Shown here: positions 1 through 64,000 of the stretch, piece by piece
How the letters are laid out: every line of letters starts with the position of its first letter
Numbering within the stretch: position 1 is the stretch's first letter
Assembly: GCA_009746045.1 (NCBI GenBank)
Contig: RPFO01000648.1
Coordinates: forward strand, 969,021 to 1,033,020
Origin: Mesostigma viride
Taxonomy: Eukaryota; Streptophyta; Mesostigmatophyceae; Mesostigmatales; Mesostigmataceae
DNA: 64,000 bases
Reading direction: 5' to 3'
Program-made: the position numbers and the translations under genes
Notes under the pieces: model-generated
Told to the model about the DNA's origin: nothing
What the model saw: only the letters and a program-made list of their open reading frames with translations
The model's database searches: none

Positions 1-959
1 TCATTTGTTGCCACGGGACGTATGCTGGCGATGGCGATGGTGAGTCGTTTGTTTCGATGACCGCCGGATAGTGCCTGCTCTCTTTCTGATGCGTTTCCTC
101 GGTTGCGTTGTTTCCATTTGGCCGAATTCACCTTGTCGAAGCGAAGACATAGCGTAGCAAGGGTCTGCGTTTCATTTTCTTAGCCGTGCAGGACGCCATC
201 TTCATGGTCCTTCGCGTTTCCCGAGTGAACGTCCGTTGCCAGAGGATCTGTGATGATTTTTTCTGGAATATACTGGGCGGTGAAAGCCCCTGTGGATGCT
301 TGCCAGGTCATGAGTTTAGGGCGTCATTTACTGCTGTAGTGGCTGACATTCATGGTGCTTTATGCGTAAGATAATCTGCCTTGCTTCGCACGTGGATTTT
401 CACTGGGCTGAAGAGCGCGTCTGGTAGCATGTTTACGTGGTGTATAAGGTGATCAATCCACCATTTGTTTATAGAAGGTGTGAGAATAGAAGGTGTGACA
501 ATAGAATGTGTTTTATATTTCTTCATCAACCACGTCAAAAGTAATCTCCACTGGCTTACAACCTGAATCTTGCTTTGCTGGGTCTGCTGTGTTTCTGTCT
601 CGTTGTGCAGGCCATCCCCTTGGTTGACCAACAAGGTGATTTGTGGTGCCAGCGGGGCCATATTATTTTCTTCTCATTTTCCATCCATGGCATCGGACCG
701 CATGGGCGGGCGGGAGGGCAGATTGGGCAGGGCAGGGCAGGGCAGGCCAGGCCAGGCAAGGCAGGGGAGGCTGCAAGGGTATGGAGCACAGGTAGGCTGG
801 CAGGCAAGGGACAAGGGGCAGGGGACATTGGGCATGAGCCATGAGGCTTGAGCTACGAGCCTTGGGGCATGGGGTTGGGGGAGGCGGGAAACAGACGGGC
901 AGGCAGCCAGCCACATCCACATGACTAGGGGCCAGACAGCAATCAGGGGCACCGCGGGC

Positions 960-1580
960 CCACTTATGCATGCCAGCCACACCCCTCACCAACGTACGCA
1001 TGCCAGCCACCCCCGACACCCACGCACGCATGGCAGCCACCCCACAAAGCTAGGCACGCATGCCAGCCACCCCCTAAACCCACGCACGCATGCAAGCCAC
1101 CCCCACACCCGCGCACGCATGGCAGCCCCCCCCACACCCACGCATGCATGCCAGCCACCCTACAAACCCACGCATGCATGCCAGCCCCCCCCGAAACGCA
1201 CGCACGCTTGCCACCCCCCCCCACATGCACGCACGCATGCCAGCCATCCCACAAAACCACGCATGCATGCCAGCCCCTCCCACACCCACGCCCGCCCCGC
1301 CCCACATGCGTGCATGGCAGCTCCCCCCCACAGCCACGCATGCATGGCAGCCCCCCCACAAACCCACGCATGCATGCCAGCCACCCCACAAACCCACGCA
1401 CGGATGCCAGCCACCCCCACACCCACGCACGCATGCTAGCCACCCCACGAGCCCACGCATGCATGCCAGCCACCCCCCACATGCACGCATGGATGCCAGC
1501 CACCCCCCACACCCACAAAGGCATGCCAGCCACCCCCCACACCCACGCACGCATGCCAGCCAGCCCCGCCCACGAATGGA
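960..1580. repeat. About 29-bp CA/GC-rich minisatellite in U0
   Basis: Imperfect units of mostly 26-30 bp with the core ATGCCAGCCACCCC and ACCCACGCACGC. Stop codons are rare in every frame, so overlapping open frames appear on both strands (His/Pro/Thr-rich forward, Trp/Gly/Cys-rich reverse). These are repeat artefacts. Confidence 0.9.
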
Positions 1581-1986
1581 CAGGGCTAGCATGCCACGCC
1601 CCAACGTCGCGCACAAGGGCACGGTCGAGTCATGTACAAAACATTGTCAACATGAAGTCATAGTGGGCATGACCGATGGTGCCTGTGTTTACAAAGGATT
1701 GCCACTCAATGAATATTAATGAATTATGAACATGGGAGTTTGCATGGGAGTGTTTGGTCGTTATGGCTGCCGCTTGCAAAAAGCGGTACCCACATTGTGT
1801 CTTGCATGGCATAGCTGCATTGTGAGTTTCAGTTGTTAGGAAGTAATGAGTAAGGAAATACTTGCATGCAATGAACGGCGACGTCTCACAATATACGGTA
1901 CTATTCGCACTGGGTTGATGTACTAGTAGTATGACGCGTGCTGGACGTGGCCGTGAGGGACGTAGCGTGGTATCGACGGTGCGGCG

Positions 1987-4474
1987 CATTACAATTCGTT
2001 CAAGTGGCCCGCCGGAGCGGCTGTACAATTTTTCCCAGTGAGCGCGCTGCCAAGTGTACTTGTGGGCAAATTTTTAGGTGCCCTGTCACTTCGAGGTACT
2101 AAAAATTAGGCTACGGTACGAATTCAGCGAATTTCAGCGAATTTTCAGTCGAACCAAAGGAAGTGACGCCAACTACCAAAAAGTTTCCGTTACGAATTTT
2201 CAGCCCAACACTCGCGCAAAATGAAGTGACGGCAACTACCAAAACGTTTCCGTTACGAATTTTCACTCCCACACGTTTGCACAAGAGGAAGTGACGGCAA
2301 CTACCAAAAAGTTTCCGTTACGAATTTTCAGTCCCACACTTCGCGCAAATTTTAGTAGGGCTGCACGCAAGCTACCTTTCAAAATTTTGCGCTAGTATGG
2401 AACGCATTTCATTCGTCTGGAGGAACGCTGCCCGCCAACTACCCCCGTTCAGAATGTTCCGCCGAAATTTACTTGAGATTTGGAAATCTGAACGTGCGCG
2501 CAAATTTTAGTAGGGCTGCACGCAAGCTACCTTTCAAAATTTTGCGCAAGTATGGAACGCAATTCATTCGTCCGGAGGAATGCTGCTCGTCAACTGCCCC
2601 TGTTCAGAAAGTTGCGCCGAACTTTACTTGAGATTTGGAAATCTGAACGTGCGGTTGGAGTTTCGCGGGGAAACCCAAGTTCCCTAGTAATTCACCAATG
2701 ACGCGCTTCGAACACTTGCCCGCTAAAACCTAAGCAGCCGCTCCGGCTGGCCACTTAACCCCTAAATGGTCTGGCTGCCGATTTTCCGCCTAAAACTGAG
2801 TTACAGCCGACACGTCGGCCCCTTCTCGGGGGACCAAATGCCGCGAAAACTATTGAGAATTAGGAAAAGTTTAGCTGAGAAGATCGAAAGTTTATAATTT
2901 TCCTCACAGCATGGTACTAGGGTTTGCATACTTCTGACAAAGTTATAGAGGTGTTCTGGCCGGTCAAAGTACAAGGGGTCAGGGTACTTTTTCACGTACA
3001 ACGTGCATTCCGGAAAACGACGACCTGGCCATGGCGGCTTGCGCCCACGCATGGCATTTACGTTTTCGTTCGAATTTTCTGACCAAACTCAGGAAATTGA
3101 TTTTATACGTCATAAAGATGATACAGGCCAATTTTTGGTTCGCGGGAATGCCATTTGATAGGTGTCGGCAGCGTTCTTGCTGGAAAAAACTGCGATCAGG
3201 CCGGACGATAGAAACGTTGACAGCAATAACTTTCCGGCGTATTTTAAAGGATATATTGGTTTCTTTGTACTTTTTATGATACATATTAGTCGTAAACGTG
3301 CAAGGGTGGCCAGAAATCGCCGAATCCAGCGACCATGCTGCACAACTTTGGTGTGCCGAAATGCGCCATTTTGCGGCCACCGCCTGGGCCAAGGTAACGC
3401 CATCCATGCCTGGTAAAGCTGATTTATCGTTTTCCTATCGATGTTTGGCGTTTATATATACGTTCTAGCTTGTGTAGCACATTCTTTTTGCATTATTCAT
3501 GCTCTTTCTTGACCCTGGCCTGGCCCCTTTCTAAAACACCCTTCTTAGATGCTTCCCTCAGTCAGTTGACCTGCCACAGGGTGATGGTGAAAAGTTTTAG
3601 AGGCTGTATGGGTTTGAATACCTCCATATATGTTTGTTATACATTTCCCACACACATATTGCATGAGTGTGAGGCAGTTGGCTGGTCTCTGTGGCATCAT
3701 CAAGCATGTACCCGGTGAGTAGAAGCTTCCCATTGTCAGCATGTGCCACCAGGTGTGCTGGCCATCACCTGGCAAGCTATAGCAGCTTAGGCCTAGTTTA
3801 TCCTTGCTAGGGCAAGCTGAAATAGGCTTAAAATCACTAGTTTGTTGGTGGCTGCCTCCTAGAATGCATGCCTTGCGTAGGGTATCCGCACCACGTTACC
3901 TACGTGCATGGACAAGGTGGCACCTGCACATAGGTGCCATGTAAGGGCAGTGTGATGATGCAGTTATGTTTCCCCATCATTGTGGAAGGGAAATGTATTG
4001 TGTGGCATGGTTGGGGGCCATATTAGTAGGTATTAGTAGGTAGTATGCCCACTCCTACCCCCTTGGTTGCTTTTTACCAACGGTACCTCTATGGGCTGTA
4101 CTGGGTGTAACTGCTGGTATACCCACCCAAATGATGACCCCAAGGGCTCAAACTGTTCAGCAACTAATTGTTTATCATCCCTGAAGTGGTAGGTGCCTAG
4201 CTCTTACAACATAATTCAAAATGCACATTCTACCAAAAATGAAAACGCTCGTCTTGACCCCCCTGACTTTGAAGGCAGTTATACATGGCCTACCCTGCAT
4301 ATATGTAAGGTTGTGATATACCAACCCGAAGGGTAACTCGTGGACATGCTTGGCCCCCAAGGACAGCCATTGGATATGGGTGGGTTGGATGGCATCTGGT
4401 TTGCAAAATTGTGAAGTTACAGCCGATGCATCGGCAGTATTTCTGCCCATTTAGGGGTTAAACGAAACTTGATG
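1987..4474. mobile_element. Composite insertion inside U0
   Basis: This block is absent from the corresponding position of U4 and U5, where GCGGCG runs straight into GGCCGGCG. Its ends are weakly inverted (CATTACAATTCGTT on the left; CATCAAGTTTCGTT on the right when complemented). Within it, the left segment 1999-2760 is flanked by inverted copies of a GTGGCC...CCGGAGCGGCTG motif. The segment 2757-4462 is flanked by inverted TTAACCCCTAAATGG. Both sides of that segment carry GTTACAGCCGA followed by a palindrome (2806-2819 and 4422-4435). No transposase is recognised, so it may be two nested non-autonomous DNA transposons. Confidence 0.5.
2158..2660. repeat. Two short tandem-repeat sets
   Basis: A 64-bp unit (GAAGTGACGGCAACTACC core) is repeated three times from 2158. 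It is followed by a 157-bp unit (GCGCAAATTTTAGTAGGGC start) present twice, at about 2343 and 2500. Both lie in the insertion within U0. Confidence 0.8.
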
Positions 4475-4660
4475 GGCCGGCGCGAGCGCGCGCGATGGGA
4501 AGCCCCCAAAGGAAGGCCGCCGAGCGTTCGCCCCCCGGCGTAGTAGGCCGGCCCGGTCGGCGGGCTCAACCCGGCGGGTCGAAGCTTTCGGCGAAGGCCT
4601 CAGGGCCCCTGGTGGCGTAGTGCGTCCGAATAAGTGGGGGGCCTTGGCCCCCCCACCTTG

Positions 4661-5388
4661 TTGCCCTTTATACTACTTTTAGGTCGGCCCAATTGTTCCG
4701 CAAACTCTTCCGGCAAACTTTGTCCGTACCCGAGTAGCGCAAAAATCCGAACGCACAATTTGTTTCCACAAAATCTTTCAGCAGATCCCATCCGTAGGCT
4801 TTCTAGCAGCCTGTCACCGCGTAGCGTCCGGCGCCCAAACTCTTCTAAGACGAGTAGCCAAACAAATGCGTGCCAACCGACAATCAGTAAAAGCGTTGCG
4901 CGGAGAAACGACCGTAACCGCGTCGTAACGGTTAATGTTTCCGAGTAGCTAAGCGCCGAAGCCTTGCGTTCCGAGTTGAGCTTGAAATTGGCCTAGGCGT
5001 TTGGAACGGACGAGGGAAATTGGCAAGGAAAACGGCGAGGAGCGGACCGATTCAAGGGGTATTTGGCGGTTGCTGGCAAAAAGCGAGAAAGCTGACGGAC
5101 GGACCTGACCTACTGACAGACCAGGTTTAGTTGCGGTTCGGTTCAGCCACCGGCTTCCCAAAATAGGCCAGCAAACCGTCCGGCACCATGAGTTTGCATG
5201 GAATCGAGGCGTAATCCACGGAATCACAGGCTGTGGCCGGCCGTACAGGTTCGGCTGTCTTGCTAGTGGGCGGGCTGTGTAAGCGGGAGTGTACGGCTGT
5301 GCTGGTACTCGCCGTTGAGGCACAAAAAGCCGTTGAGGCACAGAATCTGCCAAGTAGCGGGGGTTCGGGGGCGGAGCCCCCGATCTTG
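4661..5388 (+). mobile_element. Array unit U1 (short type S1, 728 bp)
   Basis: Starts TTGCCCTTTATACTAC directly after the CTTG of U0 and ends with hairpin GGGGGC-GGA-GCCCCC (5367-5381) and GATCTTG. It is homologous to U6 and to the pieces of U7. It carries an uninterrupted TA site near 4945 (CCGAGTAGCTAAGC), which is the empty site for the CACTA-like insertion in U7. No coding sequence is recognised. Confidence 0.75.
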
Positions 5389-6122
5389 TCAACTACTATA
5401 TTACGATCGTGTTGCGCAAGGGAGAAACCCGAACATCCTGACATCGCCGCGGGCGCCGTACCGTACGGCCTGATCGCACCCCCACGAACGGCTTCTATTC
5501 CTGAAATCCTGCGGAGCCGCGAGTTATGGCCCGTAACCGCCGGCCTGAACGCCGTCACACCCTCCTAAGATCGAGTCTCAGGAGTTCTGAACGGAAACTG
5601 AATTCAGAAATATTCAGCAAAATGCGCGAGAAATGCCGGGGGGCATATACGGATGGGGGGAAGAGTTTTGCGCTGGGGGTTTTCGACCGAAATATCCTAG
5701 TCGATTTACTAAGGGTTCAGACTGAACGGGAAATTTCGAGTGTTCAGACTGAACGAAAATTAAGTTTGAACACATTTCTGAACGGATTTTTCGTTAAATT
5801 TTCGGTTGGGCCTACTTCCCACGCAATGTCCGTGCCAATTTTTGCGAGATGACTGACCTGAACATGTTCAGACGGGGAGCATGGAAAAAAAAAACGGCTC
5901 GAAACTGTGGAATGCAGGGGGCTCCGCTTAAAAAACGGCCGTACGAAACCGAAATTTTTGGGCTCCCGCTGGCCCCCCCGCCTCGGCGCCCTCGGCCACT
6001 GCCCCTTCGCACTGCGCACCCCGCGTGGCGCCGGCGTTCCCGAGGACGCACCCCGCGGGTGTACGCGCCAATCGCCCGCTCAGGCGCCAAAAAGTCTGGG
6101 CCCCGAAGGGGCCCCCAACTTG
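5389..6122 (+). mobile_element. Array unit U2 (short type S2, 734 bp)
   Basis: Starts TCAACTACTATATTACGATC and ends with hairpin GGGCCCC-GAA-GGGGCCC (6098-6114) and CAACTTG. U3 is a tandem copy of the same type. The interior shares TCTGAACGG-type motifs with the long units. No gene recognised. Confidence 0.75.
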
Positions 6123-6855
6123 TCAACTACTTAACTACGATCGTGTTGCGCAAAGGAGAAACCCGAACATCCTGACATCGCCGCGGGCGCCGTACCGTAC
6201 GGCCTGATCGCATCCCCACGAACGGCTACTATTCCTGAAATCCTGCGGAGCCGCAAGTTACGGCCCGTAACCGCCGGCCTGAACGCCGTCACACCCGCGT
6301 AAGATCGACTGTCACCTATTCTGAACGGAAGCCGAATTCAGCAAAATGCGCGAGAAATGCCGTGGGGCATATACGGCTGGGGGGGATGTTGTTTGCCGAA
6401 GCAGCTTAGCCCAAACATCGTAGTAGATTTACTAAGGGTTCAGTCAGAACTGGAAATTTTGAGTGTTCAGACTGAACGGGAAATGTGCAAAAAATTTAGT
6501 TTGAACCCTAGTCTGAACGATTTTTCGGTTGAATTTTCGGTTCGGCCTACTTCCCACGCAATTTTCGTGCCAATTTTTGCGAGATGACTGAACTGAACGT
6601 GTTCAGACGGGGAGCGTTGCAAAAAAACGGCTCGAAACTGTGAAAAGCAGGGGGCTCAGCCCAAAAAACGGCCGTACGAAACCGAAATTTTGGGGCTCCC
6701 GCTGGCCCCCCCGCCTCGGCGCCCTCGGTCACTGCCCCTTCGCACTGCGCACCCCGCGTGGCGCCGGCGTTCCCGAGGACGCACCCCGCGGGTGTACGCG
6801 CCAATCGCCCGCTCAGGCGCCAAAAAGTCTGGGCCCCGAAGGGGCCCCCAACTTG
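6123..6855 (+). mobile_element. Array unit U3 (short type S2, 733 bp)
   Basis: A second copy of the S2 type. It starts TCAACTACTTAACTACGATC right after the CTTG of U2, and ends in the same GGGCCCC-GAA-GGGGCCC hairpin and AACTTG. The next base begins a long-type unit, so the S2 end is seen next to two different starts. No gene recognised. Confidence 0.75.
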
Positions 6856-9800
6856 TTCCCTATATAGTAACTACGATTTAGCCCATCGCAAAAGTTTGGC
6901 GAACCGTGAGGCCCGAAAAGTGGCCCGTACGAAAACCGCGAGCGCAGGGCGGCCGATAGTCAGGGCGATCCGGGGATCCGCGGTGGCGCCCAATCGGAGC
7001 AGTTGCCCGAAAAGTGGCAAACTAGGCAGATCGAGTCTCACACGTTCTGAACGGGGTCTGAAACGGCAGTTACGTCCAGATCCGGTTCAGCACTTTTGCG
7101 GGCAGGTGGGAGGCCAGCCAATGGCCGCGGCCAGATAAAAATACGGAACCCGGCACGATGTCGGCTTGTTGCGCGGCCGTCAAACAATGTCGCGAACCTG
7201 AACATTCCAAACTTTCCGGCGGTAGTAGACGGATGTGGGACGAGGAAGAACCCCTACTGGGCCCATCGCCAGGCCGAGAACGCGCCGTTCTTTTGGGCCG
7301 TAGCGTTCAGTGCGGCAAGTCTACTGAACGTCCAGAAAATGTTTAGAAACCGTAATAATTTGGGCCTTATGGCCGTTTTCCTGTGCGCATTTCGTTCAGA
7401 AACCGTTTCACTGAGTGTTTTCGCATCACTTTTTCCGATTCAGACCAAACCTATAGTCTGAACGTGGTCTGACAGATATTTATTCTAAAATTATACGCAA
7501 ATTTTGAGTTGGAGGAGTGGAGAGTAGTACGATGCTTGCTGGACTAATTTCAGCAAGATTCCGTACTTACCAAGCAGGGAAAAAATGACTTGGGAGGATT
7601 TTCAAGTGGGTAGTACGCGGTGCTGGACCGCCTGGACGCGCCCAAGCAATCGAACGTGCATAAACCAGGACTGCGAGGGGGTGAGGGGGCGACATGCTGC
7701 GACAGCACTTAATTTAATTTCCTGCTGGCTGGGGATGGCGGTCAACGCTGCCTGGAAAATTGGGGATGGACAATGCGTGGGCATTGCTTTTATAGCGTTC
7801 AATGTTCCATTTCGATGCGTACCTTTGAATTGTTTCTGATCTGGCTGGACGTCGGTGGGTAGTCACGTGCGTGGGAGAGGTTCGGGGCGCTATGGCCTGC
7901 TGCGATAGCTAGCGACCTGGAAATGGAATGTCGTTTTAGATTTAGGTATCATGCTATCGTGCTTCTTTGCTTGACGTATTGGGTGCCTAGTGAAATCAGT
8001 TTGCTAGCCGTTGAAGGCGTGGGTGTGGCCGACGAGTTTCTGTTGTCGTCACACCATATTGGAATGAACGCTGGAATCATTTGTTGGCACGGGACGTACG
8101 CTGGCGATGGCGATGGTGAGTCGTTTGTTTCGATGACCGGGCTAGTGCCTGCTCTCTTTCTGATGCGTTTCCTCGGTTGCTTTGTTTCCATTGGGCCGAA
8201 TTCACGTAGTCGCAGAGAAGACATAGCGTAGCAGGGGTCTGCGTTTTATTTTCTTAGCCGTGCAGGACGCCATCTTCATGGTCCTTTGCGTTTCCCGTGT
8301 GAACGTCCGTTGCCAGAGGATCTGTGATGCTATTTACTGGAATGTACTGGGCATGGAAAGCCCCTCGGGATGCTTGCCTGGTCACGAGTTTAGGGCGTCA
8401 TTTACTGCTGTAGTGGCTGACATGCATGGTGCTTTCTGCGTAAGATAATCTGCCTTGCTTCGCACGTGGATTTTCACTGGGCTGAAGAGCGCGTCTGGTA
8501 ACATGTTTACGTGGTGTATAAGGTGATCAATCAACCATTTGTTCATGCATAGAAGGTGTGACAGTAGAAGGTGTGTTATATTTCTTCATCAAGCAAGTCA
8601 AAAGTAATCTCCACTGGCTTACAACCTGAATCTTGCTTTGCTGGGTCTGCTGTGTTTCTGTCTCATTGTGCAGGCTATCCCCTGGGTTGACCAACCAGGT
8701 GATTTGTGGTGCCAGTGGGGCCATATTGTTTTTCTTCTCATTTTCCATCCATGGCATCGGACCGCATGGGCGGGCGGGAGGGCAGAGAGGCCAGGGCAGG
8801 CCAGGCCAGGCCAGGCGAGGCAGGGGAGGCTGCAAGGGTTTGCAGCACAGGTAGGCTGGCAGGCAAGGGGCAAGTGGCAGGGGACACGGGGCATTAGCCA
8901 TGAGGCTTGAGCTACGAGCCTTGGGGCATGGGGTTGGGGGAGGCGGCAAACAGACGGGCAGGCAGCCAGCCACATCCACATGATTAGGGGCCAGACAGCA
9001 ATCAGGGGCACCACGGGCGCACCTATGAATGCCAGCCACCCCCCTCACCAACGTACGCATGCCAGCCACCCCCGACACCCACGCACGCATGGCAGCCATC
9101 CCACAAAGCCAGGCATGCATTCAAGCAACCCCACAAACCCACGCACGCATGCCAGCCACTCCCACACCCACGCACGCATGGCAGTCAGCCCACAATTAAC
9201 CCCACGCACGCATGCCACCCCCCCCCCCCACATATGCATGCATTCCTGCCATCCCCCCCCACACCCACGCATGCATGCCAGCCACCCCCCAAACCCACGC
9301 ATGCATGCCAGCCACCCCCACACCCACGCACGCATGTCAGCCCCCCCACACACCCACGCATGCCTGCCAGCCCCGCCCCAAACCCACGCACGCATGCCAG
9401 CCACCCCCACACCCACGCACGCATGTCAGCCCCCCCCCACACCCACGCATGCATGCCAGCCCCCCCCAAACCCACGCATGCATGCCAGCCACCCCCACAC
9501 CCACGCACGCATGTCAGCCCCCCCCACACCCACTTATGCATGCCAGCCACCCCCGTCACCAACGTACGCATGCCGTCCCCCCCCCACACCCACGCACGCA
9601 TGCCAGCCCGCCCTGCCCCACATGCGTGCATGGCAGCCCCCCCCCAAACCCACGCATGCATGCCAGCCACCCCACAAACCCACGCACGGATGCCAGCCAC
9701 CCCCACACCCAGGCACGTGCATGCCAGCCACCCCACGAGCCCACGCATGCATGCCAGCCACCCCCCACATGCACGCATGGATGCCAGCCACCCCCCACAC

Positions 9801-10510
9801 CCACGTACGCATGCCAGCCACCCCCCACACCCACGCACGCATGGCAGCCCACCCCACGAACCCACGCACGCATGCCAGCCCCCCCCTAAACCCACGCATG
9901 CATGGCAGCTCCCCACCACACCCATGACTAGATAGGGCTGCATGGCCTGACGCGCCCCATGGTCGCGCACAAGGGCACTGTCGAGTCATGTACAAAACAT
10001 TGTCTGCATGTAGTCATAGTGGGCATGACCGATGGTGCATGTGTTTACAAAGGATTGCCACTCAATGAATATTAATGAATGATGAACATGGGAGTTTGCA
10101 TGGAAGTGTTTGGTCGTTATGGCTGCCGCTTGCAAAAAGCGGTACCCACATTGTGTCCTGCATGGCATAGCTGTTAGGAAGTAATGAGTAAGGAAATACT
10201 TGCATGCAATGAACGGCGACGTCTCACAATACACGGTACTATTCGGACTGGGTTGATGTACTAGTAGTACGACGCGTGCTGGACGTGCCCGTGAGGGACG
10301 GAGCGTAGGATCGACGGTGCGGCGGGCCGGCGCGAGCGCGCACGATGGGAAGCCCCCAAAGGAAGGCCGCCGAGCGTTCGCCCCCCGGCGTAGTAGGCCG
10401 GTCCGGTCGGCGGGCTCAACCCGGCGGGTCGAAGCTTTCGGCGGGGGCCTCAGGGCCCCTGGTGGCGTAGTGCGTCCGAATAAGTGGGGGGCCTTGGCCC
10501 CCCCACCTTG
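6856..10510 (+). mobile_element. Array unit U4 (long type L, 3655 bp)
   Basis: Starts TTCCCTATATAGTAACTACG and ends with the 8-bp GGGGGGCC-TT-GGCCCCCC hairpin and ACCTTG at 10510. It is a complete copy of the type seen again in U5 and partly in U0. It contains the minisatellite at 9010-9930. No Rep, helicase or transposase motif is seen in any open frame, so it would be non-autonomous. Confidence 0.8.
9010..9930. repeat. About 29-bp minisatellite in U4
   Basis: Same family as at 960-1580, with variant units of roughly 26-30 bp. The C-rich plus strand makes the minus strand a G-rich tract with many G runs. Confidence 0.9.
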
Positions 10511-13500
10511 TCCCCATCTAGTAACTACGATTAACACGGACCCAAAAGTTTGGCAAACCGTGAGGCCCGAAAAGTGGCCCGTACGAGAACTGCGAGCGCA
10601 GGGCGACCGATAGTCAGGGCGATCCGGAGATCCGCGGTGGCGCCCAATCGGAGCAGACTGTTGCCCGAAAAGTGGCAAACTAGGGAGATCGACTGTCACA
10701 AAGTCTGAACGGGGTCTGAAACGGCAGTTACGTCCAGATCCAGTTCAGCACTTTTGCGGTCAGATAGGAGGCCAGCCAATGGCCGCCGCCAGATAAAAAT
10801 ACGGAACCCGGCACGATGTCGGCTTCTTCGAGGGCGTCAAACTCTGTGTCGCGAATCAAACATCCCATCGCTAGCGGCGATCAACTGCGGCTACTGGGCC
10901 CATCGCTTGGCCGAGAGGGCGCCGTCCTAAACATTCGTAGCGTTCAGTGCGTCAGTTCGACGGAACGTTCAGAAATGGTTGAGAAACCGTGCAAATAATG
11001 TTTAGAAACCGTAACATTTTTGGCGTTACGGCCGTTTTCCTGTCCGCTTTTCGTTCAGAAACCGTTTCACTGAGTGTTTTCGCATCACTTTTCGAAGTTA
11101 TAGTCTGAACATGATGTGACTGATATTTATTCTAAAATTATACGCAAATTTTAAGTTGGAGGAGTGGAGAGTAGTAGGATGCTTGCTGGACGAACTTCTG
11201 CCAGATTCCGTACTTACCAAGCTGGGGAAAAATGACTTGGGAGGATTTTCAAGTGGGTAGTACGCGGTGCTGGACCGCCTGGACGCGCCCAAGCAATCGA
11301 ACGTGCAAAACCAGGAGGGGGCGACATGCTACGACAGCACTTAATTAAATTTCCTGCTGGCTGGGGATGGCGGTCAACGCTGCCTGGAAAATTGGGGATG
11401 GACAATGCGTGGGCATTGCTTTTATAGCGTTCAATGTTCCATTTCGATGCGTACCTTTGATTTGTTTCTGATCTGGCTGGACGTCGGTGGGCAGTCACGT
11501 GCGTGGGAGAGGTGCGGGGCGCTATGGCCTGCTGCGATAGCTAGCGACCTGGAAATGGAATGTCGTTGTAGATTTAGGTATTATGTTATCGTGCTTCTTT
11601 GCTTGACGTATTGGGTGCCTAGTGAAATCAGTTTGCTGTTCGTGGAAGGCGTGGGTGTGGCCGACGAGTTTCTGTTGTCGTCACACCATATTGGAATGAA
11701 CGCTGGATTTGTTGGCACGGGACGTACGCTGGCGATGCCGATGGTGAGTCGTTTGTTTCGATGACCGGGCTAGTGCCTGCTCTCTTTCTGATGCGTTTCC
11801 TCGGTTGCTTTGTTTCCATTGGGCCGAATTCACGTAGTCGCAGCGAAGACATAGCGTAGCAAGGGTCTGCGTTTCATTTTCTTAGCCGTGCAGGACGCCA
11901 TCTTCATGGTCCTTTGCGTTTCCCGTGTCAACGTCCGTTGCCAGAGGATCTGTGATGCTATTTTCTGGAATATACTGGGCGGTGAAAGCCCCTGTGGATG
12001 CTTGCCTGGTCATGAGTTTAGGGCGTCATTTACTGCTGTACTGGCTGACATTCATGGTGCTTTCTGCGTTAGATAATCAGCCTTGCTTCGCACGTGGATT
12101 TTCACCGGGCTGAAGAGCGCGTCTGGTAACATGTTTACGTGGTGAATAAGGTGATCAATCAACCATTTGTTCATAGAAGGTGTGACAGTAGAAGGTGTTT
12201 TATATTTCTTCATCAAGCAAGTCAAAAGTAATCTCCACTGGCTTACAACCTGAATCTTGCTTTGCTGGGTCTGCTGTGTTCCTGTCTCGTTGTGCAGGCT
12301 ATCCCCTTGGTTGACCAACCAGGTGATTTGTGGTGCCAGCGGGGCCATATTGTTTTTCTTCTCATTTTCCATCCGTGGCAACGGACCGCATGGGCGGGCG
12401 GGAGGGCAGAGAGGGCAGGGCAGGCCAGGCCAGGCGAGGCAGGAAAGGCTGCAAGGGTATGCAGCACCGGTAGGCTGGCAGGCAAGCTAGGGCCATGGGG
12501 CATGAGCCATGGCGCTTGAGCTACGAGCCTTGCGGCATGGGGTTTGGGGATGGGGCAAACAGGAGGGCAGGCAGTCAGCCACATCCACATGATTAGGGGC
12601 CAGACAGCAATCAGGGGCACCGCGGGCCCACTTATGCATGCCAGGCACCGGCCCCACCGACCCACGCACACATGCCAGCCACCCCCATGCCCACGCACGC
12701 ATGCCAGCCCCCCCCCCCCCCACACACAAACCCACTTATGCATGCCAGCCACCCCCCACACCCACGTACGCATCCCAGCCACCCCCCACACCCACGCACG
12801 CATTGCAGCCACCCCACAAACCCACGCACCCATGTAAGCCCCCCCACACACTCACGCATGCATGCATGCCAGCCACCCCACAAACCCACGCAGGCATGCC
12901 AGCCAGCCCCGACACCCAGGTACGCATGCCAGCCACCCGCCACACCCACGCACACATGGCAGCCGCCCCACAAACCCATGCACGCATGCCAGCCCCCCCC
13001 TAAACCCACGCATGCATGGCAGCTCCCCACCACACCCACGAATGCATGCCAGCCCCCCCCCACACCCACGCACCCATGCCAGCCATCCCACAAACCCACG
13101 CATGCATGCCAGCCACCCCCTCACCCACGCATGCATGCGGAGCCCCCCCGCAAACCCACGCACGCATGGCAGCCACCCCACGAACCCAGGCACGCATGGC
13201 AGCGCCCCCCTAAACCCACGGATGCATGGCAGCTCACCCCCACACCCACGTACGCATGCCAGCCCCCCCCACACCCACGCACGCATGCCAGCCCGCCCCG
13301 CCCCACATGCATGCATGGCAGCTCCCCCCCACACCCTCGCATGCATGGCAGCCCCCCCACAAACCCACGCATGCATGCCAGCCACCCCACAAACCCATGC
13401 ATGCATGCCAGCCACTCCCACACCCACGCACGCATTCCAGCCCGCCCCGCCCCACATGCATGCATGGCAGCTCCCCCCCACACCCTTGCATGCATGGCAG

Positions 13501-14324
13501 CCACCCCACAAACCCACGCATGCATGCCAGCCACCCCCCACATGCACACATGCATGCCAGCCACCCCCCACATGCACGTGCATGCCAGCCAGCCCCCACA
13601 CCCACGAATGCATGCCAGCCACCCCCCACACCCACGTACGCATGCCAGCCATCCCACGAACCCAGGCACACATGCCAGCCACCTCCTAAACCCACGCATG
13701 CATGGCAGCTCCCCACCACACCCACGAATGGAGAGGGCTAGCCTGCCACGCCCCACGGTCGCGCACAAGGGCACTGTCGAGTCATGTACAAAACATTGTC
13801 AACATGAAGTCATAGTGGGCATGACCGATGGTGCATGTGTTTACAAAGGATTGCCACTCAATGAATATTAATGAATGATGAACATAAGAGTTTACATGGA
13901 AGTGTTTGGTCGTTATGGCTGCCGCTTGCAAACAGCGGTACCCACATTGTGTCATGCATGGCGTAGCTGCATTGTGAGTTTCAGTTATTAGGAAGTAATG
14001 AGTAAGGAAATACTTGCATGCAATGAACGGCGACGTCTCACAATATACGGTACTATTCGCACTGGGTTGATGTACTAGTAGTAGGACGCGTGCTGGACGT
14101 GCCCGTGAGGGACGGAGCGTGGGATCGACGGTGCGGCGGGCCGGCGCGAGCGCGCGCGATGGGAAGCCCCCAAAGGAAGGCCGCCGAGCGTTCGCCCCCC
14201 GGCGTAGTAGGCCGGCCCGGTCGGCGGGCTCAACCCGGCGGGTCGAAGCTTTCGGCGAAGGCCTCAGGGCCCCTGGTGGCGTAGTGCGTCCGAATAAGTG
14301 GGGGGCCTTGGCCCCCCCACCTTG
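10511..14324 (+). mobile_element. Array unit U5 (long type L, 3814 bp)
   Basis: Starts TCCCCATCTAGTAACTACG and matches U4 along its length, apart from the minisatellite and small indels. It ends with the same hairpin and CTTG at 14324. U4 and U5 form a clean head-to-tail pair. No protein-coding gene recognised. Confidence 0.8.
12620..13730. repeat. About 29-bp minisatellite in U5
   Basis: Same repeat family as in U0 and U4, expanded to about 1.1 kb. Open frames through it on both strands are not genes. Confidence 0.9.
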
Positions 14325-15075
14325 TTGCCCTTTATACTACTTTTATGTCGGCCCAATTGTTCCGCAAACTCTTCCGGCAAACGTTGTCCGTACACGAGTA
14401 GCGCAAAAATCCGAACGCACAATTTGTTTCCACAAAATCTTTACGCAGATCCCATCCGTAGGCTTTCTAGCGGCCTGTCACCGCGTAGCGTTCGGCGCCC
14501 AAACTCTTCTAAGACGAGTAGCCAAACAAACCCCTGCATTTTTTGGCGGGAAGGACACATTAACGCTCGTTTTTGGCGGGAATGACACATAAACGCTCGT
14601 AACGGAAGTAACGGTAAACGTTTAATCCCGAGTAGCTCAGCGCCGGAGCGATGCACAACGATGCGTGCCAAGTTGAGCTTGAAAATTGACCTAGGTGCTT
14701 GGAACGGACGAGGGAAATTGGCGAGGAGAGGACCGATTCAAGGGGTATTTGGCGGTTGCTGGCAAAAAGCGAGAAATCTGACGGACGGACCTGACCTACT
14801 GACATGCCAGGTTTAGTTGCGGTTCGGTTCAGCCACCGGCTTCCCAAAATAGGCCAGCAAACCGTCCGGCACCATGAGTTTGCATGGAACTGTGGCGTAA
14901 TCCAGGGGATCACAAGGCGGTGGCCGGCCGTACAGGTTCGGCTGTCTTGCTAGTGGGCGGGCTGTGTGAGCGGGAGTGTACGGCTGTGCTGGTACTCGCC
15001 GTTGAGGCACAAAAAGCCGTTGAGGCACAGAATCTGCCAAGTAGCGGGGGTTCGGGGGCGGAGCCCCCGATCTTG
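14325..15075 (+). mobile_element. Array unit U6 (short type S1, 751 bp)
   Basis: Starts TTGCCCTTTATACTAC after the L-type end and finishes with GGGGGC-GGA-GCCCCC and GATCTTG at 15075. It is homologous to U1, with a duplicated TTTTGGCGGGAA-containing segment at about 14540-14590. It also holds an empty TA site (CCGAGTAGCTCAG, about 14628). Confidence 0.75.
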
Positions 15076-15374
15076 TTGCCCTTTATACTACTTTTATGTC
15101 GGCCCAATTGTTCCGCAAACTCTTCCGGCAAACGTTGTCCGTACACGAGTAGCGCAAAAATCCGAACGCCAAATTTGTTTCCACAAAATCTTTCAACAGA
15201 TCGCGGCCGTAGGCTTTCCAGCGGCCTGTCACCGCGTAGCGTCTGGCGCCCAAACTTTTCTCAACACGGAACTCAAACAAATACCTGCCAACCGTCAATC
15301 AGTAAAAGCGTTTCTTAATGTTGAAACTGCCGTAACCTCCGCATAACGGTCTTATTTTCCAAGTACACTAGGAA

Positions 15375-15670
15375 GGGGTCTGTGACATTTTGTGATATTT
15401 TTTTATCACAAAATGTCACTTTTGTGACATTTTGTGATTAAAAAATGATAAAACGTGACAAAGTGTGACAAAATGTGATAAAACTGTGACAAATTGTGAT
15501 CGAGACATGTCATGATTGTGACAAAACGTGACAAACGTGATAAAACCAGCATATTTTGTGATAACGTCATTATCACAAAATGTCAAAGTGTCACAAAATG
15601 TCACAAACCCACAGAAAAACAAAATGTGATAAGGTGATAAATCACAACCACTCCGGGGAAGTGATATATC
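15375..15670. repeat. Left subterminal repeats of the CACTA-like element
   Basis: Many direct and inverted copies of TGTGACA, TTTTGTGATA and TGTCACAAAA motifs. In CACTA elements such repeats bind the transposase. Confidence 0.75.
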
Positions 15671-16396
15671 ACAAAGCACGCATAATGCACATCCGCAGCA
15701 AGGAAGTGCGTGCATATGCCGCAGCAGAGATTGAGAAGGAAAAGGCCAAGGTGGGACACGGCAAGGTGGCAATGCCAGGAGAGACAACACGTGCAGCGGT
15801 ACGGGGCAAGCTTTCAAAGGATGACACCAAGAACTCGCCACTGAGAAAGTTCTTAATTGCAGGTGACAACTTGAAAAACCAGAGGGGGGTACTGAAAGGA
15901 ACTGACAAAACAAGCTGGAAACACTCTCAGGTGCATGATAAAATGCACCACAATGTCATGAGCCGTGGGAGACATGGTTTATTGCAAAAATATCGACTGG
16001 GATGTTAAGAAAAACACCAATATTGAACATTCAGGGCAATCGTCATCACGGTCATCAAGTGTCAACCTCCGACCCATCGCTGGCCAAGCATCCATCATGC
16101 TGATCAAAGGTGGCATCGTCAATATCTACACTAAATCACAACACTGCATCATGCATCCATTGCTCTGAGCTCACAACACTGGTATGATAAAATGGCAACG
16201 GGGAGTGAACATGTTCAGATGGCATGCAACAACCCGATGAAATGGCACAACTGATCAAATACGAACACCAACTGTATTGATACACACACAAGGAACGGTG
16301 CACTCAAGCATGGCTGTGGGTGGTGTGCAAAATGGACACCCACAATCATCTCACAAATGCAATATAAAATCTGTTGACCGACAAGCACAACGGGGC

Positions 16397-16493
16397 TCAA
16401 CAGTCCTCGTCATCAAAGTCATCATCCTCATCATCACTGAAACCATTACGAGGGCTGTCCCAGCCACCATTGCTGAAATATCTGGATGACTCT
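16397..16493 (-). CDS. Possible last exon with acidic tail, inside CACTA-like element
   Basis: On the minus strand a good 3' splice site (TGTGATTGTTTCTAG) precedes an open frame. It ends in a serine/glycine stretch and an almost purely Asp/Glu tail (DDEDDDFDDEDC) before a TGA stop. The frame stays open upstream to about 16738, so the exon could be longer. The family is not recognised. It may be the C-terminus of an element-encoded protein or a captured host exon. Upstream exons were not identified. Confidence 0.3.
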
Positions 16494-16739
16494 CTAGAAA
16501 CAATCACAGGACACTGTCGAGTGCTACGGCAATGTGACCAAGGCTCAGAGCCTACAAAATCTGCATCCGCATGTGGCCTCTCGCCGTGTTGGACTGACGG
16601 ATGTGCCCAGCCCGACTGTGTTAGGTATATTGCCTGCATGCAAGACAAAAATACATCATCCGGCAAAGCACGCATCGGTACACACAAAAATTTGTTAGTG
16701 AGATGAAGCCACGCGCTGGACGCGCCAACAACTGTCAAC

Positions 16740-19700
16740 TTTGCATGACTTCAGTTCACTTGTATGTAAGGATGCGGGGGAGATCGCAGCAGTTGCGTGG
16801 CTATCTATGAGTACCGGCCTAGTTTTAGGACAAAGAAGGTGAGATACTGGGCCAAGAGAGAGACAGGGGTGCTCGAGAAAAAAATTGGCCATGGATGTTC
16901 ACCTAAATTGTATCTACATGCCTCACAAGTTGTAGGGAACTGCACACCCAGGAATCCTGGAGTCGCAAAGGTTCCCTAACATGCCAAGAGGCCTCACAAT
17001 CTACTTCATTGCAATCTCTGTATGGTTAATACGGCAATAAGAAAGAAACGCCTGATTAGTGCCAAGAAAAAGCAAGGCCAATCAACCAACAATATGCCCC
17101 GTTACAGGTAGGATGAACTCTAACGAGGCTGAAGGCTCTACGTCTGCAATTGACACTAGCAGGAGTCGTTCAGGGTGGGGTGTGGGGGGGAGGGAATGAC
17201 AAAAAGCTGTGATCTGAGCAAAAAGGATAAATATGCAAAGATGCTACCCATGCAAGGAAGCGAGACATAGTCCAGCAATGCCACGAATGTCAGCCGAGGC
17301 TACTGGATTGCAAAGAAGGTTCTACCGACAGCGAAGGAATTGGTACGAATAATGCCAACTATTTGTAGCTGAGAGCATCACCAGCGGGCTACAAAAAAAT
17401 CATGCACGGAAGCTGGAAGAACAAGGCCAATGGTGGCTGACGCGCACAGCACGTTGATAATTTGAGGAATGAGCACTACATAAAGAATGATCACCGTTGC
17501 TCACCATCAAGAATTCGCCGCGCTGGACAGGCGACCAAGAGCTTGTCGCTGCCACATGCGATGGGGCCGCGTGCAAGCCCAACGGTATTAGGCATCACAA
17601 GTACACGCGCAAAATTGACACCACAATGGCAACACAGATGCACACATACGAATGTATAACGACCGAAAGCATAAACAGAGAATCAGTTGGTTAAGACAAG
17701 GAAAGTGGCGCAAGAGCAGCCCATGTCATGCAACTCTCAATCTGAACAAGGTTATGCCCTTCATGAAAACTAAATCAGATGTCGTTTGCATAGTCTATTG
17801 ACCTTGTACGAATGAGATAGTGAAACTGCTGCAGCATTCATGGCAAGCACGGCTAACTTGGCATGAAACCGAGCGGCCCATAGCAGCCTTGGCCCTAGGG
17901 CGATACGTGAGAATGCCACGTGCGTACGGCATGCATGTTAAAGTCGATGCAAACTTATTAGTATTTCAGGCGAGGAATTCCTTGCTCACCTCAACTGGTA
18001 AAGAGTGGGCAGCTTCTGGATGTCCGAATGTGCTGTGCGTACCACTGAGCGAACAGATCGATTAAAGCTTTATTCTAGACCATGCCTATGTTTCTCCCCC
18101 GATGGCTGCTTGTAGCCTTGTCCGAGCTCGCTCCTGAATTCATTTGAGACGACGCCCTAATGGCTACATAAATCACGACGGTCATCAGTGAGCCTATGCT
18201 CCTATTCCAACAACCACGTGCGTTCATACAGAAGCGACATTGCTGGAACTCAAAAGGCACATAATCCCGCCTTGGCTGCGAGCCGATCGCAGCTCCCTTC
18301 CACCTTTCCCACCTGTGCAGCGTGGATAGATGTGCAACTCGAAGGTCTTTTTTTTTTCGCGTCGTCTTAACTTCAACGGTAACACCCGCGCAACCACTGG
18401 AATTAGGGCTCGCAATTCGCCAAGTCCCATCAACGTCGCAAAGTCTGGTGTCGTCGCTCTTCCTGTCATCAATCATTAGTGCCAAGTACTATCGTCATTA
18501 CTGTCGTCATTAGAGGCCCTTTAGGCCTTTACTATCGTCAGTCACTCGCTTTGTGACGATAATAACGTACGGTAGATGGCATCAGTCGTACTTCCCGCCC
18601 CCCCCCCCAGCCCACGTCCCCTTCCGGTTTCGCCGCTACTACATCTCGCCCCAAGTAGAAGTTTGCATTTTGCCATACATTAGGAAAAACTGACTGACGA
18701 AACCAGTAAAAAGACGACTGACATGACTCTCTAGTATCGCTTGGTTGGGACCGCTGGCCTGGCATCGTAACTGTTAGCCGTACCGTTCAGACTACAGTCC
18801 ACAGCAGCCCCTAGCTTGGGAGTCTGGAATGAATGGACAAAAATCTTTCGCAACATGCGCAAGTCTGGAATTCAACCCGTCAGGATCCTTGCGCAAAATT
18901 CAAATATTACGCCGAAACCGATGGCAAACGACTAGGTGCACGCAATGGCTAAGGCAGTGAGGGGCTGAGGGTACGCTCGAGCGAAGGGGCCACCTAGTTT
19001 TATGTAACCACAGAGTGTGCAATAACAAACGGGGCTGCAGGTCCACGAAACGACGTGATTTCTCTAGCAATTGCGGCGTAGCAGTTTGGATCATGATGTA
19101 GGTGCACTTAGGATGTATGTCGAGTTTAATTAAGCATGGAGGTAGCAATGAGGGACTGAGACACATCATATCCAGTTCTGAATCAAGCCGTTCTTTACGC
19201 TGAAACACAGCGCAAGCAAGATCTCCGGAACCTGCCGCCAAGCTCCTTAGCCGCTAAGGTTAGCAAAATTCTGCCAGCTTCTTTTACAGCGGTTAGCATG
19301 CCGTGCTCATGTGTATGAGGCCATTTCATGGCGGCCGGGTAAAGCTGGCCATGTCTTTGAGAGCTTTGAATATGTATTCTCTGAAGGCTTTCAATACCAT
19401 GGTGCTTTCTGCGCTCGGCATCTTATGTGTGCCTTCGAATTGCCGTTTTCCTCTTCAATTGCGCGTGTACCTGCGGGTGACTGATACCGTTGGGCTGGCC
19501 TCACCTGCGGCCTACCCGCGAATGGCAGGCTAGCTCCTGGTCGAGACTTGTGGTGAGTAGTGGGTACCATCGCATACCTGGAGTCTGTACTTTGTTATCG
19601 ACGTGCTGTATGTGGCATTGCTAGAATGCATCCAGTTCTTCCTGTTTCTAACTCCAATTACTTGGCATTTTTGCAATCATGCTCCGCCTACATTTAAACA

Positions 19701-20437
19701 CACATGCGTTGCATTTTTTCATAAGGCTTCTTTGTTGTTGAAAGCCGTAAACTGTCTTTCTGCTATTTACATCCCGTCTGCTGCGACTTTCTCCGGTTTT
19801 CCCCCATTGACCCCGTCTCTGCTGCACTTTCCATCAGCTCCTTTTTGTTGACAATCAGCGCTTTTAACCTTGTTAGCAAATTGTAAAAATGACACTGTCT
19901 AATATATATGAGAAAAATCCTTGTGCCTATTTTTATTAGGAGTTCAGTCATTGGGCTCTAGGAGACATGTGTGATCAACTTTGAGGCTCGTCCTTTGGGA
20001 TAAAACCTCCAAAGAGTCACACCACTGGACGAGTTATCTTGAACCAGAACTTTTTGTTGGAACACTGACTGAGAGCAGCACGCTTAAGGTTTTGTAAGAA
20101 AATCATTTTTTCTCTGAAACGCCATAGCTCCTTTCTAATCATTGTGATTGTGTTGCGTATTCCTTGTCAGTCAGTTAGTTATGTATTCCTTATCATGGGA
20201 CAGGCGGAGGGGGGCTAATAATTCCTCATGGGGGCAGCAAGGGAGTTGGTAGCACACGCAGTTATGAGCTTTGCTTCTTTCAACATGTTGCTCATAATAT
20301 CCAATTTCGTGGTTTCTTGGTCTTTGGCATCTTCATAATAGTAGTGCTAGGGTCTCACTTGGTCACCCTTACAATGTTAGTGCCCTTCAGCAATCTCATT
20401 TTTAGTCAAATTAGGCTTCAATGGTCATCGATTTGAA
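16740..20437. other. Interior of CACTA-like element without a recognised gene
   Basis: Only short open frames are present, none with a domain I recognise. A small inverted repeat, TACTATCGTCA...TGACGATAATA, lies around 18529-18565. Unrecognised multi-exon coding cannot be excluded. Confidence 0.5.
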
Positions 20438-21957
20438 ATGGGAAGCGTAGTGAAGGCCGGTTCACGCCGAGAGAAACGCAGCGCTGCCGATCCAAGAGTG
20501 CAGCCGTGCACGAAGCTCGCAAAGCTGCCTGCAGCAGCACCACCACCGCCGGCAGCGCCGACAATCCTGCCCCCGACAGCACTCCCTTCAACAACCGCCA
20601 CAGCATCGCTGCCATCATCCATGTTGCCTGCGCAAAGAGCAGATGAAGACATGGCCTCGGTAGAGGCGGCGCTGGCCGCGCTCCTTGCCAAGGAGGCAAT
20701 GATTGCAGCCAGAAAGGCGGCCGATGTCTCCCATGCAACCCCTGAAGTAAGTCTCAGGAGTGGGTGGGGTTGTAAACCTGGACATGGTTATGAGTGGTGT
20801 GATTTGGGCGGTTGCAAACAGGGGTAGTTCATGAGTGGGCAGAGTGGGGGCTGTGGGAAATTGGGGTTATTTATGAGTGGAGGGGCTGTAAACTGGGTTG
20901 TTTTTTAGTGGGCTGGGCGGGGGCTGTCGGAAACTGGGATTATTTATGAGTGGGCAGTGTGTGAAACTGTTTTTTTTTTTTTTAACAACTGATTGAGGAG
21001 GTTGTAAACACTTGGGATTATTTGTGAGGGGGGGGGGGGACTGTAAACTCGGTGGCATTTGAGGTGGCTGAGTGGCGCACTCGTTTTTCATAGCCCCCGG
21101 GGGCTGTGGAGAACTGGGTTTAATATGAGGGGGGAGGTTGTAAACTGCATGGGTGGTTTATGAGTGGGCTGAGTGGGGGGCTGTAGGAACCTGGGGTTAT
21201 TTATGAGAGGGGGGGTCTAAACTGGTGTGGTTTATGTCAGAGTGGGCTGAGTGGGGCTGTGGGAAACTGGGATAATGTGTGGGTGGGGGGTTGTATTTAA
21301 CTGGATTGTTTATGAGTGGGCTGAGCAGGGGCTGTCATAAACTGGGATTATTTATGAGTAGGCAGTGTGTGAAAAGTGGGATTTTTTTTATTACTGATTG
21401 AGGGGGTTGTAAACCATTGGGATTATTTGTGAGGGGGGGCGGGTTGGAAACTGGGTGGTTTATGGGTGGCTGAGTGGTGACTGTGGGAAACTGGGGTTAT
21501 TTATGAGAGGGGGGTCTAAACTGGGGTGGTTTATGTCAGAGTGGGCTGAGTGGGGGCTGTGGGAAACTGGGATAGTGTATGAGTGGGGGGGGTCTAAACT
21601 GGGTTGTTCATGAGTGGGCTGAGCGGGGGCTGTCAGAACCTGGGATTATTTATGAGTGGGCAGTGTGTGAAACTGGGATTTTTTTTTTATTTTTTTGAAT
21701 GAGTGATTGCAATTTTACAACCCCCTCATGAGGGGGTTGTAAACACTGGGATTATGAGTTTGCGGGCGGGGGAGGCCGCCTTGCTGTTCTTGAAACCCAT
21801 TCAAGGATGTTCTAGGCAACACGTTGATTTTGATGTGCAACATTTCTATTGATCGAGGCTGTGAAAGGCTATGACACATCTTGAGTGTTTAAACTTGCCT
21901 TTTTTTTTCTGCTCACAGGGAGACAAGGTGCCGGCCTCCTCGTCGTCGTCCACTTGA
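20438..21957 (+). CDS. Two-exon gene end, Ala/Pro-rich protein, inside CACTA-like element
   Basis: The first exon (ATG at 20438, ending 20746) encodes about 103 residues. It has a basic start (SRREKRSAADPR), an Ala/Pro/Thr-rich linker and an Ala-rich possible helix (SVEAALAALLAKEAMIAARK). It ends at a GTAAGT donor in phase 0. The acceptor TTTTTTTCTGCTCACAG leads to a 39-base second exon (21919-21957) that stays in frame, adds GDKVPASSSSST and stops. The intron is filled by a tandem repeat. The frame is open upstream of the ATG, so earlier exons may exist. Function is unknown; the position inside the transposon suggests an element-encoded or captured gene. Confidence 0.45.
20755..21780. repeat. 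Degenerate intronic tandem repeat
   Basis: G/T-rich units containing GAGTGGGCTGAGTGGGGGC, AACTGGGATTATTTATGAG and GGCAGTGTGTGAAACTGGGA are repeated with variable order and length. They fill the intron of the two-exon gene at 20438-21957. Confidence 0.8.
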
Positions 21958-22260
21958 CATCGTCATCTAGGCACTACGGCTGCGCATGTTTGTTTTTGTT
22001 TTCTTGATCTATACCGAGCGCTTTCTTGTTCATGAATTGGTTACTAGGGTGCGGTGGCAGATGAGACAATTGACACCAACCATCCGTTCATGTTTCTTGC
22101 GCATGTGCGTTTTTTAATGCATTCCAGGAACATTCCGAGATTTCTGTCACGCAACGACAAGCGCCAAGCCGGCGTTTGCAAATTGTCACTGATCGATAAT
22201 CACTGTTGAAGAATGAAGAATCAAGACTGAAGAATGAAGATCTGTTACATTTATCTTTAT

Positions 22261-22275
22261 ATTTGTAATAAAGAA
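22261..22275 (+). terminator. Candidate poly(A) signal TGTAATAAAG
   Basis: Contains both TGTAA, the usual chlorophyte signal, and AATAAA. It lies about 300 bases after the stop codon at 21957. Confidence 0.4.
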
Positions 22276-22309
22276 ATCGCGAGGCGTGCTTTTCATCCGT
22301 TTTGCTTTG

Positions 22310-22840
22310 GAATGTGTTCTGATATATCTGTGTGACATGTCAGGATATATCTGTGTGATATGTCATGATCGCCCGTGGTTTTATGTCACTGTTTTCTCCC
22401 TAGATTTATCAGTGACAATGTCACGGATTTTGTCACCCTTTTTTCCTGATATATCAGTGACAATGTCACGGATTTTGTCACCCTTTTTTCCTGATATATC
22501 AGTGATAATTTCACGGATTTGTCACCCTTTTTTTCGTGATATATCAGTGATAATGTCACGGATTTGTCACCCTTTTTTTTGTGATATATCAGTGATAATG
22601 TCACGAATTTTGTCAGTGCGTTTTGTCAAGTCGTGACATTGATATTTTGTGATAATTTCCTTGTTTTTGTCACAAAGATAATCACAGAATATGCTGGTTT
22701 TATCACATGATTTGTCACGAAATGTCACAGAATATCACAGTTTTGTCACAAAAAATCACAAAGTGTCACATTTTGTCACATCCACATCACAAAATGTCAC
22801 GTGATATGTCACAAAATATCACAAAATGTCACACCCCCCT
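22310..22840. repeat. Right subterminal repeats of the CACTA-like element
   Basis: About four units of roughly 60 bp containing GATATATCAGTGA and AATGTCACGGATTTTGTCAC. These are followed by dense ATCACAAAATGTCACA copies in the opposite sense to the left end. Confidence 0.75.
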
Positions 22841-22947
22841 TCCTAGTGTAGCTAAGCTCCTTTGCTATCCTCAACGATGCGGGCCAAGTTCAGCTTGAAA
22901 CTGGCAAGGAAAACGGCGAGGAGAGGAACGATTCAAGAGGTATTTGC

Positions 22948-25582
22948 CAGTGTCCGTAATGTTGGTGATAGGCAGGACACACTTTATTACGTGGCAGACT
23001 TGGTCTATCGACCACTGAGAAATCGTGAACACGTGTAAACACGTGTCTCCCACGCGTCCAAAACCCGAGCAAATGATGGCCGCGGGAAGACGGGATGGCT
23101 GTCGACAGCCATCTGTTTAGGAGGTCGTGCTTGCTGGGCAAGCTGCGTTGTCATGGCTGGACGCTTTGAAACGGGGGTTTATTATTAGCATCTCTTACCA
23201 GCTACGCAGGACGTGAGCTACCGCGTTGTCGAAGGGCTGTGGTCGGCTGCATAGGTTGCACGGGTGCAGTTAAGGTGAGCGATTGCGTTATCTGATGTGC
23301 ATCGCGGAGTATGCCAGGCAGCATTTGCATGTTCATCGTTTCGCTTTACATGCGTGTCGCCCAGTAGCCTTTGCTAGCTCCGTTTTCTGGCATTTTGGTA
23401 GGCGATACTGCTGCCGAAGTTTTCAGTTTTTTGGGTGTTTTGCATTCGTGTGCCAGGCGGAGTGCTGACGAACTTTTCACGCTGCTTGGGCGTGTGTTTT
23501 GCGCTCGGTTTTGTTGTATTTCGATTTTGGACGCTTTGGAACGTCGTTTCATGCGTTCTTTTACTTCGAGGCCGTGTGCTGGCTTTGTCTTTCCGCCAGC
23601 AGCGGGAACGGATGCCCAGTTTGCTCGGCAACAAGATTCGTTGCGTCACCTCCCGCATGGCAGGTATGCCTGCCGCTCTTTGTTGATGTATTTCGGTCGG
23701 GGACACTTGCGAATGCGTTTCCATTCCTTTTCCTGCACTCAAGCATGATTTTTTCCATAGAGTTTCTGTCACCCACCAGGGAAGTGTTCCTGTTTTTGCT
23801 GCATCTGCGTGGGCTTTGTTTTGAAAGCAGGTATGCTGCCTGCGGGGGATGGCATGGACATGGCGTGGGATCCTGAGCGTCCAGCCCAAGCAAACGGCCG
23901 GGGACACAACGTTTGGATTTTGAGCTGGAATTTGTTTTGTCCCTTTTCATGAAAAGGATGTTTTATCATGCATTTTGGGCATTAATGATGAAATATTAAT
24001 CAATATAGTAATGCAATGAAGGAGATAGTGTCTGTACCTTGTCATGTTGTAAAGAGCTATCTTTGGAATGGTAATCCTCCCACCCAAGCATCCATGCCAG
24101 CCACCCCCCACACGCATGCATGGCAGGCCCCCCCCACACCCATGCACGCATGCCAGCCACCCCCCACACCCACGCACACATGGCAGCACCCCCACGAACC
24201 CACGCACGCATGCCAGCCACCCCCGACACCCACGCACGCATGCCAGCCCTCCCACAAACCCACACACGCATGCCAGCCACCCCCCACATGCAGACATGCA
24301 TGCCAGCCACCCCCCACATGCAGACATGCATGCCAGCCACCCCACAATCCCCCTTACGCATGCCAGCCACCCCCCTCACCAACGTACGCATGCCAGCCAC
24401 CCCCCACACCCATGCACGCATGGCAGCCACCCCACGAACCCAGTCACGTAGCCAGCGCCCCCCTAAACCCCCGCATGCATCATTGGCAGCTCCCCACCAC
24501 ACCCACTTATGCATGCCAGCCCCCCTTCACACCCAGGCACGCATACCAGCCCGCCCCGCCCCGCATGCATATGCATGGCAGCTCCCCCCACACCCATGCA
24601 CGCATGCCAGCCGCCCCACAAACCCACGCACACATGGCAGCACCCCCACGAACCCTCGCACGCATGCCAGCCCCCCCCGACACCCACGCACGCATGCCAG
24701 CCCTCCCACAAACCCACACACGCATGCCAGCCCCCCCCCACATGCAGGCATGCATGCCACTCCACCCCACAATCCCACTTATGCATGCCAGCCACCCCCG
24801 TCACCAACGTACGCATGCCAGCCACCCCCCACACCCATGCACGCATGGCAGCCACCCCCCACATGCATGCCAGCCACCCTACAAACCCACTTATGCATGC
24901 CAGCCACCACCCACACCCAGACACTCATGCCTGCCACCCCACGAACCCAGGCACACATGCCAGCCACCCCCTAAACCCACGCATGCATGGCACTCCCCCC
25001 CACACCCACGAATGCATGGCAGCCCGCTCCGCCCCACATGCATGCATGGCAGCTCCCCCCACGCCCACACACGCATGCCAGCCCCCCCACCCACGCACGC
25101 ATGCCAGCCCCTCCCACACCCACGCATGCATGGCAGCCCGCCCCGCCCCATATGCATGCATGGCAGCTTCCCCCACGCCCACGCACGCATGCCAGCCCCC
25201 CCACCCACGCACGCATGCCAGCCGCCCCACAAACCCACGCACACATGGCAGCACCCCCACGAACCCACGCACGCATGCCAGCCCCCCCCGACACCCACGC
25301 ACGCATGCCAGCCCCCACACACACCCACGCACGCATGCGAGCCACCCCTCACACCCACGCACGCATGGTAGTCCCCCCACAAACCAACGCACCCATGCAA
25401 GCCCCCCCCCACATGCATGCATGCATGCATGCCACCCAAAAAACCCACGCACGCATGCCAGCCACCCCACACACTCACGCATGCATGGCAGCTCCCCCCC
25501 ACACCCACACATGCATGCCAGCCATCCCACACACTCACGCATGCATGGCAGCTCCCCCCCACACCCACGCATTCATGCCAGC
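22948..25582. mobile_element. Second insertion in U7, carrying a minisatellite
   Basis: S1 homology to U1 stops at 22947 and resumes at 25583. The inserted block starts CCAGTG and ends CACTGG, a possible 6-bp inverted terminus, but no clear target duplication is seen. The first kilobase (22950-24050) contains dispersed similar motifs such as GGACGCTTTGGAACG; the rest is the minisatellite. No gene is recognised. The type of element is unknown. Confidence 0.45.
24075..25580. repeat. About 29-bp minisatellite, longest block
   Basis: Same family as in the long units. It produces a 451-codon open frame that is purely repeat derived. Larger-order duplications of several units are visible, for example 24170-24420 against 24590-24850. 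Confidence 0.9.
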
Positions 25583-26124
25583 TCACTGGCTTCCCAAAAT
25601 AGGCCAGCAAACCGTCCGGCACCATGAGTTTGCATGGAACTGTGGCGTAGTCTAGGGGATCACAGGCTGTGGCCGGCCGTACAGGTTCGGCTGTCTTGCT
25701 AGTGGGCAGGCTGTGTGAGCGGGAGTGTACGGCTGTGCTGGTACTCGCCGTTGAGGCACAAAAAGCCGTTGAGGCACAGAATCTGCCAAGTAGCGGGGGT
25801 TCGGGGGCGGAGCCCCCGATCTTGTTGCCCTTTATATTACAATTTTAGACAGCGATTTGTTTGCGCAAACCCTAAAAGCAAACTGTTGCCGCGTGCGAGT
25901 AGCGTTCCGCGGCGACCGCGATTGGGGGGTCGACCGTAGGGGTTCCCTTACATGCGTGCCGTTGGCTTGGTTGCGTCCACTGGTTGCGCGGCAAAGTTTG
26001 GCCCATTTGTGCCACCATTGCGGCCAAACTTTTGTCAGACAGCGTTTTGGCGGGCGTGCCTAAAGTTGTTTGCCCAAACTCTTGCCAAAAGTGTTGCGCA
26101 AACTCTTCCGTATTCGAGTAGCGT

Positions 26125-26690
26125 GGCCTATTGACCACAGAATTTCGGCATTGCGACCGATTCAAGCGGTATGTGTGCGACAAACGTGGTGGGGTTGTTG
26201 CCCGGTTATTGGCCGGAACCTAGCGTCAGTTTGACCACAGAATTGCGGCATTGTTGCCCAGTCGCTGCGTGTTGGTTCGTCACTTTGCATGTCGACTGCG
26301 CAGTCGCTGCGTGCCACAGGACAGCTCGGTAAAGGGTTTGTTTCAATAATTTCAACGGACGCAACGAGTGCACGATGGGACGAAGACAAGGATAGCATGC
26401 GGAATTCAGAGAATTCGCACGATTTCCATTAAAGAAGGTCATTTAATGGTGTTGTTTGTGCATGTTGCCCGGTTGCTGCCTGGTTTTTGCGTGTCGTGGC
26501 GACCGCGCAGTCGCTGCGTGCCAAAGGACAGCTCGGTAGCGTTGGTTTCAATGATTTCAACAGATTTTAACGGATGCAACGAAGGCACGAAGGGACGAAG
26601 ACAACGATAGCATGCGGAATGCAGAGAAATCATGCGAATTCGTGAAAGAAGGTCGTTGAATGATGTTGTTTGTGCATTTTGAAAAGTCAG
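26125..26690. repeat. Two imperfect copies of a roughly 200-bp segment
   Basis: GCGCAGTCGCTGCGTGCCA followed by GGACAGCTCGGTA, ACGAAGACAA and ATAGCATGCGGAAT occurs at about 26295-26465 and again at 26505-26680. A shorter TTGACCACAGAATT motif is repeated at 26131 and 26230. Confidence 0.75.
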
Positions 26691-26839
26691 GTGTTGTGGG
26701 ATTCAATCAACGGCAAGGAAGCGTTTATACTGGCCTTTGAGTCGAAAGTGTGCTGCTTTACGTCAAGATTTCCATAACTATCGGTTTGCGCCACCAGTCT
26801 CGCGGGATGCGCGTCCTGCATGGAAGGGGGGAAATTTTT

Positions 26840-26880
26840 ATCAAGGAGACATCTAGCGCAGGCCAGAAATCGGGAGAATT
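26840..26880 (-). repeat. Dispersed 41-bp repeat, copy 1
   Basis: Complement of a motif reading CTCCCGATTTCTGGCCTGCG then CTGGTTGTCTCCTTGAT, with a few changes. Other copies lie at 30566-30600, 32878-32918, 33153-33193 and 41753-41794. The element it belongs to is not identified. Confidence 0.7.
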
Positions 26881-27299
26881 CGGACCCTTTCTTATGCCCC
26901 CGGGCGAGGGACGATACCTTTCGTGGTGGGATCTACTTTGTGGTGGGATCATCTTTTGTGGTGGCTCGCGCCTTGACACCTCACAGGCATGCAACGTAGA
27001 TAACATCATTAAAACTCCGGCGGCGCTGCAGGGTGGCATGGCAAGGGATCTGGCGCTATCTGACGGGAAAGAAGGCATAACCTCACGTTGATAACGTTGC
27101 TAAGATCAAGCGAAACATGTCGGCTGTCGGGGTTTTATCGAGTGGTTTTTGAGTGGTTTGTTGGAAGGTGTTTGCTGCAGGCTGCTCAGTTGTATGTAAA
27201 TATTGAGGCAATTAAACGTTTCTTAGCACCGGCTTCACTGTGCTTGGAGGCTTCACTGTGCTTGGAGGCTCACCAGCTTGTGTATTTTTAGCAAACGGA

Positions 27300-27600
27300 T
27301 GTGTTGGAAAGAAAGTGACATGGGTTGATCTGAGGGGCATACTGCACGGGTGAAACGCATGCAGGTAGGGAGTATCATTGGTAAGGCTGTATGTTATGTG
27401 TATACATATCTTGCGTATGCGTAGGTTGCATTATGCGTATGCGTATATTGAATTTGGCCTTGTGGCAAGCTTTGGTTTCTTACCAAAGGGTTGTGCTGGA
27501 AAGAAAGGTGACAGGGGTTGATCTCAGGGGCATACTCCATGGGTGAAACTGCATGTAGCTAGGTAGAGGGCATCTTTGGTAAAGCAGTATATAATGCCAG
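27300..27600. repeat. Duplicated roughly 100-bp segment
   Basis: GAAAGAAAGTGACATGGGTT...GGTAAGGCTGTAT (27306-27400) recurs with changes at 27496-27592. Between them is GCGTATGCGTA-type alternating sequence. No gene seen. Confidence 0.7.
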
Positions 27601-28281
27601 GTATACATGGTTGTCTCCTTGATACATATATTTCAGGTTCTTCTTTTCGGGGTTTAATTTCCCTATGTTGCATGCCATTCTCACCCGCCTCTAATATTCT
27701 CAATGAATGCATATATTGCTTCCACTCCGGGCGACCAACTTTAGTGTAAATTATCCTACGGTATAACCGGTTGTGATAAATTAATGGATGAATAGATTAA
27801 TGTCGCGCTCATGGTCCTCCCTGCCTTACCAATGAAATATAAATGCTTCCGTAACGCTCATGCAATAAATGTCACAACTAAACCTAACGCACAAGCAATG
27901 ATATACGCATACGTATTTTACACGTACCTCCGTCTGAACATCGCACAGTGAACAAAGTGCAAGACGTGTTCGCTGTGTTACCCCAACGGTTACTAATGCT
28001 TACGGCCTCAGTCGCACATCTCCGTAGCGCAATGGGAAGGGCAAATGTCTCTAGAATCTCCGATTGGCCGGGAACTAGCGTACGATTTTCACAGATTTTC
28101 ACTCCAGTTGGTCGCCCGGACTGGAATATTTGCTCGCGTTCAGTGGGCCCTAAATGTGCACACGTTCCGTAGACGGTTGTAGTAGAGTAGGTGACGTGTC
28201 CGGCCGGAGACCGGCCACAAACGCCGGACAGGCACAATATTGGTTACTACCGGGGGCCCGGGGGCGAAGCCCCCGTTCTTG

Positions 28282-28604
28282 TTTAGTAAATCTACCAATG
28301 CGGAGGGTGTACTGAAACAAAAGAGAATATTAAGAGAATAAGCAATAAGCAGCTGGCGAGATGGCGGCCGGTACACTTGAGTACCTCTGTATTATTTCAT
28401 GAATTCATCGCGCACTCTTTAAGGCCTTTTGCCGCGTCGATGGCTGCTGTTGTGCGAGCCTTCCTGAATACTTAGAATAGCGGATTGTGACGCCTGTGAA
28501 CCGACGAAGCTACGTAGCTTTGGCTTTTTAATGCAGGCATTGCTATCAGTCGGGACATTTGCGGGCTAGAATAGGAAAGCCTACAGTACAAAATGCATCA
28601 TTGA
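28282..28604. other. Gene-free stretch between array and MULE relic
   Basis: Follows the last hairpin/CTTG end. I see no gene, repeat or conserved motif in it. Confidence 0.5.
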
Positions 28605-29501
28605 TGTTATGAGTGGGACGAACATGAGCAATGGCAGCACGCAGAATTTTTGTCTGCGCTGCCTCCATCAGTGGATTATGCAACGGCCAGGGAGCGGGCT
28701 GATGCTTATTCACGCGTGGTATCCCGCAACGGCCTTATCAACAAGAGCAACAATCAGAACTGCACACTTTGCCCGCCAGGAGGCCCTTCCCACAAGATGC
28801 GGTATGCGACGCGGACGTGCAGCTGCACCCGCTGTCTCGATGTCATCAACGAGGGCGGCCGTGAAGCCGACCTTGCTGGCGGTGACGAAGTTCTCCGTGA
28901 TGGCACCGACGAACAGCTGCTTGGTGGCAGCCCCGAATCCGGCGCTGAAAAGCTGCACAGCGAGAGCCAGGATCTCGGCACTGAGGACTACCAGTGCCCG
29001 TCCCTTGTCAAGTATCTTGTGTGTCATGCCACGTTGAAGACCGGGATGTACACGCTCCGCGCTGCTCCACACGCATTGCCGGATGATGCCCCAGGAGGCT
29101 CAGTGCCCACTCCTCAGAAGATTGTGAAATTCACCAAAGAGCTGAAGGAGAAGCTGAAACCTTTGATGGTCGACACAGGGCTTCAACCGAGCGCTGCTCG
29201 CAATCTATTATGAACCCAGAATCCCGCCATGCCGCTGTCTTCGCTTGGCCGGTGTCAGAATGCGAGCAGGCGGATGCGCAGGGAGGATGGCAACAACAAC
29301 AACGAGCTGGATTAAATGAGCGTGTACATTCAGGGCAAGCTATGCCGCGATGATCTGGATGATCATGCCTTTTACTTCTTCGGCGTCGCCGAGCACGAGG
29401 ATGGCACGCCTAGATTAGGGCTCAGAGATGGGGTCCTGTACGGCGATGGAGACCCTGCTCGTGGCGATGACGGCGTCTTCACTCTGATGATCACCACAAA
29501 G
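28605..29501 (+). pseudogene. MULE-like transposase N-terminal region, two in-frame stops
   Basis: One frame (codons from 28605) reads through the whole stretch, interrupted by TGA at 29211 and TAA at 29313. Visible parts in order: an acidic/aromatic start (EWDEHEQWQHAEFL), then a Cys/His cluster (CTLCPPGGPSHKMRY and CSCTRC) of FLYWCH-like spacing. A KELKEKLKPLMVDTGLQPSA segment and, after the second stop, DGTPRLGLRDG and FTLMITTK follow. This order matches, from memory, N-terminal parts of MULE-type transposases of algae and oomycetes; the catalytic DDE core is missing. Sequence after ACCACAAAG at 29501 looks like an intron start (GTAAAT). The two stops in an otherwise continuous frame suggest decay. 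Confidence 0.55.
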
Positions 29502-29509
29502 GTAAATTG

Positions 29510-30848
29510 TATTGATCAGGATAACGGCATGGGAGGGAACTTTGTAGATTGCTGGCATATGCTTAGGGATGATGGCTTCTAACGATTCAGCTCTTCCTCA
29601 GTTTATCACCCACCTCCACCTGCCCGCCCGCCCGCCACCAACCAACCAACCACCTGCCCACCAAACAGCCAGTTAACCAGCCAATCTATCAGCCAATAAA
29701 TCAGCCAGCTATCACGCCACTCTCTATCACCCATTGCGTCTATTCATGGCACGCTGTCGGGCACAATTTTCTTTCGTTGGCCCACTGCTGAAAAGGCAAT
29801 AGTGCCATGTGTGGCCGCAGCAGTGCCATGGTCATCAGGGTAACTATGGTTGTTCTGCTACCTCAGCAGCCAAAGTGTCTCTAAAATCGACCTCTGACCA
29901 ACTCTGACATGTAATATAGGACCATGGCTATGCTAATTCTGATTTATTTTCGGATAGGAAGTTGGGTTGGTTACTTTGACTGTTATTGCTGACTGTGTTG
30001 TGCTGTTGCATTTTGTGCATTTTTTAAGCGCACATGTATGTTTAGTTATTTCTATTGAATGCAGGGAAAAGCTCCACAGTGGTATCCAAGGCTTTTCCGA
30101 AGACCATGGGCATTTTCTGTCCACTAGATAGCAAGCTTTGCACGTATTCCGAGTAGCCTTGCTTATGTGTTGCACAGGGCAGAGCTATGCTTGCACATGC
30201 GTAGTGGCAACATGTATTGCTGTTTTCAGTTTCTGCCAAGCATAACCAGTCCCATTGTCATTGCCATATGTTACGGAGGCATCCTAGGAGTAAGATGACC
30301 AATGGCAGACTTGGAAAACAGCCGTGTCTGTTTCCTCATACAGTGTGAGATGTCATGTTAAGTGAGACAAAGTTCTATGGGTGTGGAAAATTTTAAGTCG
30401 CTCCCCCCCCCCCAACCCCCCCCCGCCCTCCCCCAACCCCACCCCCCACCCCACGGTACCCTATTTGGACAAGTTTGCTTTTGGTACCAATTGATGTAAT
30501 AGATAAACGATGTTATTAAGCATTTATTTTCTCAAACAATGATGTCATAAATGACACATCGATCCAGATTTCTGGCCTGTGCTGGTTGTCTCATTGATAT
30601 TAAGTGATGTTTATATAACCCTATATGTCATAGAGCCCTCCAGATGTCTGACCCGCGCCGACCAGTTTCCTCGTTGATAAATTAATCGCCCTATCGCGGA
30701 ATCTATGGCATAGGTTCTGGACAGTTGGTAGCTAGTTCGAACCCTGATTTTTCTGGCTACCGTGAGTTCTCGCATTTTTTCGCGTACAGGCCGTTGGCAG
30801 CATTTAGTCCATTTGCTGCCTTTCTTGAGGATAACAGTTTCTGACAAC
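29510..30848. other. Non-coding stretch with simple sequence
   Basis: Contains CCAACCAACC/CAGCCA-rich simple sequence (29600-29710), a C-rich tract with short interruptions at 30404-30452, and one partial copy of the dispersed 41-bp repeat (30566-30600). A GTTCGAACC motif near 30736 has no tRNA structure around it. No gene recognised. Confidence 0.6.
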
Positions 30849-30852
30849 TTAA

Positions 30853-32595
30853 CCCGTGTTTTTTTACAACGCGATACATCGCGTTGTAGGGTTAGAACGC
30901 GATGTATCGCGTTGTAATCTGACACGTGGCAAACCTATTAAACATGCGATTTTTGGTCTGAAACTTTCAAGATAGGTCAGAAACATCTCATAGAATTCAA
31001 GAAAAAATCCTGGTATTTTTGGTATTTTTTTTGTGACAGCTGCAAACAAATATGTACCACTGAAATCAGGCATTTTCGCGGGACGAAGGTGAAGACGACG
31101 GCGATGGCGGCAGGTAGATCTCGCCAGTTTTCGCGCGAATTTCAGTGGCTGTTGGGTAGCACGACCATGATGATGCGTTCAAAGGTTGATAATTAGGTTT
31201 CTACGAGTTTGTTGAGGTACTGGGGCAAAGGAAACGTAGTTTTTTCCAGTTTCTCACCCAACTTTCATGCGGAAACCCTGGAAACCGGCATACATATTAT
31301 TACGTCAAGACTCGGGTCTGCTGCGGCACCATGCTTGGTATTTCCATGGTGTTTCGACTTCTTAACACATGTTTATTCATTCCGAACGCCCGGACTCTCG
31401 GCTAAACCGAGATTTGTGCAGACTTTTATTGGGTAGCTCCGGGCATGATGGTGCCTGCAAATAGCGTAAGGCGTGACCGTGGCTATTGCTACGGTATGCT
31501 GTATTTTCCTGGAATTGCTCTGCCACCGGCTCAATAGTGCTTGCAGGCGTAAGCTTATCGTGTTTCTACCTAGTTTCTGCCAGTTTTCCACTTATTTCTA
31601 CCGACCTCTGCCCAGCCTCTCTAAGACCGCCATCCTACTCGACGTTGCTTGCATGTCAGCCATAGCAGGTTGCAGTTGTGCAGTATTTAGGTGCTGTATA
31701 CGTCGTCAAGCCGTGCATATATCGTGAGGATTGGATGTTGATGGTTTATACTGCGTTGATTGTGCAAGAAGATCAGCTGGGTGCCCATAATCATGGTGTA
31801 TAATCATGTGTTGTTAGCATCTTGCCACCATTTGCTAGCATGCATTCCAGCGTCATCTTTGCCTGCATGTAAGCTCATGGATCACTCAACATATCCAAGC
31901 CTTGCATTACACGTGCCTCTTTCTTTCAGTATTGCACGCGTTATGGAATGAAAACCCAGCACCTCCATTCCCACGAGGCATGTGCTCAACACGTTGTGAG
32001 AGTGGATGATGCTTTGGCTATGGCTGCCTGATTCAGTCATATTAGGTCATCCAGTCATGATGTTTGATGCATGTTTGATGCTGTATAACTTATACAACGC
32101 CTATGTTCAACGTTTTGACCCTCCAAGCTCACTATGGCCCCGTTTATGGGGCTCGGGTCGTTGCGTAATGTTGTGAAGGGCTCTCATGTTTCCCACTGCG
32201 TTGTACTGCGTTGTAATTGTGATGCTAATGAAAAATAGCTCCAGTGGCCCAATGGGCCTGAGTTTTGTTTCACAGAGCCTGCATATGTTGCCCATAGCTC
32301 GTGCAAGAAGCCAGATTTTTTTCATGAACCATTTGTGAATAAGCACATGACTTGTGACCTAGGGTCAAGAAATCGCGGTCATGGTCAGACCCCCCTGTAT
32401 TGAGTGTATTCAAACCAGTGTATCTCTCTAATGAATAAGCATTTTGTAGGTCTGAGTAGCTCAAAAAATCCTTTGATTTATGGGCTTTCAGGAAAGTATA
32501 TACATGACCATGAAAAAAATTTTCCTTAGGTGCTATACGCGTTCTAAAAAAAGCTTACAACGCGATATATCGCGTTCTAATTAAAAAAACACGGG
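30853..32595. mobile_element. piggyBac-like non-autonomous element, 1743 bp, TTAA duplication
   Basis: Starts CCCGTGTTTTTTTACAACGC and ends with the inverted equivalent (AAAAAAACACGGG), with TTAA at both sides (30849-30852, 32596-32599). Just inside the ends are 18-bp palindromes of the type AACGCGATACATCGCGTT: two on the left (30869-30886 and 30896-30913) and one on the right (about 32560-32577). The TTAA duplication and ends starting CCC fit the piggyBac superfamily. No transposase is visible, so it would be moved in trans. Confidence 0.7.
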
Positions 32596-32667
32596 TTAAT
32601 TAATTACTGATAAATACACGTAGGCTGCGTCACATGTATGAGCATAATAACCCGGAAAGGAGAACTT

Positions 32668-32875
32668 TTGCGGTTGGACTGTAGGTGTCAGTTGGCGATG
32701 CCTTAGGATCAGGAGATGTCCATCCTATAGTCAGCAAAAGTTGGTGCGAGAGGTCCCCAGTTCGATTCCGGCCTGGATTCATTTCCAGATCGCGTTTTCC
32801 GCGGACCGGCACTGAACGCAAATGGTTTTCACCTTTGCGGCGTGCCAAATCAGAAATCAGAATAATCCTCAGTTA
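32668..32875 (+). repeat. tRNA-related SINE, longest copy
   Basis: Contains a box-A-like TAGGTGTCAGTTGG (32682-32695) and a box-B-like CAGTTCGATTCC (32758-32769) at polymerase III promoter spacing. A body follows that includes GATCGCGTTTTCCGCGG, a hairpin of CGCAAA and TTTGCG, and a tail ATCAGAAATCAGAATA. The tRNA-like cloverleaf is imperfect: the T stem is mismatched and the anticodon loop too large. A second copy at 34389-34501 has a target duplication, which supports a SINE rather than a tRNA gene. Confidence 0.55.
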
Positions 32876-32877
32876 TT

Positions 32878-32918
32878 TCTCCCGATTTCTGGCCTGCGCT
32901 GGTTGTCTCCTTGATAAT
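32878..32918 (+). repeat. Dispersed 41-bp repeat, copy 3
   Basis: Near-consensus copy directly downstream of the SINE tail. Confidence 0.75.
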
Positions 32919-33152
32919 CCTCAGTCATTGATTAATAGGCACGCCAGTGCGTCACATGGGTGCCAACAAAGGAACCTCCAACCCCCATACATTACAAGGA
33001 GGGAGGGGGCGCCCCTTACTAGCGTGCACTAGCCTCTCTCATGCTGCCATGAGTGGCCGGGCAGGCCACAGAGCGCTCTCGCCGCATCATTAAGTAATTA
33101 ATTGACTAATTAATATTCAGTTGGGCCCGACCCGCACGAAATACATGTATGC

Positions 33153-33193
33153 GATTCTCCCGATTTCTGGCATGCGCTGGTTGTCTCCTTGAC
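33153..33193 (+). repeat. Dispersed 41-bp repeat, copy 4
   Basis: Near-consensus copy. It is the immediate flank of the minus-strand LINE inserted at 33209. Confidence 0.75.
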
Positions 33194-33208
33194 ATGAAAT
33201 CGCGGCAT

Positions 33209-33890
33209 TGAATTGAATTGTAACATAACTCCGTTGGGAGTATATGTAGCACATATATGTGCTATAGCCCAGAGAAGGGGCATATGGCCTATCATACATT
33301 CTAAGCTACTTCCTGCAAGGGTGGGAATGTAAACAACACTTGCGCTAGGTGCACTAGGGCACCTGCACCCTCATGATCTTCACACTATGCCCAGGTAAGG
33401 GGGAGTATGTCATGGGGGGGGAAGATCATCATGGCTATACAAGAGCTAGGGCATGGCTTCTCGACAGAGAGCATCTCTCTGCACTGCGTAGCATGGCTAA
33501 ATTCTTAGTGCAACATCCATGGGGGTCCCGTTATAGGCAGGGCTTGGCTAAATTCTGTAGACAACATCCATGGGGGCCATTATGGGCGCACATGCGCGTG
33601 GGCCACATGCTAGGCTAAGCCTGACTAATCTACACTACTGGTATGAATTCCCTAGTCTGGGGTGGCAGAAGGGGGCTGCCAGGGCTTGTGGTCAACGTGG
33701 ATGACCGCCCCCCTCCAGTATACCGGCTTCCCCCCTGCGCTGTGCCGGAGCTGAAGGTAGGTCGGCCATAGCTCGCGTCGCCGCTGTTGCTGGGCCAGGG
33801 TCAAGTCGTCGTCCAGCGTGAAGCGAGTCCTCGAGAGCTTCTTGCGGCATTAAGGAACGACAGCTTGTCCGCCATGTACTTAAAGGTGAG
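33209..33890 (-). mobile_element. ORF1-type LINE copy, 5'-truncated, with 10-bp target duplication
   Basis: Bounded by ATCGCGGCAT at 33199-33208 and 33891-33900. Read on the minus strand it contains the ORF1 C-terminal domain (about 33880-33690, with one missing base relative to the copy at 38273). Next comes a 3' UTR of about 450 bases, the conserved stem-loop (33223-33247) and an AATTG-type microsatellite tail. It is nearly identical to the plus-strand copy 38124-38938, giving a long inverted repeat about 4.3 kb apart. An open frame in the 3' UTR (MIFTLCPGKGEY...) lies antisense to the element and is not a gene. Confidence 0.8.
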
Positions 33891-34003
33891 ATCGCGGCAT
33901 ACATCATATTAACGTATTAAGTGCATGGTTGGGGCATGATGCAGACGATATTTGTAACTTTGGTGTAATTATTTTCTAATATGAGATTAGCATAGTAGCT
34001 GGT

Positions 34004-34742
34004 AGCATAGTACCAGCTCCGGCAGACCAAGGCGGGGCAGCCGGTGTACTGGAAGGGGGCGGCCATCTACGTCGGCCACAAGCCCTGGCAGGCGACCCCC
34101 CCCCCGCGGCCCCAGCTAGGACTCCAGACGCCCCAGCTTAGGGGAATACAGCAGTAGTAGTGTAGAATAGATAGACCGTGGCCATGTACATGTACGCCTC
34201 CTAGAGGCACTATCCTAGCTAGTCAGCCATGCACGCGCTTTATTTAATTATGTACATGTGTGCCTATGATGTGCCACACTCCAGATGATGCCTAGTTTTA
34301 TTTAGTTATGTTGTGCCCATGCAGGGAGTAACTCTCTGCTGAGACGCCATGCCCTAGCTTTTTTGTATTCTGATAAGCTTTTTTGTATTCTGATCAGACA
34401 CTCCGCAAAGGTGAAAACCTTTGCGTTCAGTGCCAGGCCGCGGAAAACGCGGAAAACGCGATCTGCAAATGAATCCGACCGGAATCGAACTGGGGACCTC
34501 TCTTTTTTGTATAGCTATGCTGATCTTCCCCCCCCATGACAGGCTCCCCCTTCGCTGGGCATAGCTTGAAGATCATGGGGATGCAAGTGCCCTGCCTGGT
34601 GCACCTAGAGCAAGGGTCCTTTACATTCCCACCCTTGCAGGAAGTAGCTTAGAATGTATGATAGGCCATATGCCCCTTCTATGGGCTATGTGCTACATAT
34701 ACTCCCAACGGAGTTATGTTCCTAATTAATTAATTAATTAAC
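34004..34742 (+). mobile_element. ORF1-type LINE copy carrying a SINE
   Basis: Bounded by AGTAGCTGGT at 33994-34003 and 34743-34752. It starts within the end of ORF1 (GKPVYW-like codons, here GQPVYWKGAAIYV) and continues through the 3' UTR. It has the stem-loop at 34695-34719 (ACATA/TATGT and ACTCC/GGAGT, loop CAAC) and ends in a TTAA-type tail. A SINE is inserted at 34389-34501. Confidence 0.8.
34389..34501 (-). repeat. tRNA-related SINE, 5'-truncated copy
   Basis: On the minus strand it begins at GAGGTCCCCAGTTCGATTCC and continues with the same body and hairpin as the 32.7-kb copy, to a tail ATCAGAATAC. CTTTTTTGTAT flanks it at 34378-34388 (also 34358-34368) and 34502-34512. The related LINE 3' UTR at 37095 lacks the insert. 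Confidence 0.65.
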
Positions 34743-34752
34743 AGTAGCTGGT

Positions 34753-34967
34753 CCTCAAGCCGCCTTGTGTGCCTGTGCTTCTTTAGGAGGCATGAACCAT
34801 CATGGCGGTGCAGGTGCACCTTGTGCACCCAGAGCAGGTGATAGTTGTACATCCTACACCTGCAGGTTGTTGCCCTGATTGTATTACAAACCCATAGATT
34901 CCCCTTTCTCAGGGCTATGTGTTACATATGCTCCCCACGGAGCTATCATTTCAATTAATTAATCAAT
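34753..34967 (+). mobile_element. Short LINE 3'-end insertion at the same target as its neighbour
   Basis: Bounded by the same AGTAGCTGGT (34743-34752 and 34968-34977). Only 3' UTR is present, with the stem-loop at 34924-34948 (GCTCC/GGAGC, loop CCAC) and an AATTAATT tail. No coding part. Confidence 0.75.
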
Positions 34968-35090
34968 AGTAGCTGGTTATCTCCTTGATAGTAGTCCGTG
35001 GCATGCCCATGCGCATATGGTTGTCTCCTTCTTGATAACATCCCCTTTGGTTTGCACATTAGCAATTAGGATTTGTACGCTGATTTGCCC

Positions 35091-35160
35091 TATTAATTAA
35101 TTAATTAGACTCGTGCTCCCGTTGGGGAGTCACGGAGCATTAACCCCAATGGATGGATGG
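35091..35160 (-). mobile_element. LINE 3' end of the 62-kb subtype
   Basis: The TTAATTAA tail and stem-loop (35112-35134: CGTG/CACG, CTCCC/GGGAG, loop CAAC on the minus strand) match the 3' end of the element at 62338. Homology fades after about 35140, so this is a heavily truncated copy or its 5' limit is uncertain. Confidence 0.55.
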
Positions 35161-35599
35161 GTGGGTGCAAACAGTCCTACCGGTCTAAGCTATCTACATC
35201 AGCTACCTACGACATCTATCTAACAGCATTACTAACTACAACATCTATCTATACAGCACTGGCGTGCCTCCCACGGGCCCTTGCACACGCGGGCGCTTCC
35301 CCACAGGGGGGGGCTCGTTGTCCTCTATGCCCTATGTCTCCCACATTATTAGGCACAGGCGCCTGGGCCTAGCCGGGCACCGGCCTGGCGGGCCGCACAG
35401 ATCAGGTAGACACATCAGATAGACTAGCTGGCACCAAGCCCGCCCAGCCTGGGCGATATGTCCTCACCTGACGTGCCCCAGGCTGCGCGCGGCAGGGCCG
35501 CCACCCGTGGACTTTTCGTGATAGACTCGGCATGGACATGTGCTACACTATCTAGACGTGACGGGCTCACACCCGGGCAGCCTCCTGGTTTGTCTGTAA

Positions 35600-35828
35600 T
35601 ATGGAGGCAGATGGTGCGCAAGGATAGATGGCAAGTAGTGATGAAGGCGACCACCCCCAAGCCTGTGGGGGCTCCGCGTGTGACCAAGTATGGCATTCAT
35701 AGCGATTCGGGCCGCGGTGCCCACACCCCTGTAACTAGGACTTATACCATCCATTCCATCCCATGTTCCCCCCCACTGAGGACTTATGCTCACGTGACGC
35801 AGTCACGTGTCTATTAATTAATTAATTA
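35600..35828 (+). mobile_element. LINE ORF2 3' end with CACGTGAC hairpin
   Basis: Encodes the end of an ORF2-like protein (DRWQVVMKATTPKPVGAP, alignable to DKTRWKKIVKAHTPDPVGKP at the end of the 37.4-kb ORF). A 3' UTR follows, with the perfect hairpin CACGTGAC-GCA-GTCACGTG (35791-35809) and a TTAA-type tail. Related 3' ends are at 38939-39168 and 44571-44731. The 5' limit is not defined; homology may extend upstream to about 35440. Confidence 0.65.
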
Positions 35829-35859
35829 ATGGAGGCAGATGGTACGCATCCCCCGCGCG

Positions 35860-36116
35860 CGCGGGGGAAGGCTGGCCCGGCACCCGTGCTCCTCACCTTT
35901 AAGTACATGGCGGACAAGCTGGCGTTCCTTAAATGCCGCAAGAAGCTCTCGGAGACTCGCTTCACGCTGGACGACGACTTGACCCTGGCCCAGCAACAGC
36001 GGCGACGCGAGCTATGGCCGACCTACCTTCAGCTCCGGCAGAGCGCACGGGGGAAGCCGGTATACTGGAGGGGGGCGGTCATCCACGTTGACCACAAGCC
36101 CTGGCAGCCCCCTCCT
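35860..36116 (+). pseudogene. LINE ORF1 protein, C-terminal domain
   Basis: The frame encodes a basic linker (PRARGKAGPAPVLLTFKYMA), then LKCRKKLSETRFTLDDDLT, AQQQRRRELWPTYLQLRQ and GKPVYWRGAVIHVDHKPW. This pattern of Arg-rich helix, acidic DDDLT and a final hydrophobic strand fits the C-terminal RNA-binding domain of L1-type ORF1 proteins (Transposase_22 family); this is pattern recognition, not a search. It is only a 3' fragment. The same domain occurs at 33690-33890 (minus), 38273-38497 and 62776-62975 (minus). The protein would bind element RNA in the retrotransposition particle. Confidence 0.6.
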
Positions 36117-36145
36117 AGCTGCCACCTCAGACTAGGAATATATAT

Positions 36146-36887
36146 TAAAAATATAATTACTTACAGCAGAGTGAAATCACTCAAACCAAAGCAAACGCCC
36201 AGCTATAAACCTATATACAGAGCCATGTCAAAGCTCTATACTACGATAAGACCAATGGAAACGCCTAACGGGAGGAACCTAATAGCCCTGCTGCACCGCA
36301 AAATCAGCCCGCGTACGGCGGAGCATGATGTCAGCCATGGCCCGAGTCAGCGCCACCGACAAGCGCTGACGCCAATATGACGTCCAGGTCCGCGCCGACC
36401 ATGGGGCCCGCTGGCCCTCCAGGTCCAGCCGGTCCTCCCGGAGCCGGCAACACTCCTTGAAGAAGGCGGAGGTCAGGGGCCCCATGGCCCCAAACTCCTC
36501 CAGGACAAAGGGCACCACACGATGGTGCCCGACGTCGCCGTAGGCCAGGAGCTTGGCCCGCTCCGCCCGGTCCGCCGTGTAACCTGCCGTGAGGGAGGCC
36601 CCAGCCACGTGGCTAAGAGCCAAGGGCCGCGCCACCGAAACGTCAATAAGCAGATGCCGGCCACCCCCCTCAAAGTCCAGCACCACGATGTCAGGCCGGT
36701 GGTTGGGGGAATAGAAGGCAGCGCCATCCGCATCCTCGGACCGGATGTTCGCGTGGGGGAAAACCGACCGAATCATGGCGAGCACCACCGTCAGGAGGAC
36801 AGTGTGCAAATACAAATACCAATTCTGATTCTGTTGGCCCCCCATGCAGGCAAGGTAGTGAGTCCCCGTGGGATCCAGCGGCTGCCC
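36146..36887 (-). mobile_element. 5'-truncated LINE of a second type, 14-15-bp target duplication
   Basis: ACTAGGAATATATAT occurs at 36131-36145 and 36888-36902, and the uninterrupted sequence is seen in the sister copy near 38491. On the minus strand the insert begins in coding sequence and ends CTGTAAGTAATTATATTTTT. The long duplication, 5' truncation and A/T-rich 3' end show target-primed reverse transcription. Confidence 0.8.
36279..36845 (-). CDS. LINE C-terminal endonuclease-like domain (fragment)
   Basis: Open frame of 188 residues continuing upstream to the element's truncated 5' end. It contains HRPDIVVLDFEGG and HLLIDVSVARP, an Ala/Arg-rich stretch (DRAERAKLLAYGD) and VVPFVLEEFGAMGP. 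The PD...DVxV arrangement followed by a K.xxY and F.P.V.E..G segment resembles restriction-endonuclease-like (PD-(D/E)XK) domains at the C-terminus of R2-type non-LTR retrotransposons, and related algal proteins. In such elements this domain nicks the target DNA. The reverse transcriptase part is absent by truncation. A stop follows DFAVQQGY. It could also be a stand-alone protein of that family, but the target duplication argues for a retrotransposon. Confidence 0.55.
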   Translation of the reverse strand: MGGQQNQNWYLYLHTVLLTVVLAMIRSVFPHANIRSEDADGAAFYSPNHRPDIVVLDFEGGGRHLLIDVSVARPLALSHVAGASLTAGYTADRAERAKLLAYGDVGHHRVVPFVLEEFGAMGPLTSAFFKECCRLREDRLDLEGQRAPWSARTWTSYWRQRLSVALTRAMADIMLRRTRADFAVQQGY

Positions 36888-37354
36888 ACTAGGAATATAT
36901 ATACCAGTAGTGTAGATTAGTAAGGCTTAGCCTAGTATGTGGCCCACGCGCATGTGCGCCCATAATGGCCCCCATGGATGTTGCCTTCAGAATTTAGCCA
37001 CGCCATGCCTATAATGGGACCCCCATGGATGTTGCATTAAGAATTTAGCCATTCTATGCCATGCAGAGAGATGCTCTCTGTCGAGACGCCATGTCCTAGC
37101 TCTTGTATAGCCATGATGATCTTCCTCCCTCACAGGCATGCTCCCCCCTTACCCGGGCATAGCGTGATAGACCATGAGGGTGCAGGTGCCCTGGTGCACC
37201 TAGAGCAGGGGTAGCTTACATTCCCACCCTTGCATGAAGTAGCCTAGAATGTATTAAAAGCCATATGCCCCTTCTCAGGGCTATGTGCTACATCTACTCC
37301 CAACGGAGTGATGTTGATAATTAATTAATTAATTAATGGTACGCAAGGATAGAT

Positions 37355-38113
37355 CGGCTTGCCTGGGCCAAGTTCCGTTCGCTCACACCCTACTGGCGCT
37401 CGAAGGGCCTGAATTAACGGGCACCGCAAGCGCATGCTCTTCAAGGTCCTCGTCCTCACGGTGCTCACGTATGGCGCCGAGGCGTGGACCCTCCCACCCC
37501 AACTGGCAGCTCGGCTCGACGGCACAGTTTACAGGATGCTCCGGCAGGTCCTTAATGTAGGTTTTTCCGAGCGTCCATCATCAGAGTCTTTGTATCATGG
37601 CATGCCTCGTGTTTCGGACGAGATTAGGCAGCGTAGGATAGCATTTGTAGGACACCTTGCCCGCACCAGCCAGGTCGACACCACCCTTGGTCTGGCCGGC
37701 CCCCAGCGGCTTGGACAGCCAGGGCGGCACATCCTGACCTGGCCTGGCCCCAAGGACATTCCCAAAAGGGTAGGGAAACCTGTCACCAACTACGTTCAGA
37801 TGTTGCTGGACGACCTAGTGGTCCCAGCCCAGTTTGAGCACCGCATCCACTCTCTCTCCCGTCTTTGGACTGCCATGCAGGACAAGACGCGGTGGAAGAA
37901 GATTGTCAAGGCGCACACGCCCGACCCTGTGGGCAAGCCACCTCCCCCCAAGCGGAGGAGGCGTTTTGATGAGTAGTGTAGTTAGGATTTTCTAGATAGA
38001 GTTAGGATAGTTCGATCACGCGGCTTCCTCCACCCCATCCATCATGAAATATGTGCTACATGACCTCCCCACGGAGGCATGTTATAATAAATAATTTAAT
38101 TTAATTTAATTTT
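37355..38113 (+). mobile_element. ORF2-type LINE copy, 5'-truncated, 10-bp duplication
   Basis: Bounded by AAGGATAGAT at 37345-37354 and 38114-38123. Contains the end of ORF2, a 130-base 3' UTR, a perfect stem-loop (38058-38082: ACATG/CATGT, CCTCC/GGAGG, loop CCAC) and an AATTT-type tail. Confidence 0.85.
37360..37976 (+). pseudogene. LINE ORF2, reverse transcriptase C-terminal region
   Basis: Encodes AKFRSLTPYWRSKGLN, then after a small frameshift near 37410 an open frame from 37434. This has LKVLTYGAEAW-like residues (LFKVLVLTVLTYGAEAWTLP), RIAFVGHLARTS, DIPKRVGKPVTNYVQMLLDD and RWKKIVKAHTPDPVGKP, and a basic tail KRRRRFDE before TAG. The YGxExW block followed by RR..(W/F).GH..R is typical of the region just after the reverse transcriptase domain in many LINEs. 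The catalytic FADD region and endonuclease are missing by 5' truncation. Confidence 0.75.
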
Positions 38114-38123
38114 AAGGATAGAT

Positions 38124-38938
38124 CCTTCTTAGAGCCTTCTTGAGGCATTTAAGCGCGACATTCTTGCCCCCATGCTACTCACTGGTGAGCTGGACATGTC
38201 GGCTGTCCGCCTCCCCCGCGCGCGCGGGGGAAGGCTGGCCCGGCACCCGTGCTCCTCACCTTTAATTAGTACATGGCGGACAAGCTGTCGTTCCTTAAAT
38301 GCCGCAAGAAGCTCTCAAGGACTCGCTTCACGCTGGACGACGACTTGACCCTGGCCCAGCAACAGCGGCGACGCGAGCTATGGCCGACCTACCTTCAGCT
38401 CCGGCACAGCGCAGGGGGGAAGCCGGTATACTGGAGGGGGGCGGTCATCCACGTTGACCACAAGCCCTGGCAGCCCCCTCCTGCCACCCCAGACTAGGGA
38501 ATTCATACCAGTAGTGTAGATTAGTCAGGCTTAGCCTAGCATGTGGCCCACGCGCATGTGCGCCCATAATGGCCCCCATGGATGTTGTCTACAGAATTTA
38601 GCCAAGCCCTGCCTATAACGGGACCCCCATGGATGTTGCACTAAGAATTTAGCCATGCTACGCAGTGCAGAGAGATGCTCTCTGTCGAGAAGCCATGACC
38701 TAGCTCTTGTATAGCCATGATGATCTTCCCCCCCCATGACATACTCCCCCTTACCTGGGCATAGTGTGAAGATCATGAGGGTGCAGGTGCCCTAGTGCAC
38801 CTAGCGCAAGTGTTGTTTACATTCCCACCCTTGCAGGAAGTAGCTTAGAATGTATGATAGGCCATATGCCCCTTCTCTGGGCTATGTGCTACATATACTC
38901 CCAACGGAGTTATGTTACAATTCAATTCAATTCAATTC
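38124..38938 (+). mobile_element. ORF1-type LINE copy, same target as preceding copy
   Basis: Bounded by AAGGATAGAT at 38114-38123 and 38939-38948. The ORF1 fragment begins further upstream than in other copies (LAPMLLTGELDMSAV), has an in-frame TAG at about 38268 and continues with the C-terminal domain 38273-38497 (LDDDLTLAQQQRRREL, YWRGAVIHVDHKPW). The 3' UTR, stem-loop (38891-38915: ACATA/TATGT, ACTCC/GGAGT) and an AATTC-type tail follow. ORF2 is absent. Nearly identical in inverted orientation to 33209-33890. Confidence 0.85.
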
Positions 38939-39168
38939 AAGGATAGATGGCAAGTAGTGATGAAGGAGACCACCCCCAAGTCTGTGGGGGCTCCGCGTAT
39001 GACCGCGTATATGGCGTTCATAGCGATTCGGGCCGCGGTGCCCACAACCCTGTAACTAGGACGTAGATAGCTTCCACCGGCCATCCATTCCATCCCATGT
39101 TCCCCTCCCACTGAGGACTTATCCTCACGTGACGCAGTCACGTGTCTATTAATTCATTCATTAATTAA
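38939..39168 (+). mobile_element. Remainder of the LINE ORF2 end that hosts the nested insertions
   Basis: Sequence 38939-39168 (AAGGATAGATGGCAAGTAGT onward) continues the ORF2 end whose preceding bases are 35831-35848 and 37336-37354. Removing the three insertions restores a sequence collinear with 35595-35828. It ends with the hairpin CACGTGAC-GCA-GTCACGTG (39126-39144) and a TTAATTCATTC tail. Confidence 0.75.
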
Positions 39169-39400
39169 TGACACGCAAGTACTTACTTTTTTTTTCTAGA
39201 CTAGATAGCTTAGAGTTAGGATAGTTCGATTACGCGGCTTCCTCCACCCCACCCATCCATCATGGAATATGTGCTACATGATCTCCCAACGGAGGCATGT
39301 TATAATTTAATTTAATTTTTAATGATCTCCCAATGGAGGCATGTTCTAATTTAATTTTTAATTTTTAATTTTTAAGTACTTACGTACTTATTAAGTGCAA
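39169..39400 (+). mobile_element. Two short LINE 3'-end fragments
   Basis: 39190-39318 matches the 3' UTR and stem-loop (39276-39300) of the 37.4-kb copy with an AATTT tail. 39320-39380 repeats only the stem-loop part (39326-39344, loop CAAT) and an AATTTTT tail. Confidence 0.7.
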
Positions 39401-39761
39401 GACCTTGAAGTAGACTTGTCCCACTTAATTTTGAGTGATCTTGACAACTATTACTTGATGATGGATATTCATTAACGGCTCATGCAACGATTTTGTTAAA
39501 ATAGATTCATTGTGAAGTCCATCACTATAGATACAACCAGCAGAAGAATTCGGACCATGGTAGCTCAAACCTGCCATTATCTTGTCCACAATTCTAGAGT
39601 CGTTGAGGAATATGGAAGTGAGTGTCCACTCTATGTTGTACATACGAGCATACAGCCCTATTCAGGGTACATCCCAGTTGGCATCATCAAATACCATACC
39701 ATGTAAACTTGTGCCCCAAAATGCAAATGACCCTAAGGTCGCTAAAACAAAATTGCGGCAT
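39401..39761. other. Gene-free stretch with a partial dispersed element
   Basis: 39545-39620 (GAATTCGGACCATGGTAGCT...) matches the complement of 41680-41755, next to dispersed-repeat copy 5. The dispersed repeat therefore probably belongs to a longer element. Nothing else recognised. Confidence 0.5.
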
Positions 39762-41407
39762 TTATAAACCGGAGTAGGCAGGCACGGCCTTACCATCCGG
39801 CAAGTGCAGGCTCATCTCAGGATTCTTTGCACATGCCTTGCTGAAAAAAAAAAACGGACCTGGGTTTCTTTTTGACAGCTTATCATTAATCTTTACCCAG
39901 GTACTGCAATCAATTGCAAGGTATGTGTACCCATTCTCAAGTTTCACCTGACAATGGTGACTAGCGTTCACGCCCTTGCCGCCGCAAACCCTCTTTCTGC
40001 TGTCCATCTTCGCATTCGTCCAGCCACCCACCTGCAACAGCAAACGCAATCATGACACAATCAAATTTAGACACTGATGTTCTTGTACACGACTGAATCC
40101 TAAATCAAGCCCTGAGCATTTAAAGAAATGAGAGAGGAAATAAAAGAGGGCGGCAGCTAATGCCTGCATGGCGAAATAAGGAGGGGTGGAGGAATGGCAA
40201 TGCAAGTGGCATCATTGTGCACAAGCAAGGGCGCAAGTCAAGCGATGGACAAGACGGGTGTGGGGCACGCGAGAAAGTAGCCATTTTGTCACAAAGAACA
40301 ACACCGTTATGAAACTAGACTGACATGTAACAAGAATGTCTCCCCATAACGAAGAGGAATCCAATACTGGCGCTACCGACCCATGGCAGGTGTGCACACT
40401 TGCTTCCCCCTCCAAGTGACTCATCATTACCACAGTCCCATGTGACATCACAGCAATGCAAACCAAATTGCCCCACACCCAATAGACATCTCTGAGAAAC
40501 TTCGCCAAGTGTCTGTAAACATGTAAACAGAACAAAAAACCCGCAAGTTTCCAACAGATGAAGGTGGGGTGTAAACCATGGTGCGGCATGGGCACACCCA
40601 CTTTGGGAAAACTCATCGACTCAGCCTTGATGCATACCTGCTCACTTTACATGCTCTCAGTGCCCCCCTACATTCATAATGCAGAGTGAAAATACCCGCG
40701 AACCATATTCCTTAGCAAGCGATGCGAGCATTATTGGTATGGTAAAATGCAAACTTGCCATCACACACAGAAAAAATGAACGATGTAGTTGAGATGGACT
40801 GTAGGTGCGAATGACGGGCAACCTATTATTGAAACAGGCAGAAGAGCAATGCCTTCAAAAAAACAAGTGATGGTCATCTCTTACAAAGGCTGGCCAATCA
40901 ACCCCATGTAACATTTAGCAATGCATGCGTAAATGGCTGATGCAAAGTAAACCCAATTGCAGAAAAGGCCACAAAGACAAGCACAGTTAACCGCCAGTAA
41001 GTCACCACAATACCATCACAGCTGGCAGCTCGGTAGACGTCGCTCGGGACACCGGCGGACCACGCTCTTCCTTCACACCAGTGCGATCCCTCAAAGGCCC
41101 TTCGAATTCTCCCTGAAGTACGAATGCCACGCAAAACAATGTCGTTATGTTAGACGATGCTTTCCAAAAAATGCTACCGACATGAAGAATACAGGCGCAG
41201 ACTCGCACTTGCTCGATCCGCCTGAAGAGGAGGCAGGGTCCTCACAAGCCGCGGCTTGCTCGCGGGGGAAGAGCGCTGAGGCGAGAAATCCAAGCATATC
41301 GGAGAGGCCGCCGAATTCCCCGATCCTCTTTTCTTGCTTTGTTTCTTCGGTGTGGAGGGATCTGGCAACTCCGCCGAGGCCCTCCTCCAGCGTGTTGGCG
41401 TCGACAT
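39762..41407 (-). CDS. Proposed three-exon gene, unknown function, about 176 residues
   Basis: Exon 1 (41407-41246) starts with ATG and encodes a Ser/Pro/Lys-rich disordered stretch (STPKKQSKKRGSG, SPQRSSPASKPRL), ending at a GTGAGG donor. Exon 2 (41112-41014) follows acceptor TTCGTACTTCAG, encodes GEFEGPLRDRTGVKEERG and ends at GTATTG. Exon 3 (40031-39762) follows GTTTGCTGTTGCAG, encodes VGGWTNAKMDSRKRVCGGKG, HHCQVKLENGYTYLAIDCSTW and ends in TAA. All three exons are phase 0 and join without a stop, which supports the model. A T11 run at about 39843-39853 (read as FFFF) may be an intron border or error, so the C-terminus is doubtful. No family is recognised. Confidence 0.45.
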
Positions 41408-42540
41408 CGTGGAGTTAAGAGGGGAATGGGAATCTGTTAGAAGACGCAGAGAGCAGCGACCAAATTAACGAAACAAGCCAGAGCACCGTTGCATTATACG
41501 TTCCGTGAAAAATGGATGCTTATGATCGCACGGTCATGATCGCACAGCAGCTGGCGTCGCCCAACGCAGGCTATAAAACCCAACGCAGGCTGTTTCCGGC
41601 CCCACCGTCTAGGTCATCTAGTCGCTCTACACGTAAGCCAGCCATAATTTCAATGCACAAGGCTACACATTTCCATCACCATTCATCTTCATCATCCTGA
41701 ACGACTCGAACACGCGGACAAGATAACGGCAGGCTCGAGCTACCATGGTCCGGATTCTCCCGATTTCTGGCCTGCGCTGGTTGTCTCCTTGATAGAACTC
41801 CATCGCCAAGGTGCAGGAAACTAATGTTATTGTGCTGTAACCCTCCGCCCAGCACCACAAACTAACTTCTGGCGACCGCAATCCATCCTTTGGCGAGTGG
41901 CGACCGCAATGATTGGGCGTAATGATTGGGCGCAATGATGCGGCGCAATCCATCCTTTGGCGACTCGGAAACCAATTCTTTGGCGAGGCCGCAACTTCAC
42001 TCGTATTATTTGTGTGGAACAGCAGTCGACGACGTGCGCTAAGAACTGTGACGACCGATCAGCTTGAGCCAGCTGCTGTGTGGGTGATTGCAGATGCGTT
42101 TGACATTTTCCAGCAGCAATGCTGCTGTCCTCAACGTGATATTTGTAATTCTTCTGTCGGCGCCGTCCTTGATAGTCGCAATAAGTAAGTGACGTCTTTT
42201 TCTTTTGTCGACCGGTCCTGGACCGGCCAATGTTAGTCCATTTCAGACAGAATATCCCTACATGTAAAGACATGTATGATGTAGTAATTATCGTGGCCCC
42301 CATGGCCATGCAGCCACGTCAATGTATACGCCTCTAGCTGTAGTTTATGTCCGCGAGCTTATCTTGTAGACGTACATTCGTGTTATCGTCGCATCCTTCA
42401 CTTGGGTTTCCGGGTAGTAGCGGCATCAATTCGCACGGGAAGTGCGCGTTTGCGGGGTGGAGGGGTACGGGGAAGGGCCGCGTAGTTGCATCGCCGGGAA
42501 TGGATATCTGACGGGGAGAGGGGCCACGTAGACCCCACTT
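41408..42540. other. Upstream region of the minus-strand gene, no gene recognised
   Basis: Contains dispersed-repeat copy 5 (41753-41794), a tandem CGACCGCAATGATTGGGCG-type repeat (41870-41960), and otherwise unremarkable sequence. The promoter of the 41407 gene should lie here, but no TATA-like element stands out. Confidence 0.5.
41753..41794 (+). repeat. Dispersed 41-bp repeat, copy 5
   Basis: Full consensus copy (CTCCCGATTTCTGGCCTGCG, CTGGTTGTCTCCTTGATAG). The sequence on its left is shared with 39545-39620 in inverted order. Confidence 0.8.
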
Positions 42541-42543
42541 GGG

Positions 42544-42583
<40 letters not shown>

Positions 42584-42612
42584 ATGTTTATGTTTTCGTT
42601 TTTTGTTTTTGA
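42541..42612. repeat. (CGTTTT)n hexanucleotide repeat
   Basis: About ten units with one or two ATGTTT variants. Confidence 0.9.
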
Positions 42613-42654
42613 TTTTGTTTTCAGATTGTTTTTGGGTATCGATTTGAACGGGCA

Positions 42655-43210
42655 GTGCGCGCTCACCCGTAGTAGTAGCCTAGGGCCACGCACTCACCCG
42701 TAGCAGTAGCCTATAGGGCCACGCACTCAACCCGTAGTAGTAGCCTAGGGCCACACACTCACCCGTAGTAGTAGCTTAGGGTCACGCACTCACCCGTAGT
42801 AGCCTAGGGCCACGCACTCACCCTTAGTATCAGCCTAGGGCCACGCACTCACCCGTAGTAGTAGACCATAGGGCCACGCACTCACCCGTAGTAGTAGCCT
42901 AGGGCCACGTGGCTTAAGGGCTACTCACTCACCCTTATAGTAGTAGGTAGGGTCACGCACTCACCCGTAGTATGTAGCAGCCTGGGGCCTCGCACTCACT
43001 CGGAGTTGTAGCCTAGGGCCACGCACTCACCTGTAGTAGTAGCCTAGGGCCACGCACTCACCCGTAGTACTTAGTAGCCTGGGGCCACGTGGCCTAAGGG
43101 CTACTCACTCACCCTTATAGTAGTAGGTAGGGTCACGCACTCACCCGTAGTATGTAGCAGCCTGGGGCGTCGCACTCACTCGGAGTTGTAGCCAGGGCCA
43201 CGCACTCTGC
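42655..43210. repeat. About 31-bp minisatellite
   Basis: Units GTAGTAGTAGCCTAGGGCCA plus CGCACTCACCC, about 18 imperfect copies. A roughly 150-bp higher-order block is duplicated (42900-42990 against 43080-43175). Confidence 0.85.
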
Positions 43211-44558
43211 ACACACTGGTCTCTGGGGGCCGGTGTCTTTTGTGTTTTTCGTTTTCATTTTTGTTTTTTGTCTTTCTTTTGTTTTGCAATTTATTATTTT
43301 TTATTGGGGGTAAAGTTTGGTTTTCTTGTTCTTTTTGCAAGATTTGGAAAAAAAAAAAACACCAGCAGGGGGGAGCGCGGTTCGGTTTTGGTGGGGTTTG
43401 TTTGGTTTTGGATTTCTTTTGGCTATGATCTTTTTCTGTTTTAAAAAGAATATTTTGTTTTGGTGGGATGGGGCAGGTGGGGTGGGAAGTGGGGGGGAAT
43501 TGACGCGTAGTAGCGTCGATGCGGGCCTTGGCTTCTTATATGCAGGCTAATCATGGCCAGGGGGGCCGGGAAGGCATGAGCCTCAATATATGGCCGGCTA
43601 GGGCCGGCGCAGCACTATCCTGGAAGTCTCCGGGGGCTCAGATCATCGATTACACACTATCAAATAGCTAGATGTATTCAGCCAGACTTTGCTTGCGCAT
43701 GATTTATAATGTCACAATACGTAATGGCGGCACATGTAATCAGTAATGTGATATGTTTCATGAGTAACGTCAAATTAAATGTGCCGCGCGGCGCGTAAAA
43801 GCTAGCTGATGTGCTGTGCACATGCAGGCGCCGCGCGGCCGGCTGGGCCTGCTACGTCGTACCGGCGCCTGGAAAGGGCCGCGATATTAGACACAGTCTG
43901 CATTTGTATATGGCATAACTAGAACTGTACTATGCTTCTAGTCTGCTCATCTATACGCTGTAAGCTGCAGGGCTATTACAGTTTGGCTCAGCTCAGTAAG
44001 CAACAGTTTTGTGCCAAGTTTCAGTTGCTTGTCAGTGCAGCCCTGGACGTAGAGCTGTACATAAATGATGTGGAACAGTCTATAATATCAAGGATAGTCT
44101 GGTTATTAAGGTAAGGAGTATGATCAGGTGCACTGAGGACATATGTAAGCATATGCAGCATAACAAGATATTATACTGATCACTGTATGTACATAGCATT
44201 ACAGTACTTTACAGCTACGATGACTTGCGCGTTCATGAACTTGATCCCATGCAGTAGACCCCTTCTGCTCCGTCCGACTTAAGCCGCTTCCGACCTATAT
44301 AAATGACCGACTTAAACTGCTATTAGCGTAACGCCTGTGTGAACTTCACATTTTGGTCGGATGACTTGTGGGAGACGGAAACCAGAAAAGCTAGAGACTG
44401 AAATTAAGTCGGAGAATAAGAGGTAAGCAGGTGTCAGCACGCCTCTCCCTTCTGTGCCGCGCCGTTCTTGGGCGTACGGCGCGCCGTATCTCCAAGATTT
44501 AGGTCTGCTGAAGTCGCAGAATGGGCAAACAGCACTTGAACTTGACTTTCACCCCGCC
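43211..44558. other. Gene-free stretch
   Basis: T/G-rich sequence to 43550, then mixed sequence with GGCCGGC-type palindromes (43590-43870). One splice-donor-like AAGGTAAGG at 44110 follows a 60-codon open frame, but no partner exon was found. Confidence 0.4.
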
Positions 44559-44570
44559 TAAACTGGCGAC

Positions 44571-44731
44571 GCGTGTGACCGGGTATGGCGTTCATAGCGA
44601 TTCGGGCCGTACGTGGTGCCCACACCCCTGTAACTAGGACCTAGATAGCTTACATCATCCATTCAATCCCATTTTCCCCTCCCACTGACGACTTAGCTCA
44701 CGTGACGCAGTCACGTGTCTATTCATTAATT
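44571..44731 (+). mobile_element. Short LINE 3' end with target duplication
   Basis: AACTGGCGAC flanks both sides (44561-44570, 44733-44742). The insert has the CACGTGAC-GCA-GTCACGTG hairpin (44699-44717) and a TTCATTAATTAA tail. Confidence 0.8.
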
Positions 44732-45084
44732 AAACTGGCGACCTAAATATAATAAGGTGCCTGAAGCCCGAAAAACTAGTCGTTCGAAGATGGCAGAAGG
44801 GTTCTACAGTAGTGTCGATGCCACCTCATTAGGCATATTAATCTAAGATTTGCTCGGGGTGGTATATTGATGTAACGTAGTTAATAGCCACCTGGATGGC
44901 GAATTCCCTTGATCACTTGCAGCTAGGTCAGTGAATCATCGTGGTAATTCTGGCAATCCATGATGTCATGTATGGTGTACACGTGGTTTTACTTGACGTC
45001 ACAGCGCTTTCGTCGTTTCTTCTTCTTCTTGCTGCCTGTGCGTGCCGGGTACTTGGTCGGAATAACGGTCAACCCAACAAGCAG

Positions 45085-45150
45085 CGCTGTGTTCGAATGT
45101 GGCCACTGATTGCGCCGGCAACGAAATGTGCCTCGACGGCCTCTGCAAAC
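45085..45150 (+). CDS. Exon, C4 module 1
   Basis: Acceptor CCAACAAGCAG, donor GTAAGC, 66 bases, phase 1-1. Encodes [20 protein letters not shown] with cysteine spacing 6-5-4, like C....DC..G..C..G.C (EB/Dickkopf-like) repeats. Confidence 0.55.
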
Positions 45151-48100
45151 GTAAGCAATTGATTTACTGCGGAGCACCAGTTCTGTAATGTATGATGTAT
45201 CGCTGTCCCAAGGTGGCATGTATGATGTATCAATGCATGGGTAGATAACAGCACAGGAACCTAGTGAGATGGGTATTTGTGGTGCTAAATGATGTATCAA
45301 TGCATGGGTAGATGACAGCACAGGAACCTAGTTAGATGGGTATTTGTGGTGCTAAATGATGTATCAATGCATGGGTAGATAACAGCACAGGAACCTAGTG
45401 AGATGGGTATTTGTGGTGCTAAATGATGTATCAATGCATGGGTAGATAACAGCACAGGAACCTAGTGAGATGGGTATTTGTGGTGCTAAATGATGTATCA
45501 ATGCATGGGTAGATGACAGCACAGGAACCTAGTGAGATGGGTATTTGTGGTGCTAAATGATGTATCAATGCATGGGTAGATAACAGCACAGGAACCTAGT
45601 TAGATGGGTATTTGTGGTGCTAAATGATGTATCAATGCATGGGTAGATGACAGCACAGGAGCCTAGTTAGATGGGTATTTGTGGTGCTAAATGATGTATC
45701 AATGCATGGGTAGATAACAGCACAGGAACCTAGTTAGATGGGTATTTGTGGTGCTAAATGATGTATCAATGCATGGGTAGATAACAGCACAGGAACCTAG
45801 CTAGATGGGTATTTGTGGTGCTAAATGATGTATCAATGCATGGGTAGATAACAGCACAGGAACCTAGCTAGATGGGTATTTGTGGTGCTAAATGATGTAT
45901 CAATGCATGGGTAGATAATAGCACAGGAACCTAGTGAGATGGGTATTTGTGGTGCTAAATGATGTATCAATGCATGGGTAGATAACAGCACAGGAACCTA
46001 GTGAGATGGGTATTTGTGGTGCTAAATGATGTATCAATGCATGGGTAGATAACAGCACAGGAACCTAGCTAGATGGGTATTTGTGGTGCTAAATTGGTAA
46101 GAAACTGTGTCACTGGCATTCTTTTCTTGGCCCGGTTGTCCGCATCTATATTTAGACAGCAACACGGTGAGGTCCTTGTCTTCCAGGCGTACATGTAGTG
46201 AACCACCATTGCTTGCAATGGCCGCCTTTAACCCTTCACCTCAGGTGCCTGCGGCCAGCCCTGGTGCTCCTTGCCCAAGGCAACGTGCCCACAGCTGTCA
46301 GGATTGCCGGTTTGCTTGTTCATTTGATGTTGCAACTTAATCTGTAAACGGGGTCCGAATATACTTTTGGAATTAATGCTCGCTTCCGCCCACCATATCG
46401 CTGGCCAAGATCGTTACTAGGGCTAGGTAGGGCTTGCCGTGGTCTTTTTGACGCTACGTTTCTTACTCAATACAGTTGCGTATGCAAGAAGATATTAGGT
46501 GCCGAAGTCATGATTTCTGGCACCACCTTAATTGGATGCTTCGGCCCCCAGGGCCCTGAATCACCTCTTGTCATTGTTGGCGCTTATTTCCTATCGCCGA
46601 GTAGATTTTGGTGTCGAATGCCAGCAATTAAGTTGTCTAATGATTTTGTTGTTTGAATGCCCGAAATATGTCCGCATGAATGTATTCATTGTCCCACTTG
46701 TACGAGCTGATTATTGGCACAAGTTGATGCTTGCATAAGTTATATTTCAGCCACTAAGTCGTTTATGTTTAGTGTGACTCTATGTATAGTTGATCGGCTC
46801 ATGTTGACGCGTTTTCAATGTCGCCGCGGCCACCAATGCATTGTTGAGGATGATGCAACCTATGTACGTTGCACACTCAACCTATAGGTCCGAGGACCGA
46901 GGACCTAGCCTAGCTAGTGGCCATGGTCCCCTGCAGCATGGTTTTGGTGGCAGTCCAGAATTCGTAATGTAAAGATTAATATTCACCATGTCTGAGTTGG
47001 GACGTAGGGGAAATCCTGAATCCCACGGTTCTACTGCAGATTAGATGACGTGTTCCTGGGAAGGATCACGGTTCTTACAATTGGCGGCTTCTACCTTGGA
47101 CACTCAGTCAGGAATACCGCTACCATACTCAGCCAGCCTCGTACGATGATCCACCGTGTTCATGGTTCAATCACGTGACCAATGCACGTCCATGGATCCA
47201 CCCCCGATGATGTATACATGTGCACACTAGTATGAAGTATGTGCACTAGTAACCCTACGCCTGTCTGACAGATTGAGCACCAGTCCTGCAGGCTTAAACC
47301 CAACCAGGCTGTCAGCACTGATCGAACCAGCGGTCAACGGACTAAGTTATACCTTACAACTAGTATTATGGAGCCACATGCATGGCTTGACCAGTGCCAG
47401 CACCTGTCAGCCCTGTGCCCAGCGACAGTCACGCCGTTACAAATGGCTTCGGTACACGTCTGCGTAGCGGCACGACTTCTGGACTACCGGTAACATCCAC
47501 CTCCAAAGGAAGTCCCTTGCCTGTTTCAGGCGTTTAGCATGCATGGCATAGGAACTGCCTTAGGGTTTAGGGTTTAGGGTTTAGGGTTTAGGGTTTGGGG
47601 TTTAGGGTTTAGGGTTTAGGGTTTAGGGTTTAGGGTTTAGGGTTTAGGGTTTCTAGGTTTAGGGTTTAGGGTGAAGGGTTTAGGGTTTAGGGTTAGGGTT
47701 TTTGGTTTAGGGTTAAGGGTTTAGGGTTTAGGGTTTAGGGCACTCAAGCTCTATACGCTTAGCATATTGGCGTCCCAAAATGCTAACTCCTGTTTCCACA
47801 GGAGTAGTGATGGGCCGGGCTGACAATGATGGTGTGGTCAGGGCCGCCCATAGGTCAGATCGTTCCACAATCAAAGTGCCGTGGCCGGGTCATGCGTCAG
47901 ACTGGCCTGATAAGGGCACCCCGGCCGTCAGCCACATACTGTCTGGCTACGTGCATAATGCTGCGCCACAGGCTCATGGGCTCTCTGCTGGCCTGTTTAT
48001 AGTCAAAGTGGGGTCATTGATAGTCATTCTGCGGCGGTAGCCGGCAGCTGCTCTATTCCCTTGCATGATGTGCTCCCCAATGCCATCCCAAGCTCTAGTC

Positions 48101-51100
48101 ACCCTGCGGCATTGGCTCATGATCTCTTTAATTCACCGTTAGTGAATCATGGTTGGGCTGGTTCCACACGATAGGCTTTGCAGCGGCCATGCCTCCCACT
48201 GCATGAAGATGTAGGATTCCCCAGTTATAGTACTAGCTTGTGACGCGCGCCCTTGCCCTGTGTGTTGTCCAGATGGTCCTGTGCGGATGATGGCGCACCG
48301 CTATATCGTGGCCACCACATGACATGCCCTGCGAACCTGCTGTCACAGTAAAGAGCGTGCGTAGTTTGCTGCAAGATCTTGTTTCGATGTTCTGTTGCTG
48401 GGTGTATGATGTTGCTGACCGTGCGGTACAGTACTCCCATATATATGTAGTGTGGACAGTGTATATGTTATTATTGAAAGTGCACGGGTCTTTTGCAGGC
48501 TGGTGCGTGGACACATGTTCCCTTCAGGGTCAGCGTACAGAGGCGTAGTGCAGCCTGTGTTGCGCCCGTTACGGCTGTCCACAGTGTATTGCGCAGTGAT
48601 CACTTGTTCATCAACTGCGCGACACTCTGTGCATGGTTGATTGATCCCTCTGTTTTGCCCTTGCTGCTGCAGACAACTATACAGTAGCTGCTGCTTTTGT
48701 GGTGTATAGAACGGTTCTCAACCTTGGGTAATTGTAAACCGCTACTTACCCTAGAAGGGGGGGGCCAACTGCTAATAATGATGCACACTCCCATGAGTAG
48801 GGCTCCCGGAACTTGTGCTGCTTTACTAGTACTGCAACGCCCGTAATCCATCCTGCTTCTGTTTCCCCCAATCGCAACCAACAAGTGCTGGTTCAACACT
48901 TGAGCCAGGTGTTAATTTGATTTGTATATGCTTGTTTACATGTTTCCCATCAATATCCCTAGTCGCGATGAGGCAGCTTGCTCCCTCGCATGGCAGCGTG
49001 CATGGTGACAAGTGCATGGTGTTGCAGCTGCCTGGCCACATTGTGCATGGTGACAGGTGCCCGCAGCTACTTGGCCAGTGTGCATGGTGGCAGGTGCACA
49101 GCTACTTGGCCACCATCGCAGAGAGGGAACCTCAGTTGTGCTCCTCCCCGACATACCTGGATCCGGCCCCCCCCACGCCTCCGGCATGCATGCAGCTTCC
49201 TTGCTGCTGCTGTGGCCTCTTCTGTGGGTCTGCGCCCAACTTACAGACAGTGCATCCTGCTGTGCAGATAATGACAACACGGATGTGTGCGTGCATGGCT
49301 GTGTGTGCATGGCTGGGCCGTGCAGCGATCACCAATGGCTGCCCGCCCGGCTGGACGTACTATACGGAGGCTGGGTGCCTGCAGATGTCTAGCACTTTCA
49401 CCACCCGCGCCATCAGCCAAACTGACTGTGCATACCTGCACGCATTCCCCGCGGGCAACGTGGGCCACCTGGTAAAGATTGAGAGCCAGACTGCAAATAG
49501 CGGCGTGAATGCCGCGTCTGGGGCATTAATTGCCTGGATCGGCCTCAATTACATTGGAGGCACTTTCAGATGGGATGACGACACCCTGGCTACGTACTTT
49601 AGGTGGTCTGCATTGTCTTCTACGAGTCCCACCGACACTGGCGTGGTTTTCAGTTTTGGCTACTGGTATCGATTCAACCCTGGCGCTTCGCAGCGGGCTA
49701 TGTGCCAGATAAACCCAAGTAAGCATGCATCATAAGGTCCCCCCCGTTCAAGGAACAAAGGCCATTCCCGCACACCGCATTTCCTGCCAATGGCGCACCC
49801 CACAGCATGGTTCCTTGTGATGGCACACCCCACAGCATGTTTATGTTCTTGTGATGGCATGCACCCTACGTCGTCGTAGTACAAGATGCTTACATTCCAT
49901 GTAGCTGCATGGAAATGCACTACTGTACCACGGCCACATGCTGTAACAAGGGCGATTCAAGTTTGGGCTCATGTTGCTTGGTGCGCATGGCCCATGTGTG
50001 ATCTTTCCCATACCTGCTAGTGGCCAACATTGCTATCATGGGTAGGGGTTCAGTAGCCATGCACGAACAGCCAATATGGAAAGGCACATGATATCACCTG
50101 ACATCCTGGTGACAGCATTCATGGTTATGGCAAAAAGGTTTGTGAAAGTTTCACAATAATGTTATCAGCGTGGAACATGAGAAACTGTTACTTCTTGGGT
50201 AAACATCTGCTACAGTACACATGTGGCGCATATTCGCTTTTTTGCTAGAGCAGTTAATGTCGCCAACAATGAGCATGTTCATCACTAGCAGTGTGGGCAC
50301 GTGCTGCTCAGATCGATGGCGAGAGCCGGCCTAGCTAGCTGCTGTTGGGCAGTGAAAGGGGGCGGAGCCTTCCCCCCCTTGTGTTGACAATTAGTCGAAC
50401 AACAAACTTGATTGCTGCATGCCCGTTGATGTATGGCAGGGTGTGATCTAATTTTATTCAATGTAATGGATGCTTGTCTGAGTTGATCTTAACCTTCTGC
50501 TGGCTGCGCAAAAACATAACTCCTGGGCGCCACACGCTGCATGATGCCACCCTGTGTTCCACAATCTTCCCTGTGTGCAGTATGCAAGGACAGCACCCAG
50601 TGCCCGTCCGATTTGCCAGCCTGTGACGGCTACCTGTGTCGGGGTGAGTTTGGCACGGTCAAGGTGGGTTGGTACAGCGCGTGGCACCCTTGATTACTCC
50701 CAAGGATTAACCGCGTCTTGTTCAGTATGGTGTGACAGTCAGTAGAATGCAGTGGGTGGTTGAAGAATGTCGTCATCAGAATGTTGCTCAGAATGACGAT
50801 GCATGATTTTCGAAGGTCAGGCACTGCCAGATTTATGGATGGGGTTGGGAAAATACAGGTAGGAAAATTGAACTTTCCTGGTCGTCAGTTCCAGATGAGT
50901 CATAGCTTATCATAGGTCGATTTTCTCCCTATGGCCGGGCAATCTGCGCCAGTCCGGGCATCCAAATATGGGTACTTAAGGGACATCAGTGACAGCGTTT
51001 GCTGAGAATGTGGACTAGTTTAGTGGCCATCTTTGCACGGAACATCAACCTGGTAGTCATGGCGGATCATGAAGTATGTGGCTATGGGGGCCTTTGCCTG

Positions 51101-54100
51101 TAGAGCATCAGTATGTGTGAGATATGAGGGCCCCGGCCAGCGGAATCCGGGTAGGGCATGAACGAGCCAGGTACGACAACGTATTTGCGTGTTGTTTGCA
51201 GTGGAATATGTATCCCATGCATTATAAATGAGGATTTTATCCATGCATATTTCCATGCCGTTTGTAAAGAGTGGTATTAGCCCTGAAAGTGCCCAGTTTA
51301 TGGCATTTCTTTGGAGTATATCACTCGGACGTCAGTGCAGGCAGGCCACGTGTTTGTATTCCAGCACTTTTGGCAGCCTTGGATGGCTTGTCATAATGCA
51401 TATCATAGATAGCTGTGTACACGCGCGTAATCCACACACATGTATGAGCACGTTATATAGGGGTAATGGGTTATCCGGGTGGTCTGACCCAAGGAAACCA
51501 CCATTGCAGGTCTATCCAAACAAGTTGTCCAATGTTGGTATTGAGGTTCCCTTCCCTCCCTGGGAAGTTAGGGGTAGGTACACTTTTTCTTGGGGAAAAA
51601 AAAAATCGTCTTTTGGCCAACTTTGAGTAGAGCTATCATCCAAATGCTTTGATAAAGCCAAGGTATTATTATTGCACATTCTGAAAGCCCTTGAAGTGTA
51701 GATACTCCTAGCATCTTGGTTGGGGGTATTTGGAGTTGTGGCCTGTGAGTTATGATTTTTTTCATTTTCAGGGGTATGAAAGTGCCAAAAATGGGTCAGC
51801 GGACTACGGTCTGAAACGGACTGACCAATCAGGTACTACCTGACTTGGTCAGACCTAGCATGACAACTACAGTCCCGGAATGCATACTGCCACGTGTGCA
51901 TGCCACGGCTATACTCTAGACCAGTACCGTCCCAATACCCACTTAGGTACCGGCGATACTGACACGTGTTCACTTAGGCTACAGCGGGAGACTTAGACTA
52001 AGTCAGTCGCCATGCCGTCGGACAGTCAAGTGTTTCGAACAGTGGCGTTTGCTCGCCAAATGTAGCGGGGTAGCGCCTGTTTTAGCAAATTGTGGCGATA
52101 CAGATCACCCCCAAACGACAGTTCCCAAGACGCCACAAAGTGCCGCTGCTGTGCTACTTGGCATTTGCTGGTCACCACATCAATGGCCGTGTGGAATTGA
52201 AAGCTACTAGGCTTTGAGACGTCCGCAAGTCATAGATAATACGAGCGTGAGCTCACAAAAGCTCACATTGAAAAAGGCTCATACGTGTGTATCACTGGGT
52301 AGGAGCGCATCATTTCCGTATGAAACTTTAGCTTTCCTGCCTTGTGGCGTTGTCTATGTACGATGGCTGGTGTTCCTCCACACTCGCAAGGTTGGTCTTC
52401 CTAGTGACTGCATCACGCCCCCTATTTTGCTGATCATGCATCACTTCCTTTCGGCGGTGCCTATCTTGCACAGAGCCATGACCATGCAAGTACGCTGCGA
52501 GGAACAATACCCCAGAAACCATCCACGAGCGGGCACCTTTTATGGTGACACAAATATGATGTTGCATCCCTCAATTTTTTCAGTCACTCGCTTGAGTAGG
52601 TAAGAAGTAGGCATGCACGAGCGAGCCCTAATCCCTAGCCCCTAACCCCTAAGCCCTACACTGTAAGACGGTAGGCATGCATGCCCTCTTACCCGCTTGA
52701 TCGCCCATTGTTGCGGCATGCTGGCCCTCATGTTTGCGAAACAGAATGCCGGGACGCGACCCAGTGCATTGTGGGCAAGTTCTGCGCAGGCAACTACACT
52801 TGCATCGGTAAGCAAGGGCGGGGGGGGGGGGGAGGGAAGGGAGCGAAGGGAGGGAAGGAAGGGGGCGAAGGAAGGGGGCGAAGGAAGGGGGCGAAGGAAG
52901 GGGGCGAAGGAAGGGGGCGAAGGAAGGGGGCGAAGGAAGGGGGCGAAGGAAGGGGGCGAAGGAAGGGGGCGAAGGAAGGGGGCGAAGGAACGGGGGAAGG
53001 AAGGGGGGAAGGAAGGGGGGGAAGGGGGGAAGGGGGGAAGGGGGGAAGGGGGGAAGGGGGGGAAGGGGGGGAAGGGGGGGAAGGGGGGGGAAGGGGGGGA
53101 AGGGGGGAAGGGGGAAGGGGGGGAAGGGGGGGAAGGGGGGAAGGGGGGAAGGGGGGGAAGGGGGGGAAGGGGGGAAGGGGGGGAAGGGGGGGAAGGGGGG
53201 GAAGGGGGGGAAGGGGGGAAGGGGGGAAGGGGGGAAGGGAAGGGGGGAAGGGGGGAAGGGGGGGAAGGGGGAAGGGGGGAAGGGGGAAGGGGGGAAGGGG
53301 GGAAGGGGGGGAAGGGGGGAAGGGGGGAAGGGGGGAAGGGGGGGAAGGGGGGAAGGGGGGAAGGGGGGGAAGGGGGGGAAGGGGGGAAGGGGGCGGGAAG
53401 GGGGGGAAGGGGGGGAAGGGGGGAAGGGGGGAAGGGGGGAAGGGGAAGGGGGGAAGGGGGGGAAGGGGGGAAGGAGGGGAAGGGGGGAAGGGGAAGGGGG
53501 GGAAGGGGGAAGGGGGGGAAGGGGGAAGGGGGAAGGGGGGAAGGGGGGAAGGGGGGAAGGGGGGGAAGGGGAAGGGGGGAAGGGGTGGGAAGGGGGAAGG
53601 GGAAGGGGGAAGGGGGGGGAAGGGGCGGGAAAGGGGGGGAAGGGGGGAAGGGGGGAAGGAGGGGAAGGGGGAAGGGGGGGAGGGCGGAAGGGGGGAAGGG
53701 GGAAGGGGGGAAGGGGGGGAAGGGAAGGGAGGGAAGGGAGGTGGAAGGGAGGGAAGGGAGGGAAGGGAGGGAAGGAGGGAAGGGAGGAAGGCGAGGGAAA
53801 GGGAGAAGGAGGGAAGGGAGGGAAGGAGGGAAGGGACGGAAGGGAAGGGAAGGAGGGAAGGGAGGAAAGGGAGCGAAGGGAGGGAAGGGAGGGAAGGNNN
53901 NNNNNNNNNNNNNNNNNNNNNNNNNNNNNNNNNNNNNNNNNNNNNNNNNNNNNNNNNNNNNNNNNNNNNNNNNNNNNNNNNNNNNNNNNNNNNNNNNNNN
54001 GGGAGGAAGGAGGGAGGGAAGGGAGGGAAGGGAGGGAAGGGAGGGAAGGGAGGAAGGGAGGGAAGGGAGGGAAGGAGGGAAGGGAGGGAAGGGAGGGAAG

Positions 54101-57100
54101 GGAGGGAGGAGGGAAGGAGGAGGGAGGGAAGGGGAAGGGAGGGAAGGGAGGGAGGGAGGGAAGGGAGGGAAGGGGGGGGTTGAAGGGGGGTTGAAGGGGG
54201 GGTTGAAGGGGGTTGAAGGGGGGGGTTGAAGGGGGGTTGAAGGGGGGGGTTGAAGGGGGGTTGAAGGGGGGGTTGAAGGGGGGGTTGAAGGGGGGGTTGA
54301 AGGGGGGGGTTGAAGGGGGGGTTGAAGGGGGGGTTGAAGGGGGGGTTGAAGGGGGGGTTGAAGGGGGGTTGAAGGGGGGTTGAAGGGGGGGGTTGAAGGG
54401 GGGGTTGAAGGGGGGTTGAAGGGGGGGGTTGAAGGGGGGTTGAAGGGGGGGTTGAAGGGGGGGTTGAAGGGGGGTTGAAGGGGGGGTTGAAGGGGGTTGA
54501 AGGGGGGTTGAAGGGGGGTTGAAGGGGGGGTTGAAGGGGGGTTGAAGGGGGGGTTGAAGGGGGGTTGAAGGGGGGTTGAAGGGGGGTTGAAGGGGGGGTT
54601 GAAGGGGGGGTTGAAGGGGGGTTGAAGGGGGGGTTGAAGGGGGGGTTGAAGGGGGGTTGAAGGGGGGGTTGAAGGGGGTTGAAGGGGGGGTTGAAGGGGG
54701 GTTGAAGGGGGGGTTGAAGGGGGGGTTGAAGGGGGGGTTGAAGGGGGGGTTGAAGGGGGGGTTGAAGGGGGGGTTGAAGGGGGGGGTTGAAGGGGGGGTT
54801 GAAGGGGGGGTTGAAGGGGGGTTGAAGGGGGGGTGGAAGGGGGGTGGAAGGGGGGGGGGGAAGGGGGGGGAAGGGGGGGGGAAGGGGGGGAAGGGGGGGA
54901 AGGAAGGGGTTGAAGGGGGGGGGAAGGGGGGTTGAAGGGGGGTTGAAGGGGGGGTTGAAGGGGGGTTGAAGGGGGGTTGAAGGGGGGGGAAGGGGGGGGG
55001 AAGGGGGGGGGAAGGGGGGGGGGGAAGGGGGGGGGAAGGGGGGGGGAAGGGGGGGGGAAGGGGGGGGGGAAGGGGGGGGGAAGGGGGGGGAAGGGGGGGG
55101 GAAGGGGGGGGAAGGGGGGAGGGGTATGGTGGATGGGTGCAAGGGTGGGCCAGTGGTGCGTACGTGTCTTAACATGATCGCTTTGGCAGTAAAATGCTTG
55201 ATGACTGTGACCTCTAGAGCTCATAATCTGGGTGGCATCTGCCACCTACTAATGTACATGTATGATTGTGAGGGTGACCATGAAATCAATGGGGTTGCAT
55301 TCAGTTCTTATAAGACAAGGTTACGTGGGTTGCCTCGAGTCTTTGGGTTGCCATGGCATGCTTCGCAAGACAGGGCATGGCAGCATGCGTGTGTGACACA
55401 CAGGTGGCTTTTTCTGGCGAGACTTAGCAGGGCGGGGTTGAGGGCATGCTGGGGGCAGGTGTTTGGCAGCAGTCACAGCAAGTCCATCGACCGTGTATTT
55501 CCTGGCTGCCTGCTCGCTGCATGAAGGAATGGCAGCGAGGGGGCTTGTAGCTGGGCTTTACGTGGCGGTCACGTTGGGCCAAATGTCGACGAGAATGTTG
55601 CACACAGCAGAGGGCTGATGACATACTAGAGTTTATGTGTATCGATGCGCAGAAAGCCACCGTCCTGTGTCCTGTGTGGTCCGCCCGGCCCCTTGAAGTC
55701 GCATCCGTGCTTGCACCACCACTTTTGGCGTTCCTGTTCGCCGCCACAACTAACGGCGCCCTCACAATTGCCACATGAATCATATGCACCTGATGGTCAG
55801 GCGCACGATACCTGAATACCGCGTGAGCCAATGAGTGCATCCAGGGCATCCATGGGGCGCGAAGCGGTTCTGGAGCTGACTGACATACCTGGGCCTGCGT
55901 CGCTGTCCATGCCCTTGACCGTGCGCGCAGATGACGAGAATCCCCCTCAGATCACCTGCCCCCTCAACATCACGCAAGGGACCACAGAGCCCGCCAGGCC
56001 ACACCCCACCACGGTTTACGTCTCTGCCACTGATGCAGAGAGCAACGAGACGCTCATGATCGAGTGCAGCGCCTTCTTACCGGACGAGGAACAGTTTGTC
56101 GAGGACGTCGGGTCCCTGAACGCCACCCTGGGTTTCCCCGTGGGGATCACCTACGTGGGTTGTGCAGCCACGGACGCGGCCAACAACAGCGCTTCGTGCG
56201 CCTTCACTGTGACCGTTGGTATGTGCGACTGTGGGTGGACGGCGTCCTTCTCCTATCAGGCGTGCATGCGTACTAGTGCTGTAGAGATATTGCACAGGAT
56301 CCTCAGGGCCGGGTGGTTGGTATCATGGGACTGGCATGTCGATTCAACGGAGGTGAAGATCACAATGGCCGTCATTTTTGTGGTTTCATGCATGGTCAGT
56401 TCGTTTGGAAGCCCAGCTGCGGTTTGTTTTGGAAGGGGATGCCAAGTATATTTTCCCCCATCAGAAGGGATGGGACCGGGTGCCGTGGTTGGATGTTCTT
56501 GTTGAAGATGGATGTCGTGTGATTGTCCTTAAGGACACGGGTCTGCGCGTTGGACAGAAATGCTGGCGGTTGCTTGTGCATGCTTGCGAACTGTCTTGGA
56601 GTTGAGTGTCTTGCGCCTCATTGGATGCGGGTCGGCTGGAGACGCTCAGTGCTTGAATGGGCTGAGTGGTCGCTCGCCACGTGTGTACAAGTGTGTGCGA
56701 TGATGCTCGTGTACTAGTGTGTACTATGTAACGTGACGATGCTTGGTGGTGCCGTGTGCCTTCGCCTTGTGGGATGGCCCCATGCTCTGGCATGCGTGAA
56801 CCTGGCAATGATGCAGACTGTGACGCCGGAGTCTGCCCCCCCAGCACGTTCTGCACGCGCTTCGGTTGTGTGGGTGAGTTTTTTCGCGCATGCGCGGCTC
56901 CTCGGCATGTGGATGCGCCGCGGCACTTACGCAGAATGCTGGCCGGTTCCCTCGACAAAACCACCATGTCTCTCTGTGTCCCCGTGTCTGCAAGTCTGCA
57001 CTATTCAGATGTCCTCCGGCGTGGCCAGGTGATGCTACAACTAGCTGGGATACATCGCCTGGCTACGGCCGCACGGCGTATGCAAATGAGCATTCATGCG

Positions 57101-60100
57101 ATGTGCTCACGGCTATGCACGGCATGGCATCGCTAGCGGCCTCCATGCAGGAAACAGTGGTATGCTGAGTGCCTCCTCGGCTCACTTTTGGGCTGTGTTG
57201 TCCAAAGCTAAAACAAAGCCAGGGATAGGTTGCTTGATTTATCCTGCTAATGCGAAACAGGCCTGATAACTGTTTGGCCGCGTTTGTGCAGGGCATTGTA
57301 CCGAACCCTGTCAGCCCGTGTGTGCCTTCTTGTGTCAGCCTAGGCGGGTATATAATTATGTATGTATAGTACATACATCAGGCTAATGAGGGCCGGGTCC
57401 TGGTCCACCACTGGCGCATGTCTCGTCGTGAACAGTACCATGCTGCTACCGTGTATGTCTATGCTAATATCTGCATCATCCATGCTATCATTTCCATCCC
57501 TGGCATGTCCCTTGCGTGCGTGTGGCGGCCTGGCTAGCCGGCAATCACCTGCTCAGCTCTCATTGCTGCCTTTGGTTCCATCGTCGCAATATGCTCATCA
57601 AGTATAATTTTATTCATCATTTTTTTCTAGCAAATATAAAAATTACAGTCGGGTATAACAGCACATAAAAGAGCAGCGATGACCTTGACACCTGCATTTG
57701 TTGTGCCCCTCTGCCAGCGCCTCACGCCTCACCCTGCGTCCTGTGTGGGGGGGTAGATCGTGAGGTCTAACGGTGCAACCTCTCGGTTTGCGGTTGCGTA
57801 CCACCCATCATCGCGTGTGGTTGCATACCACCCAGTAATAGGTAGTTGTCATGCTCATTATTGTAACCCAAACCTTTCGTCGCGCCCCCTTTTGTGTGCT
57901 GCATGAGATGTGCTCCTCCCCCTGCATGTCACTAGGCAAGGGGGAGAGCTGATGCTTACACCTGCCCCGGCTATTTGTGCAAGGATTGACCTTCATGCTT
58001 TGCCTGTCGTTTCCCCCGGACATATTTGCATCCGTCCCATGGCAGAGTGCCGCGATGACGGTGACTGCGAGGCTGGTCTGTTCTGCAAAGGCCACATGTG
58101 CATTGGTAGGTGCTAATGCGCGGCACGGCACGTGGTTGAAAGGGAGTATGCTGTAGCTACCAACCGCGATCGCGGGTACCCTTGCACACGATCAAACCAT
58201 GCATCATTGGTGGTTAAGGTGCTTGAGCGACAAACCATGCATGGGTATTGCAGGGTATACCCCCCCTTGGATGTCTAAGATTCTCAGGTTGAAGATCATG
58301 AGACTCTGGATTTGACCTCTACTAGTAGTATAATTGTAGTAGAAATTAGTATAATCGAATCACAGTAGTAAGATTCTTTAAGATCGTGAGCCCTGGATTG
58401 GTCGGACCCCTTTCTTAAACATCAAGGGGGGTGTATACGCAGCAAGCGTTCTGGCAGGTAGCATGCCCGCCAGATGCCGGGGCTAACGCGCATGGAATCA
58501 TGGGTGTGCGACACGCGCGACCGTCACTGGCATGCTGCTGGAGGAGCCGCACTGCAAGCCTGGTTGAAATACCGTAAACTCTTTGTGACAATTTACTTTG
58601 CGACCCCAAAACAAGGTTAAACCTATAGTTTGCGACCCAAAATGAAGGCGAAGTTGTAGGTTTGTGAGTCGGTCGGCTTGTTTGTGGTCAGTGGCTTGTG
58701 TCTCACTTAATACCCCCTGGCAGGCGCGGCGCGGTAATATTTGAACTTTGCGAGCCAAAATAAAGCCCATTAAATAGCAGTTTGCGAGGTCGACTCGCAA
58801 AGTATTTGTCGCAAATTGTTTATGACCATTACAGTAGTTATTTGTGGTCCCTGCTGCAGTTTCTCACCAGGTTGGAAATCTTCTTTCCAAGACACGGTTG
58901 ATGTGTTACATAGGTTGAATGGCACTGCGTCCCCTCTGGCCGCGTACTTGTGTCCCTAGCCACCAAGTTGGTCTGTGTGTTATATAATCACAGCCAGGCG
59001 TCACGGCAGCAGTGCTGATGGTGTGAATGGCATGCCTTTGTAGGCAACACCAGCAGTCAAAATGGCATATTTTGCCGACCATTTCCTTACCTCGTATTGA
59101 CAAGTGCCTCATGCTGCAGGTTGTGGTTGGCATACAAGCCCAGTGCATGCTGCCGACTTCTCAATGGACCTGCTCAGTTCTATCTGCATTGGCAATAGGT
59201 GTGATACATCCTGCTTGCATTGGCAATCTGTGCGCTTCAGGCTGCGTAAGCCTATCCCTTGTGTTGTGTTGGTGCAGCACAGGTAGTGCGCACACCTCGG
59301 CAGTTCTGGTGTCTCCTGTGCGTTGGCTAGTGCCGGCACCTGTGCAGCGTCTGGCGTGTCGTGTGTCATCTGCATGGCGAATGTGTTAGTACGCCCAAAA
59401 CGAATCAGGGAATTCAAATTGAAATTCGAAGTTCAATCTAGCGCCCTGCCAAGCGCGCGGCATGGGATGGGATGGGATGGCATGGCATGGCATGGCATGG
59501 CATGGCATGGCATGGCATGGCATGGCATGGCATGGCATGGCATGGCATGGCATGGCATGGCATGGCATGGCATGGCATGGCATGGCATGGCATGGCATGG
59601 CATGGCATGGCATGGCATGGCATGGCATGGCATGGCATGGCATGGCATGGCATGGCATGGCATGGCATGGCATGGCATGGCATGGCGATAGTGTGGCAGT
59701 AAAGTACGGCGTTATGTTAAATATGGTATGGCATGGCATGGCATGGCATGGCATGTCATGTCGATAGTACGGCTTTATAGTATGGCGCTACATTAAATAT
59801 AGTACAGCATTTAGTTCGGTAGTACGCGATCTTAGTTCGGTAGTACTCGATATTGGCCGATTCAATGTAGCACCTTGCCATTATATGGGATGGCTGATGG
59901 CATGACATGGCATGGCAAAAGTATGGCGGTGTGTTCACGTGGCCATTTTGCTGCTCGCCGCGCCAGAATTCGCTCCATGGTAGCCGTCGATTGCTGCAAT
60001 CTAGCCCAGCGCGCAAGTGACAATCGCGCGCCTGAATGAAAGTATATTAATTTTGGGAAGCTAGGCTTGTCATTGCCACTTCACATTGCCCAATATCCAA

Positions 60101-61864
60101 ATAAAAAGCACGAGCACCAAGTGGCTGGCACTTTGGTGCCCGGCGCTTGGTTTTTTTTTTTTTATTTGGATATTGAATAATGGGCCATTTTTCAATTTCT
60201 CCAATACACCAGAAAGCTCCAGCTAGCCATGCAAGGATTTCCCACACTTGTGCCCTGTCTATGTCCATGCCTCACATTTTCTACATGCACGGCTGATGTA
60301 TATGCTATGGCCACATCGCAGACTGCATCAGCAACCAGACCGGCAGCGGTGCCTCCGTAGGGTGCACGGACGCCACCCTGCCCTACTGCGTGGCGCCCCC
60401 CCCCGAGTTCGTAGTCGTTGCGGGCGTGGACGAGGCCGGCTTCTGCGTGGGTACGTTCACCACCCCAAGTGGTCGCCGTGGGTGCATTTGCTAGTGATCA
60501 GCGTGCCCCGCTGTATGCTGCTATCACCAGAACGCGCCGACCTTGCCTGCGTTCCATATGTAAGGTAAGCGCGTACCCCTGCGCAGAGCAACGGGTGCGC
60601 AACCATGTGAACACGACGCGCAACTTCCTGGGTGCAGCCATGGTGACAGTGATTGGTGGGGACGTATGCTAGTTGGTGGTGACGGTGATGGGTGGGGACG
60701 CATGCTAGTTGGTGGTGACGGTGATGGGTGGGGACGTATGCTACATAGTTGGTGGTGACGGCAATAGGTGGGGTTGTATGCTGGTTGGGTGGTGGTGGCG
60801 GCATCGGCAAGCTGCTTGTGCAAGTGCCCGTGATGATTGGCGGTGCTCGCAGCGCTGCCTGTTTGCTGCGCGCTGCGTGCTTCGAGTTGCAGTTGCAGAT
60901 GACCTTGTCCGCAGCACATTGAGGTTTCCCTTGTGCCATGAGGACGTGCATAAGGGACGTGCGCATGGAAGACATGAACTGCTGGACAGCTATTTTCATC
61001 CCGTCGATTCGCCTTCAAACTCGGTGTGACGTGCACGTAGACTAGCTTGCTGTGCCGTAGGCAGGCATCATTGACCGGCATCGCCCCAGCCAGTGCCCCA
61101 TGATCCCAGCCAAGCACGCTGAATTGGCTACGCTGACACGTGGCACCAATCACCGGCTTTCAATGGCACCCTCCGCCTTTGCCTTCTGAAACGTGCACCG
61201 CTCGGGCCCACCAACCCCCCAGCTTGTGCTCAGATTGAGGGCGAATTCGACGTGCACCCTGGGTGCACCGCGCAGCAGCCAGTGTGCGCGATCACGCACA
61301 CATTTGCCAGCACAGACGCGGGCGGTGGTGACAAAAGCGTCGACGTGGTCGCGGTCGGCGCCACGGGGGAGTGCTTTGGTGGGTCCATTGATAGGTTGTT
61401 TAGCTGCCCGTCCATTCTGCAGGGGCCTCACCATCCTGTTATCTGCTCCATGATAAGGAATTTTCTATTACCAAGTTTTGTTATGTATTGCTGTTTGGCT
61501 GGCAAAATTTGTCATCGCCTTGCCTGTTGGCTGTTGCACTGGCAGCCTCAGCCGCGATGCCGGTCCTGTGCTTGGTGATAAGCAGCAAGTGCTTATGCGG
61601 CCGCACACTATGCACTGGCTACAGCGCATCTTTTATATAGCTAGTCCAATCGCGCAGGCGATGGGGTATGCACTCTCCCTATTATTGTGTGTCAATACCC
61701 CACACAAAGCTGGCGGATGCAATACTGCGAAATTATCGAGATCATGCAAGCCGCCTGCTTGTTGCGTGGATGGCGAGGATCGATGCCAAGGTGTGAGGTA
61801 TGGGCCATTACAGCCGTCCCGGACCTCAGCTCAACGTCCCACATCACGGTGGTCTGCATGATTG
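45085..61864 (+). CDS. Modular extracellular protein gene (partial, at least nine exons)
   Basis: Gene-level entry for the exons listed separately. All begin after an AG with two leftover bases and end one base into a codon before GT, so every exon is symmetrical phase 1-1 and could be added or removed without changing the frame. Modules in order: C4, C-type lectin domain, C4, C4, HYR, C4, C4, Cys/Gly, Cys/Gly, possible Cys/Gly (C4 is a short four-cysteine repeat). Such domains occur in secreted or cell-surface proteins for adhesion and carbohydrate or protein binding. Start, signal peptide and end were not found; intermediate exons are probably missed. Introns of 0.4-4 kb hold satellites. 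That all exons belong to one transcript is inference from shared phase, strand and module type. Confidence 0.6.
45220..46092. repeat. 67-bp satellite, 13 copies
   Basis: Unit contains AAATGATGTATCAATGCATG and GGGTATTTGTGGTGCT. Copies are near identical and differ mainly at two spots (GATAACAG/GATGACAG and CTAG-TG/TT/CT-AGAT). Lies in the intron after C4 module 1. Confidence 0.95.
46093..47559. other. Intron stretch with one possible exon
   Basis: At 47294 an acceptor TCCTGCAG leads in phase 1 into [12 protein letters not shown] and [10 protein letters not shown], reminiscent of REJ-type repeats, then runs to a stop at 47465. No donor is obvious, so this may be chance or a decayed exon. The rest shows nothing recognisable. 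Confidence 0.25.
47560..47740 (+). repeat. Interstitial telomeric repeat (TTTAGGG)n
   Basis: About 25 units, several degenerate (TTTGGGG, TGAAGGG, TTAAGGG). Flanked on both sides by unrelated sequence, so not a chromosome end in this assembly. Confidence 0.95.
47741..49325. other. Intron stretch before the lectin exon
   Basis: An acceptor-like TTTCCACAG at 47801 is followed by an open phase-1 frame to 48040, without a recognised domain. 48990-49110 has imperfect 40-50-bp repeats with GTGCATGGTG and CAGCTACTTGGCCA. At 49268 an acceptor precedes a short Cys-rich frame ([14 protein letters not shown]) without a clear donor. Confidence 0.3.
49326..49718 (+). CDS. Exon, C-type lectin-like domain
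   Basis: Acceptor GGGCCGTGCAG, donor GTAAGC, 393 bases, phase 1-1, 131 codons. Visible CTLD features: [10 protein letters not shown] start, second Cys after EAG, DCAYL helix end, HLVKIES strand, the signature [22 protein letters not shown], and the final MCQI cysteine. Length and order fit one complete CTLD. The WND calcium-site motif is not evident, so carbohydrate binding is uncertain. Starting the exon at the earlier acceptor (49268) would break the phase. The domain probably mediates ligand or cell-surface binding outside the cell. Confidence 0.85.
49719..50580. other. Intron after the lectin exon
   Basis: Contains ATGGCRCACCCCACAGCATG repeated at about 49790 and 49818, otherwise nothing recognised. 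Confidence 0.5.
50581..50643 (+). CDS. Exon, C4 module 2
   Basis: Acceptor CCCTGTGTGCAG, donor GTGAGT, 63 bases, phase 1-1. Encodes [19 protein letters not shown] plus RG; spacing 5-6-4. Confidence 0.65.
50644..52744. other. Intron between C4 modules 2 and 3
   Basis: No gene or strong repeat seen. 52625-52662 is a short CCCTAA-like tract (CCCTAACCCC variants) resembling degenerate telomere sequence on the opposite strand. Confidence 0.5.
52745..52807 (+). CDS. Exon, C4 module 3
   Basis: Acceptor TTTGCGAAACAG, donor GTAAGC, 63 bases, phase 1-1. Encodes [19 protein letters not shown] plus IG; spacing 5-5-5. The purine tract starts a few bases into the following intron. Confidence 0.65.
52815..55125 (+). 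repeat. 2.3-kb pure purine tract (G/A-rich strand is plus)
   Basis: Blocks in order: GGGGGCGAAGGAA units (52860-52990), GGGGGGAA units (53000-53710), GGGAGGGAA units (53710-54170), GGGGGGTTGAA units (54175-54840 and 54905-54980) and GGGGGGGGAA units (54850-55120). Apart from TT and rare C it is all purine on one strand. Long Gly/Glu/Lys/Arg and Pro/Phe/Ser open frames here are artefacts. Confidence 0.95.
53898..54000. other. Assembly gap (103 N)
   Basis: Run of N inside the purine tract; true length unknown. Confidence 1.
55126..55930. other. Intron stretch before the HYR exon
   Basis: No gene, repeat or conserved motif recognised. Confidence 0.5.
55931..56218 (+). CDS. Exon, HYR domain
   Basis: Acceptor CGTGCGCGCAG, donor GTATGT, 288 bases, phase 1-1, 96 codons. 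Starts [14 protein letters not shown] and ends [18 protein letters not shown], the two hallmark blocks of HYR (hyalin repeat) domains, an immunoglobulin-like fold used in extracellular adhesion proteins. Between them lie [18 protein letters not shown] and [10 protein letters not shown]. Four cysteines are present, and the length matches a full domain. Open frames continue at both sides, but the two splice sites and phase agreement favour these limits. Confidence 0.8.
56219..56816. other. Intron after the HYR exon
   Basis: No repeat or gene recognised. Confidence 0.5.
56817..56873 (+). CDS. Exon, C4 module 4
   Basis: Acceptor GGCAATGATGCAG, donor GTGAGT, 57 bases, phase 1-1. Encodes [17 protein letters not shown] plus VG; spacing 4-5-4. 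The acceptor lacks a pyrimidine tract, so the start is less sure. Confidence 0.5.
56874..58045. other. Intron with one possible small exon
   Basis: At 57292 TTTGTGCAG is followed by [15 protein letters not shown], but the end does not give phase 1, so it is not called. The remainder holds nothing recognised. Confidence 0.3.
58046..58105 (+). CDS. Exon, C4 module 5
   Basis: Acceptor CGTCCCATGGCAG, donor GTAGGT, 60 bases, phase 1-1. Encodes [18 protein letters not shown] plus IG; spacing 5-5-4. Closest to the classical C...DC..G..C..G.C pattern. Confidence 0.7.
58106..59461. other. Intron stretch
   Basis: 58560-58810 holds repeated TTTGCGA(C/G)CC(A)AAA motifs in both orientations. 59105-59250 contains CATTGGCAAT repeated and a possible Cys-rich frame ([11 protein letters not shown]) before GTAAGC, not phase 1, so not called. 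Confidence 0.35.
59462..59760. repeat. (ATGGC)n pentanucleotide repeat
   Basis: About 44 nearly perfect units at 59472-59688 after three GGGATG variants, and a short second run at 59724-59755. Because five is not a multiple of three, all frames are open and read MAWHG/MPCHA repeats; not genes. Confidence 0.95.
59761..60321. other. Intron stretch with an inverted repeat
   Basis: 60080-60190 has inverted arms: CCCAATATCCAAATAAAAA pairs with TTTTTATTTGGATATTGAA, with an inner CAAG-TGGC/GCGCTTGG part, a possible small MITE or hairpin. 59760-59870 has TTAGTTCGGTAGTAC repeats. Confidence 0.5.
60322..60450 (+). CDS. Exon, Cys/Gly module 1
   Basis: Acceptor GCCACATCGCAG, donor GTACGT, 129 bases, phase 1-1, 43 codons. 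Encodes [20 protein letters not shown], then YCVAPP and EAGFCVG. The C...GC....P.C...C layout matches short Cys repeats common in large protist and bacterial surface proteins (from memory, unnamed). Confidence 0.65.
60451..61222. other. Intron with 39-bp tandem repeat
   Basis: 60640-60790 has four imperfect units of GGTGATGGGTGGGGACGCAT plus GCTAGTTGGTGGTGAC. At 61072 an AG acceptor precedes [20 protein letters not shown], weakly HYR-like, without a convincing donor. Confidence 0.4.
61223..61378 (+). CDS. Exon, Cys/Gly module 2
   Basis: Acceptor CCAACCCCCCAG, donor GTGGGT, 156 bases, phase 1-1, 52 codons. Encodes [20 protein letters not shown], then CAITHTFAS and [12 protein letters not shown]. 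It aligns with module 1 at GCT....P.C and at the C-terminal GxCxG. Confidence 0.6.
61379..61777. other. Intron after Cys/Gly module 2
   Basis: Nothing recognised. Confidence 0.4.
61778..61864 (+). CDS. Possible exon, Cys/Gly module 3
   Basis: Acceptor TGGATGGCGAG and donor GTCGTT are both weak. At 87 bases it keeps phase 1-1 and encodes [20 protein letters not shown] then VCMIG, resembling the second half of module 2 (VCAITHTF...CFG). The gene may continue beyond the window or end here. Confidence 0.3.
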
Positions 61865-61867
61865 GTC

Positions 61868-62287
61868 GTTTCAAATCGTGATCTATATAACAGTTAGTTC
61901 TACCTTCATATCGTGATCTATATAACAGTTAGTTCTACCTTCATATCGTGATCTATATAACAGTCAGTTCTACCTTCATATCGTGATCTATATAACAGTT
62001 AGTTCTACCTTCATATCGTGATCTATATAACAGTTAGTTCTACCTTCATATCGTGATCTATATAACAGTTAGTTCTACCTTCATATCGTGATCTATGTAA
62101 CAGTTAGTTCTACCTTCATATCGTGATCTATATAACAGTCAGTTCTACCTTCATATCGTGATCTATATAACAGTCAGTTCTACCTTCATATCGTGATCTA
62201 TATAACAGTTAGTTCTGCCTTCATATCGTGATCTATGCAACAGTTAGTTCTACCTTCATATCGTGATCTATATAACAGTTAGTTTCT
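61868..62287. repeat. 35-bp satellite, 12 copies
   Basis: Unit TTCATATCGTGATCTATATA plus ACAGTTAGTTCTACC, directly abutting with few substitutions. No spacers, so not a CRISPR array. Confidence 0.95.
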
Positions 62288-62775
62288 ACCCATGGCCTTG
62301 CTCCAGGGGCTTGAGGAGAGCAGGCGCGGCTCTGGATGATTAATTAATTAATTAAACTCGTGCTCCCGTTGGGGAGTCACGGAGCACCGAAGTGCTTTTA
62401 ATCCCTGTGTGTGCACAACAGGAGAAAGGGCAGAGACCCCCAGTCTCCTTCATGCCAAAGGCATGCCACAGCTGCATTTGGGCGCGCTAGCTAAAAAGAC
62501 ATGCTACCGATCCGGCAAACTGTGGGTGCAATAAGACCTATGTGAGCATATCATAGCAAGGAGCGTGGGCAAGTAATCTGATCGAAGCCATGACGTAGCA
62601 TGGCTGTACAAAGACTGAGCTAAGGCTATGGCTGGTTGTGTACCGTGCGTGAGCGGTGCACGTGACTAGGTATGGTGGCACAGCTAGGCATGCAACATTC
62701 TAAGCATGGCTGCCATGGCAACAGTGACTACCAATGAAGTCAAGCTAGGGCTATTCTAGTCTAGCCCGCTGGGGG

Positions 62776-62975
62776 CGTCCACATCTTGTGGTTGATCATC
62801 AGGTCCCCGCCCCCCTCCAGTACACCTTGGGCTGCTGGGGGTCCTGCTTGTGGCGGAGGTATTCAGGCCACAGGTCACGTCGCTGTTGCTGCTGAGCGGG
62901 GGTCAGGTCGTCGTCCAGCATCAGGTGAGGTCGTGCAACCGCTTGCGATGAGAGAGTAACCGCTGCTTGTCCTCA
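62776..62975 (-). pseudogene. LINE ORF1 C-terminal domain, diverged copy
   Basis: Minus-strand codons give EDKQRLLSHRKRLHDLT, LDDDLTPAQQQQRRDLWPEY and KVYWRGA in shifted frames. Clearly related to 38273-38497, with small indels. Confidence 0.6.
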
Positions 62976-63063
62976 CGGGAGGGGAAGGTGAGAAGGACTG
63001 GTGGGGGAGCCGCCTTGTCCTGTGAGTGGGGAAGGCGGTGGCACCCACGCAGTTCTACCTCAC

Positions 63064-64000
63064 CTACCAGGCCCATGAGGGTAAGGAGCTGGCAAGGGGG
63101 TCGTCGGCAAGGGAGGTTGACGTCTCACCTGGCTTCTGGGGGAAGCGCCGCAGCACCACCCGGCAGTCGCGGCGGGCGCGGTCGGTGGCCTCCCGTTGTT
63201 GAGCCTGGCGAAGGTCTTCAAGCTCCTGGAGCTTCGTAGCGATGGCGTCGGTGGTGGAGGCGGTCGCTGTCCGCAGCAGGTCCGCATAGGAGAGGGGCGG
63301 GAGGTCACCAGCATCCAGCCGGGGTGGCTGGGATGCGATGGTGTCCGTCTGCTCCGCTATCTTTGGGACCTGTGAGGCCAGGGCCTCGGTGTGGGCGGTG
63401 ATGGCTTCAAGCTTCTTCATGAGCACGCCGCACTTGCCCTCCACCTGGTTAAGGCGAGAGACAAGTGCAGCGTGCGTGTCCGAAGCCTGCGCCGCGGTGT
63501 GTAGCGCCGTGAACTGGGGTTGTACATAGCTTGTGGACGACCTTGGTTTCCACATTGGAGACCCGGGCCTCCACCGTGTTGAGCGTCGTGTTCAGCGAGG
63601 TCAGCTTCTCGGCCAACGGCCAGGTCACGTGCTCCTCCAGCACTGCTCGGATGTCGTCCTTGCAGAGGGAGGAAGCCGATGTGGCTGTCGGCCGCGCAGG
63701 CTGGGCTGGGGTGCGGATCTTGGCGGCGATGCTGGCGATAGGTAGCTGGAAGAAGCTGCACATGATGGCGAGGCGGTGGTCGTATTCTGGCAGGGTGAGG
63801 AACCTCTCCACGTGGTCGGCGGGGATGGGCGCATAGGGCCCATGGAGCTTGCGTTCCTGTGCTAAGAAACGCACTATTTCGACGCATTCTGCGTTGGACA
63901 GTTGCATCCATTTGCTGAAAGAAAAGCGGTCGTAATCTGGTAGGTACTGTCGCCATTTGTGTGCGTGGCAGGGTTTCTTGGGCTCTGGCGAGGCGCTTGG
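63064..64000 (-). pseudogene. LINE ORF1 protein, N-terminal and coiled-coil part, frameshifted
   Basis: A frame open to the window edge encodes RQYLPDYDRFSFSKWMQLSN, CVEIVRFLAQER and IAAKIRTPAQPARPTATSAS. It then has a heptad-like region (VLEEHVTWPLAEKLTSLNTT) cut by a one-base frameshift near 63540. The next frame continues the coiled coil (LVSRLNQVEGKCGVLMKKLE, TKLQELEDLRQAQQREATDR) and RRDCRVVLRRFPQKPGET, which resembles the start of the ORF1 RRM. A second frameshift precedes the C-terminal domain. Coiled coil, RRM and C-terminal domain is the L1 ORF1p architecture; the protein would trimerise and bind element RNA. Confidence 0.65.

Follow-up and report, generated by a model that had tools for sequence, protein, structure and literature searches.

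Head-to-tail array of units assigned to several Helitron families, each ending in a near-terminal hairpin and CTTG, in the genome of Mesostigma viride

The window, by which we mean the whole stretch of 64,000 nucleotides analysed here (C1879:969021-1033020), carried on its + strand nine GC hairpins, each located 0-4 nt 5' of a CTTG|T, with the CTTG at positions 4657, 5385, 6119, 6852, 10507, 14321, 15072, 25821, and 28278. When the 64 kb were scanned for a hairpin followed by CTTGT, with a stem of at least 7 bp and at least 80% GC that ended at most 4 nt before the CTTGT, the + strand gave 9 matches and the - strand 0; and in 200 dinucleotide shuffles of positions 1-28300 the mean was 0.015 matches, with a maximum of 1. 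The hairpin-CTTG|T junctions of the original prediction are real, those being exactly the nine of the + strand, which junctions were also found at many sampled places in the genome. The units that they delimit belong to the families L (U0, U4, and U5), S1 (U1, U6, and U7), and S2 (U2 and U3), with U8 standing apart, and follow one another in the order that had been proposed: L, S1, S2, S2, L, L, S1, S1, U8. The features are as follows, the term Helitron being used on the grounds given further below:

1..4660, + strand: U0, L-family Helitron with a nested element, starting 1207 bp before the window
959..1567, + strand: 30-bp minisatellite in U0
1987..4473, no strand assigned: element nested in U0, interrupting L sequence that is uninterrupted in U4 and U5
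4634..4656, + strand: 3' terminal hairpin of U0 (L type)
4661..5388, + strand: U1, S1-family Helitron
5365..5383, + strand: 3' terminal hairpin of U1 (S1 type)
5389..6122, + strand: U2, S2-family Helitron
6098..6114, + strand: 3' terminal hairpin of U2 (S2 type)
6123..6855, + strand: U3, S2-family Helitron
6831..6847, + strand: 3' terminal hairpin of U3 (S2 type)
6856..10510, + strand: U4, L-family Helitron
9025..9924, + strand: 30-bp minisatellite in U4
10484..10506, + strand: 3' terminal hairpin of U4
10511..14324, + strand: U5, L-family Helitron
12730..13730, + strand: 30-bp minisatellite in U5
14298..14320, + strand: 3' terminal hairpin of U5
14325..15075, + strand: U6, S1-family Helitron
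15052..15070, + strand: 3' terminal hairpin of U6
15076..25824, + strand: U7, long S1-family Helitron (10.7 kb) with a nested TIR element and a minisatellite
15366..22849, no strand assigned: TIR element in U7 with ends CACTAGGAAGGGG and an apparent TA duplication, bounds set by eye
24081..25582, + strand: 30-bp minisatellite in U7
25801..25819, + strand: 3' terminal hairpin of U7
25825..28281, + strand: U8, last recognised unit
28259..28275, + strand: 3' terminal hairpin of U8

Since the L, S1, and S2 starts occur after different ends, and the L, S1, and S2 ends before different starts, the junctions of these three families are fixed by the sequence, as had been argued beforehand. With respect to the hairpins, the predicted stems of 8 bp in L and 7 bp in S2 held, whereas the S1 stem had 8 bp instead of 6, and the spacing to the CTTG was 0-4 nt (0 in L, 1 in S1, 4 in S2, and 2 in U8) instead of 1-3; U8, for its part, had a stem of 7 bp. 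The hairpin sequence varied between families, with the stem being kept. Units of the same family within the window had an identity of ~85-88% over long stretches. The array extends upstream of the window, where U0 is preceded by another L unit of 7.0 kb, which unit itself comes after yet another L end; on the opposite side, the DNA 3' of U8 begins TTTAGTAAATC, with no recognised unit there.

Pfam scans of the window, with X at stops, comprised six frames of 15400-22800, 25825-28281, and 6856-9000; four frames of 28282-40000; and three frames of 1987-4473, 22850-24080, 46000-52600, and 55300-64000; within the array they covered U8 and parts of U0, U4, and U7 other than their minisatellites. No transposase was found in the scanned stretches of the window, and neither U8, nor U4 up to its minisatellite, nor the elements nested in U0 (three frames) and in U7 contained a domain above the cut-off. 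A CFAP47 match below the cut-off was observed in one frame of 15400-22800, and an HYR match in one frame of 55300-64000. Pattern scans of viral contigs and of bacterial and archaeal contigs gave no match. As one of two readings, the units had been taken for integron-like cassettes, each marked by its hairpin, a reading that would call for a site-specific recombinase and with which the terminal hairpin and the fixed junction agree; but the scanned array stretches (in U0, U4, U7, and U8) contained no integrase domain, the coding relative is a Helitron, and the lone S1 copies at A|T along with the L-ended Rep-helicase element, both described below, account for the features, so that we consider this reading extremely improbable.

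The published definition of classic Helitrons comprises a CTRR end, a hairpin that lies ~11 nt before that end, and insertion between A and T (PMC4067079, PMC2267711). Every window unit started with T: TC in U2, U3, and U5, and TT in the S1 units, U4, and U8; the L starts in general were mostly TC, and a single sampled unit (L076), whose hairpin lay outside the search pattern, started with C. A (C/T)TAC motif near the 5' end occupied unit positions 13-16 in S1, S2, and U8, and 15-19 in L, while a 3' hairpin near the end was present in 9/9 of the window unit ends. The distance of 0-4 nt between hairpin and end in L, S1, S2, and U8 in place of the textbook spacing of ~10-12 nt, together with the 5' TT of S1, U4, and U8, depart from the textbook Helitron. 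In a further family, represented by places L083, L087, and L101, the hairpin was farther from the end as judged by eye. The S1, S2, and U8 ends of the window were all CTTG, the search patterns used elsewhere having caught only CTTG for these by construction; the 20 L tails fetched from the genome, in turn, ended in CTAG (13) or CTTG (7). The idea that CTTG constituted a new end does not survive, in view of that CTAG majority among the sampled L tails and of the CTTG ends already in print (PMC4289320, PMC4778049).

Helitron2 has been characterized by asymmetric inverted repeats plus a 5' hairpin (PMC3627910). As described in the sources, the Helitron2/Helentron group shares with the present units the 5' T, the 3' hairpin, and, in some members, internal tandem repeats, but its asymmetric repeats of 8-15 bp, its 5' hairpin, and its endonuclease were not found here, the last within the scanned frames (PMC3627910, PMC4067079). 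The best inverted matches between unit ends were of 6 bp in S1 and L, a length attained by 10-11% of shuffles, and of 4-5 bp in S2 and U8, while the 5' ends folded weakly (-1.0 to -2.7 kcal/mol); ends of the Helitron2 kind were accordingly discarded.

We then considered the source assembly (440 Mb in 2243 contigs), where the matches reported are the best-scoring sampled places and not a census. The L-tail query, of which the best 40 out of 684 first-look candidates were scored, ran into S1 at 12 of those 40, with the query itself containing an L-S1 junction. From the remaining 28 tails 20 were fetched, all of which abutted another unit: L in 18 instances, S2 in one, and a further family in one. 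Among 27 fetched L starts, 24 came after another unit—at one place (L092) a TCCCCA stub lay between the preceding unit and the L start—and three after DNA without a recognised unit end, the base before the T being G in all three. With S1, in 10 of the 20 regions fetched the first S1 was not preceded by a recognised unit, and the base before it was A in 7/9 and G in 2/9, the tenth (L096) having been excluded for an altered 5' end; as to the 13 further S1 starts, 12 came after a unit and one after a stub (L114). Six of those 20 regions (L095, L099, L100, L102, L111, and L112) harbored a lone S1 copy, and all six ended exactly where the array junctions had predicted, a test on which the proposed unit boundaries might have failed. 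In total, G preceded 5 of the 12 edges outside arrays (three L and two S1), and T came first in 10/10 of the 3' flanks outside recognised units (eight S1 regions, L006, and U8). A CTAC is present in the flanks of U8, L006, L099, and L111, which may thus be units that escaped recognition.

The flanks of the lone S1 copies had no direct repeat in four of the six instances, the 3-bp and 2-bp matches in L099 and L102, respectively, being taken as chance. As read from these flanks, insertion would be at A|T, with a minority at G|T, and without a consistent target duplication. A target of G|T only, as the three L edges had led us to consider, was dropped in view of the lone S1 copies. Nor was CTTG retained as the target, the flanks outside arrays ending in A or G with variable bases before. 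A rule of the IS91 type, in which the terminal CTTG would also be the required target, might draw upon the published targets of IS801—GAAC, GGAC, CAAG, and CGAC, with CAAG being the reverse strand of CTTG—and upon the GC-rich stem-loop at IS91 left ends (PMC3189936); yet CTTG occurred before 0/12 of the units outside arrays, a helicase, which the IS91 transposase lacks, is present, and the proteins match Helraiser, so that we hold such a rule to be very unlikely. An assembly artefact, to which the repetitive nature of the array might lend itself, can hardly be credited either, given that these junctions recur in arrays on many contigs, and that lone copies bearing such ends are set in other DNA.

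The alternative put forward in the original prediction, a rolling-circle HUH element, could be followed through a coding relative. The Helitron Rep domain PF14214 had 55 matches in the source genome and 0 in 14 control genomes, and L tails shared contigs with Rep matches in C1, C3, C244, C381, C1424, and C1513. A coding relative of the kind proposed for the search lies on C1 (8649865-8681314). An L 5' end opens it and an L 3' end (258 bp at 96-97%) closes it, with L internal segments, Rep, and a PIF1 helicase between the two, over 31,450 bp, which span may include nested elements. That element begins at 8649865, directly after an L unit ending in CTAG, and terminates at 8681314, being followed by a 10-nt stub and then by another L start. 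On C244 a unit opened with L 5' sequence over 700 bp (at 87% to U5), and continued with L internal DNA and then Rep and helicase frames; and on C1513, as on C1, Rep and helicase frames were found upstream of an L 3' end (257-258 bp at 96-98% in the two contigs), C1513 having a second copy of the helicase between those frames and that end. Against Helraiser (7lcc), the Rep derived from C244 gave an E of 2.7e-31 and the helicase an E of 3.4e-42; the two matched PF14214, PF05970, and PF21530, the same three families that were obtained with the C1 frames. In the Rep, the HUH motif is GLPHAH and the tyrosines lie in YLNKY, so that the Helitron1 protein set is present, consisting of a two-tyrosine HUH Rep and a PIF1-type helicase; in the raw translations the two lie in separate reading frames. 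No endonuclease domain was found in ten reading frames of the C1 element, where introns could conceal one. The units are almost certainly Helitrons, and the original prediction was right as to its rolling-circle reading. Replitrons have a single catalytic tyrosine and no fused helicase; membership in that group was rejected upon our finding a Y..KY motif and a PIF1 helicase instead.

The sharing of ends by coding and non-coding copies was observed for L. When L was compared with the C1 element, ~19 kb containing the Rep and the helicase proved to be missing between points that are 44 bp apart in U4, so that L would appear to derive from such a Rep-helicase element by internal deletion.

For the junctions themselves, we tallied 87 sequence-distinct unit ends with at least 45 nt after them, upon exclusion of a false match at window position 51592. 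All 87 were followed by T, and 71 abutted another unit directly, the other 16 being followed by a stub of 6-10 nt (four), a TTGTTG spacer (one), a shortened L start (one, L004), or other DNA (ten). Stubs of a resident 5' end that ended in A were found at five places (L003, L005, L048, L092, and, at an array edge, L114). Two of the stubs, TTGCCCTTTA|T from S1 and TCCCCA|T from L (U5 type), are continued by T in the intact 5' end, and therefore resemble the outcome of a canonical A|T insertion just inside a resident; at L048, however, the base that continues the stub in the intact sequence is a G. The TTGTTG spacer (L005) and the shortened L start fit neither a 5'- nor a 3'-side entry.

We propose that the units are presumably moved in trans by the Rep-helicase that L-ended Helitrons encode at other places of the genome, the sharing of ends having been observed for L, and that replication of the transferred strand would stop at the 3' hairpin-CTTG, or elsewhere also at CTAG. 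A newcomer of any family would enter at the A|T of a resident's 5' edge, or just inside that edge, which mode of entry would leave no spacer and a CTTG|T junction. Since the element starts with T, insertion at A|T would recreate an A|T at its own 5' edge, and repeated entry might thus give rise to a mixed head-to-tail array growing at the 5' side. As the best explanation overall we favor Helitron units, to which reading, based on the observed ends, lone copies, flanking bases, Rep-helicase, and shared L ends, we assign a probability of roughly 0.85; their mobilisation in trans and the growth of the array at its 5' side are inferred. With respect to its parts, the serial insertion of separate copies was probably the main source of the mixed array, while for the 5'-edge A|T as the main point of entry we would give even odds.

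The G before all three L edges that lack a recognised upstream unit indicates that G|T is used as well, so that entry at a 3' CTTG|T is conceivable. A non-canonical entry at the G|T of a resident's 3' end (CTTG|T or CTAG|T), by which the array would grow on its 3' side or anywhere, is one of two models named by Du et al. for a maize pair (PMC2267711), and could rely on the G|T supplied by the unit ends and on the G that precedes 2/9 of the S1 edges in addition to those of L; but the preference of S1 outside arrays for A, and the five stubs of resident 5' ends before newcomers, which indicate the 5' side, make us regard this entry as unlikely. Somewhat more tenable, if still short of persuasive, is a rolling-circle read-through by which neighbouring units would be transferred together, combined with unequal crossing-over. 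This process would be in keeping with the L-S1 succession at 12/40 of the scored L tails, bearing in mind that with that junction in the query such places rank first; with runs of S1 only at a spacing of 728 bp (C1424 and C446); and with the read-through and the precise head-to-tail circles reported for Helraiser (PMC4778049). In contrast, neighbours in the window are of different families or diverged (~85-88%), and the transfer of mixed units presupposes an existing array. Along with serial insertion, then, units may also move as blocks.

Both in maize (PMC2267711) and in bat, Helitrons have been described that lie head to tail with a G/T junction, and neither such arrangements nor CTTG ends are new. 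In the maize report two different Helitrons lie head to tail without spacer and with a G/T junction, as do the units here, for which pair both a 5' A|T and a 3' G|T entry were proposed; and the maize 5' consensus, TC[TC][CA]TA[CT]TA[CA], resembles the present (C/T)TAC motif. Yet that report concerns one pair, whereas many sampled places of the present genome hold multi-family arrays, and gives a hairpin-to-end distance of 10-15 bp against our 0-4 nt (PMC2267711). HELPO2 of Pleurotus ostreatus shares the CTTG 3' end, the subterminal hairpin, the AT insertion, and the Rep plus helicase; the main text of that article does not contain the word "tandem," and its search required 5-8 bp from hairpin to end (PMC4289320). 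Helraiser/Helibat1, as described, shares the Rep-helicase homology, the A|T target, the hairpin terminator, and head-to-tail circles, but has its hairpin 11 nt from a CTAG end (PMC4778049, PMC5876387); some truncated Helraiser insertions end in CTTG next to T (PMC4778049). The plant arrays of Xiong et al. (2016) are likewise tandems derived from Helitrons, and are described as truncated copies, many of the arrays having multiple 5' ends but a single 3' end, whereas each window unit here retains its 3' end (PMC12628747). Among the open-licence papers that our searches brought up, we found no mixed-family Helitron array of comparable extent.

What is unusual here is the near-terminal hairpin, the presence of several families per array, and the fact that arrays are the usual state of the sampled L (20/20 tails). 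For maize the origin of head-to-tail Helitrons was left undecided among a 3' G|T entry, a 5' A|T entry, and rolling-circle multimers; the present genome supplies many junctions between different families, besides lone copies, the edges of arrays, and a coding relative, which together are enough to choose among models. These results also suggest that many such units would escape search tools that are tied to CTRR and to a hairpin placed ~10 nt before the end. How newcomers find resident ends becomes a testable question, in regard to which we entertain, as a speculation more doubtful than probable, a self-targeting by which newcomers of any family would be drawn to resident 5' ends, at the A|T edge or at an A|T slightly further in, with arrays being the normal state of L and the long L arrays possibly a candidate chromosome landmark, for instance a centromere. 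That last idea stems from long L arrays often occupying one place per large contig, with ~40 matches scored per query. S1 matches, for their part, were scattered, a distribution that weakened the notion of a single cluster on each contig as the rule. Two L sites were found on C1912, and on C224 the L tails lay some 420 kb apart.

On several large contigs of the source genome, the matches to the L family of Helitron units were grouped at a single place each, both on the three contigs given here and on others, a pattern that would resemble that of a centromere.

C1, 8.42-8.71 Mb: L cluster
C1513, 2.46-2.56 Mb: L cluster
C1424, 0.68-0.72 Mb: L cluster

The contigs C1912 and C224 did not fit this one-place clustering in any simple manner, and the S1 matches were scattered. 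The 3' end of the L family occurred in two variants, CACCTTG and CACTAG, among the sampled tails (L050-L069), with CTAG being present at 13 of the 20. Two additional unit families were observed, one having a hairpin some distance before a terminal ...TTTTTTCTTG (L083, L087, L101, L104, L122), and the other starting 5' with TCCCCTAATGTAACTACG or similar (L061, L047, C1513).

Three units carried nested elements, whose ends were assessed by eye.

1987-4473, in U0 (L family): about 2.5 kb, imperfect inverted ends CATTACAATTCGTT / CATCAAGTTTCGTT
15366-22849, in U7 (long S1-family unit): inverted ends with the sequence CACTAGGAAGGGG; repeats resembling TGTGACATTTTGTGATA in subterminal position
L039:1938-7847, in the L unit 5' of U0: inverted ends

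The duplication at the U0 element was of 1 bp at most; that at the U7 element, in which a six-frame Pfam scan gave no domain above the cut-off, was apparently of TA; and the element upstream of U0 was flanked by what appeared by eye to be a 9-bp duplication, AGATCGACT.

In the rest of the window, the frames 36282-36926 and 37413-37973, for which a Pfam search returned no match, lie within a repeated region (33-39 kb) and, in our reading, resemble pieces of non-LTR retrotransposons. The frame at 55816-56502, which encodes an HYR domain (PF02494, E 3.7e-8), is likely a host gene. A purine-rich tract with a GC skew of about 1 and long artificial reading frames occupies 52642-55245, and two tandem repeats were found.

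45222-46094: unit about 67 bp, copy likeness about 97-98%
61870-62290: unit 35 bp, copy likeness about 94-97%
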